From a virus: 34,876 nt of DNA. The translations under genes were made by a program, and so were the position numbers. The stretch lies in the IMG/VR virus record IMGVR_UViG_3300032893_000201, positions 1 through 34,876 of that record; one strand, given 5' to 3'. Positions 1 through 34,876 of the stretch are shown piece by piece. The notes beneath the pieces were generated by a model. The model was not told the origin of the DNA, did no database searches, and saw only the letters and a program-made list of their open reading frames with translations. How positions within the stretch are numbered: the stretch's first letter is position 1; each line of letters opens with the position of its first letter.

Positions 1-159
1 TAGCCTGCTGATCTTTTTTTCGTGCTGCGTCGCAGCATATCGAAGGGCGGCGCAACGACCCGCGCGTCGTTGCTTGCCAGGGGGGCCTTCCTCCCGGGGC
101 GGGGTTGATGGGCCTAATCACGAAGCTTTACGGGGCGCTGACTGAAAAAAGTAGTTTTC

Positions 160-187
160 GACGCCGGGAATAGTTCATTCCCAACGC
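160..187 (-). repeat. 28-base palindromic element, copy A
   Basis: Read on the minus strand this is left arm GCGTTGGGAAT, five-base loop GAACT, right arm ATTCCCGGCGTC. It aligns without gaps to three other copies at 12859-12886 (+), 24296-24323 (+) and 34061-34088 (-). As RNA from the minus strand the arms pair over 11 positions, counting G-U pairs. It is followed on that strand by GAAAAC, as in copies C and D, and a little later by a run of six T. Unlike the other copies it points away from the gene on its right. Confidence 0.75.
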
Positions 188-213
188 TACCATTCATTTG
201 TGCCACGCGCGAT

Positions 214-242
214 TTGACTACTACCATTAGACCTGTTATCGT
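214..242 (+). promoter_or_regulatory. candidate sigma70-type promoter
   Basis: A -35-like TTGACT at 214-219 is followed after 17 bases by a -10-like TATCGT at 237-242 (5/6 and 4/6 matches to the consensus). The expected start point is near 249, only a few bases before the Shine-Dalgarno sequence of the first gene. The fit is by eye and the -10 box is weak. The position ahead of a long co-directional gene block makes a promoter plausible. Confidence 0.4.
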
Positions 243-266
243 TCCACCGTGGCAAAGGAGCTTGCG

Positions 267-644
267 ATGAAACACACTTGGCCCGTAGAAGTTAAGCGAG
301 CGCTTCAGCGAAGGATGCACGCGGCGAAGAGCGCAGGAAAAGAAGTGCCCACAATGGAATGGCTCGAGAAGCGTATAATCGATTGCAAGGGGCGATGCGA
401 ACATTGCGGCGTCGAGCTGAAGCTTGACAAGTCGCAGGGACACGAACAATGCTTATCGTTACATCATGATTTGATGCTAGGTATGATGATCGTTTGCTTG
501 GACTGCAATATAAAAGCAAGAGATACATTCGCCCCAGAAGCTAGAGATAAGCATTTCGAAAAGCTTCACGAAATCGTTCAAACGTTCAAACGAACTGGTG
601 GTGTTTGGAGGAAGCCAAGCTTTACTGTGCTCGAGGTACGATAG
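267..644 (+). CDS. endonuclease VII/HNH-like zinc-binding nuclease candidate
   Basis: A protein of 125 residues. The ATG at 267 is preferred over the in-frame GTG at 249 because AGGAG lies six bases upstream of it. Two zinc-knuckle pairs are visible, C44-x2-C47 and C77-x2-C80 followed by N81, with LSLHHD (63-68) between them. This order resembles the treble-clef fold of phage endonuclease VII/HNH proteins, where a D-H-D element sits between the Cys pairs and the second pair reads CxxCN. Here the first Asp is replaced by His (H66-H67-D68), so activity is uncertain. It lies directly before the TerS-like gene and its TAG overlaps that gene's GTG. HNH proteins beside terminase genes are common in phages and can assist packaging or cut host DNA. 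The role here is inferred. Confidence 0.5.
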   Translation: MKHTWPVEVKRALQRRMHAAKSAGKEVPTMEWLEKRIIDCKGRCEHCGVELKLDKSQGHEQCLSLHHDLMLGMMIVCLDCNIKARDTFAPEARDKHFEKLHEIVQTFKRTGGVWRKPSFTVLEVR

Positions 645-1156
645 TGGCAAACAGCGTTCAAGTGCAGCGCGTCTCGCACACCCACAACGCGATTCTCGAC
701 TTCATGGTCGCGAATCCGACGGCGCCGCTTTCGCACGTCGCGACGTACTTCGGCTATACCCAATCGTGGCTATCGACCGTCATCCACAGCGACGCGTTTC
801 AGGCGCGGCTGCGCGAGCGGCAGGACACCGCCTTCAACGAGGTCGTGGTCGCCGATCTGCGCGCGAAGATCACCGGCGTCGCGTCGCAAGCAATCGACAA
901 GCTCAGCGAGAAGCTCGCCGTAGCCGCCGACATTCGCGACGTGAAGGACAGCGCCGAAATGCTGCTGCGCTCGATCGGCTGGGGGCAGCCCAAGGCCGCG
1001 GCCGCGCCCGCGCGCCAGACGAACATCGTCGTGCTTGCGGACCGTGAGTCGTTAGCGCGTTCGCGCGAGCTCATGCAGGCCGCGTCGGAGATTGCTGATG
1101 CAACTGAACGACTTGCCATCGAACACAGCGCCGACAGCGCCGTCACGGCCAGCTGA
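644..1156 (+). CDS. terminase small subunit-like DNA-binding protein
   Basis: A protein of 170 residues starting at GTG 644. The start overlaps the preceding TAG and has GAGG seven bases upstream; the earlier in-frame TTG at 605 lies inside the previous gene without a good ribosome site. The N-terminal third carries a helix-turn-helix (PLSHVATYFGYTQSWLSTVI), the pattern typical of phage small terminase DNA-recognition domains, followed by charged helices and an alanine-rich section. Small terminase subunits bind the packaging site and regulate the large subunit. The TerL gene lies 5.8 kb downstream, beyond lysis and spike genes, rather than next to it. Assignment rests on the HTH pattern, length and position. 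A generic DNA-binding protein cannot be excluded. Confidence 0.6.
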   Translation: MANSVQVQRVSHTHNAILDFMVANPTAPLSHVATYFGYTQSWLSTVIHSDAFQARLRERQDTAFNEVVVADLRAKITGVASQAIDKLSEKLAVAADIRDVKDSAEMLLRSIGWGQPKAAAAPARQTNIVVLADRESLARSRELMQAASEIADATERLAIEHSADSAVTAS

Positions 1157-1634
1157 CTTCCGCCCCGCCGGAAATGTTCGATGGGCTATGCCATGCCACG
1201 AGCCCGGGTGGGCAGCCAAGCTCGCATTGTCGAACAACGGCGCCTTCGCCGCCGGACAGCGATACGAGGCGCGCGTGCACGAGCTTCTACTTGTTCAGTT
1301 TCCCGTTTCATACGTGCGCTCTCCATGGTTTGCTTTCTCGGGATCCGGAGGAGCACGTCATTGCCAGCCTGATGGGCTCTTGCTTGATTTTCGCAGCGGC
1401 AGCGTCACCATCGTCGAAATCAAGCTATACCATACTGAGCGTGCTTGGTGGCAACTCGAGCAGCTCTACAGACCCGTTATTTCTCGCGCATTTGGACCAC
1501 AATGGCGTGTGGCAACAGCTGAAGTATGTCGATTTTACGATCCTTCGATTTCAATACCCGCTCTCGTGCGACTCCACGCCGACTTGACGAAGTGCCGCGA
1601 GGACGAGTTTAACGTTCATATCAGGAGCGCATAA
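1098..1634 (+). CDS. PD-(D/E)XK superfamily nuclease-like protein
   Basis: A protein of 178 residues starting at ATG 1098 with GGAG seven bases upstream, overlapping the TerS-like gene by 59 bases in another frame. The core motif of restriction-like nucleases is visible: P91-D92-G, then a beta strand ending E107-I-K109, followed by a helix with glutamines (QLEQLY, 119-124) like the Q motif of RecB/lambda-exonuclease-type members. An upstream E in RYEARVHELL could complete the site. Such nucleases act in recombination, Holliday-junction processing or host DNA breakdown. The location between TerS-like and structural genes is unusual for a recombination exonuclease and suggests a packaging or DNA-end role. 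That last point is inference. Confidence 0.5.
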   Translation: MQLNDLPSNTAPTAPSRPADFRPAGNVRWAMPCHEPGWAAKLALSNNGAFAAGQRYEARVHELLLVQFPVSYVRSPWFAFSGSGGARHCQPDGLLLDFRSGSVTIVEIKLYHTERAWWQLEQLYRPVISRAFGPQWRVATAEVCRFYDPSISIPALVRLHADLTKCREDEFNVHIRSA

Positions 1635-2044
1635 TGCCCTTTGGCACTTTTGAAGCGGACTGGAACTCAATCCCCGATTGGTTTGCGCGCCTGTTTCAAT
1701 CGGGCTTCTTCACCAAGGGCCTGTTCATCTACGACAACAGCATCGGTGGCGCGAGCTTCGCGCCGGACTGGGCCAACGTTCAATACTACGACGTGGCCGT
1801 AGGCCAAGCCTTTACGGTTAGCAATCCCACGAGCGAAGCCGTGCCTGGACAGCTCGTCATGATCCATCTCTTCCAGGACGCGATCGGCGGCTGGGACATT
1901 ACGTTCGGCACAGCGTACAAGTTCCCAACTGCCTTTAGCAACGCGGGCCACGATGCCAGCACGAGAACGATGGTCGTGTTCGTCTGTGATGGGCATGGCT
2001 TTTACTGGGCGCTCGGCGCGAACAGCTGGGCATTGGAAGACTAA
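1634..2044 (+). CDS. small fibre-associated beta-sandwich virion protein
   Basis: A protein of 136 residues starting at ATG 1634 in a TAATG overlap, with AGGAG six bases upstream. The C-terminal half (TVSNPTSEAVPGQLVMIHLF, then ITFGTAYKF, then GFYWALGANSW) follows the pattern of the small beta-sandwich modules found at the end of many phage tail fibres. In those, a stretch of polar strands is followed by a 'vtfgtayK' strand and closes with a 'fyW..g' strand. It is therefore likely a fibre tip, fibre-attachment or capsid fibre protein. The spike gene lies one kilobase downstream. The exact position in the virion is not known. Confidence 0.45.
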   Translation: MPFGTFEADWNSIPDWFARLFQSGFFTKGLFIYDNSIGGASFAPDWANVQYYDVAVGQAFTVSNPTSEAVPGQLVMIHLFQDAIGGWDITFGTAYKFPTAFSNAGHDASTRTMVVFVCDGHGFYWALGANSWALED

Positions 2045-2071
2045 CCGCGCATTGCGCGAATGGAGGCGGCG

Positions 2072-2269
2072 ATGATACAGCAAGAAGGAATGATTATCAA
2101 ACAAGCGTCGGCATTGGCGGGCAAGGAGAATACCCTTCGCCAAAGCATGGTCGCTCGTATCGACTCGTACAAAGACAGCGTGAAGCAACTGGAGCGGCTT
2201 CTTTCGGTCTTGCCGGATGAGTTGCTCGACGTGTCGATGACCCAGGTCTATCGATTGCTGGGGCTATGA
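2072..2269 (+). CDS. small helical protein of unknown function
   Basis: A protein of 65 residues. The ATG at 2072 has GGAGG five bases upstream, which makes it better than the ATG at 2060. The sequence is almost entirely amphipathic helix, with heptad-like hydrophobics through SYKDSVKQLERLLSVLPDEL, so a short coiled coil is likely. No family was recognised. It is co-transcribed with the fibre-like gene before it and overlaps the lipoprotein gene after it by four bases (ATGA), which suggests coupled translation. Confidence 0.55.
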   Translation: MIQQEGMIIKQASALAGKENTLRQSMVARIDSYKDSVKQLERLLSVLPDELLDVSMTQVYRLLGL

Positions 2270-2628
2270 AAATGCGCGCGCTATGGCTTGCTTTGTTCGT
2301 GGTTTGCGTCGCTTGCGTCACGCCCAAATCCCCACAGGCCGCGCTCGCCGACAGCGAGATAGCCTTGACCAGCGCCGTGCAAACAGCAGACAACTATCTC
2401 GCGTCGCAATGTCAAGACGCGCATAGTGATGCTTGCGGCAAGGCGCTGACGTGGCACGTGACGATGCACGCGCGCGCGGAAGCCGCAGCTTCGCTGCTTA
2501 AGGCTGCGCATACCTCGCTCGACATCAACGACCCTGCAGCGATGCAATCGGCGCTTTCGACAGCGAACAGTCTGATAGCGCAGATCAACAGCATGGTTAA
2601 TGCGAAGCTGACGAAGGAGGTGAAATGA
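2266..2628 (+). CDS. small phage lipoprotein
   Basis: A protein of 120 residues with a hydrophobic signal segment (ALWLALFVVCVAC, 5-17) ending in a probable lipobox. C17 is preceded by V15-A16, although position -3 is Cys rather than Leu/Val/Ile, so the box is imperfect. The mature part is alanine-rich helix with a spaced cysteine pair (C49, C57). Small lipoproteins of this shape, with AV/AL-rich helices around a C..C loop, occur widely in tailed phages of Gram-negative hosts. Their function is not established. The next gene overlaps by ATGA. An outer-membrane spanin role cannot be ruled out, but no inner-membrane partner lies next to it. Confidence 0.5.
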   Translation: MKMRALWLALFVVCVACVTPKSPQAALADSEIALTSAVQTADNYLASQCQDAHSDACGKALTWHVTMHARAEAAASLLKAAHTSLDINDPAAMQSALSTANSLIAQINSMVNAKLTKEVK

Positions 2629-2831
2629 TCCCCGTCGGACTCATCATCGCGCTGGCGCAGAGCGCCGTGCAGGCAGTGCAAGCGATCCAAGCGGCGAACG
2701 TCATCAACGCCAAGCCTGATCCCACGCCCGAGGATTGGGCCGAGCTCGACAAGGCGCTCGACGCCGCATTGGCCGCGAGCACGGTTAAAGAACAAGCTAT
2801 AATGGCGATGCGCGCCGCGCAGACAAAATGA
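2625..2831 (+). CDS. small hydrophobic N-terminus protein, unknown
   Basis: A protein of 68 residues with a strong ribosome site (AAGGAGG before ATG 2625). Residues 1-25 are hydrophobic and alanine/valine-rich and could insert in or lie along a membrane. They are followed by PTPEDWAELDKALDAALA, an acidic helical pattern often seen in small phage proteins that follow the lipoprotein family. Overlap with both neighbours (ATGA on each side) places it in one translational block with the lipoprotein and the spike. The function is unknown. Confidence 0.5.
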   Translation: MIPVGLIIALAQSAVQAVQAIQAANVINAKPDPTPEDWAELDKALDAALAASTVKEQAIMAMRAAQTK

Positions 2832-4549
2832 TCGTATCGTTTCCCTTCTCAAAAACCTCATACGACGGCTCGGGCATCGAGCCCGCGTCGCTTGTGAAGG
2901 CGTTGCAGGACCTCGAGACCGCAGATACCGGCGCATTGACTGCGATAACGACGCCAGTCAACATCGTCAGCAATTCCGTCTATCCGTCCGATCAGACGCT
3001 GGTGTTTGTAGGACAGGGCGCACTGTCGCCTTCGAGCGGTGTTACCGTAACGCTCAATTGCAAGATCATTGCAGCGCCCGGCGCGAACATCTTCGATATT
3101 TCAAAGGGCGGCACGTTCAACGGCAACCCGCTCAACGATCGCGTTTACTCGACGTGGTTCGGTGCTGATCCAACGGGCGTCAACGATAGCGTCGCGGCGA
3201 TGCAAGCCTGGCTGACGTTTTGCAGCGGCAAACAGAAGCCCATTCCGGCGCAGGTGCCGGGACATTACAAGCTCGTGGGCCCGACCTCGTCACATAGCAA
3301 CCCGTTGCTAACCGTCGATAGCTACGCGAACAATGGCGGCGGCTTTGGTCTGCCGATGATCGAGGGCGTGCAGCGCGGCGGCAATCCATCGACCGACTAT
3401 AACTGCTGGTGGGATGCAAGCGGCTCACATCAAATACTCTACACAGAAATGTTCTCGAACATCGCGCCGCCCATCATCGCCTTCACCGGTGGCAGCGGCG
3501 AGATGAACTACGGCGGCATTCGCGACGTGCAGTTTACAGGCAATGGCCAGAACAGCTACGTACGTGTGCAGGACGCTGAGGGCGTGCAGGTCGAGCGGTG
3601 TACAGGCATCAATGGCTATTGGGCCGTGGAGGTATTTGCGCGCAATCCTGGCGGGCCGCCAACCGCCGGTGGCTATAACAGCGGCGCGACGGGCGGCTTT
3701 CCCGAGTGGAACCTCGTACGCGATTGTCGCTTTGCCGTAGGCCGCCACGGCATCGTTTACAGGCGTTGGTGCGCCGCAGACTATAGCGCGGCCGCCAACG
3801 GCTCGCTACACGGCAATCGTGTAGAGCGGACGTGGATCAATCTGCCCGCTGCCGATGGCGCCTGCGCCGTTTATATCTATCCTGGCGAGAAACTCTACAA
3901 TGGTTTCTTTGATATTGAAGTATTCTTCCACAGCGGCAGTACGCAGTATGCGATAGGCTTCGAACCATCGATAGATGGAAGAATGAATGCCATTCCGCCA
4001 ACAATCGATGGCTGTCTGCGCGCCGAGGGTGCACTTGGTCTCTGCAAGTGGGGCGGGCCGAACAATTACATAGCGTGGCTTGGGCGCGAGACCTCGCTGG
4101 GCGGGATTTCGTATGGCTCGCTCGTGCCGTGCTATTATGCAAATTGGCTCGGCTCGGAGGCCGGTGCTAGCAATGGTGTGCTGGTAATGTCGAGGCGGCC
4201 TTATAGTACTGTGCTCGGTGTTAATAGCGGTACAACGATAGTACACATAGCTGGCTCTGCATTCATTAGCGTTACGTTCCAAGCCGCGAACTACGAGTAC
4301 CGAATCGTTGGTAGCGCGTGGTCGAACAACTATGGCAACGCGGGTAATTGGACAGCGTGGACAGTATGGGCGGTGGCTAACGGTACTGGCTGGGGGCCTC
4401 CCACAATCTCTGTAGATAGCAATGGTAATGTGGTGGCGACGAATGCGAGCTGGCCCGCATCGACCGTTAGTTGTTACGTACAGGTTATTGAAGGGTTGCT
4501 GTCGCCACAGGCATACAGTAGCAATTTCAACGTGATGTATCCTTACTAA
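2828..4549 (+). CDS. tail spike, pectate-lyase-like beta-helix protein
   Basis: A protein of 573 residues. After a mostly beta N-terminal part (about 1-100) it contains YSTWFGADPTGVNDSVAAMQ (107-126). This is the entry pattern of the pectate lyase 3 superfamily of right-handed beta-helix spikes, in which an acidic G-x-x-D-S turn follows an aromatic strand. The following 300 residues are rich in Gly, Asn, Thr and short strands, as expected for beta-helix coils, and the C-terminus is beta-rich and Trp-rich. Such spikes bind and often cleave surface polysaccharide. Catalytic residues cannot be assigned by eye. The gene starts in an ATGA overlap and lies upstream of the packaging genes, separated from the main tail module. 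Confidence 0.7.
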   Translation: MIVSFPFSKTSYDGSGIEPASLVKALQDLETADTGALTAITTPVNIVSNSVYPSDQTLVFVGQGALSPSSGVTVTLNCKIIAAPGANIFDISKGGTFNGNPLNDRVYSTWFGADPTGVNDSVAAMQAWLTFCSGKQKPIPAQVPGHYKLVGPTSSHSNPLLTVDSYANNGGGFGLPMIEGVQRGGNPSTDYNCWWDASGSHQILYTEMFSNIAPPIIAFTGGSGEMNYGGIRDVQFTGNGQNSYVRVQDAEGVQVERCTGINGYWAVEVFARNPGGPPTAGGYNSGATGGFPEWNLVRDCRFAVGRHGIVYRRWCAADYSAAANGSLHGNRVERTWINLPAADGACAVYIYPGEKLYNGFFDIEVFFHSGSTQYAIGFEPSIDGRMNAIPPTIDGCLRAEGALGLCKWGGPNNYIAWLGRETSLGGISYGSLVPCYYANWLGSEAGASNGVLVMSRRPYSTVLGVNSGTTIVHIAGSAFISVTFQAANYEYRIVGSAWSNNYGNAGNWTAWTVWAVANGTGWGPPTISVDSNGNVVATNASWPASTVSCYVQVIEGLLSPQAYSSNFNVMYPY

Positions 4550-4561
4550 AGGAGATTCAAA

Positions 4562-4891
4562 ATGGACATGCAGTTGGATTGTGAAGTAACCCACAATGGT
4601 AAACCGTTTTTGAGTAACTCTCTTACCTACCACAACGTGGACGCGGGCGCGGTGGCTTTCATTACGAAGCACGGTATGAACCTTCTCCCCCATCTGAGTG
4701 CAAAGCATACACAGGGAGCAGAGTTCCAAGTTTCGCTTAGTGCGTCGATCGACGGCAAGTCGTCAGGCCCGGCGGTCGCCGCGCAGGTATCGCGGAAGGG
4801 CTTCTTGGAGCTGGAGCGAAAGCTATTCGACTTCTTGCCACAGGTTGTGGATGAAGCAGAGAAGCTCGCGAAAGCAGGGGGGAAGATATAG
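4562..4891 (+). CDS. hypothetical protein, 109 residues
   Basis: The start is secure: AAAGGAG lies seven bases before ATG 4562. The first half is predicted beta (EVTHNGKPFLSNSLTYHNVD) and the last 35 residues form an amphipathic charged helix (LELERKLFDFLPQVVDEAEK). No known family was recognised. It follows the spike with a 12-base gap and is the last gene before the 96-base gap at 4892-4987. A chaperone or small adaptor of the spike is possible by position only. Confidence 0.5.
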   Translation: MDMQLDCEVTHNGKPFLSNSLTYHNVDAGAVAFITKHGMNLLPHLSAKHTQGAEFQVSLSASIDGKSSGPAVAAQVSRKGFLELERKLFDFLPQVVDEAEKLAKAGGKI

Positions 4892-4910
4892 CCCCCCGTC
4901 AGGGCTGGGC

Positions 4911-4939
4911 TTGACGCATCATTGCGGCGGCGTTTTAAA
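4911..4939 (+). promoter_or_regulatory. candidate sigma70-type promoter in the 4892-4987 gap
   Basis: TTGACG at 4911-4916 is followed after 17 bases by TTTAAA at 4934-4939, giving moderate matches to both boxes. It lies in one of the few gaps in the rightward block, ahead of the run of small genes, the lysis gene and TerL. A short GC-rich palindrome (GCGCG-CTA-CGCGC, around 4952-4964) lies between it and the next ribosome site. The call is by eye only. Confidence 0.3.
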
Positions 4940-4987
4940 GGGCTTGCATTTGCGCGCTACGCGCGCTCGGTCGAAAAGGAGTTTTGA

Positions 4988-5281
4988 ATGGCAACCGTAA
5001 CAGTATCATGGACAACTGTACCACAGAACTTTCCAGCAGGCACGATCATTGGCAAGACGAGCGTTGTGCTGAGCGGTCCGTCGGCCGGGACGATGATGGT
5101 GGACGCGAGCCCAGCCGTCTTCCCGAACGTGAACGGCGACGATCCGAACAATCCCTATCAGGCCATCATTCAGCTGCTCGATGGCGCGGGGAACGCGTTG
5201 GGCGCGGCGCTGACCGTCAAGTCGGTCGAGCCAGTCGTCGGACAGGTACCTGATACAGGTAGCGTGACCATCGCGCCGTAA
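4988..5281 (+). CDS. small Ig-like beta-sandwich protein
   Basis: A protein of 97 residues with a strong ribosome site (AAAAGGAG before ATG 4988). The sequence alternates hydrophobic and polar strands throughout (TVTVSWTTVP, IIGKTSVVLSG, YQAIIQLLDGAGNALGAALT, SVTIAP) with no cysteine or helix. This is what a single immunoglobulin-like or fibronectin-like domain looks like. Such domains decorate phage capsids and tails and bind cell-surface sugars weakly. The family was not identified. It begins the block that follows the candidate promoter at 4911. Confidence 0.45.
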   Translation: MATVTVSWTTVPQNFPAGTIIGKTSVVLSGPSAGTMMVDASPAVFPNVNGDDPNNPYQAIIQLLDGAGNALGAALTVKSVEPVVGQVPDTGSVTIAP

Positions 5282-5301
5282 CGCACTAGCGGAGGTGCGG
5301 C

Positions 5302-5496
5302 ATGGCAACGATATTAAATATCAACATTGACCTGGATGACAGTGAGGACGAGAGACACGAAATTCGCCTCATGCGTCTCCAGGTGCGCTTGCTTGCGGAG
5401 CAACTCGAGGTGCTGAAACACATCGAGGCGCGACTGGGAGGGCAGCAGGTGAAGGCCCAGATTCCTTCCGCTGGAACGATAATGGTGACAAAATGA
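5302..5496 (+). CDS. small coiled-coil protein
   Basis: A protein of 64 residues; GGAGG lies six bases before ATG 5302. The middle (ERHEIRLMRLQVRLLAEQLE) has a clear heptad pattern, giving a short coiled coil flanked by an acidic N-terminus and a beta-like end. No family was recognised. Its stop overlaps the ATG of the following 47-residue gene (ATGA). Confidence 0.5.
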   Translation: MATILNINIDLDDSEDERHEIRLMRLQVRLLAEQLEVLKHIEARLGGQQVKAQIPSAGTIMVTK

Positions 5497-5636
5497 AGCC
5501 ACAGTCGACTAACCACATGAAGAAGAGCAACTTTTCACGCACGAGGCGGGGCGCGGCGACGCCCAATCCTGTAGTGAAGCGAAGCGCGAAAACGCCTGGC
5601 GTGAAGGGACGGGGCAAAAAGAGTGGTGGATATTGA
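5493..5636 (+). CDS. short basic protein, 47 residues
   Basis: A short open frame running from an ATG that overlaps the previous stop (ATGA at 5493) to a TGA that overlaps the ATG of the lysis gene (TGATG at 5634-5638). The product is strongly basic (MKKSNFSRTRRG near the start, VKGRGKKSGGY at the end), with Lys/Arg making up roughly a third. Perfect packing between two overlapping starts, with no gap, supports real coding despite the small size and a weak ribosome site. It resembles in composition the other small basic proteins at 6280-6674. The function is unknown. Confidence 0.45.
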   Translation: MKPQSTNHMKKSNFSRTRRGAATPNPVVKRSAKTPGVKGRGKKSGGY

Positions 5637-6280
5637 TGAACCTCACGCTCGAGCGTAGCGAGTACGGCGAGAATGGGGTCTTTGGGCGGCTCGGGCCGTT
5701 GTATACGCTCGAGCACGCCTATTCTATTGAGAGTGCGCACGGGAAGATCTGGCAGGCCAAAGTACCCCTAGGCGTCTATAAATGTGTGCGCGGCAAGCAT
5801 CGAACGAAGCATATTGGCGAGTTTGAGACGTTCGAAGTAACCAATGTTCCTGGACACACTGGTATACTGTTTCACGTCGGCGGAACGGAAGTCGACAGCG
5901 AGGGTTGTATACTACTGGGCCTAGCTCGTCATGGTATGTCGATGATATATAGCAGCGACGCATTCCGACGCTTCATGCAGTCGCAGCTAGGCGTGAACGA
6001 ATTTACACTTACAGTGAAGGATAGAGATACAATGGCAGAGTCAGTCGTAGTGCCGGCCGCCGTCGATGTGCCAGCCGCCCCGCCGGCCGCGGCTGCGCCA
6101 AGCATCGTGCCTGGAGTCCACAACAAAGTGGCTATTCCGACGTTCGCCGGGATGCTGGTCGGCACAGTGCTGCTGATCGCGAAGCAAAAGTGGGGTCTGG
6201 ATTTGAGCGGCCAGGAGGTTGTGATCACGCAGTTGATCACGGGCCTCATCGGTTGGCTCGTTCCGCAAGGAGGTTCATGA
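5636..6280 (+). CDS. DUF5675 lysis-region protein fused to a holin-like membrane tail
   Basis: A protein of 214 residues starting at ATG 5636. Residues 1-128 match the DUF5675 pattern: GVFGRLGPLYTLEHAY near the start, then VPGHTGILFHVG (71-82) and DSEGCILLG (87-95). The conserved H80...S88-E-G-C91 recalls the His...(S/T)xGC motif of L,D-transpeptidase-type enzymes, which suggests action on peptidoglycan, though the catalytic role is unproven. A Pro/Ala linker (about 135-160) leads to two hydrophobic segments (about 165-182 and 195-210) separated by a polar turn. The arrangement ends in GLIGWLVP, typical of small phage holins. The two functions are usually separate neighbouring genes. The in-frame ATG at 6032 (M133) could also give a free holin. 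Confidence 0.6.
   Translation: MNLTLERSEYGENGVFGRLGPLYTLEHAYSIESAHGKIWQAKVPLGVYKCVRGKHRTKHIGEFETFEVTNVPGHTGILFHVGGTEVDSEGCILLGLARHGMSMIYSSDAFRRFMQSQLGVNEFTLTVKDRDTMAESVVVPAAVDVPAAPPAAAAPSIVPGVHNKVAIPTFAGMLVGTVLLIAKQKWGLDLSGQEVVITQLITGLIGWLVPQGGS
6032..6280 (+). CDS. possible internal-start holin (82 residues) within the DUF5675 fusion
   Basis: In the same frame as the gene starting at 5636, an ATG at 6032 is preceded by GAAGGA at 6016-6021, ten bases upstream. Translation from here would give a protein with a Pro/Ala-rich N-terminus and two membrane segments, the size and layout of a normal phage holin. The gene would then make both the full-length fusion and a separate holin, as other phages do with nested lysis starts. 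The spacing is longer than ideal, so this remains a hypothesis. Confidence 0.3.
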   Translation: MAESVVVPAAVDVPAAPPAAAAPSIVPGVHNKVAIPTFAGMLVGTVLLIAKQKWGLDLSGQEVVITQLITGLIGWLVPQGGS

Positions 6281-6450
6281 TGCCTTGGACAGCGAAGGAC
6301 GCGAAGCGTCATACGAAAAAGGCCGGATCGGCGAAGTCGAAGCGACAGTGGTCGCACATCGCCAATTCTGTTTTGGCAAAGGGTGGAAGTGAAGGGTCAG
6401 CGGTTCGACAAGCGAACGCTGTTGTTAAACGGTCCAGGAAAGGAAAGTGA
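6280..6450 (+). CDS. small basic phage protein
   Basis: A protein of 56 residues. ATG 6280 is preferred over ATG 6277 because AAGGAGG ends six bases before it. It begins MPWTAKDAKRHTKKAGS and continues with WSHIANSVL, a short conserved pattern (W-[ST]-AKDA.rHTKKA...W..vAN.vL) that recurs in small proteins of phages and bacteria. It is highly basic and helical, consistent with nucleic-acid binding. The function is not established. It overlaps the lysis gene's stop by one base. Confidence 0.55.
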   Translation: MPWTAKDAKRHTKKAGSAKSKRQWSHIANSVLAKGGSEGSAVRQANAVVKRSRKGK

Positions 6451-6452
6451 AA

Positions 6453-6674
6453 ATGAGCGTTATGGGAAAGAAGGGTCATGGTGGAAAGGCTGCGCAGCAC
6501 GCGCCAGCGTTTGGCAATGATGCCCCGCGGAACTCGAAGGCAGCGCGGACGCCTTTGGGCGGCTCGCGTGAGCACGGCGGGCGCGGCGCCGCAGGCAAGG
6601 CGACACGCGGTTCGCGCAAGGGCAACCGCGGTGGCTCACGCAAGGCGGCAAGCGTAGGAGGCTGGAATGCCTGA
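6453..6674 (+). CDS. Gly/Arg/Lys-rich disordered protein
   Basis: A protein of 73 residues from ATG 6453; AGGA lies about eight bases upstream, which favours it over GTG 6447. Nearly every residue is Gly, Lys, Arg, Ala or Ser (for example GSREHGGRGAAGKATRGSRK), with no hydrophobic core, so it is probably disordered and DNA- or RNA-binding. It overlaps the next gene's start by eight bases. Its position just before TerL suggests a DNA-condensing or packaging accessory role, but this is inference only. Confidence 0.5.
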   Translation: MSVMGKKGHGGKAAQHAPAFGNDAPRNSKAARTPLGGSREHGGRGAAGKATRGSRKGNRGGSRKAASVGGWNA

Positions 6675-6948
6675 GCGCGGAACGAAATATCGGGGCAGCA
6701 CGCCGTCGAATCCACTGTTCGGTGGGCCGCAGGGCCGGGCGATGTCGGCTCCGAAGCGCAACGGCAACGGGCCGCACTACGCGGAGTCGAATGAGGGTTT
6801 GGCTGATCAGGTCGGTGGATTCATGGCTGAGCCGGCGAGCGGCGCGCAAGGGCTCAATGTGCAGTTTCCGCCGCCAACGCGGGGCAAGGCTGTCGTCGAC
6901 GTTAATGCCGATGAAAACGGTACAGCGCGAAAAGGCGGTCGCCAGTGA
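6667..6948 (+). CDS. hypothetical Gly/Pro-rich protein upstream of TerL
   Basis: A protein of 93 residues; AGGAGG lies five bases before ATG 6667. It has a low-complexity N-terminus (SNPLFGGPQGR) and an acidic segment (HYAESNEGLADQVGGF) that could form one short helix. It overlaps the TerL start by four bases (GTGA), so expression is tied to TerL. No family was recognised. Confidence 0.5.
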   Translation: MPERGTKYRGSTPSNPLFGGPQGRAMSAPKRNGNGPHYAESNEGLADQVGGFMAEPASGAQGLNVQFPPPTRGKAVVDVNADENGTARKGGRQ

Positions 6949-8447
6949 CAAGTGTCTCCTCCCCCTCTTCTCTAACGCAGCATTTTGCTGCTCCTGAAGA
7001 GGTTTCCCCCGAAGAGCTCGTATCGTTGTGTGCTGTTGATCACGAGCTCTTCGGGCGGACTTTTTTTCCCAAAGCGTATCGTTATCCGAGTCCGCCATGC
7101 ATGCGCGAGATGGATCGAGTGCTATACAATCCGAAGAATCGGCTGTGCGCGTTCGAGCTTTGGCGAGGCAGCTCGAAGACTACGCGGCTTCGTGTATTCA
7201 CAGCCAAACGAATTGCGTACGGGATATCTCATACTATTCTGTACATTTCGAGATCACAAGGCCACTCGATCAAATCGGTAGAGTGGATCAAGAACGCCGT
7301 GGAGTACAATCGCCTCTTTTCCGACTCGTTCGGACTGAGACCAGGGTCAAAATGGACTGGTGAGGAGATTGAGATATTCCACGGAATCGACGAGTATCCC
7401 ATACGGATTATTGCTATGGGCATTACGGGCCAGATCCGTGGCTTTAACGTGGACGACTTTCGACCTGACCTGATTGTTGTGGACGACCCCGATGGCGAAG
7501 AGACCACTTCCAGTCCCGAGCAAATTACAAAAACCCAACAACTATTCTTTGGCGCAATTAAAAACTCGCTCGCGACCCGCGCTGATGCACCCAACGGCAA
7601 GCTTGTTATCGCCCAGACACCCAACGAGGCAGGGGACCTTATCGAAACCTGCGTCAAAGACCCACAGTTCGCCTCGCTCGTCTTTGGCTGCTTCGACCAC
7701 GAAGGTAAGTCGCGGTGGGAGATGATGTTTCCCACGGAGGAATTGTTGAATGATAAGGCGGCGTATATCAAGCGCAACCAGCTCTCGATTTGGCTCCGCG
7801 AGATGGAGTGTACGATCTCGAGCCGCGAGGAGCGCGCGTTCGATCTGGAGTGGATTGAGTATTGGACAAATACTCCGCCTGCAATGGCAGTCTACATTGC
7901 GATTGACCCCGCGTCTAGTGAGGCCGAAACCGCTGACTTTCAGGCTATTGCGTGTGTGGGCTTCTTTGCGGGCAAGACGTACCTGCTCGAATATTCGCTA
8001 TCGAAAGGTAAAGATCCTGAAGAGATCGCCACGGAGTTCTTTCGCCTCGTTCGCAAGTGGAAGCCGATCGCGGCGATCGTCGAAAGCGTCTCATATCAAC
8101 GAGTCCTTGCATGGTATCTGCGGAACGCCATGGCAAGACACAGAACGTACATAACTGTGCATGAGGTGGACGATCGGCGCAAAAAGAGCGACCGCATCAT
8201 TCAGGCGTTGAGCGGGCGTTGCTCGAGCGGGAACTTTTTTATTCGCCGAGAACATGACGAATTTATTGCACAGTATTCGCAATATCCAGCACAGCCGTCG
8301 AAGAGCTACCGCGGGAAGGACGACTTGCTCGACGCAGTGGCAATGGCGATCACCTTCGCGGGCGGAAAAATGGAAGCGATTGAGGGAGACTATAGCGTGA
8401 TTGACGACGCCTATGAGCCGTTGAAGCTGCAGTGGAGCGCGCCCTAA
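6945..8447 (+). CDS. terL: terminase large subunit
   Basis: A protein of 500 residues that pumps DNA into the prohead and cuts the concatemer. The ATPase half has a P-loop-like WRGSSKTTR (73-81), a Walker B strand LIVVDD (176-181) followed by acidic residues, and a TQ/QTP coupling-type motif (VIAQTPNEAG, 221-230). The nuclease half has RNase H-type acidic residues: D321 in YIAIDPASS, E380 in AAIVESVSY and D463 in KDDLLDAVAMA. The length is normal for the family. The start is a GTG overlapping the previous TGA. The portal gene follows directly in a TAATG overlap, the usual order. The P-loop lacks the second Gly of the classical GxxxxGK form, as in many TerL proteins. Confidence 0.9.
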   Translation: MTSVSSPSSLTQHFAAPEEVSPEELVSLCAVDHELFGRTFFPKAYRYPSPPCMREMDRVLYNPKNRLCAFELWRGSSKTTRLRVFTAKRIAYGISHTILYISRSQGHSIKSVEWIKNAVEYNRLFSDSFGLRPGSKWTGEEIEIFHGIDEYPIRIIAMGITGQIRGFNVDDFRPDLIVVDDPDGEETTSSPEQITKTQQLFFGAIKNSLATRADAPNGKLVIAQTPNEAGDLIETCVKDPQFASLVFGCFDHEGKSRWEMMFPTEELLNDKAAYIKRNQLSIWLREMECTISSREERAFDLEWIEYWTNTPPAMAVYIAIDPASSEAETADFQAIACVGFFAGKTYLLEYSLSKGKDPEEIATEFFRLVRKWKPIAAIVESVSYQRVLAWYLRNAMARHRTYITVHEVDDRRKKSDRIIQALSGRCSSGNFFIRREHDEFIAQYSQYPAQPSKSYRGKDDLLDAVAMAITFAGGKMEAIEGDYSVIDDAYEPLKLQWSAP

Positions 8448-10408
8448 TGCTGCAGCCTGGTGTGAAGGAGATGAAGTTCGGGTCGCAGCTGCATCAGGAT
8501 ATACTGACGGCGCTGACGGCGCGGCTTGATTTCTCGCGCTTACGCATGACTGATTTCCACGACAAGTGGCGGAAGGCGGAGGAGGCTGAGCTTGCGTACA
8601 TGCCCACAAAGGACAATGATCAGCTGCGTAAGGGGAAGAAAGAACAGGGCGATCCGAACTATGTTACGATTGTTGTGCCCTACAATTACGCATTGCTGCA
8701 GTCCGCCCATACGTACTGGACGAGCGTCTTCCTCTCGCGCCAGCCGGTATTTCAGTTTCAGGGCCGGCACGGCGAGGGTGAACTGCAAGTGCAAGCGCTA
8801 GAGTCGCTCATTGACTATCAGCTGTTGGTTGGTGAGTGGCTGCCGCCGCTGTTCATCTGGCTGCACGACGTGGCCAAGTATGGAGTCGGGGTGCTATGGA
8901 GCTATTGGGACGAAACTACGGAAACGATTTCCAAGATTGTCGAGCAGCCAAAGGAAATCTTTGGCATACCTATTCCGGGAACGAGCGAACGCAAACACGT
9001 GACGGAATCTGTACCTGGTTATCAGGGCAATCGACTGTTCAACGTCCGGCCCTTCGACTTCTTTCCGGACCCGCGGGTACCACTTTGGAATTTGCAAAAG
9101 GGAGAATTCTGCGGTCGTATTTACGACATGAGTTGGAACGACTTGATCAAGGGCGAACGCGAAGGACGCTACTACAATATCGACGCGGTTTGGAGAAACG
9201 CGCAGCGCGACATGGATCGGGACGCCTCATCATCGCAAATGCAGATGCCCTTCGATTACTTGCGTGCTTCGTCCTATGCTCTCGACGATTTAGACAAGGG
9301 CTTCAACGAGATGCTGGACATTGTCGTGGACTTGTCACCGTTCGATTGGAAGCTGGGCTCAAGAAAGACGAACGAGAAGTGGGCCTTTACGGTGGCGAAT
9401 CGTGGCACGGTGATTGGGGCGCAGCCGCTTGGAATGTATCACAATCGCTTCCCGGCACACCCGCTGCAGTACGAGGTCGAAGGCTATCAGGTCCTGGCAC
9501 GGTCGATGATGGATATCATCCAGCCGCTGAACGATACGCTCACGTGGTTGGTGAACGCGCACTTTTACAATGTGCGAGCGGCGCTCAATGATCAAGTCGT
9601 CATCGACCCGTCGCTGGTCGAGATGCGGGACGTGGACAGTCCAGGGCCCGGCAAGGTCTGGAGGCTGAAGCCAGCAGCGTACGGCATGGACCCTGGTAAG
9701 GTTTATTCGCAAATGCGCGTCGCCGACGTGACGCAGACGCATATGCAAGATACTCGCTTCGTTACCGATCTGATGCAGCGCGTGACGGGCGCCTTCGATC
9801 CGATACAGGGCGCGGTAACACAGGGCGGACGGAAGAGTGCTACGGAAATCCGCACCTCGTCGAGCATGGGTGCCAACCGGCTGAAGACAGAGGCGGAATG
9901 GTTTAGCGCCGTGGGCTTTGGGCCGATGTCGAAGATTCTCGTGCAGGCGACGCAGCAGATGTATACGACCGAGAAGCGGTTTAGGATTGTTGGCGACATG
10001 GCCCAGCCGAATATGGCCCGACAGATATCGTCCGCGGACATTCAAGGCTTCTTCGACTATATACCTGTCGATGGTACAATGCCTGTGGATCGCTTTGCGA
10101 TGGCTTCGCTTTGGAGGGAGCTGATGGGCGAGATGCGACAGATGCCTGAGATCTATATGCAGTACGACATTGGGCGAATATTCGAATACGTTGCGCAGCT
10201 GGTCGGCTTGCGAACAATCAAACAGTTCAAGATTCAGACGATGAGTCCTGAACAGATTGCGATGCAGCGTGCGCAGGGCAATATTGTTCCTATGACAGGA
10301 GGTGGAGGTGGACGCGGCAGAGCTTCGAAAGGTGGTAACGCAGGACCAGGAGGCGCTACGGGAATACAAAGCCCTCCTCAAGTCTCCGGGATGGGACCGG
10401 TGGCTTAG
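8447..10408 (+). CDS. portal protein
   Basis: A protein of 653 residues starting at ATG 8447 in a TAATG overlap with TerL, with GGAG nine bases upstream. Length, position after TerL, and a mix of helical stretches support a podovirus-type portal, the dodecameric ring through which DNA passes and to which the tail attaches. Supporting stretches are LALNDQVVIDPSLV-like strands, a long helix around TQTHMQDTRFVTDLMQRVTG, and a KSATEIRTSSSMGANRLKTE segment of the 'T.tei....s....r' type common in portals. The last 40 residues are Gly-rich (GGGGGRGRASKGG) and probably disordered. The end of the gene overlaps the next start by 101 bases in another frame, the longest overlap between neighbouring genes in the rightward block. 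Confidence 0.8.
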   Translation: MLQPGVKEMKFGSQLHQDILTALTARLDFSRLRMTDFHDKWRKAEEAELAYMPTKDNDQLRKGKKEQGDPNYVTIVVPYNYALLQSAHTYWTSVFLSRQPVFQFQGRHGEGELQVQALESLIDYQLLVGEWLPPLFIWLHDVAKYGVGVLWSYWDETTETISKIVEQPKEIFGIPIPGTSERKHVTESVPGYQGNRLFNVRPFDFFPDPRVPLWNLQKGEFCGRIYDMSWNDLIKGEREGRYYNIDAVWRNAQRDMDRDASSSQMQMPFDYLRASSYALDDLDKGFNEMLDIVVDLSPFDWKLGSRKTNEKWAFTVANRGTVIGAQPLGMYHNRFPAHPLQYEVEGYQVLARSMMDIIQPLNDTLTWLVNAHFYNVRAALNDQVVIDPSLVEMRDVDSPGPGKVWRLKPAAYGMDPGKVYSQMRVADVTQTHMQDTRFVTDLMQRVTGAFDPIQGAVTQGGRKSATEIRTSSSMGANRLKTEAEWFSAVGFGPMSKILVQATQQMYTTEKRFRIVGDMAQPNMARQISSADIQGFFDYIPVDGTMPVDRFAMASLWRELMGEMRQMPEIYMQYDIGRIFEYVAQLVGLRTIKQFKIQTMSPEQIAMQRAQGNIVPMTGGGGGRGRASKGGNAGPGGATGIQSPPQVSGMGPVA

Positions 10409-10649
10409 ATTGATTGAAGAGCAGCGAGAGTATAGACAAGTGCATTTGAATCGGCCGGCGACTGGAATCGGCGAAGTGCTGCATTCCGAGTTCCTCAAGG
10501 GCGAGATTAATGCGTTCAATACGGTGCTGAAGAATCTTGACGCGGAGATAGAGCGGCTATCGAGCGAGGTACAAGAGATCTTGAGCAGCTATCCATCATT
10601 GTTTGGAGAGGAAGAAAATGAGCTTGCAAATTCGCGTACTGCACCCTGA
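10308..10649 (+). CDS. small helical protein between portal and scaffold
   Basis: A protein of 113 residues. GTG 10308 is preferred over GTG 10302 because AGGAGG ends five bases before it. It is almost wholly helical and charged, with SPGWDRWLRLIEEQREYRQ and a long C-terminal coiled coil (LKNLDAEIERLSSEVQEI). Proteins of this size and shape often lie after the portal in short-tailed phages, but the function is not known. It overlaps the portal by 101 bases and the scaffold gene by 32 bases, so all three are translationally linked. Confidence 0.6.
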   Translation: MDAAELRKVVTQDQEALREYKALLKSPGWDRWLRLIEEQREYRQVHLNRPATGIGEVLHSEFLKGEINAFNTVLKNLDAEIERLSSEVQEILSSYPSLFGEEENELANSRTAP

Positions 10650-11604
10650 AGGGGACGCGGCGTCGGCTGCGGCGCCAGAAGCGCCGGTCGTACCGACTGA
10701 TGCGCCCGTTGTGTCTGAAGCGCCTGTTGCGCCTCCTTCTGAAGATTTCGGTTATCAAGACACTCCTGGTGTTGATGATGCTGACATGGACATCTTTGCT
10801 CGTGAAGAGGCGCCAATCGCCTCTCCTGCGCCCGAGCCAGAGCCTGTGCCCGCGCCGTCAACACCGGAGCCATCCGTGGCCGCTGCACCTGTGCCTGCAG
10901 CGACACCAGAACCCGCACGGGCAGAGCCCGCGCCTGAGCCAGCACCTGTAGCTGCTGTTCCGCCCGAGCCGGCCGCGCCGTCGACGCCGGGCGAGACCCC
11001 GGAGCAGCAACAGCAACGCTGGCAAGAGCAGCGCACGCAATGGAGAAAGACAACGGAAGATGCAGCGACGAAGGCTTTCGAGCCGATAATTGCTGAGCAT
11101 GCCAATGATCTTTTGACCAATCCGGAAAAGGTACTGCCGAAGTTAGCTGGAAGATTGTTTGTAGATGTGCTTGAAGCTGCGCAGCAAGCGATTGCAACGA
11201 TGGTACCGCCTGCGGTACAGCAGATGCAAAGCGCAGAGGCAATGCAGCGACAGGCGGTTACGCAAGCGAAGCAAATGTGGCCGGAACTCTTTCCGGAAGG
11301 CAACGCGCAGGAGTCGTCGAAGCGGTACGATGCGCTGAGGCGGCATGCGTGGAGCTTTCGAATGATGGATAGAGCGGCGCCCGCGGATGCGATCTTGCGT
11401 AAGGCCGGTGCGGCGGCGATGGTTGAGCTCGGACTATCGAGAACGACAAGCGCAGCGCCGCCCGTCGAACAGACGCAGGCTGCCGTGGTGCCGTTCCGCC
11501 CAGGTGGTACAGGTGGAAGAACGGCACCAGCGCCGTCAAGCCCGTCGAAAAATGTCTTCGAGCAACTGGCAGATGAATTTTTGATGGACGACAAAGGACC
11601 GTAA
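10618..11604 (+). CDS. capsid scaffolding-like protein
   Basis: A protein of 328 residues from ATG 10618, with GAGAGGA upstream. Residues 15-130 are dominated by Pro, Ala and Glu (APEPEPVPAPSTPEPSVAAA) with no fold. They are followed by a charged helical section (QQQQRWQEQRTQWRKTTEDA onward) and a C-terminal helix ending LADEFLMDD. An acidic, disordered N-part, a helical C-part and a position directly before the capsid gene are typical of phage scaffolding proteins, which guide capsid assembly and then leave. No protease domain is visible. Identification is by composition and position rather than sequence family. Confidence 0.65.
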   Translation: MSLQIRVLHPEGDAASAAAPEAPVVPTDAPVVSEAPVAPPSEDFGYQDTPGVDDADMDIFAREEAPIASPAPEPEPVPAPSTPEPSVAAAPVPAATPEPARAEPAPEPAPVAAVPPEPAAPSTPGETPEQQQQRWQEQRTQWRKTTEDAATKAFEPIIAEHANDLLTNPEKVLPKLAGRLFVDVLEAAQQAIATMVPPAVQQMQSAEAMQRQAVTQAKQMWPELFPEGNAQESSKRYDALRRHAWSFRMMDRAAPADAILRKAGAAAMVELGLSRTTSAAPPVEQTQAAVVPFRPGGTGGRTAPAPSSPSKNVFEQLADEFLMDDKGP

Positions 11605-11606
11605 AG

Positions 11607-12839
11607 GTGAACAATTTCATTCTTAGTTTTCTTTTCAACCTGCTAACCGGCGAAGCCTTCAAGCTTCACTGGTTTCAGGGACTGCGTGGTACTGGCGATT
11701 GGGGCACGGACGAACGGCCGAAGAACTTTCGCGAGATGATCCTGTGGCGCAACCCAAACGGAAGCGCCCCGCTAACCGCCCTTCTAAGCAAGACCGCAAG
11801 CAGAAAGGTCGACGACGCTGAGTTTGCGTGGTGGGAAGAAGAGCTGGCGCCGATTCGCCTCGTGCTGGCGAGTCAGGCCGCGACGACAAGCATCACGTCG
11901 TTGGTGGTTAGCAGTGGGGCGAACGCACTCGTACCGGGGGATATACTGTTGGCGGAAGCTGCGACGGATACGTCGACGTACGAGCTGGTGGCGGTGGTCG
12001 CGGTGACGAGCGATACGAACTTCACTATCAGCCGTTCGTTTGCCAATACGACTGCGGCGTCGATGGCAACGAGCGCCGGGCTGACACGGGTCGGAAATGC
12101 GTTCGCGGAAGGCACAACGAGTCCAAGCGTTTCGGCGAACAACCCGACAAAGCTGAAGAACTATTGTCAGATCTTCAAAACGGCCTACGATATTACGAAT
12201 ACGGCGAAGCTGACGTATGCGCGCACCGGCGATCCGCTGAAGAATGACAAGAAGCGGAAGATGTTTCAGCACAGCGTCTCGATGGAGCATGCGATGCTGT
12301 TCGGGGTGGCTTACGAGACGACGGGTAGTAACGGTAAGCCGCTGCGTTCGATGGGCGGGCTGCGACAGGCCATCGCGACCAATGTTACAGTGTATTCTAC
12401 GACACCGACAGAGAGCACATTCCTCGCTGCGATTCAGCCAATGTTCGACTACGATGGAGGTGGTGGAAATCAACGGCTGGCGCTGTGCGGCAATGGTATG
12501 TTGACGGGCCTGAACAAGATCGCCAAGAGCGGCATGTCGATTCGTGTTGACGAAGTCGTGAAGCTGTATGGTATGAATCTTCAGAGATGGATTCTGCCGC
12601 AAGGCGAGATCTATATTCGTTCGCATCCGCTAATGAACGTTCATCCTCGCTATACATACAGCGCGTTTATGATCGATCCCTCGTCTCTGGTCTATACGTA
12701 TTTGCGTGATACGCATCTGGAAGATAATATTCAGGCGCCAGATAGCGATGACCAGAAGGGGCAATGGCTGACCGAGTGTGGGCTTGAGTGGCATCACGAG
12801 CGCACGATGGCCTATCTGGGGAACTTTGTAGTGCCTTGA
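11607..12839 (+). CDS. major capsid protein, SU10/DUF5309 type
   Basis: A protein of 410 residues starting at GTG 11607, with AAAGGA eight bases upstream. The central section has features of the DUF5309/SU10-type HK97-fold capsid proteins. These are KNYCQIFKTAYDITNTAKLT, then a charged helix with KKRKMFQHSVSMEHAMLFG, then GLRQAIATNV and the 'ALCGNGMLTGLNKIAK' helix, then GEIYIRSHPLMN and the C-terminal TECGLEWHHERTMAYL. It directly follows the scaffold-like gene. A strong terminator-like hairpin lies 16 bases after the stop, as is common behind highly expressed capsid genes. Confidence 0.85.
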   Translation: MNNFILSFLFNLLTGEAFKLHWFQGLRGTGDWGTDERPKNFREMILWRNPNGSAPLTALLSKTASRKVDDAEFAWWEEELAPIRLVLASQAATTSITSLVVSSGANALVPGDILLAEAATDTSTYELVAVVAVTSDTNFTISRSFANTTAASMATSAGLTRVGNAFAEGTTSPSVSANNPTKLKNYCQIFKTAYDITNTAKLTYARTGDPLKNDKKRKMFQHSVSMEHAMLFGVAYETTGSNGKPLRSMGGLRQAIATNVTVYSTTPTESTFLAAIQPMFDYDGGGGNQRLALCGNGMLTGLNKIAKSGMSIRVDEVVKLYGMNLQRWILPQGEIYIRSHPLMNVHPRYTYSAFMIDPSSLVYTYLRDTHLEDNIQAPDSDDQKGQWLTECGLEWHHERTMAYLGNFVVP

Positions 12840-12855
12840 TTTGAGGTGGGTGTTT

Positions 12856-12893
12856 CCGGCGTTGGGAATATTCCATTCCTGACGCCGGTTTTT
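12856..12893 (+). terminator. Rho-independent terminator-like hairpin after the capsid gene
   Basis: A 14-base-pair stem (CCGGCGTTGGGAAT with ATTCCTGACGCCGG, two G-U pairs) around a five-base loop is followed at once by TTTTT (12889-12893). By structure this is a good intrinsic terminator for transcription through the capsid gene. Its core is also copy B of the repeated 28-base element. It is the only copy whose arms extend to 14 pairs and the only one with an adjacent T run, so termination may be a special property of this copy. Confidence 0.65.
12859..12886 (+). repeat. 28-base palindromic element, copy B
   Basis: Left arm GCGTTGGGAAT, loop ATTCC, right arm ATTCCTGACGCC. It lies between the capsid and glycosyltransferase genes and reads in their direction. 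Nine bases separate it from the GGAG ribosome site of the next gene. It aligns without gaps to the copies at 160, 24296 and 34061. Confidence 0.85.
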
Positions 12894-12904
12894 CCGGAGA
12901 AAGC

Positions 12905-13615
12905 ATGGCATCATTTCGCGTCTTGATCGGCATTCCGTCCATGCACGTATGGGAGGCGGATTTCGGCATGTGCCTTACGCAGATGGGGCTGCGGCTGATG
13001 CGCTACCGCGTCGCGGACTATTCGAGCGGCACAGCGGTCTTTGTCATCAATAAGAAGGGCAGCATGCTTCCGACCATGCGGCACGAGCTGGTGATGGATG
13101 CTCGAAAGCACGATTGCACGCACCTTCTGTTCGTGGATAGTGATCAAACATTTCCAGAAGAAACGATTCATCGCCTCGCCTCGCATCACGAGTTAATCGT
13201 CGGCGCGAACGTTGCTACGAAGGTATTGCCTCCACATACGGCGCCGACGGCGCGCAAGAAGAGCGTGACGCCCGGCTTCGAGCTGTTGGGCGATGTGGTC
13301 TATACGATGGAGAATTCAAGCGGCTTGGAGCGCGTTTGGCGGCTGGGCTTTGGCCTGATGTTGATCGATATGCAAGTCTTCGACCGCATCCCCATGCCGC
13401 ATCTGTTCGATATGAAGTGGAGCGACGATGGCCTACAGTACGTGGGAGAAGACTGGCATTTTTCTCAGGCATGTGAAGCGCGTGATATACCGATTATGGT
13501 TGATCATGACCTCTCGAAAAAGATAGGCCACGTGGGCGCCTGTGAGTATACGCACGATATGATATTGCCACATATGGTAGAGGAACTGCGGAAGGGGATT
13601 CAGCGTGCTGCGTGA
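12905..13615 (+). CDS. GT-A fold glycosyltransferase-like protein
   Basis: A protein of 236 residues with GGAG five bases upstream of ATG 12905. It follows the pattern of phage family-2-like glycosyltransferases: N-terminal strand FRVLIGIPSM, then MRHELVMDARKHDCTHLLFV leading to the metal-binding D78-S-D80, then a 'GANVATKV' strand, and a C-terminal GEDWHFSQACEARDIPIMVD with conserved acidic residues and DH. Such enzymes transfer sugars from nucleotide donors to DNA bases, proteins or surface glycans. Its place between the capsid and adaptor genes suggests modification of a virion protein, but the acceptor is unknown. It overlaps the next gene by 11 bases. Confidence 0.65.
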   Translation: MASFRVLIGIPSMHVWEADFGMCLTQMGLRLMRYRVADYSSGTAVFVINKKGSMLPTMRHELVMDARKHDCTHLLFVDSDQTFPEETIHRLASHHELIVGANVATKVLPPHTAPTARKKSVTPGFELLGDVVYTMENSSGLERVWRLGFGLMLIDMQVFDRIPMPHLFDMKWSDDGLQYVGEDWHFSQACEARDIPIMVDHDLSKKIGHVGACEYTHDMILPHMVEELRKGIQRAA

Positions 13616-14300
13616 CGACATTGGGACCATCGTGGGAGGGAGATTGGTGCGGCCTGAGTTCCAGCCCGGCGGCACGCAATACGCGAACGTTATTGCGGAG
13701 ATTCAACTCTTGCAAGCTACAGAGTTAGAGGGCGGGGCTGTGATGCCTTGGTTCTTGCGCAAGGACGATCAGACCACGTACTTCACGACGCCCAACCAAG
13801 AAACGGTTACTGTGCCTGCCGACATGCTGCGGCCCAACGAGAACTTCTTGTTCTGGTACGACCAGACACAGGTCAACGCGGTCAACGGACAGCCGTGGCA
13901 ACCCGTAGTTCGCGACAACGATTACGGCCATATGATCTCACACTTCGCGACGAACGCCGGCACGCTTGGGCCCTTTCCGATCGGCAGTCCGATGATGTAT
14001 CTGCTCGAAGAAGATACGGTTTTGCGCCTCGCTCCTGTGCCCGTTGCGGCGTTGCAGTTGCGCTTTCGCTACTACGCGCGACAGCCAGTACTGACTACGA
14101 ATGTTGAGAATGCCTGGACGAAGTGGCTGCCGGACCTCTTCATCGCGACGGTGGGAGAGGTGATGGCTACGCGCTACGTACAAGATACGAAGCTCGCAGC
14201 GACGTTTGCGCAGGACAAACAGCGCGCGTTAGCACGGTATCGCGTGATGGCTGAGGCGCGTGAGCACGCAGACGTGATGTATCAGATGGGAGATTCTTGA
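13605..14300 (+). CDS. head-tail adaptor-like protein
   Basis: A protein of 231 residues starting at GTG 13605, with AAGGGGA upstream. The N-terminus (MLRDDIGTIVGGRLVRPEF) and the helix-rich C-terminal region (WLPDLFIATVGEVMATRYVQ, then a charged helix) enclose a beta section. By position after the capsid gene and before fibre and nozzle genes, and by size, it matches the ring-forming adaptor of short-tailed phages (P22 gp4 or T7 gp11 type). These proteins join the portal to the tail nozzle. No single decisive motif is visible. Confidence 0.5.
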   Translation: MLRDDIGTIVGGRLVRPEFQPGGTQYANVIAEIQLLQATELEGGAVMPWFLRKDDQTTYFTTPNQETVTVPADMLRPNENFLFWYDQTQVNAVNGQPWQPVVRDNDYGHMISHFATNAGTLGPFPIGSPMMYLLEEDTVLRLAPVPVAALQLRFRYYARQPVLTTNVENAWTKWLPDLFIATVGEVMATRYVQDTKLAATFAQDKQRALARYRVMAEAREHADVMYQMGDS

Positions 14301-14602
14301 TGCCATCCTATGATCAGCTGTTCGATCTGGTGCGAGACCCAACATTTACGAAGCGGGTCAAATATGCGCTGTACGAACAGGCCGTGACGATCCTGGCAAG
14401 CCAGGGTAACCAGAAACAAAAGGCGTGGGCGCAAACAGTTCTGCAGGACAACTTCCATCCATCGCTTCATCTAATGATGATGCAGATTGTCGCTACGCAG
14501 CCCGTGTCCACAAAGGGCGATCAGGTGCTTGACAGCGAACTGCAGACGGTTGTTGCTTCGTTGGTGCAGAATTTCGTGCAGATGGCCGCGGGAGCTATGT
14601 AA
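14300..14602 (+). CDS. hypothetical tail-region protein, 100 residues
   Basis: ATG 14300 sits in a TGATG overlap with the adaptor-like gene and has GGGAGA a few bases upstream. The protein is all-helical (MPSYDQLFDLVRDPTFTKRV at the start; a Met-rich LMMMQIV and hydrophobic VVASLVQNFVQMAAGAM at the end). No membrane segment is long enough to be convincing. It overlaps the collar-fibre gene by one base (TAATG). The family was not recognised; an adaptor-associated or assembly role is possible from position. Confidence 0.5.
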   Translation: MPSYDQLFDLVRDPTFTKRVKYALYEQAVTILASQGNQKQKAWAQTVLQDNFHPSLHLMMMQIVATQPVSTKGDQVLDSELQTVVASLVQNFVQMAAGAM

Positions 14603-15744
14603 TGCCACTCGAAACAGTACAATGGATTGGCGATCTGGTCGCAACGAATCCGCCAGATACGGACCCACGGTCGCAGGGCGCAGCGCATTTGCGAAATATC
14701 AAAGCGGCGCTGTTAGATTCGTTTCCAGGCTGCGTGCAGATGATCATCGGCGCAGGCGTCGCTACGGGCACGGCGAACGCGATGCATCTTGCGTTGAGCC
14801 CTGATCCTGGTGCGCCCGTCGACGGTGGAGCGTTTCTTGTCAAGGCTGTGGGCGAGAATACAGTATCGAACCCGACGCTGCAGATCAATTCGCAGGGCGC
14901 TGTAAGGATTACGAAATCAGGCGGGCTGGCGCTGACGATAGGCGACATCGTTACGGCAGGGCAGTGGATTCTGCTTGCATACAACGGCACAAGCGCAACG
15001 CTCGATCTGTTAAATCCGGCAACAGGCGTGAGCGGCACGCCGATGACTATCTCTGGCGACACGACGCTAACATCGGGCAATATTGCTACACAGTCGTTCA
15101 TTACGGCTACGGCCAACATCACACTACCAGCTGGCTCTACAGTTATTCCGTATCAAAGCTACCGTTTCAAGTCGATGACATTCGGCAACGTGCGGCTGAC
15201 GCCTAACGGCAGCGATACGATTGAGGGTGTCAACGCGGCGTTTCGGGTTCCAGCGTGGATACAAGCGGACGTGATGTGGACCGGCTCGGGATGGGTGATG
15301 TCGCGCGGGAATGAAAGCTATGTGGGCGAGTCGCGCGAGTTCAGCGGCGCGAGCGTGCCGATTGGTTGGCAGCTGGAGGATGGATCGGCGCTGTCGCAGG
15401 CTACGTATGCAGGGCTTTTCGCTGTGATCGGGTCGACGTTCGGTGCGAGTGGTGGGAATTTTAATGTGCCTGATCATCGAGGAAGGTTGGGTTTGGGCGT
15501 GAGCGGATCGCACGCGCTCGGTACGACGGGCGGCGCGGAGACGCATGCTATGGGCCCAACGGAGATGCCAGCGCACACTCACACAGTCGCGTCGCAGACC
15601 AACCCGAATCCGGGCTCTGGTGGTGCGTTGATGGTATCGAACAGCGGGGGCAATCAGAATACGAGCACGACGAGTGCAGGTAGTGGTGCAGCATTCAATA
15701 TCATGAACCCCTTCGTGGCGAAGAACTTCATCATCAAGCTATGA
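14602..15744 (+). CDS. tail fibre with C-terminal tail-collar domain
   Basis: A protein of 380 residues. The N-terminal 230 residues are short polar strands, typical of a fibre shaft or attachment part. From about residue 254 the tail collar domain (Pfam Collar type) is clear: GWQLEDGSALSQATYAGLFA, then IGSTFGASGGNFNVPDHRGR. It is followed by the His-rich PAHTHTV (about 321-327), which in related fibres helps coordinate metal ions at the receptor-binding tip. The end FNIMNPFVAKNFIIKL is the usual closing strand. It is the likely host-recognition fibre. The next gene starts in its stop (ATGA). Confidence 0.8.
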   Translation: MPLETVQWIGDLVATNPPDTDPRSQGAAHLRNIKAALLDSFPGCVQMIIGAGVATGTANAMHLALSPDPGAPVDGGAFLVKAVGENTVSNPTLQINSQGAVRITKSGGLALTIGDIVTAGQWILLAYNGTSATLDLLNPATGVSGTPMTISGDTTLTSGNIATQSFITATANITLPAGSTVIPYQSYRFKSMTFGNVRLTPNGSDTIEGVNAAFRVPAWIQADVMWTGSGWVMSRGNESYVGESREFSGASVPIGWQLEDGSALSQATYAGLFAVIGSTFGASGGNFNVPDHRGRLGLGVSGSHALGTTGGAETHAMGPTEMPAHTHTVASQTNPNPGSGGALMVSNSGGNQNTSTTSAGSGAAFNIMNPFVAKNFIIKL

Positions 15745-17069
15745 ACGTTCTCGTCATCGACACGGACGTGGTAGGGCTGGATCTGTGCTTGCGCATGAGA
15801 GCGTACGATCACGACGTGCGCTGGTTCATTCCGCCAGAGAAAGACGGCACTCCGTGCAGAGCGGGTGATGGGATGGATCTGAAGAAGGTGACGGAGTGGG
15901 TGGATTATCTCGAATGGGCTGATTTGATCGTTCCGACGATGAATGATAAGCATGTGCAACGAATGGAGCCGTTTCGCAAAGCTGGCCTGCCTATCTTCGG
16001 ACCGTCGCTGGAGAGTCGCAGGCTCGAAGTGGAGCGCGAATTCGGCATGCAGGTATTGCAGCATGCTGGTATCGAGGTACCAGAATACGAGGCGTTTAGC
16101 GACTATGATAAGGCGATAGCGTACGTCAAGAAAATGGATGAAGCGTTCGTGTCGAAGCCGCTGGGCGATTGCCCAGACAAGTCGCTAACGTACGTCGCGC
16201 CGACGCCCGAGGATCTGGTGTACATGCTGCAGCGTTGGAAGCGCAATGGCAAGAACATTGGCCGGTTCATGCTGCAAAAGAAGATTGACGGGACGGAGTT
16301 TGGCGTGTCGCGATGGATGGGGCAGGGTGGCTTTATCGGATCGCCTAACGAATGCTTCGAGTATAAGAAGATAATGCCTGGCGATATGGGCGTGAACACT
16401 GGCGAGACCGGAACGGTGATGAAGTATGTGGAGAAGTCGAAGATATACGACGAGCTACTCAAGCCGCTTGAGCGATATCTGGATAAGATCGGCCATCGGG
16501 GAGATTTGGCTGTTGGAGGAATGGTTGAGAACGGAACCGGTAAGGCGCTCCCGCTCGAGTTCACAGCGCGGCGTGGCTGGCCAGAGGATTTCCTTTTCAA
16601 CGCCCTTCATCGTGGAGACCCCGCGAAGTGGATGCTTGATGCGATGCGTGGCAAGGATTCCCTTAAGTTTTCTACGGACGTTGTGGTAGGGTTCTTGGTA
16701 TGGATTCCGGACTTTCCGTACTCGCACGCGACGCAGAAAGAAGTCGAGGGCATTCCGATTCGTGGGCTAACGAACAGCGTGCTTGAAAGCGTGCATTTTT
16801 GCAGCGTGATGTTGGATGTCGCCCCATGCAAGAAAGATGGTATAGTGCAGGACGACGAGACGTTTTGCACGACGGGCGACTACGTTCTGGTCGTAGATGG
16901 TAAAGGAGATACGATTACGAAAGCTCGAGAGAACGCACTAGCGGTTTTGCGAAAAATTGGCTTGCCGAATGACCCAGCATGGCGAGAGGATATCGCAGAT
17001 GCAAGGCTCGGGAAGAAGATACAGAAGCTCCAAACCTACGGCTATGCGCGTGAATTTAGGTTTTCATGA
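15741..17069 (+). CDS. ATP-grasp protein, PurD-like (GAR synthetase-like)
   Basis: A protein of 442 residues. Its plan resembles phosphoribosylamine-glycine ligase and related ATP-grasp enzymes. It opens with a Rossmann-like strand (MNVLVIDTDVVGLDLCLRMR) and a pre-ATP domain with DLIVPTMNDKHVQ. An ATP-binding region follows, with lysine in FVSKPLGD, LQKKIDGTEFGVSRWM, and the acidic metal site LEFTARRGWPE, which corresponds to the 'EFN.RfGdPE' of PurD. These enzymes use ATP to join a carboxylate to an amine. It is much altered from housekeeping PurD and sits between a fibre gene and the nozzle gene, so a role in purine synthesis is doubtful; a peptide-bond-type modification is equally possible. 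It has no clear ribosome site and is probably coupled to the fibre gene by ATGA. Confidence 0.65.
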   Translation: MNVLVIDTDVVGLDLCLRMRAYDHDVRWFIPPEKDGTPCRAGDGMDLKKVTEWVDYLEWADLIVPTMNDKHVQRMEPFRKAGLPIFGPSLESRRLEVEREFGMQVLQHAGIEVPEYEAFSDYDKAIAYVKKMDEAFVSKPLGDCPDKSLTYVAPTPEDLVYMLQRWKRNGKNIGRFMLQKKIDGTEFGVSRWMGQGGFIGSPNECFEYKKIMPGDMGVNTGETGTVMKYVEKSKIYDELLKPLERYLDKIGHRGDLAVGGMVENGTGKALPLEFTARRGWPEDFLFNALHRGDPAKWMLDAMRGKDSLKFSTDVVVGFLVWIPDFPYSHATQKEVEGIPIRGLTNSVLESVHFCSVMLDVAPCKKDGIVQDDETFCTTGDYVLVVDGKGDTITKARENALAVLRKIGLPNDPAWREDIADARLGKKIQKLQTYGYAREFRFS

Positions 17070-17256
17070 AATCGCTACGTTCATTGTGACATCGGCATTG
17101 ATCGCGCTCTTCACGCAGGTCATCATCAATACGAGGCGCCTAGATAAGCTGGAGACGATGGATGAGCAATCTAATACGGAACAGAATCGAAGGATAGAGA
17201 AGCTCGAGGCGCGCTGTGATGCGTATGAAAGAGACAAAAGGGTTCCATATCCATAA
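17044..17256 (+). CDS. single-span membrane protein with coiled coil (Rz-like or holin-like)
   Basis: A protein of 70 residues. ATG 17044 is chosen as the first Met giving a full membrane segment; the ribosome site is weak, and GTG 17050 is an alternative. Residues 9-28 (EIATFIVTSALIALFTQVII) form one membrane span, followed by a charged coiled coil (RRLDKLETMDEQSNTEQNRR and IEKLEARCDAYERDKR). This layout fits an inner-membrane spanin of Rz type or a small membrane protein of the XhlA kind. It lies inside the tail module, away from the lysis gene at 5636, and overlaps the ATP-grasp gene by 26 bases. The partner, if any, is not adjacent. Confidence 0.5.
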   Translation: MRVNLGFHEIATFIVTSALIALFTQVIINTRRLDKLETMDEQSNTEQNRRIEKLEARCDAYERDKRVPYP

Positions 17257-18824
17257 TGCTATTCGCTGTTAATAAGGTCGATCAGCACGGCGTCGTGTTC
17301 GACGTGCCGCCGCACGAGCTGCCGTTCAATGTGTGGAGCACGGCGCGCAACATGCGCTTTCACGATGGCAAGGCCGAGAAGTTCCTGGGCGAGACGCCGG
17401 TTTTCGGCACGCCAGGCACGTCGCCCTATTGGCTGATGAATGTGCCATACGGCACGTCGCTGTATTGGCTGTATGCGGGTCTATCGAGAGTGTTCGTGTT
17501 CGATGGCTCGACGCATACTGACATCTCGCAAGCAGGCGGATATCACGCGACGGCGGACGCGGTTTGGACAGGTATGGATTTTGGCGACCTGCCGATATTG
17601 AACAATCCACTGGATCCGCCGCAGCTGTGGTATCCGATTAACACTTCGCAGCCGCTGCAGGATTTGCCCGCGTGGCCAGCGAACACGACGTGTAACGTGC
17701 TGCGCTCGTTCCGCACGTATCTGATTGCGCTCAACGTAACGAAGAGTGGCACGCAATATCCGCACATGGTAAAGTGGTCCGCGAGCGCGGCGGCCGGTAA
17801 TGTGCCCTCTACGTGGGACCCGAGCGATCCGACGAACGACGCGGGCGAGTATAATTTGATGGAGCAGACAGATGATGTGGTTGATGGACTCTCACTTCGT
17901 GATCTGTTTATCATCTACAAAGAGAACTCCGTTTGGGCCATGCAATACGTGGGAGGCGGGCCCGTTTTCAACTTCTTCAAGCTCTTCAATCAGGTCGGTA
18001 TATTGGCTCCCCGCTGCGCCGTGGAGTTTCAAGACGGACGGCACGCCGTATTCTCAATCAACGATATCATAGTGCATGACGGAGTTAACATACAGTCAAT
18101 CGTTAACGAGCGCGACCGGAAGTATATCTTCTCGAACATAGATGCGACGTATGGCCAGCGCAGCTTCGTTTCGCACAATAAGAACAATTTCGAGGTATGG
18201 TTTTGCTGGCCACAAATTGGGCAGACGTTTCCATCGCAAGCGCTCGTGTGGAACTACAAACAGAACACGATAGGGTTCCGCGATCTGGCGCAGACAGCGT
18301 ATATTGAAGAAGGTATTGTAAACGTTACTGGCTCGAGTGATGCGTGGAATCAGGCTGTGGGAAATTGGACTGTAGAAACGGTTGCGTGGGGTGCGAAGCA
18401 GTTTAATCCAAACGTCCGGCAGGTATTGTCCGCACAGCCGTTGACGCAAACTATATTGGAGCTGGATACTACGACGCAGTTCAACGGCGTCAATATTCCG
18501 TCAACGCTTGAGCGAACGGGACTGGGATTTCCATTTCGTGAGGGCGAGCCACCGGACTTCACATCACGCAAGCGATTTAAGGGATTATGGCCCCGCATCC
18601 ATGGAACAGTGGGACAGGTCGTGAACGTCTATATCGGATTGCAGGATGAGATTGAACAATCGCCTACATGGAAGGGTCCGTACGCGTACACTATAGGCTC
18701 GTCGAAACGCGTGGGAGAGATTGTTGATACGGTACTGTTGGGATTTAGGTTCGTTCATAACGATAGCGGTGTATGGTCGTTGAGCGGGTATGAGGTCGAG
18801 ATTACACAGTCTGGTAGATATTAA
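17256..18824 (+). CDS. tail nozzle / tail-hub protein
   Basis: A protein of 522 residues, beta-rich with many aromatic residues. Stretches such as DGLSLRDLFIIYKENSVWAM, FKLFNQVGILAPRCAVEFQD and RHAVFSINDIIVHDG follow the blade-like pattern of the nozzle proteins of short-tailed phages (P22 gp10 type or T7 gp12 type), which form the hexameric channel below the adaptor. Size and location in the tail module agree. The ATG overlaps the preceding TAA, and the nearest purine-rich ribosome site (AAAAGGG) is about 14 bases upstream, so translation is likely coupled. Confidence 0.65.
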   Translation: MLFAVNKVDQHGVVFDVPPHELPFNVWSTARNMRFHDGKAEKFLGETPVFGTPGTSPYWLMNVPYGTSLYWLYAGLSRVFVFDGSTHTDISQAGGYHATADAVWTGMDFGDLPILNNPLDPPQLWYPINTSQPLQDLPAWPANTTCNVLRSFRTYLIALNVTKSGTQYPHMVKWSASAAAGNVPSTWDPSDPTNDAGEYNLMEQTDDVVDGLSLRDLFIIYKENSVWAMQYVGGGPVFNFFKLFNQVGILAPRCAVEFQDGRHAVFSINDIIVHDGVNIQSIVNERDRKYIFSNIDATYGQRSFVSHNKNNFEVWFCWPQIGQTFPSQALVWNYKQNTIGFRDLAQTAYIEEGIVNVTGSSDAWNQAVGNWTVETVAWGAKQFNPNVRQVLSAQPLTQTILELDTTTQFNGVNIPSTLERTGLGFPFREGEPPDFTSRKRFKGLWPRIHGTVGQVVNVYIGLQDEIEQSPTWKGPYAYTIGSSKRVGEIVDTVLLGFRFVHNDSGVWSLSGYEVEITQSGRY

Positions 18825-18836
18825 AGGAGCTAGAAA

Positions 18837-19313
18837 ATGGCAGCAGGAGCAGTTCATGTCAGTGCGAAGTTCGTGGAGAATATGGCGCTCTTGACTGGAG
18901 CGAATTACGGCAGCGATACGCTGAAGATGGGAATCATGACGAATGCGGTGACGCCTGGCGTCAACGACAGCGATCCGCGTTGGGGCTCGGGTGGGTCGCA
19001 AAACTACTCGACGGCAGAAGTAACGCCTGGTGGGAACTATAGTGCAGGCGGGGTTTCGTTAACTTCTCCGACGGTTTCGATCAGCGGCGCCGTGACGAGC
19101 CTGAATGCAACGTCGCCCATCACAGTAGCAGCAAACGCCTCGAATCCGACGGGCGCCTATTGGGGCGCTATCTACGATTCGACCGATGCGGGCAAGCACG
19201 TTATCGGTTTCGTTGATCTCGGAGGGCCGATTTCGCTCGTAGGCGGATTGCAGCTGAACATCAACGGCGCGACGAGCGGTACGCAGCCGCTGTTCCAGGG
19301 TACAGCATCGTGA
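18837..19313 (+). CDS. virion decoration or tail-surface protein
   Basis: A protein of 158 residues with a strong AAAGGAG ribosome site. It is Gly/Ser/Thr/Asn-rich and all beta, with KMGIMTNAVTPGVNDSDPRW and STAEVTPGGNYSAGG, a pattern that recurs in small virion proteins of many phages. The abundant small residues and strong ribosome site suggest many copies per virion, as for capsid decoration or tail-surface proteins. The exact place is unknown. Its TGA overlaps the GTG of the glycoside hydrolase gene. Confidence 0.55.
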   Translation: MAAGAVHVSAKFVENMALLTGANYGSDTLKMGIMTNAVTPGVNDSDPRWGSGGSQNYSTAEVTPGGNYSAGGVSLTSPTVSISGAVTSLNATSPITVAANASNPTGAYWGAIYDSTDAGKHVIGFVDLGGPISLVGGLQLNINGATSGTQPLFQGTAS

Positions 19314-20578
19314 CGACTCGTTGTCCACACTTTAATATTCCAGTCGCGATACAGATCCGCGGCAGCGGATCGTATTCTGATACCGTACAAGACGTTCAAG
19401 ACTCGTCAATGGAAGGTTTGTGGGTGAACTGGGAGGGCGTCAACGGTTCCTGGCTACGCTATTATCGGCCATGCATCGATCGCATTGCAGCGATTGGCGG
19501 GAACTGCTACAAGGTGCAGGCCGGTATTAGTGCTTCGTTCAAGGGGCTGATTACGCCTACACAGCATTATCAGCGCTGGGCGCAGCTGATACGCTATGCA
19601 GGTACACTTGAGGTTAGAGTTCTTGTTAATCCAATTCAGTGGGATTGGGATTTCGGACAGCACGTTACGAAGGCGTATTGTCAAACCTGGATGAGCGGGA
19701 TGGTCGACTATTTCACGGCGCAGGGAGATATTTGGCCTTGGGTGTTGTCGGTTGACATGAACAATGAATCGCAGAGTGATACCTGCTCGGATGGTGTGGG
19801 AACTAGCGTCTACAATACAATGGTAGCAAACGCCAACATGCCGAGTTACGTGCCACTGTGCACCTCTGGAGGATCGACGCTTGCGAATTTTGGTGGGGCA
19901 GGTAAGGTATGCGAGCTGCGTAATGACGTGTTGGATGATCACTTTTATTTGTTTACCACTGGCGCGCCCACCAGCGCCGAATATGACGCCACGCTCGGAA
20001 CCTACTATCCGCAGTATGAGTTTATGATAGGTGAGTTTGGGACTGGTCCAACCTCGAGCGGGATTACTTTTTACCAAAACATGCTGAACTTCGCTCTCGA
20101 CCCAACGCGGCCGAAGATTCGCGGCTTTTCTTGCTGGTCGATCAAGGACGGCAATCACAATGCTTTGTTTCGAGGCGCCACCGTAGGCGGACCTGAGTTT
20201 ATAGTTCCATCGACATACAGTCCCATTCCAGTATTGTTTTCGTATTCTGTGGCTGGGGCGACGCTGTTACCGCCTACTGTAGTTCGCGCGTCTGCTGAGA
20301 GCGGAGCTATGATGTGGATGTGTACCGACTGCACGAACGCATTTGCATACACGAAACTCTATCGCGTCACTGGGGCAGGCAAGACTACGGAGATCACTCC
20401 AGCGTCCAACATCCCGGCGTATTGCGACGACTCGGCGACGTGGAGAACGCAGCAATGCGGCTATCAAGCCAGTGTCGTAAATACGTCTGCAGCTGAGAGC
20501 GCCAAATCCGCCATGTATGTGCCATCTAGATTGCCGCGCAGATTAACGCGGCGCAGGATCAAACCCGTTCTTCATTAA
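19310..20578 (+). CDS. GH5-like (clan GH-A) glycoside hydrolase of the tail module
   Basis: A protein of 422 residues starting at GTG 19310 (GTGA overlap). It shows the landmarks of a clan GH-A barrel: WEGVNGSWLRYYRPCIDRIA near the start; acid/base N152-E153 at the end of a strand (WVLSVDMNNES); LDDHFYLF (208-215) with the His and Tyr seen before the last strands; nucleophile E242 in EFMIGEFGTG; and a Trp in GFSCWSIKDGNHN (272-284). The enzyme would cut a beta-linked glycan, presumably capsule, exopolysaccharide or cell wall of the host, during adsorption. About 110 extra residues follow the barrel and end in a very basic tail (RLPRRLTRRRIKP). The fold call is by motifs; the substrate is unknown. 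Confidence 0.7.
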   Translation: MTTRCPHFNIPVAIQIRGSGSYSDTVQDVQDSSMEGLWVNWEGVNGSWLRYYRPCIDRIAAIGGNCYKVQAGISASFKGLITPTQHYQRWAQLIRYAGTLEVRVLVNPIQWDWDFGQHVTKAYCQTWMSGMVDYFTAQGDIWPWVLSVDMNNESQSDTCSDGVGTSVYNTMVANANMPSYVPLCTSGGSTLANFGGAGKVCELRNDVLDDHFYLFTTGAPTSAEYDATLGTYYPQYEFMIGEFGTGPTSSGITFYQNMLNFALDPTRPKIRGFSCWSIKDGNHNALFRGATVGGPEFIVPSTYSPIPVLFSYSVAGATLLPPTVVRASAESGAMMWMCTDCTNAFAYTKLYRVTGAGKTTEITPASNIPAYCDDSATWRTQQCGYQASVVNTSAAESAKSAMYVPSRLPRRLTRRRIKPVLH

Positions 20579-20591
20579 GGAACTTGCAGCC

Positions 20592-21491
20592 ATGTCAATG
20601 TACGGCGACTGGATTCAAATGACGTGCACGACCTCGGGCACAGGCGCGATTACGCCCTCGGCGGTTACAGGGTATTCGCAGCTCAGCGATCAGTTTATGA
20701 ATCCATCAGTGGTAAAGTATTCGCTGGTTGATGGAAACAACCGCGAGTCGGGGTTTGGGGTCTGGAACGGCACAACGCTGACGCGAACCTATGTAACGGA
20801 AACACTTGTTTCTGGCACCTTTACGTACGTTACAGCTGCTAACGCGGCGACGGCGCAGATTACATTGAGCGGAGGAACGACGACACTCTTCGTGGACTTC
20901 AGCGTTGACTCCGACGAGATGCCAGGTATTGTAGGTGCGACTGATAGTACTAAAGGCGTGCCATTTATCGGTCTGAATAACGACACCGCGACTTCGTCGT
21001 ATTGGACGTTGACCCAGGGCTATGGTTTCTATGTGCCATTCACCCTGCCGATCAGTGGCTGGTTCAGTGGCATTCGGCACCACTTCAAAGGCACTCCGGC
21101 CGGAACCTTCGATTGTGCTATCTACTCAACTTACATTGATGGTTCACCTTATAGAAAACTGGCCGCGATCGCAGCTGCGACGGCGATCAGCGGCTTTAGT
21201 GATACTACCATCAACTTTACGAGCAATGTTTTTCTCAAGCGCAAAGTCGCCTACTGGTGGGCGGGTCTATCACAAGGCGGCGCATGCAACTTGATGGGAT
21301 CAGGCAACCAAACGACGGTGCAGATGCCCTCGACAATTGGCCTTTTGACTAACGGTACTAAGTGCAGCAATGCACATACTACGTCTGGATCCCAGACTTC
21401 ACTCCCCGATCCTGCGACGGCACTGGCTAGTCTGACGTTTGAGGCAAGCAGCACCAATTACCGGCCTGTCTTCTCATTGATCCAGGTATAG
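20592..21491 (+). CDS. tail fibre or receptor-binding protein
   Basis: A protein of 299 residues; AAGGAA lies nine bases before ATG 20592. Residues 1-100 (DWIQMTCTTSGTGAITPSAV, YSLVDGNNRESGFGVWNGTT, LTRTYVTETLVSG) are the common small virion domain that starts many fibre proteins. The C-terminal 190 residues are a separate beta-rich domain with SYWTLTQGYGFYVPF and a run of Gly/Thr strands, probably a jelly-roll-like tip. It sits among fibre and enzyme genes, so adsorption is the likely role. Confidence 0.55.
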   Translation: MSMYGDWIQMTCTTSGTGAITPSAVTGYSQLSDQFMNPSVVKYSLVDGNNRESGFGVWNGTTLTRTYVTETLVSGTFTYVTAANAATAQITLSGGTTTLFVDFSVDSDEMPGIVGATDSTKGVPFIGLNNDTATSSYWTLTQGYGFYVPFTLPISGWFSGIRHHFKGTPAGTFDCAIYSTYIDGSPYRKLAAIAAATAISGFSDTTINFTSNVFLKRKVAYWWAGLSQGGACNLMGSGNQTTVQMPSTIGLLTNGTKCSNAHTTSGSQTSLPDPATALASLTFEASSTNYRPVFSLIQV

Positions 21492-21501
21492 GTAATAGAT
21501 C

Positions 21502-22437
21502 ATGGCAAATACCCGGGCAGCTAATACTCGAGCAGCTAATACTCCCGATCCAGCAAGCGGTGGTGGAAGTTTAATTACTATTACCTGCGCGGTAGGTGCC
21601 TATACGTGGGCTGGCACTAACGCTAGCTTCGGTAATCTGATCGCCATAAATTGTACAAAGGGTGCTTATACCTGGACCGGAGTTTCGGCAGCAATAGGAG
21701 GCTTGGCTACTATTAATTTGGGTGTTGGTGCATACAGCTGGGCGGGTATAGCTATGAGTTTGCCCGGCTCGTCGAAGGTCTTGCTGAGGGCGCCTTTCTT
21801 TCAAGCCGATCTCGTTCCTGGGCCGGTTACGGTGTTGTTACGGAAGTGGTCAGGTGCGAGCTGGATAGATGATGGCATAGCGCAAACTGTTACGCAATTG
21901 ACAGATGCGAACATTCCAAACAGCTATACGATCAATGCCACGTACACGCCGAACTCTGATGGAAGTTATCAAGCAGTTCCGGTTTGGAACCTTGCCGCGG
22001 TTGCCACGTGGACTAGCGGAACGTATGCGGCTAACGCATTAACGAGGCCTGCTGCGGTACCTAACGGCCATTATTATAAGGTGATTGCGGGTGGTGGCGG
22101 CGCTTCGGGCGGGACAGAGCCGAGTGGCTGGCCTACGAATGGTGGAACTATTTCTGATGGAGCGCTAACGTGGCAAGATCAGGGTCAATGCTTATACGAC
22201 GGTGATGTTTTGTACCTGGCGCCTTCAGCGAGTGCTGTTGATGCAGCAGCAATCGTTGCGGCATTGAAAGCTGATAGTGATTGGCAAACTATTTTAGCTA
22301 ACGTTAATGGAGTCTTTGATTATAATACGTCGACTAATGTAATAACACTTAAAAATAAGAGCGGCGGCACGACGTTAGCTACGTTGACTCTAACGCTTGA
22401 TGGTAGTGGTAATGTAACGCACAGGGCGAGCTCTTAG
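21502..22437 (+). CDS. repeat-bearing tail fibre-like protein
   Basis: A protein of 311 residues. It opens with a five-residue repeat (NTRAANTRAANT) and then three 22-residue units (24-45, 46-67, 68-89) of the form L[IA]xIxxxxGAY[TS]W[AT]G. Similar repeats occur in phage tail proteins. A beta domain follows (VTVLLRKWSGASWIDDGIAQ), then a Gly-rich segment with a carbohydrate-module-like section (PNGHYYKVIAGGGGASGGTE), then a C-terminal stretch ending in DYNTSTNVITLKNKSGGTTL. The DNA is more AT-rich than the genes on either side, which suggests recent exchange, as is frequent for fibre genes. Confidence 0.5.
   Translation: MANTRAANTRAANTPDPASGGGSLITITCAVGAYTWAGTNASFGNLIAINCTKGAYTWTGVSAAIGGLATINLGVGAYSWAGIAMSLPGSSKVLLRAPFFQADLVPGPVTVLLRKWSGASWIDDGIAQTVTQLTDANIPNSYTINATYTPNSDGSYQAVPVWNLAAVATWTSGTYAANALTRPAAVPNGHYYKVIAGGGGASGGTEPSGWPTNGGTISDGALTWQDQGQCLYDGDVLYLAPSASAVDAAAIVAALKADSDWQTILANVNGVFDYNTSTNVITLKNKSGGTTLATLTLTLDGSGNVTHRASS
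21508..21543 (+). repeat. 15-base tandem repeat in a fibre gene
   Basis: AATACCCGGGCAGCT is followed by AATACTCGAGCAGCT and a partial third unit AATACT. It encodes NTRAA-NTRAA-NT at the extreme N-terminus of the fibre-like protein. The unit number may vary by slippage. Confidence 0.7.
21571..21768 (+). repeat. three 22-residue protein repeats (GAYxWxG type)
   Basis: Residues 24-89 of the fibre-like protein hold three consecutive 22-residue units with the core IxxxxGAYTWAG, IxxxxGAYTWTG and IxxxxGAYSWAG. The DNA is diverged while the Gly, Tyr, Trp and Gly positions are fixed, which indicates selection on a beta-strand repeat. Two more units occur in the next gene. Confidence 0.7.
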
Positions 22438-22438
22438 T

Positions 22439-22957
22439 GTGTTTAGAAATGTTTGGGACCCAGCTGCATTACCTGGCTCGACAGAGGCCACAGCAAGCTT
22501 TCCACGCACTGTCGGTAGCAGCGGTTCGCTCATTACGATCAATCTGCAGATTGGGTCATATAGCTGGTCGGGACGATCGCTCAGTGTTGTTGTTCCTGGG
22601 CTCATCAATCTGCGAGTTGGTAGATGGTTCTGGCGTGGTGCGAATCTTGTTATCAAGGGCTATTCGAAGAAGGGTATTCTCGAACATTACTATCCGCAGC
22701 CCCCGAAGCTTACTGGCTTGGGTAGCACACAGGTTGAGAAAATTCTTTCCGACTACGTACAGTACGTAAACTCGCAATTCTCGAAATTGAGCACTCTCGT
22801 AAACACGCTTGCGGATGGGCATATCGACCTCACGTATAAGGCACCGGACAAGCCAACAGAAGGATCGATTAGATATGCTGACGGGACTCTTTGGAATCCA
22901 GGTGCGGGGCAAGGGTTGTATCAGTTTAGAAGTGGCGTGTGGGTGAAGATAGGATGA
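22439..22957 (+). CDS. short tail fibre-like protein sharing repeats with its neighbour
   Basis: A protein of 172 residues from GTG 22439, which begins two bases after the upstream TAG; the ribosome site is poor, so the exact start is uncertain. Residues 31-72 contain two more copies of the GxYxWxG repeat (LITINLQIGSYSWSG and LINLRVGRWFWRG). After a helical part (STQVEKILSDYVQYVNSQFS) it ends with KPTEGSIRYADGTLWNPGAG and FRSGVWVKIG, a closing module seen at the C-terminus of many phage tail proteins. The GNAT gene begins in its stop codon region (ATGA). Confidence 0.55.
   Translation: MFRNVWDPAALPGSTEATASFPRTVGSSGSLITINLQIGSYSWSGRSLSVVVPGLINLRVGRWFWRGANLVIKGYSKKGILEHYYPQPPKLTGLGSTQVEKILSDYVQYVNSQFSKLSTLVNTLADGHIDLTYKAPDKPTEGSIRYADGTLWNPGAGQGLYQFRSGVWVKIG
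22529..22654 (+). repeat. two further GxYxWxG repeats
   Basis: Residues 31-72 of the short fibre-like protein contain two copies of the 22-residue unit found three times in the gene before it. The repeats therefore span a gene boundary, pointing to duplication or splitting of one ancestral fibre gene. Confidence 0.6.
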
Positions 22958-23385
22958 AGACAGAACTGCATGGCGTGCCAGCAGAGTTCGTAGAGAGCGT
23001 GTGGTTCGACGTAGCGCCGCTCTTGCAGATGGCGATCGATCAGGCTGGCGAGACGGATCTCGAACGGACGCTCGCACGATTGAAAAGCCGCGACCAGCAG
23101 CTGTGGGTTGCAGTTAACGAAGATAACGATGCGATTGTTGCGGCGCTGACGACGGAGGTTGTGTCGTACGACTTGCGAAAGATTGTACGGCTCGTGCATC
23201 TCGGTGGGTGCGATCTGCCAGAGATTGCGCGGCATTTAGAGTGGATTGGCGAGTGGGCACTGGCACATGGCGCTACGCGTATCGAAGCATATTGTAGACC
23301 AGGCGTCACTCGCACCCTGGCGGCGAACGGGTTCAGAAAGCGGCTTGATGTGATAGAGTGGGATTTGCGAAGGAAGCTAACATGA
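22954..23385 (+). CDS. GNAT-like acetyltransferase fold protein
   Basis: A protein of 143 residues starting at ATG 22954 (ATGA overlap). The pattern is that of small phage GNAT proteins: a helical start; SRDQQLWVAVNEDNDAIVAA as the first strands; VRLVHLGG as the strand before the acetyl-CoA-binding helix; LEWIGEWALAHGATRIEAYC; and a closing VTRTLAANGFRKRLDVIEWD. The classical Q/RxxGxG/A loop is not obvious, so catalytic ability is uncertain. It lies between fibre and ejection genes. Phage GNATs in this position may modify virion or host proteins; this is inference. Confidence 0.55.
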   Translation: MKTELHGVPAEFVESVWFDVAPLLQMAIDQAGETDLERTLARLKSRDQQLWVAVNEDNDAIVAALTTEVVSYDLRKIVRLVHLGGCDLPEIARHLEWIGEWALAHGATRIEAYCRPGVTRTLAANGFRKRLDVIEWDLRRKLT

Positions 23386-24296
23386 GTGGCGGTGGACAGA
23401 ACACGACGCAGACGATTCAAAAGAGCAATCCCTGGCAGCCGCAGCAGCCGTATCTTGAACAGATAATGCAGCAGGCACAATCGCTCTATAACAACAAGAG
23501 CCAGTGGCCTCAACCCTTCCCGTATCCGTCAACGGCTGCGCCGAACCCGACGCAGGTACAGGCGCAGAACATGCTATCAGGCGCGGCGACGGGGCCTACA
23601 CAATCGCTCGCGAATGAGGGCGCGGCGGCGGAGCAGTTCAGCTTGGGGCCTGTATTGTACCCGCAGTCCAACCCGGCGTTGCAGGCCTCGATCCAGGGCG
23701 CCATCGATCCGCTAATGCGCAACTGGCAGAATACCGTGCTGCCTTCGATACAGAGCAATTTTCAGATGGCTGGGCAGCCAGGGAGCACGAGGCAGGGAGT
23801 TGCGGAGGGCATAGCGGCGACGAACCTCAATCAGCAGATTGCGGATACGACGGCGCAGATGGAGTCGAACGCCTATGGGCAAGGGTTGACGGCGCAGGGA
23901 CGAGCGTTGGCGCTGTTGCCGGAGATTCAAGCCGCGCAAGCGACGCCCGCAACGCAGCTGGGTGCGGTGGGCGGACAGCAGCAGGCGTATATACAGGCAT
24001 TGTTGAACCAGGCCCTGGGTAATTGGAACTATCAGCAGCAGTTGCCATATCAGCAGCTGGCGCAGTATGCGAACCTGGTCGAGGGGCCATTTGGCGGGTC
24101 GAGCACGGGGACGGGGATCGGAGAGCAGGGCTTGACGAGCCAGCTGCAGTCGTTGCTCGGTACGGGGCTAATGGGTGCGGGGCTGTACGGGATGTTGGGA
24201 GGAGGAGGGTTGTTTGGCCTCGGCGCGGATGTTGGAATGACTGGGCCGGCGCTGGCTCCGATAGATGCGGCTGCAGCAGCTACGATGTTTGCGTGA
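23382..24296 (+). CDS. internal virion (ejection) protein, Gln/Ala-rich
   Basis: A protein of 304 residues from ATG 23382 (ATGA overlap with the GNAT gene). It is very rich in Gln, Ala, Asn and Gly, with long helices (LQASIQGAIDPLMRNWQNTV, LNQQIADTTAQMESNAYGQG) and a Gly-rich hydrophobic C-terminal section (LMGAGLYGMLGGGGLFGLGA) that could insert in a membrane. It heads a row of four genes of similar composition ending in the giant polyvalent protein. This matches the internal proteins that short-tailed phages eject to build a channel across the host envelope. Confidence 0.6.
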   Translation: MSGGGQNTTQTIQKSNPWQPQQPYLEQIMQQAQSLYNNKSQWPQPFPYPSTAAPNPTQVQAQNMLSGAATGPTQSLANEGAAAEQFSLGPVLYPQSNPALQASIQGAIDPLMRNWQNTVLPSIQSNFQMAGQPGSTRQGVAEGIAATNLNQQIADTTAQMESNAYGQGLTAQGRALALLPEIQAAQATPATQLGAVGGQQQAYIQALLNQALGNWNYQQQLPYQQLAQYANLVEGPFGGSSTGTGIGEQGLTSQLQSLLGTGLMGAGLYGMLGGGGLFGLGADVGMTGPALAPIDAAAAATMFA

Positions 24297-24323
24297 CGTT
24301 GGGAATGAAGCATTCCTGACGTT
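24296..24323 (+). repeat. 28-base palindromic element, copy C
   Basis: Left arm ACGTTGGGAAT, loop GAAGC, right arm ATTCCTGACGTT. The element begins at the last base of the preceding stop codon and ends six bases before the GGAG of the next gene. As RNA the arms pair over 12 positions around a three-base loop. No T run follows (GAAAAT instead, as in copies A and D), so it is not a normal intrinsic terminator. Confidence 0.85.
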
Positions 24324-24340
24324 GAAAATGGAGATGCAAA

Positions 24341-24766
24341 ATGCCTGATCAAGATCCTTACAGCAGTCTCTTAGCTGCTCTCGATAACCCCGACCAGCTG
24401 CGGGCGATGGCCATGCGCAGCGGGCCGCCTCAGATGCCTGGAGTCGCGTCGCTGCAGCCGCCACAACCTCCAATGCAGCAGCAGATGCCGATGCCCGCGA
24501 CGCCCGGTCAAACGATGCCAGCGGGCGCACAACAGCCCACGACCGCACCTGGCACGAAGCCACAAACGAACCCGTTTCAAGACCCGCGCTTTCTGCTGTT
24601 GATGGCGCAGATGGGAATGCACCCGCAGCAAGGCGCACCGCCGCCGCATCCTGGGAGCGCGCCGATCGCTGGCGGCCACGGTCAGATTCCAATGCCCGCG
24701 ATGCCGCTTGGCGCACAGCAACAGCGCATTCCGGATCTAGCTGCAATCCTTGCTGGAAGGGTTTGA
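24341..24766 (+). CDS. Pro/Gln/Met-rich internal protein
   Basis: A protein of 141 residues; GGAG lies seven bases before ATG 24341. It is low-complexity, with dense Pro, Gln and Met (LQPPQPPMQQQMPMPATPGQ) and only two short helices at the ends. A disordered virion-internal or assembly protein is likely from composition and position. The stop lies just before the start of the next gene, whose ribosome site (GGAAGG) is inside this gene. Confidence 0.5.
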   Translation: MPDQDPYSSLLAALDNPDQLRAMAMRSGPPQMPGVASLQPPQPPMQQQMPMPATPGQTMPAGAQQPTTAPGTKPQTNPFQDPRFLLLMAQMGMHPQQGAPPPHPGSAPIAGGHGQIPMPAMPLGAQQQRIPDLAAILAGRV

Positions 24767-24767
24767 T

Positions 24768-26456
24768 ATGCCAAACGTAATCAACCCGCCTATTCCGTAT
24801 GAGCTGATGCAGACGTACACGAATCCGCAGCAGGCGCTGCCGTACGAAACTCTCTTGCCCTTTACGAACCCACAGCAGGCAGTGCCTTACGAGACGATGC
24901 TGCCTCAGACAAATCCACAGCAAGCGGTTCCGTATGAGCTGATGGAACCGATTCGTAATGGCGGAACGCAAGCAACGCCCTCGCCTCCGCCTCAGGATGA
25001 GATTGAGTATTTGTGGCAGAACTATTATTCGAAGGACAAGTCGCCCGGCAGCCTTCTTCCCGTGCCTTATCCCACGGAGAAGGGGGGAATGGCTCCGCGC
25101 TCATCGGCACAGGCGCCAGGAGTTTCGATCACGGGCCGGTCGGGGCCAGGCGGGAAGATTAGCGCCGTGGGTGCGGCGGGCGTTGGGGAGGAGAGCGGTT
25201 CGCCCGCGGGCGCTGTAGCTGGCGGCAAGGGCAGCTTCGAGCTGACGCAAGGCGAGCTGCCCGAGCAGAAGCCGTATCCGTCGATCTCGCCAGGAGAGGA
25301 ATTTGGTCCGCCCGCGCCTCCGGCTGTGCCGCATCTCGGAGCTGCGTTGGCCCCGTCGAGTGCACAGCAGGGCGCGCCGAAGAGCGAGCAGGAGCTGCAA
25401 CAGCGGATGGTAGGGTGGAAGGCGTTTGGGGAGAGAGCGAAGACTGATCCAATGCTCGCGATGATGCTCTTCTACATGGGCGCGCAGATCATGCAGCCGC
25501 GCTACGGCGGGCAGACGCTGATGGGGCGAGCGGGCGAGGCAGGCGTCAATGCGCTCAACTTTATGAACGCGACGCAGGGAGAGCGGTACAAGGCTGGCCA
25601 GCAAGAACAGCAAATGGGATTGGAAGAGCGGCGCGTTGCGAGTGGCGAGCAGCATACCAACGCGCAGATCGATCAGATCAAGGCAACGACACAGCACCTG
25701 CAAACCGAGACGCGTTACATGCCTGACGAGATTCGGTCGCGGATTGACGGGCAGGTTGCACATGCGAACTATCTTGTGCAGCAGGGCAAGCTGTCCGAGG
25801 CCCATGCGGAGCTGATTCGTGCGGAGGCGCAGCTGCAGGGCAACACAGATTATCAAAAGGCGAAGATTAACGAGCTCAATGCGCAGGCTGAGCACTACCG
25901 CATGGCCGCTCGCGCTAGCGGTTCGACGACGCACGAACGCGACGCGGAGGCGTTCTCGCGGATCAAGCAGAACGATCGCAACTGGCATCCGGAGATTACC
26001 GACCCGGCGCTGCGCAAAGCTGAAGCTGATCAAGAGGCCTGGCACGAGGTTTTGCCGGGAGGAATTGCGGATCTGCAACGCGGCATTACGGCTGAGGGAC
26101 TGATTGACGCGGGTGAGCAGGCGTATCAGGAGGCATTGGCGAAGGGCGGCAAGCCGGGCGAGGATGCGAAGAAGCTCGGGCACGATGCTTGGGTGAGGCA
26201 GTACATACAGGAAGAGGGGATAATGAGCGGCGGTGGGCCAGAGATTCGACGGGCGTTGGGGCTGTTAGGAAAGCCGCGTGCTGGCGTGCCAACGGGGCCC
26301 TCTGGCGCTACCGGGGGCGCGGCGCCAGGCGGGACGCAACGGCCTTCGGGCGTTCCAGCTGAGGCGCAGCTTGGCGTGCTGAAAGACGGACGGCGCGTGT
26401 GGGCTTGGCCCGATCCGGCGAAGAAAGGCAATATGATAATCGTACCGGCGCAATAG
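24768..26456 (+). CDS. internal virion (ejection) protein with N-terminal tandem repeats
   Basis: A protein of 562 residues. ATG 24768 has GGAAGG seven bases upstream. Residues 10-54 are three 15-residue repeats (PYExxxPxTNPQQAx) plus a partial fourth. A disordered Gly/Pro/Ser-rich region follows (to about 220), then a hydrophobic helix (MLAMMLFYMGAQIMQP). A long charged helical region comes next (EQQMGLEERRVASGEQHTNA through KINELNAQAEHYRMAARASG) with coiled-coil potential, and then a Gly/Pro tail. This plan (disordered N-part, membrane-active helix, long coiled coil) is typical of ejection proteins of short-tailed phages. Confidence 0.6.
   Translation: MPNVINPPIPYELMQTYTNPQQALPYETLLPFTNPQQAVPYETMLPQTNPQQAVPYELMEPIRNGGTQATPSPPPQDEIEYLWQNYYSKDKSPGSLLPVPYPTEKGGMAPRSSAQAPGVSITGRSGPGGKISAVGAAGVGEESGSPAGAVAGGKGSFELTQGELPEQKPYPSISPGEEFGPPAPPAVPHLGAALAPSSAQQGAPKSEQELQQRMVGWKAFGERAKTDPMLAMMLFYMGAQIMQPRYGGQTLMGRAGEAGVNALNFMNATQGERYKAGQQEQQMGLEERRVASGEQHTNAQIDQIKATTQHLQTETRYMPDEIRSRIDGQVAHANYLVQQGKLSEAHAELIRAEAQLQGNTDYQKAKINELNAQAEHYRMAARASGSTTHERDAEAFSRIKQNDRNWHPEITDPALRKAEADQEAWHEVLPGGIADLQRGITAEGLIDAGEQAYQEALAKGGKPGEDAKKLGHDAWVRQYIQEEGIMSGGGPEIRRALGLLGKPRAGVPTGPSGATGGAAPGGTQRPSGVPAEAQLGVLKDGRRVWAWPDPAKKGNMIIVPAQ
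24795..24929 (+). repeat. three 45-base tandem repeats (TNPQQAxPYE)
   Basis: Units at 24795, 24840 and 24885 encode PYELMQTYTNPQQAL, PYETLLPFTNPQQAV and PYETMLPQTNPQQAV. A partial fourth (PYELMEPI) follows. Synonymous changes between units show that the protein sequence is kept under selection, although the DNA has drifted. Confidence 0.8.
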
Positions 26457-26457
26457 C

Positions 26458-29400
26458 ATGGCACTCTCGATTTCAGCTGAAGAGATCTATCCCGCCCCGC
26501 CCCCAGGGATGCTGCCCGCGCCTGGCAGTCCGCCCGGCATGCTGACGCCACCGAATCCAAAGGCAAAGCTGCCGACGCGCGAGGCAATGCAGGTTGAGCC
26601 GGAGCAGGAAATTGCGGACACGGCTGTCCCTGTGCCTGCGCCAGCTGCGCCACAGAGCGTGCCAGCGAGCGAATTCACAGCGGCGCAAGAAGTGCCAGTG
26701 CAAGAGAGCGTGCCTGCGGGGCAGGTTGAAGATATGGTGCCCTTGGGCTCTAACATCTTCTCGAAGGAGTATTGGAAGCGGCAGGCAACGCGCATGGCGG
26801 AGGGAATAGGAAAGCAGACGCTGAGTGCGGAGCTGTTGCTGCGAGATATCGGCGGTGCGCTTGGCGGCACGCCCAACGAACAGCGAAAAGAAGAGCTGCG
26901 AGCTGGCATTCGTGAGGCCGAAGAACATCCCACGCGCGTGGCGGAGCAAGAGAGCGTGCCGAGCGAGATCGTCAGCGGCCTCGTTGGCATGGGTCCGCAG
27001 GCGGTGGGGCTGGTTACCTCGCCCTTTGGAATGATGGCTACGTTTGGCCTAGGCCAGTTCATCGATACGTACGGGCGCGGCAGGGCCGAAGGGGCGAGCG
27101 GCGAGAAGAGCGCGCTGACGGGCGCGCTTGCGGGCGGAGAGAGCGCCGGGCTGGCGTGGGCGATGGGACCAGCGGGCAAAGCTGCGGCTGGCGCATTAGG
27201 TCGGCTGGGCATGGATCGAGTGATCGGCACGTTCGGCGACGAGGCTGTAAAGCACATCGTTGCCAATGCGCTCGTAGGCGCAGGCATCATGCCGTCGATG
27301 AACGAAGCCGTAGCGCTGACAGAAAAGGTCGCGTACCGGCCTGACATGACCTGGGGCGAGTATTTGCAAGAGGTAGAGAAGCGATTGCCGCGCGAGGCGT
27401 TGGTCGGCGCTGCGGCTGGCGCGGCGTTCGGTGCGGCGGGGCCTGCGATGCAAGCGCCAGGACGATTGGCGGGTAGGCTCGCAGAGTGGCAGGTTGGACG
27501 CAGAGCGCAAGAGGGCGTAACGCGGCTGCCGGCAAGCGTAGCTGAAGAACGTGGCGTGGCGCCAGAGCAGGTGTTTCCGCCTGTTGCTGCTGGCGAACTG
27601 CCCGGAAGGGCCGTGCCGGAGCCTTCGACAGTCGAGGGGGTTGCCGCGCCTCCTGGCCAAGCGGAAGCAAGCCCCGTATTGGCTGGACTCGAGGAGGCTC
27701 CGGAGGCGGCATTGCGCCCGCGGACTTACGAGGAGCGAAGGGAGCTGTACGAGCGGCGGTCGGCAGAAGCTTCGGCCGAGATTGAACGGAGGCTGAGCGA
27801 GCGCAGAGCGACGCTGCAGGATCGCGAGACGCTTGAGCCATTCGTGAAGGGGCAAGAGGTCGAAGTACAGACGAGCGAAGGGCAATGGCTAAAGACGAAG
27901 ATCACGGATATTGATGAGTCGCGCGGCGAGGTGCGAACGGAGCCCACGCTCGGGCTGGATGCGTTCAAGCCGAATGATGTGCGGTTGCCCAACGAGAGAC
28001 GAGGCGCGGGAGACTACGCGCAGTTCGATCCCTATGCGAACCAGCGCGAGGTGCCCAACGATCCGTTGAAAGTTAGCGCATTGCGCAGATTGCGCAGCCT
28101 ACAAAAGCTGCACGACGAGGGACGCATTGGCAGCGAAGGCTATATCGACTCGACGAAGGAGCTGTTGAAGGCGCTGGAAGAGAAGCGCGCTGCGCAGGCT
28201 GATGTCGGACCGGAATTTCTGGCGAGAGGGCCTGCGTGGATACAGGAGCGATTGATTCGCGCCGGGCGGACGGGAGAGCTGGCGCCAGAAGCGGTCGACA
28301 TGGCGCTGTGGTTCTTGGGCAAGAATCCGGCGATCGGCCGGGACTTGGCAGTTTCGATTCGCGAACTGGAAAGGGGTAAGGCTGGAACGTACGATCCGGT
28401 GCAGCGGATCATGAAGCTGGCGCGACAGAGCCGCATGACAGATGCGGTACTGCACGAGATGCTGCATCACACGGAGAAGATGTTGCCACTGCGCGTGCGG
28501 CAGGGCGTGATCAACAGCTGGTCGCGGGCGCTGGCGCGGGAGACGCGCAAAGCCGAAGCACAGGCCGCGAAGCCCTCTGCGACGCAGGAGATGAAGACCC
28601 GCGCACGGGCGCTGCGCGAACTGCCCCTGGCCGTGGTGGGCGACGATATGTCGCGAAGGATGGTTTTCGAATTCTTCAAACGCGGCGTGCTGAAACATGG
28701 CGATTATCAGCTGTCGTCGCCGAGCGAGTTCTGGGCGATGAACGCATCGCGGGTTGTGGAGGCAAGGTATCGCGCGGAAGGCTGGGTGCAGGAGGCGAAA
28801 CAGTGGCTGATGGAGTTCTTGCAGAAGCTGAAGGCGCTCACGGGCATGAGAAGCGATGCGACGGTGCTTCGCGGATTGCGTGCGCTGTCGAAGACGACGG
28901 GCGAGCAAACGGCGCGCGAGCTGCTGCAGGGTTCGCCCATGACTCGCGAGGAGATTCGCAGCTCCCATATGCAGGCTGGCGAGAAGATTGCCAATGCGCT
29001 GGCGCCGGAAGGCGAGCTCGACGATGCGTTCGTTCGCCATGTGCTGGAAGGAGTCGAAGCTACGCCTGAGCAATGGCGGGAGCTGAGCGATCTGTTGAAC
29101 GAGCGTCGTGAAGGTCCACGCGTCGCACTAGAGGAACAGCGTGAGCTGATCAATGGACTGTTCGATGAGCGGAGCGGTATCAGCGCTGAGGATCTGATCG
29201 ACGTGCTGCGTGAGAATCTAATCAACGATCCCATGAAGCTACGGACGGATCTCGCGAAGGTGCAGGCAGCGGCGTTCTTTCCTGATACGCTGCGGCGCGA
29301 TGCGCAGTTCATGCGGGATCAGAAACGACTGCGCGAGCGCCTCGACGTTGACGTGGATAGGTTTTCGTGGCTGACGCTGAAGGCGCAGACGCTGTTGCAG

Positions 29401-32100
29401 ATTGCGAAGAAGAATCCGCGCGTGCCCTCGTTACATAGCTACGTTCAGCATCAGATGGAAATGTGGCAGGCGAAGCAAGCATGGACGACGCGTGCGAACC
29501 GCACGCTGAAGAAGTGGGAGAAGCTGGGCAAGGAACAATCGCAGCTGCTGTCGCAGGCGAAGCTTGAAGAGACAGTCAACGGGCGCTTTTATGCGCGCGA
29601 AGAGCTGCTTCGGCGCGGTATGACGCCGAAGACGCTGGAGGTTTATGATCAGATACAGAACGACTTCAAAGACGTGCTGACGGAGATGGAGAATGCGAGC
29701 GTCGCGCAGGCTGTGAAGTTGATGCAGGAAGGCAAGACGCCTTTGGGCACTAATCCGATAGCGGATATTCGGAAAGACTTCGCGACGATGCGCAACCGGC
29801 CGTACTTTCCGCTGGCGCGTTTCGGTGAGTACGGCGTTTCGATTAAGGCCAATCGCGACCTGGAATGGAACGGAAAGCAGTACAAGAAAGGACGCAAAAT
29901 CGCCGTAGAGATGCATGAGACGGGCATCGAACAGCGCGCGCGACTGCAAGAGCTGCGGGCGGAGCTTGGCCAAAGCGCAACGGTTAGCGATTTCTACGTG
30001 AACGATCGTACGTTCGAGGGCGTGCGCGGGCTGCCGAGCGAGCTAGCTGCTATGGTCGCGAAGCGTCTCAACCTCGCGCCGGAACAGCTCCGGGCGCTGC
30101 ACGAAATGCAGCTCGATCTCGCACCCACGCAGAGCTTCATTAAGCATTTGAAGAAGCGGCGTGGGATTGAAGGCTTCTCGCAGGACGCTATACGTGCCTA
30201 CGCAGCATATTTTCAGCGTGGTGCCGGCTGGCTGAGCCGACTGCAGTTCATGGACAAGCTCGACGCGGATGTTCGTGCTACGCGGGAGAGTGCTCGAGAG
30301 CTCGCTGAACAAGGTTTGTACTCCCGTCCACGAGAACGATTGGCCGCGTACATGGATCGTCAACTTGAAAGGATAAGACATCCTGAAAGTGACCTTTCTG
30401 CGCTGCGCGCTTTTGGTTTCATTTGGTATTTGGGCTTTAACGTCAAGGCCGCGGCTGTCAATATGACACAGGTGCCGATGATGACTTTACCCTATTTGTG
30501 GCACAGGCACGGTTTGGCGAGAACGACTGCGAGCTTGGCTAAAAGTTATGCGAAAGTTGCCGGGAATGCCCTCGACGGATTGCCAGAACGGATCAAGGAT
30601 AAGGTCACATTCAGAGGCAAGAAGCCACAGTTCATCTCCCCAGAAGAACAGCAGATGATGAAGCAGGGGGAGAGCGAGGGATGGCTGGACGAGAGTCAAG
30701 CTTCCATGCTTGCGGGATATAGCGATCCATTCGTGCTGGCAAGGTTGGCAGGCGGCGAGAAGTGGTATCGTGACATCAAGCGCTGGGGCGCGTACAGCGG
30801 CTGGATGTTCCAGCGGGCCGAGATGATCAACCGCAAGGTTACGGCGCTGTCTGCGTATGAATTGGAGCGTGGGGCTGGTGCGAGCCATGACGAGGCTGTC
30901 GAGGCTGCGCACGCCGCTGTCAATACCACGCAGTTCGAATACGCTGCGTGGAACAGGCCCGAAATGATGCAGGGAAAAAAGAGTGCCTTGTTTCTCTTTT
31001 CGCTCTACAACCAGCATGTTTTGCATTTCGCCTTCGGCGGTGATCCGGCGTGGAAGAAGTTCTGGATGGTTCAGCTCGCGATTGGCGGCATACTCGGCCT
31101 GCCAGGTTCGCAGGATCTGCTCGACGTTTTCGATTTGGCGACTGAGAAGATTGCAGGAATAGAGCCATTCAATTCGAAGCGCAGCTTGCGGCTGTGGCTC
31201 GATGAGCATCTGGGACAATATATGCAGGCATTGCATGTGAACTCCGATCTGCTGATGCATGGGATATCGCGCTATAGCTTCGGATTGACGGCGCTCGGCG
31301 CGCCGGCGCTTGATTTCAGTGGTAGTGTGTCGCTGGGCAATATCAAGGTCGGGCCGCTGCAGGATCCCACAAGCGCACCCTTTGGAGCTACTCCGAAAAG
31401 TGGAGATGAGTTTCTGTCTAGAAAGATTCAAGATCTAGGCGGGCCGCTGGTTAGCTTGCCCTTCGCGCTCATTCGTGGGTTGCTCGATGACAAGACGCCC
31501 GACCAGTACAAGCGCTTTTCGGGCGCCATCCCCGTCACGATGAAGGCTATTGGCGATGCTTGGAAGTCTGGCCAAGAGCCAAAAGCTGGCTCGCTGGAGG
31601 AGCGTTTGCCGTGGTGGCTGCAGGGCATGGGGGGCTATACCGATCGCAAGGGGGATGTTACTTTCCCTTATGATTTTGAGGATGCTGAGCAGCGAGCCGA
31701 ACACAATGCGAAGTACTTCAATTTCACTTCGACGGCCGTTAATAAACAGCTGGAGCGACATGGCGAAGAAAGTAAGATCGTTGAGTTCTATCAGGAAAAA
31801 AGAGCGCACTTGCTCGCCTCGCTCGCTATGGCGCGACAAGTGCACGATCGGGAGGCCATTAGCGACGCCTTCTCGGAGATACGCAAGTTCAATGAAACCG
31901 TGCCACTGAAAGAGCTGGGCATCACGGGAGCGTCGATTCAAGAGACGTTGAAGCGACGTGAGACGACGAAATATAAGATTGAGCATCAGATTCCTCAGCA
32001 GAAGCGATTGTATCGGCTGTATCGCCAGATGCAGCGCGAAGACGAGGACGTCACGACGAACCCTTCCGCGCCTGGGGCACTCGAGCGCACTGGTCCGTGA
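26458..32100 (+). CDS. giant polyvalent internal virion protein (zincin-like and PLxRFG domains)
   Basis: A protein of 1880 residues, one sixth of the window. Residues 1-110 are Pro/Ala/Val-rich and disordered. About 165-340 is Gly/Ala-rich and hydrophobic (GAAAGAAFGAAGPAMQAPG) and likely membrane-active. A metalloprotease-type motif H666-E-M-L-H670-H671 lies in a helix (DAVLHEMLHHTEKMLP). About 900-1100 is charged and helical. PLARFGEYG (about 1118) is the signature of the PLxRFG domain found in very large phage proteins. FNVKAAAVNMTQVPMMTLPY (about 1324) and a hydrophobic stretch (MVQLAIGGILGLPGS) follow. Such proteins are packaged inside the head and ejected with the DNA. Zn-peptidase activity against peptidoglycan or protein is plausible but unproven. 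It overlaps the convergent HTH gene by 50 bases. Confidence 0.75.
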   Translation: MALSISAEEIYPAPPPGMLPAPGSPPGMLTPPNPKAKLPTREAMQVEPEQEIADTAVPVPAPAAPQSVPASEFTAAQEVPVQESVPAGQVEDMVPLGSNIFSKEYWKRQATRMAEGIGKQTLSAELLLRDIGGALGGTPNEQRKEELRAGIREAEEHPTRVAEQESVPSEIVSGLVGMGPQAVGLVTSPFGMMATFGLGQFIDTYGRGRAEGASGEKSALTGALAGGESAGLAWAMGPAGKAAAGALGRLGMDRVIGTFGDEAVKHIVANALVGAGIMPSMNEAVALTEKVAYRPDMTWGEYLQEVEKRLPREALVGAAAGAAFGAAGPAMQAPGRLAGRLAEWQVGRRAQEGVTRLPASVAEERGVAPEQVFPPVAAGELPGRAVPEPSTVEGVAAPPGQAEASPVLAGLEEAPEAALRPRTYEERRELYERRSAEASAEIERRLSERRATLQDRETLEPFVKGQEVEVQTSEGQWLKTKITDIDESRGEVRTEPTLGLDAFKPNDVRLPNERRGAGDYAQFDPYANQREVPNDPLKVSALRRLRSLQKLHDEGRIGSEGYIDSTKELLKALEEKRAAQADVGPEFLARGPAWIQERLIRAGRTGELAPEAVDMALWFLGKNPAIGRDLAVSIRELERGKAGTYDPVQRIMKLARQSRMTDAVLHEMLHHTEKMLPLRVRQGVINSWSRALARETRKAEAQAAKPSATQEMKTRARALRELPLAVVGDDMSRRMVFEFFKRGVLKHGDYQLSSPSEFWAMNASRVVEARYRAEGWVQEAKQWLMEFLQKLKALTGMRSDATVLRGLRALSKTTGEQTARELLQGSPMTREEIRSSHMQAGEKIANALAPEGELDDAFVRHVLEGVEATPEQWRELSDLLNERREGPRVALEEQRELINGLFDERSGISAEDLIDVLRENLINDPMKLRTDLAKVQAAAFFPDTLRRDAQFMRDQKRLRERLDVDVDRFSWLTLKAQTLLQIAKKNPRVPSLHSYVQHQMEMWQAKQAWTTRANRTLKKWEKLGKEQSQLLSQAKLEETVNGRFYAREELLRRGMTPKTLEVYDQIQNDFKDVLTEMENASVAQAVKLMQEGKTPLGTNPIADIRKDFATMRNRPYFPLARFGEYGVSIKANRDLEWNGKQYKKGRKIAVEMHETGIEQRARLQELRAELGQSATVSDFYVNDRTFEGVRGLPSELAAMVAKRLNLAPEQLRALHEMQLDLAPTQSFIKHLKKRRGIEGFSQDAIRAYAAYFQRGAGWLSRLQFMDKLDADVRATRESARELAEQGLYSRPRERLAAYMDRQLERIRHPESDLSALRAFGFIWYLGFNVKAAAVNMTQVPMMTLPYLWHRHGLARTTASLAKSYAKVAGNALDGLPERIKDKVTFRGKKPQFISPEEQQMMKQGESEGWLDESQASMLAGYSDPFVLARLAGGEKWYRDIKRWGAYSGWMFQRAEMINRKVTALSAYELERGAGASHDEAVEAAHAAVNTTQFEYAAWNRPEMMQGKKSALFLFSLYNQHVLHFAFGGDPAWKKFWMVQLAIGGILGLPGSQDLLDVFDLATEKIAGIEPFNSKRSLRLWLDEHLGQYMQALHVNSDLLMHGISRYSFGLTALGAPALDFSGSVSLGNIKVGPLQDPTSAPFGATPKSGDEFLSRKIQDLGGPLVSLPFALIRGLLDDKTPDQYKRFSGAIPVTMKAIGDAWKSGQEPKAGSLEERLPWWLQGMGGYTDRKGDVTFPYDFEDAEQRAEHNAKYFNFTSTAVNKQLERHGEESKIVEFYQEKRAHLLASLAMARQVHDREAISDAFSEIRKFNETVPLKELGITGASIQETLKRRETTKYKIEHQIPQQKRLYRLYRQMQREDEDVTTNPSAPGALERTGP

Positions 32101-32281
32101 GGGCGCAGCAGCAGCGCCCGGCGCGGATTTCGCGACGCCAATAGCGGACGCATTCGCGGCTGACGCCTAGGCGCGCTGCGAGAGCGCCGTTGCGTAGAGA
32201 GCGGTATTGGTCGAACCACTCGAAGATGCAGCAATAGCCCGAGGTCGCCGCAAGGAACGCTATGATGCCGTTTCGGCTCAC
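32051..32281 (-). CDS. small helix-turn-helix protein
   Basis: A protein of 76 residues. GTG 32281 is chosen because it overlaps the upstream stop (GTGA) and has AGGGG five bases before it; an ATG at 32305 lacks a ribosome site. NGALAARLGVSRECVRYWRR (31-50) is a clear helix-turn-helix of the kind found in phage regulators and resolvase-type DNA binders, followed by a Cys-rich RCCCALTDQC. It is the last gene of the leftward replication operon. Its 3' end overlaps the giant protein gene by 50 bases on the opposite strand. It is a candidate binder of the repeated palindromes, by proximity only. Confidence 0.55.
   Translation of the reverse strand: MSRNGIIAFLAATSGYCCIFEWFDQYRSLRNGALAARLGVSRECVRYWRREIRAGRCCCALTDQCARVPQARKGSS
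32101..32119 (+). other. GC-rich hairpin at the convergent gene ends
   Basis: GGGCGC, loop AGCAGCA, GCGCCC begins at the first base after the giant gene's stop. There is no T run after it, so intrinsic termination is doubtful. It could slow polymerase or act with Rho where the two operons converge. On the minus strand it lies within the HTH gene. Confidence 0.3.
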
Positions 32282-32391
32282 TTTCGCCCCTGCGCTTCCA
32301 GCCATACAGATGGACGATCCATTATGATGTACGGCTCACCGTATAAGCGAGATTCGCTGTCGAACAATTCGCTAATCTGATCATCAGTCAC
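32278..32391 (-). CDS. short ORF, 37 residues, in the replication operon
   Basis: The frame runs from GTG 32391, which overlaps the stop of the 149-residue gene (GTGA), to a TGA that overlaps the GTG of the HTH gene. GGAGG lies ten bases before the start. The product begins MTDDQISELFDSESRLYGEP and ends PSVWLEAQGRK; it is acidic at the start and helical. Exact overlaps on both sides and a ribosome site argue that it is expressed. No family was recognised. Confidence 0.45.
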   Translation of the reverse strand: MTDDQISELFDSESRLYGEPYIIMDRPSVWLEAQGRK

Positions 32392-32837
32392 GGCTTCTGC
32401 GCCTCCAGCCAGTCGGCAATGTAAGACGGGCCCAGATACTGTAGGTCTTCGTGGTCAGCGCTCTCACGCAACAACCGCACGCACTCGGCGTGCTGCTCGC
32501 GTTTGGCTACATGAATAGCATTTTCTAATTTTTGTATTCTTGCCATTAGGTCCGCTACGATAGGATCTGGTGGTAGCATTAGCTTCTCGCGCTCTTCTGC
32601 GAGCGCTGTAACAATCTGATCTCTGTGCCAGTCGCACATATGCATCAACTCGTCGTTGTCGTCGAACGAGCAGGCGCAGTGGGTGCCACCGCGGGCTTTG
32701 CCGCGCTCATCTGCGCGGGCGGCGGCGATGGCGGCGAGTACATCTTCCTCTTTCCAGATTTTTTCCTTGAAAGGCGGAAGTAGTCCAAACTGAGTCGCTG
32801 AACAGTGCTCCAGTGCTATCTCGAGATCAGTTTTCAT
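32388..32837 (-). CDS. hypothetical protein with Cys/His cluster and coiled coil
   Basis: A protein of 149 residues from ATG 32837, overlapping the ATPase gene by 11 bases. A helical N-terminus (WKEEDVLAAIAAARADERGK) leads to a compact HCACSFDDNDELMHMCDWHR, where C-x-C and C-x2-H could hold a metal ion. A coiled coil (LMARIQKLENAIHVAKREQH) follows. Co-transcription with replication genes suggests an accessory role. The function is not known. Confidence 0.55.
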   Translation of the reverse strand: MKTDLEIALEHCSATQFGLLPPFKEKIWKEEDVLAAIAAARADERGKARGGTHCACSFDDNDELMHMCDWHRDQIVTALAEEREKLMLPPDPIVADLMARIQKLENAIHVAKREQHAECVRLLRESADHEDLQYLGPSYIADWLEAQKP

Positions 32838-34041
32838 TGCTCACATTTCCTTGTATGGTTCGTCTATCGATCAATATTACATCAGAGCCCTGAACGAGGG
32901 TGATTACGAGGCCCGCGTTGACACTGCCGATGATGGCGTCCTCGATGTCGCGGTACGCGAACAATCGCGAGAGCTCACGCACGACAGTCTGGCGAGAGAT
33001 GCGCTTGTGCGACTGCATGATTTCGAGAAAGCGCGTCTGAACGCGCGCGTTTTCGTTCTGGCCGACGTGCGCGAAGATTTTGTTCATATCTTCCTCCGCG
33101 CCTTCGAGCATTCCGAGCGCGAAGCGCATGTCGTTGAGGGTAATGACGAGCGAATCGCGACGGGAGAGAGAGATGATCATAGCGAGCTTGTGTAGATGCG
33201 TCTGCTTCCGGGCCAAGTATACCTCGAAATAGCGATCGTGCGCGGAGCCATATGATGAGCAGATCTTCTGATACCAGTCCACGCCCCAATCGCGCGCGTC
33301 GGGCTCGATTATGAAGTTGCCCCCGAGCGAAGCCATTGTTTGCAAATCTTCCAATAGTTTCGTTCGCTGCTCGTGGAAATGCGGCGGCAGATGCTCGCCG
33401 GGGTAGGCAACGAGCTGGCGCTTCGTGTCGGCGTAGATTATGATGCAGCGCGCCGTCAATCCCCCTCCAACCATCGACGTGGGAACGTTCTCGCTGAACC
33501 ATGAGGGCGTTGTGCCTGCGATGATGTTGATGCAGGGATTTTCGATCATGTCGCTGCCCTGCGTTTTCGTACCTTTCTTGAAGGCAGAGCTCTTCGAGTC
33601 TCCGCCCCAGATGGACGTCAAGATGTCTACGAGATCGCGGTCTTGTGGGTTGAGGAAGGTGCCGAGTTCCGAAACGAAGTACGACACGGCACTCTGCGGC
33701 GTCATGATGCCGTTGTGCTCGAACATCGCAGTCGACGATGCGAGATCGAAGATAAGAAACTGCCAGGTCAAAGCATCGGCTCCGATGCGGATGCCTTTGA
33801 TTTCGCTGAGCAAATCCTTGCCTATGTTGATCGTAGTCGACTTGTTGACAATGCCAGGCGGCGCCACGAGGACGATGTAGAAGTTCGGCACCCAGACGAA
33901 ATGTCCCATTTGCATCATGACCTGTCGGCGCATGACGGAGGCGATAGTCGCTACGCCTGTCCAGAAATAGAACTTCAATGGTGCTTCGCCGATCGAGGCG
34001 TATTCCGTGAACGCCTCGAGCCAGTCTGGATAGTTTCGCAA
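32827..34041 (-). CDS. DUF3987-like primase/helicase ATPase
   Basis: A protein of 404 residues from TTG 34041, chosen because GGGGAG lies six bases upstream; TTG 34068 (413 residues) is the alternative and lies inside the palindromic element. The N-terminal WLEAFTEYASIGEAPLKFYF and FVWVPNFYIVLVAPPGIVNK-STT place it with DUF3987-type P-loop ATPases, used by phages as replicative helicase or primase-helicase partners. The P-loop reads PPGIVNKSTT: Asn stands where the classical motif has the Gly before Lys. An acidic strand follows (AVSYFVSELGTFL), then a NPCINIIAGTTPSWF sensor-like strand and a C-terminal winged-helix-like part (HKRISRQTVVRELSRLFAYR). It lies just downstream of the polymerase. 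Confidence 0.6.
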   Translation of the reverse strand: MRNYPDWLEAFTEYASIGEAPLKFYFWTGVATIASVMRRQVMMQMGHFVWVPNFYIVLVAPPGIVNKSTTINIGKDLLSEIKGIRIGADALTWQFLIFDLASSTAMFEHNGIMTPQSAVSYFVSELGTFLNPQDRDLVDILTSIWGGDSKSSAFKKGTKTQGSDMIENPCINIIAGTTPSWFSENVPTSMVGGGLTARCIIIYADTKRQLVAYPGEHLPPHFHEQRTKLLEDLQTMASLGGNFIIEPDARDWGVDWYQKICSSYGSAHDRYFEVYLARKQTHLHKLAMIISLSRRDSLVITLNDMRFALGMLEGAEEDMNKIFAHVGQNENARVQTRFLEIMQSHKRISRQTVVRELSRLFAYRDIEDAIIGSVNAGLVITLVQGSDVILIDRRTIQGNVSNEN

Positions 34042-34060
34042 TGAAAGCTCCCCGATTTTC

Positions 34061-34088
34061 GGCGTCAAGAATGGAACATTCCCAGCGT
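34061..34088 (-). repeat. 28-base palindromic element, copy D
   Basis: Read on the minus strand: left arm ACGCTGGGAAT, loop GTTCC, right arm ATTCTTGACGCC, then GAAAAT. It lies in the gap between the polymerase and ATPase genes, in their direction of transcription, nine bases before the GGAG ribosome site of the ATPase gene. The orientation is flipped together with the operon, which suggests a function that depends on strand, as for an RNA signal or a promoter. Confidence 0.85.
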
Positions 34089-34094
34089 CGGATA

Positions 34095-34876
34095 TTATTC
34101 ATCGTAGGGCTCCATGTCGCCCCAGGACTTATCACTCACCTTGATCGAGACGGGAATCGTTAATTGCGGACTGTAAGGGATAGATACGGCGAGCAGTTGC
34201 TTTATGCGTAGAACGTTGTATGCGAGTTCGTTCGTCGGAACCTCGAAGAGTAATGAATCGTGTACTTGCAGGCGCAGATCGAAGCCGTGATGGTCGGCGG
34301 CTAAGAGGCCCTTGTTGATGACGATGGCTACGGTTGATTGTGGAATCCAACCGAGTGCCTCTTTTAAGAGTTCTTGCACCCGGCCGAAGAAGAAGCGTTT
34401 AAAACCAAAACGGTTGGAGATTGTTCGCGTCGAGGCAAGCTGCGATTCTATTCGATCATGCCAATCTTTGATGCGCGGGTGCGCTTGGAACCAACGCTTG
34501 CGCATGCTTTCGGCTTGAGCGATGGTGATGCCGCAATGCGCAGCCATCGTCTTCGGATAGCCACCATAGTTGGTGCCATGGACCCAGGTCTTCGCCAAAT
34601 GGCGTTGAGTTTTCGTGGCAGATGGGCCGAAGAGATCCTTCGCATTCTCCATATGAATGTCAGCGCCGGAATCGAGACGCTGTCGCAAATCTGTGTCTTC
34701 GCATTCGGCGACAACGACTTGCAAATCAGCTCGTTCGAGGTCTGCTTCGACAAAACAATGCCCCTCGCTGGGGACGATGATTCTTCGCAGATTTGGTAAT
34801 TGCAGACCAGATTCGCCAGTGCCTCCAGCGGTTATATTCTGCAGATTCGTTCCAGTATTAAATGCGCTCTCGCTCG
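34095..34876 (-). CDS. DNA polymerase I family (family A), C-terminal part, cut by the window edge
   Basis: The frame is open from the TAA at 34095 to the right edge, giving 259 complete codons; the N-terminal part lies outside the window. Motifs of family A polymerases are in order: TNLQNITAGG and LRRIIVPSEGHCFVEADLER (motif A, catalytic Asp codon at 34740-34742); the O-helix RHLAKTWVHGTNYGG (motif B); and LQVHDSLLFEVP (motif C, HD). Two key positions differ from E. coli Pol I: the O-helix Phe762 position is His (codon at 34578-34580), and the motif A Glu710 position is Asp (34725-34727). It is the replicative polymerase of the phage and heads the visible part of the leftward operon. Confidence 0.9.
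   Translation of the reverse strand, partial: SESAFNTGTNLQNITAGGTGESGLQLPNLRRIIVPSEGHCFVEADLERADLQVVVAECEDTDLRQRLDSGADIHMENAKDLFGPSATKTQRHLAKTWVHGTNYGGYPKTMAAHCGITIAQAESMRKRWFQAHPRIKDWHDRIESQLASTRTISNRFGFKRFFFGRVQELLKEALGWIPQSTVAIVINKGLLAADHHGFDLRLQVHDSLLFEVPTNELAYNVLRIKQLLAVSIPYSPQLTIPVSIKVSDKSWGDMEPYDE

Follow-up and report, generated by a model that had tools for sequence, protein, structure and literature searches.

Genome-specific palindromes at recurring gene junctions of podoviruses are candidate operators for a phage-encoded protein

The sequence analysed here, referred to as the window, is the whole 34,876-nucleotide stretch of IMG/VR virus record IMGVR_UViG_3300032893_000201. It carries four copies (A to D) of a 28-base palindromic element, situated as follows among the neighbouring genes.

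160..187, minus strand: copy A, in the gap ahead of the small-terminase-like gene and reading leftward out of it
605..1153, plus strand: small-terminase-like gene on the far side of that gap, a name given solely for its position and the appearance of its N-terminal end (no PHROG match)
11607..12839, plus strand: major capsid protein gene (phrog_1328, E 5.7e-50), flanking copy B
12859..12886, plus strand: copy B, in a gap of 65 bp that separates the major capsid gene from the gene after it
23358..24296, plus strand: DNA-ejection-protein gene, ending at copy C (phrog_4287, E 2.6e-20)
24296..24323, plus strand: copy C, whose first base is also the final base of the DNA-ejection-protein ORF
32827..34068, minus strand: DUF3987 primase-like gene, downstream of copy D (phrog_14296, E 3.5e-65; PF13148, E 4.7e-14)
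34061..34088, minus strand: copy D, between the DNA polymerase A and DUF3987 primase genes
34095..34724, minus strand: DNA polymerase A fragment, upstream of copy D (PF00476, E 1.7e-22)

A preliminary description of this DNA had given the coordinates, strands and gapless alignment of the four copies, the GAAAA trailing three of them (A, C, D) and the GGAG at a distance of 6-9 bases downstream of B, C and D; all of these were reproduced. The pattern CGYTGGGAATN5ATTCYYGRCG has four places in the window at zero mismatches, exactly copies A to D, and up to three mismatches add no other place (seven matches on both strands), against an expectation of 0.05 from 100 dinucleotide shuffles with a pattern itself derived from the copies. 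A pattern-free search at loose thresholds again returned a family of four at the same places, a size reached in 1 of 100 dinucleotide shuffles, with families of three in 9 of 100. These repeats are genuine, and more numerous than chance would produce. All four share one orientation relative to transcription if A is taken leftwards. An Rfam search of the window gave no match.

The immediate surroundings of the copies differ. In copy B the stem can be lengthened to 14 pairs (12856-12888), with TTTTT coming right after it; copy C leaves 17 bases to the next start codon; and copy D lies just ahead of GGGGAG and a probable TTG start codon. The listed start of the primase-like ORF falls within copy D; judging by comparison with phage Mel-JY34, translation probably begins at 34041, on an in-frame TTG. 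The window comes without the early region; set against relatives, roughly 9-10 kb of the phage are missing. The binder and the promoters of this phage are therefore unseen, and within this extent no sigma-70 promoter was found over copy A or any other of the four copies.

The major capsid gene served to find relatives (64 capsid-gene loci, 42 of them scanned at their fetched extent, short of full length). The preliminary description had named absence of the element from equivalent positions in related phages as grounds for refutation. What recurs in relatives is the type of element and where it sits; the letters of the 28-mer form no family there and are matched within three mismatches in 2 of 30 records, so that for the exact 28-mer the claim would have fallen. 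One of these records, the contig L005, came from an exact-sequence search of viral contigs; its match was treated as chance, as it lies within an ORF among genes that look, by eye alone, tail-like and of another kind of phage. The other, a one-mismatch match in G027, sits inside a structural gene and outside any family there.

Each of 18 among the 27 records read at length carries its own set of palindromes, with 2-7 copies of 25-35 bp, 82 copies in all. In 15 of the 27, the family found de novo beats the best of all shuffled controls (families 12-55, controls at most 9); the remaining three sets are those of G018 and Mel-JY34, from searches without shuffled controls, and of G027, which is weak. 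Left out of the 82 were two weak sites in G007 (8025, 34453), second pairs in G012 (6790/34189) and G023 (11825/10249), the score-5 pairs of G022, Mel and Kuura, site 15632 of G019, and two further groups in G027. Conserved ORFs cover 72% of the sequence, yet 69 of the 82 copies lie outside them. Among the 13 inside, six were read manually as lying in over-long 5' ends; the other seven are within genes: the giant virion gene holds five, a different gene one, and the 3' tail of the candidate-binder gene of G029 (see below) one.

The same junctions recur. By manual reading of the 18 family-bearing records, the terS gap is occupied in 13, the position directly 3' of the major capsid gene in 9, the polA/primase gap in 9 and the gap between the exonuclease and the Sak4-like recombinase in 7. 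Likeness between clades is equal for copies at the same junction (0.514) and at different junctions (0.513), compared with 0.80 within one genome: the letters of the palindrome follow the genome and not the place. Mobile repeats were ruled out as an explanation, given that the same junctions recur and the letters track the genome. Recurring junctions and genome-specific letters, together with the promoter overlap described below, also support the earlier suggestion that the element is recognised by a protein. A maintenance function at the DNA level, with the sites bound by a partition, replication or packaging protein, would suit copies that are spread along the genome, seven of them inside genes and a frequent one beside terS; given their clustering at recurrent gaps between gene blocks and a promoter overlap beyond chance, we regard it as very improbable.

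The symmetry of the element could be read in RNA or in DNA. The preliminary description held that all four copies fold as RNA; copy D, with two A-C mismatches and -5.7 kcal/mol, does not fold fully. Within the window, G-U pairs do favour the sense strand (10 vs 2, p 0.04), whereas 34 copies from relatives, oriented manually, have no such bias (22 vs 18), and we therefore read the dyad as DNA. This disfavours a pure RNA hairpin. That the palindromes are RNA hairpins, acting as factor-independent terminators or as stabilisers of mRNA ends, accords with the G-U bias of the window, with the mostly strong stems and T-richness of the copies after the capsid gene, and with the canonical terminator present in 13 of 18 gaps that have no copy. 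It is nevertheless quite unlikely, as T runs are few elsewhere, relatives lack the G-U bias, some copies overlap promoters, and in three records (G007, G011, G012) the capsid gene is followed by a terminator and the palindromes lie elsewhere.

A terminator-like role may still be added to one of the sites. Copies after the capsid gene have mostly strong stems and a mean of 3.7 T among the 8 downstream bases (n=9), compared with 1.9 (n=19, from the polymerase/primase and terS gaps; p 0.002). In the 18 records without a copy at this place, manual reading found a canonical terminator there in 13. Copies at other places are mostly without T runs. Copy B thus shares with intrinsic terminators the stem and T-rich tail common to most after-capsid copies, unlike A, C and D, in which GAAAA and no T run comes right after the stem. 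Copy B looks like an operator that also resembles an intrinsic terminator, which leaves the terminator option of the preliminary description as a second role for this copy and not for the other three.

In the relatives, some copies overlap promoters. Near-consensus sigma-70 promoters scoring at least 7.0 lie under 11 of the 82 copies, compared with 55 of 3,600 random points in noncoding DNA, an odds ratio of 10 (p 1e-7, with copies within a genome or in sister genomes not independent); the other 71 copies score below 7.0. An earlier test, in which the flanks were shuffled, had yielded 7 of 108 at p <=0.01, rising to 9 of 108 at p <=0.05. Where a copy lies on a promoter, it falls on the spacer, on the -10 box or on the start region. 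No convincing palindromes over strong promoters were found in G002, G021, G022, G025, G006, VS-ABTNL-3, G005, G014 or MW202489.

Two other modes of transcriptional control have to be weighed here. At the polymerase, capsid and terS gaps, binding to the palindromes could turn on weak middle or late promoters, with the overlapped early promoters repressed, in a dual switch like p4 of phage phi29. Several gap copies do lie 13-27 bases before a start codon, and some (in G018 and G024) have TATAAT in the right arm without a -35 box. We consider activation unlikely, as no promoter of 6.5 or more was found at the capsid or polymerase/primase gaps, and the sites there would overlap the promoter instead of standing upstream of it. 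Sites serving as promoters for a T7- or N4-like RNA polymerase of the phage, which would include the hairpin promoter of the preliminary description, would explain repeated genome-specific sequences ahead of gene groups. The sites are palindromic, some over host-type promoters, and PF00940 matched in 0 of 24 records, a weak test in that its control matched nowhere; the preliminary option has no support and phage-polymerase promoters are extremely improbable.

We find it likely, from the comparison of sequences, that the elements are dispersed operators at which a single phage-encoded protein controls several transcription units, an option that the preliminary description had listed. The binder would be a dimeric or tetrameric protein on a palindromic DNA site. 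Over the strong early sigma-70 promoters of the relatives, one of which lies upstream of the candidate-binder gene in six of them, binding would block the host RNA polymerase and shut off early genes. In gaps of the replication and late blocks, where copies A to D lie, it would act as a roadblock or would insulate, and the dyad that follows the capsid gene would in addition form a terminator-like RNA hairpin.

The best candidate for this binder, as yet unproven, is an early protein of about 73 amino acids that resembles ribbon-helix-helix (RHH) proteins. Its HMM matches all 15 family-bearing records in which the early region is present; 10 of these belong to the HMM's own seed. In G007 the candidate gene starts 31 bases past a promoter-borne copy, and in G012, G016, G020, G027 and Mel it lies 1-3 kb downstream of one, in the same direction. 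A table of candidate against family presence (15, 4, 0, 4; window, G005, G014 and the partial G015 excluded) gives a Fisher p of 0.008 with phylogeny ignored; G002, G021, G022 and G025 have the candidate and no palindrome family. Similarity of operators correlates with similarity of candidates (r 0.45) and with general relatedness (r 0.49), and the partial correlation between operator and candidate is 0.19 (p 0.10), so that co-variation of the two did not rise above general relatedness. The operators of G019 and G029 are near-identical (0.89), with candidate proteins 0.31 alike.

Ribbon-helix-helix regulators are familiar from phage P22, whose Arc and Mnt belong to this class. In a PDB profile search, all five matches of the candidate at E <=1 (best E 0.0097) were RHH proteins, one so named by the search and the other four presumably so, and with a 19-row alignment all four matches were RHH. 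The Pfam match is below the cut-offs in one of seven members and absent in the other six. The monomer model has helices at 21-31 and 43-62 with high confidence and no assigned strand; the fold search gave nothing usable, with a single Foldseek match at E 9.8. In its size, its PDB profile matches and its two helices preceded by a putative N-terminal strand, the candidate points to RHH regulators (CopG family, NikR, EndoAI); it differs in the weakness of these matches, the strand unassigned in the monomer and the absence of a usable fold-search match. The phage HTH protein evoked in the preliminary description may be the product of window positions 32054-32305, which has weak HTH matches; its family occurs in only 8 of 27 records, and it is therefore unlikely to be the general binder.

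Among known systems, the best reading is that the sites would work like mycobacteriophage stoperators. As two reports describe (PMC9283540, PMC6550527), the stoperators of the cluster A phages L5 and Bxb1 are genome-specific repressor sites, some over early promoters and most promoter-free in short intergenic gaps, with one near the repressor gene, and the similarity of the motif tracks that of whole genomes. The palindromes share with cluster A stoperators a multi-copy, mostly intergenic motif (4 of 4 at gaps in the window, 69 of 82 outside conserved ORFs in the 18 records) and, judging by sequence, some copies over early promoters in relatives. Stoperators are 13 bp and asymmetric, compared with palindromes of 25-35 bp here, and exceed 20 copies in L5, compared with 2-7 per record. 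They keep one orientation to transcription; the window copies agree among themselves if A is read leftwards, and the relatives' sites are too symmetric to orient. The cluster A repressor, whose binding stops elongation, has two domains (HTH and stoperator domain), unlike the RHH-like candidate.

The SPbeta repeated element (SPBRE), the target of the repressor MrpR, comprises dispersed phage-specific repeats in promoter regions, recognised in silico first and as repressor sites later (PMC10516654). They form a 15-bp motif of a temperate Bacillus phage, compared with the longer palindromes here. MrpR has a tyrosine-recombinase fold, and a tyrosine integrase match (PF00589) was found in none of 24 records, a set that includes several partial ones, with the control matched in 14 of 14. 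The stoperator phages likewise differ from these podoviruses in that no tyrosine integrase was found in the 24 records; binding at the present sites is predicted.

More tentatively, and with considerable doubt, a whole clade of these podoviruses may carry a convergent, stoperator-like silencing network. In it a small RHH repressor of fast-changing specificity would bind long palindromes over early promoters and in the gaps within blocks of genes, and the copy behind the capsid gene would serve as a terminator too. Temperate phages such as L5 and SPbeta are already known to silence a whole genome through dispersed operators; here an apparently independent set occurs in at least 15 diverse podovirus records, the letters changing and the places staying, a ready test bed for the joint change of a repressor and its sites. 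Such a network could keep an unintegrated phage genome silent, and would offer a concrete candidate mechanism for early-gene shutoff, and possibly dormancy, in a poorly studied group. Episomal pseudolysogeny has reportedly been seen in phage Shea, of the distantly related Fredfastierviridae, for which a molecular basis of this kind could be sought. Among the literature matches listed, we found no prior report of such sites or of such a repressor in these phages. One of the statistically weaker palindrome sets is carried by a named phage with a recorded host, the Microcystis phage Mel-JY34.

Four copies of a 28-base palindrome lie in the window, exactly where the preliminary description, which left their function open, had placed them.

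Copies of the palindrome in the window
160-187, minus strand: copy A, in the gap upstream of terS
12859-12886, plus strand: copy B, after the capsid gene
24296-24323, plus strand: copy C, after the ejection gene, outside the recurring places listed below
34061-34088, minus strand: copy D, in the polymerase/primase gap

A pattern drawn from these copies has 0.05 expected matches with three mismatches allowed, and a pattern-free search with looser thresholds recovered a family of four at the same places, a family of four also appearing in 1 of 100 dinucleotide-shuffled windows. The record, of 34,876 bases, carries the class label linear, and such records are often fragments. Its plus strand bears a podovirus-like late block (terminase, portal/adaptor, major capsid protein, tail-type proteins, DNA-ejection protein, and a protein of 1,880 aa that contains a DarB-like region), its minus strand a DUF3987 primase and a partial DNA polymerase A. 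Because the long contigs of relatives reach about 40-50 kb, an early region of roughly 9-10 kb is probably missing from the window. By capsid protein the closest named phages are Microcystis phage Mel-JY34 (54%) and Vibrio phage VS-ABTNL-3 (49%), with Pseudomonas phage PaMx41 (Fredfastierviridae) at 27%. Two small genes adjoin the landmarks: 249-644 (plus strand), between copy A and a small-terminase-like gene, has a weak endonuclease VII-like match, and 32054-32305 (minus strand), next to the primase gene, encodes a small Cys-rich protein, present in 8 of 27 records, whose HTH matches are weak.

The capsid protein search of IMG/VR yielded 64 loci, and 27 records were compared: 22 contigs at length (two short of the very end), four named phages and the window. 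The 28-mer itself, which had been expected to recur in related phages, formed no family there: with up to three mismatches allowed it matched 2 of 30 records, once in each. Fifteen of the 27 records each carry their own palindrome family, with a score exceeding all controls, these being the best of five block-shuffled versions of every record. For G018 and Mel-JY34 one family each came from searches that had no shuffled controls; G027, whose score does not exceed the controls, shows two similar copies and some weaker groups. No family was found in nine of the 27: G002, G005 (partial), G006, G021, G022, G025, VS-ABTNL-3, PaMx41 and Kuura.

Typical half-sites of the palindrome families, read from outside to centre
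Window: CGTTGGGAAT
G016 and G020: TGGGACGGTGATTA
G018 and G024: TGTGG-ATTATAT
G007: GGGCGG-TTATT
G009 and G014: ATTATTG-ATCTTG

Arm identity within a genome is 0.80, partly by construction, as families were found by similarity, while between clades it is 0.514 where the copies share a junction (166 pairs) and 0.513 where they do not (2,865 pairs), against 0.428 for random pairs. The letters of the palindromes follow the genome, the pattern expected if each phage has one trans-acting factor with which its sites change in step.

Only 13 of the 82 copies in the 18 family-bearing records lie inside conserved ORFs, though these cover 72% of the sequences, and we read six of the 13 as falling in over-long 5' ends. 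Among the seven truly intragenic copies, five are in the giant virion-protein gene (G016 26207, G020 15259, G015 12038, G011 25159, G023 38164), and G029 has one in the 3' tail of the candidate binder gene and one in another gene. Those of G016 and G020 share a similar offset, about 1.1 kb from the gene start. On our reading, the gap upstream of terS is occupied in 13 of the 18 records, the place directly after the capsid gene in nine, that between polymerase and primase in nine, and that between the exonuclease-like and Sak4-like genes in seven. Several members of family 12 border the terS gap; these related proteins of about 175 aa occur in 19 of 27 records, often two per genome (e.g. G016 174-659 and 45276-45782, of which one weakly matched a PHROG of unknown function and the other matched none).

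Selection of the dyad as an RNA hairpin should favour G-U over A-C on the transcript strand. Among 34 copies of relatives, oriented by us from neighbouring genes or promoters, G-U and A-C number 22 and 18; the four window copies point in the opposite direction (10 versus 2, p 0.04), but they are just four and have one asymmetric consensus in common. The claim that all four fold as RNA fails for copy D, a poor fold with two A-C mismatches. From the counts in relatives we take the dyad to act as DNA, and not only as RNA. After the capsid gene a second role may be added: 18 of 27 records have no copy there, and 13 of those 18 have, on our reading, an intrinsic terminator instead. In this gap G009 carries a hairpin whose T tail is poor, G022 a palindrome lacking a T run, and G015 and G021 no clear element; the PaMx41 annotation places a terminator here. 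The eight bases following a copy hold on average 3.7 T after the capsid gene (n=9) versus 1.9 at the polymerase/primase and terS gaps (n=19, including 10 of 13 terS copies; p 0.002). Some capsid-gap copies have an extended stem, and copy B has a 14-pair stem followed by TTTTT. We read the capsid-gap site as a putative operator doubling as terminator.

Promoters scoring 7.0 or more coincide with 11 of 82 copies and with 55 of 3,600 noncoding points picked at random (odds ratio 10, p 1e-7, the copies being non-independent within a genome and among sister genomes).

Examples of promoters at palindrome copies
G020 38,972: TTGACA-17-TATAAT
G016 1,964: TTGACA-18-TATAAT
G012 5,757: TTGACA-18-TATAAT

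Promoter-borne palindromes overlie the spacer, -10 box or start region, where a bound protein would block polymerase. None of the four copies in the window, which is without the early region, has a promoter scoring 7.0 or more.

As binder of the palindromes we lean towards family 22, a protein of about 73 residues encoded in the early region, with two predicted helices and, in most members, an arm bearing RGRP/RGRK or similar. Its HMM, seeded with 12 members, matches all 15 family-bearing records that include the early region (10 of them seeds) and 4 of 8 tabulated records without a palindrome family. All five PDB profile matches with E no greater than 1 (0.0097 for the best), and all four obtained with a 19-row alignment, are ribbon-helix-helix; one bears that name, and the others we take to be such proteins. 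An AlphaFold monomer model has helices 21-31 and 43-62 at high confidence and no strand, and a fold search with it gave no usable match. In G007 the candidate gene begins 31 bases beyond a promoter-borne copy. In G012, G016, G020, G027 and Mel-JY34 it follows such a copy at a distance of 1-3 kb and runs the same way; the Mel-JY34 promoter scores 6.9. Counting against the candidate, G019 and G029 have operators in common but candidate proteins just 0.31 alike; operator similarity follows the protein no better than it does overall relatedness (partial r 0.19, p 0.10).

Comparison among relatives supports the palindromes as a real set of dispersed putative operators. Their arrangement would work much as do the stoperators of mycobacteriophages (PMC9283540, PMC6550527) and SPBRE of SPbeta (PMC10516654). 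Membership in either group failed as tested: the sites here are longer and palindromic, and a search confined to the tyrosine type of integrase/recombinase matched 0 of 24 records, while its control matched in 14 of 14. Phage Shea, of the Fredfastierviridae, distant relatives of these phages, is reported to persist as a pseudolysogen that does not integrate (PMC13348215); any link with the palindromes described here is only a suggestion, and its relative PaMx41 has no palindrome family that we could find.

A 7-kb contig (L134, JALTNO010000078.1) encoding a capsid protein 55% identical belongs to the bin of a Rhodobacteraceae MAG, which may hint at the host of one relative. MW202489.1 (L138), a polymerase/primase relative, has an annotated ogr/delta-like zinc finger; one of its ORFs, about 60 aa long, is labelled 'class D beta-lactamase', which looks doubtful. 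In G010, G016, G021, G024 and Kuura the two record ends have identical stretches nearby, which suggests direct terminal repeats, and repeats of this kind, 606 bp long, are reported for Kuura (PMC9959647).

Follow-up and report, generated by a model that had tools for sequence, protein, structure and literature searches.

An in-frame fusion of a DUF5675 domain and a hydrophobic two-helix tail in a short-tailed-phage-like fragment, a candidate membrane-tethered endolysin

Endolysins that carry an N-terminal enzyme and a C-terminal two-helix membrane domain have been described as ORF39 of Enc34 and as M4Lys (PMC8943055, PMC7143992). In these two systems the full-length protein is toxic or lytic and the enzyme alone is not. 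Their holin-independent lysis depends on the C-terminal membrane domain (PMC8943055, PMC7143992). A passage of the Enc34 paper attributes the same layout to the Siskin endolysin (PMC8943055). The TpeE family of Clostridium sporogenes includes an endolysin to which a holin-type membrane segment is naturally joined by translational fusion (PMC9527704). In the two-polypeptide endolysins, an in-frame internal start gives rise to a C-terminal isoform, as tested experimentally (PMC9430671).

Here we describe a phage gene that resembles the Enc34 and M4Lys class in design and differs from it in its enzyme, a domain of the DUF5675 family. The gene lies in a window (the whole stretch of DNA that was analysed, 34,876 nucleotides) from the virus record of an uncultured phage. 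The window looks like a fragment of a short-tailed phage and carries genes for the large terminase subunit, portal, major head protein and adaptor. Among isolates, Microcystis phage Mel-JY34 and Vibrio phage ABTNL-3 are nearest to it, and the PaP3-type phages are more distant. The features of the locus are as follows.

5636-6280, plus strand: fused gene with DUF5675 domain, linker and two-helix hydrophobic tail (open frame, PF18925, AlphaFold2)
5636-6025, plus strand: DUF5675 domain, residues 1-130, probable peptidoglycan enzyme (profile match; AlphaFold2 block of pLDDT 93-98)
6015-6024, plus strand: TGA 6015 and TAG 6022, stops in other frames that shortly precede ATG 6032; a one-base indel would split the frame
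6017-6034, plus strand: possible internal start at the domain boundary, GAAGGA 6017-6022 and ATG 6032-6034 (predicted Shine-Dalgarno (SD) duplex)
6032-6121, plus strand: Pro/Ala-rich linker, about residues 133-162 (sequence; AlphaFold2)
6128-6184, plus strand: first hydrophobic helix, residues 165-183 (VAIPTFAGMLVGTVLLIAK; KD 1.86 over 19 residues)
6218-6265, plus strand: second hydrophobic helix, residues 195-210 (VVITQLITGLIGWLVP; KD >1.7 over 16 residues)
6945-8447, plus strand: terminase large subunit, a downstream packaging landmark (phrog_38, E=2.9e-67)

The frame opens at ATG 5636, closes with the stop at 6278-6280 and encodes 214 aa with zero internal stops. PF18925 (DUF5675) matches residues 4-115 (E=2.6e-15, 56.7 bits against a curated cutoff of 26.7), and the match to phrog_1501 spans residues 4-129. 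The AlphaFold2 model, built with 99 relatives, has a mean pLDDT of 85.2 over the whole protein. Residues 131-170 form an unstructured linker of pLDDT about 52-55, and the two tail helices are placed at about 170-186 and 194-208. A preliminary description of this DNA had joined a DUF5675 domain, a Pro/Ala linker and two hydrophobic segments in one frame, and the profile match, the model and the intact frame bear this out. It had also placed H80 (5873-5875), S88-E-G and C91 (5906-5908) of the HxGN...GC motif correctly; all are present. In 100 diverse members of the family, and again in 34 close ones, H80 and C91 never vary, although the search patterns partly favour H80; C91 lies outside the patterns of some scans. 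Residue 83 (5882-5884) is G in the window protein where the family has a near-invariant N83 after HxG, and this replacement might affect activity. E26 is not claimed as a catalytic residue: it is invariant in 100 sequences, yet several close relatives have another residue in its place.

Codon usage marks the tail as true coding sequence in the frame of the domain. Its mean log-odds in that frame is 0.304, compared with a mean of 0.273 for the real genes of the phage. The 95th percentile of out-of-frame values is -0.168, and no out-of-frame stretch attains the value of the tail. We infer a membrane role for the tail from its composition. Even at E=10, residues 133-214 matched no holin family of Pfam or PHROGs; Pfam gave zero matches and PHROGs one meaningless match. 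Of the two kinds of profile that the preliminary description proposed to seek on this protein, DUF5675 was matched and a holin family was not. The tail has no similarity to any ORF near the DUF5675 relatives and no detectable similarity to M4Lys, and a free copy was not found among the relatives' sequences or viral contigs searched. Exact-peptide scans of viral contigs were made with the whole protein, with the tail and with the terminase and likewise recovered no close relative. Because composition shuffles of the tail yield two hydrophobic stretches 26% of the time and no holin family is matched, its two-span character rests on composition and predicted helices, not on homology. Membership of a holin family is rejected for want of a profile match. 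With neither a family match nor a homologue, the label holin exceeds the evidence, and the supported term is membrane hairpin. The protein has no N-terminal hydrophobic segment, and its hydrophobic segments occur only from residue 163 on. A SAR endolysin is rejected since the N-terminal signal-arrest-release helix is missing.

The fused gene shares with Enc34 ORF39, M4Lys and Siskin an N-terminal wall enzyme (a putative one in the case of DUF5675) without a signal sequence, a linker and a C-terminal two-helix domain. In each case a single gene lies in or near the lysis cassette, and the lengths are similar (237 aa, and 214 aa here). The enzymes are unrelated: that of the described proteins is all-helical and lysozyme-like (PHA02564), whereas DUF5675 is mostly beta-strand. 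Lytic activity has been shown for Enc34 and M4Lys, while the fused gene is known from sequence and a model. Given the different enzyme and the dissimilar tail, the gene would work like this class without being a homologous member of it. The TpeE fusion is further removed, as it has the holin first, one membrane helix plus an amphipathic helix and another enzyme, and no internal start is proposed for it (PMC9527704).

The closest relatives of the domain itself are the stand-alone DUF5675 proteins (PF18925, phrog_1501), which have the same domain, the same H80 and C91 and a place among membrane and spanin genes, but lack the membrane tail. Scans by pattern and by family recovered 191 DUF5675 loci, including 8 from isolates, and 33 more were added from the closest group for a total of 224. 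The sample is redundant, with 103 loci remaining at a 75% identity cut of the 179 usable IMG/VR loci in the first set. A membrane-tail fusion was found in 0 of the 224 other loci examined, many of them redundant. In the first set the 3' end is closed in 190 frames; C-terminal extensions reach 49 residues at most, and a hydrophobic segment is present in none. The 33 closer loci are likewise unfused. The window domain is 38-52% identical to this close group, and in the alignment no more than about a dozen residues separate the FxLxV strand from the ends of the free proteins; at this point the window domain meets ATG 6032. The fusion is thus derived and unique in the sample, because the relatives are unfused and the window domain ends where the free proteins end. 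As far as the searches show, an enzyme and a membrane tail in one frame are new for the DUF5675 family. No DUF5675 relatives were found in plasmids or bacterial genomes.

The neighbours of DUF5675 point to a role in lysis. In 90 non-redundant loci, a strongly hydrophobic helix is encoded by 53 of 118 adjacent small same-strand genes against 48 of 343 genes further away (odds ratio 5.0, Fisher p=5e-11). A small membrane protein gene is adjacent in 50 of the 90 loci and at most two genes away in 63; these counts are approximate, since the gene models are greedy ORF choices. Some neighbours belong to holin and Rz/spanin families of Pfam and PHROG. Two close relatives (L227 and L242) carry, in this order, DUF5675, a small membrane protein, an Rz-like spanin and a lipoprotein (Rz1) nested in the Rz gene. 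The earlier statement that the enzyme and the membrane protein are normally separate neighbouring genes agrees with both the absence of fused relatives and this enrichment. From the enrichment and the gene order, DUF5675 is most likely an endolysin, and its sequence suggests a Cys/His wall enzyme.

The literature searched reports no enzyme assay for DUF5675, and we know of no assayed DUF5675 protein. Its IHxGN..D(S/T)xGC motif aligns weakly by hhalign (P 0.007-0.027) with the IHGTN..SxGC motif of L,D-transpeptidases. In this comparison the His...(S/T)xGC motif of the YkuD enzymes falls on H80 and C91, although the spacing from His to Cys is shorter in DUF5675. DUF5675 homologues of crAss-like phages are annotated as L,D-transpeptidases. 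The window protein has no Pfam match to YkuD, a comparison of the DUF5675 fold with the PDB gave no match, L,D-transpeptidases included, and a search of solved structures by sequence and fold returned nothing significant. The domain is also predicted within proteins of 868-1251 residues, for example in Ralstonia phage RP31, which suggests virion-borne versions, and it occurs in small ssDNA phages.

The nearest isolated relatives have lysis enzymes near the terminase. In PaP3 a T4-type lysozyme sits between the small and large terminase genes, in Vibrio phage ABTNL-3 a membrane protein and a GH108 endolysin lie upstream of the terminase, and in MW202697 the terminase large gene is overlapped by a DUF5675 gene. 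Between the fused gene and the terminase large gene of the window (6277-6945, plus strand) there are small, very basic or Gly/Lys/Arg-rich frames, such as 6447-6674 and one from about 6277-6280. A second cell-wall enzyme was not found among the window genes scanned. One further pair of genes was considered.

2266-2831, plus strand: two small genes, a 120 aa lipoprotein-like one (2266-2628) and a 68 aa one with a hydrophobic N-terminus (2625-2831) (sequence, hydropathy)

Genes of similar-looking type lie downstream of DUF5675 in L219 and L238. The pair has no family match and no match among the relatives' ORFs; it may, on weak grounds, represent further lysis genes. A definite spanin or holin assignment is unsupported by any match. 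Two other window genes are of separate interest. The frame at 15741-17069 (plus strand) resembles phosphoribosylamine-glycine ligase (purD), with TIGR00877 at E=8e-25, far below its cutoff, and PF01071 at E=5.6e-10, above its cutoff. It stands directly after a tail collar-type fibre gene and among structural genes, an unexpected site for a purine-synthesis-like ATP-grasp enzyme. The frame at 26458-32100 (plus strand) codes for 1880 residues, among them a PLxRFG domain (NF032893, E=5e-77), and also has DarB-like PHROG matches; its product is probably a virion protein that is injected.

Several explanations of the fused gene can be weighed. The preliminary description proposed one gene with two products, in which the full-length fusion would cut and a free 82-residue holin from ATG 6032 would make the hole. 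This ATG is exactly at the domain boundary, with 9 nt between it and GAAGGA. For endolysins it is established that an in-frame internal start can add a C-terminal isoform to the full-length protein; the short form there is the C-terminal part of a soluble enzyme and not a membrane protein (PMC9430671). Free small membrane proteins also adjoin DUF5675 in relatives. However, predicted SD pairing is -5.5 kcal/mol at 6032 and a stronger -8.1 at 5636, and an equal or better SD precedes 47 of the 228 in-frame internal ATGs of the phage (21%). The ribosome site is ordinary, and its location at the boundary alone is suggestive. The motif and the start codon of the proposal are real and well placed, but the SD sets them apart little and the presumed holin has no homologue anywhere searched, nor a free copy in any relative found. 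We consider two products unlikely. The fuller version, in which the endolysin would have its own holin as a tether and the enzyme to pore stoichiometry and the timing of lysis would depend on a pair of ribosome sites within one frame, appears rather unlikely.

The fusion could also be an artefact of assembly or sequencing, a false one-base indel having joined a DUF5675 gene that ends at about 6015-6024 to a membrane protein that begins at ATG 6032. TGA 6015 and TAG 6022 precede the SD-bearing ATG where an ordinary two-gene junction is expected, all 224 relatives are unfused, and the fusion comes from a single metagenomic contig. Yet homology and codon usage keep one frame on both sides and so confine an error to about 18 nt (6014-6031). 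Indels, or substitution at two codons (AAG, AGA), would be required, and the domain matches its relatives undisrupted up to FTLTV. The short target makes an artefact unlikely per contig and the lack of fused relatives keeps it alive; overall it seems quite improbable. We find it very improbable that the hairpin is a mere anchor for a non-lytic enzyme, one that would modify the host envelope at infection or block superinfection while a cassette outside the window brings about lysis. The window is probably a fragment (34.9 kb against about 44-45 kb in related isolates), so another endolysin could be missing, and the domain is also predicted in virion-sized proteins and occurs in small ssDNA phages. 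Against this stand the strong tendency of DUF5675 to lie beside membrane and spanin genes and the window scan, which found no other wall enzyme.

The explanation that we favour, as a moderately probable one, is an endolysin tethered to the membrane, which arose when a stand-alone DUF5675 lysis enzyme and a neighbouring small membrane protein were fused in frame. The protein would be made late, and its N-terminal Cys/His domain, which lacks a signal sequence, would fold in the cytoplasm. Judging by hydropathy and the model, the C-terminal helical hairpin would enter the inner membrane and hold the enzyme on a flexible tether. At the time of lysis, by analogy with M4Lys and Enc34, the hairpins may cluster and perturb the membrane, by themselves or together with another holin, and the tethered domain could then reach and cut peptidoglycan. 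A minor free tail product from ATG 6032 would be allowed and is not needed. On the same analogy, the membrane-anchored lysis enzyme of the preliminary description would be a good inference. Several observations count against a tethered endolysin: N83 is replaced by G, the DUF5675 fold has no PDB match, the tail has no homologue and the junction is known from one contig. Even for Enc34 there is no explanation of how a C-terminal anchor lets a cytoplasmic N-terminal domain cross the membrane.

With its unrelated enzyme, the fused gene would be a separate instance of the puzzling endolysin design in which the enzyme comes first and the membrane helices last, a design whose passage through the membrane is still to be explained. 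The neighbour evidence gives DUF5675, a family of 'function unknown', a concrete and testable role as a phage endolysin.
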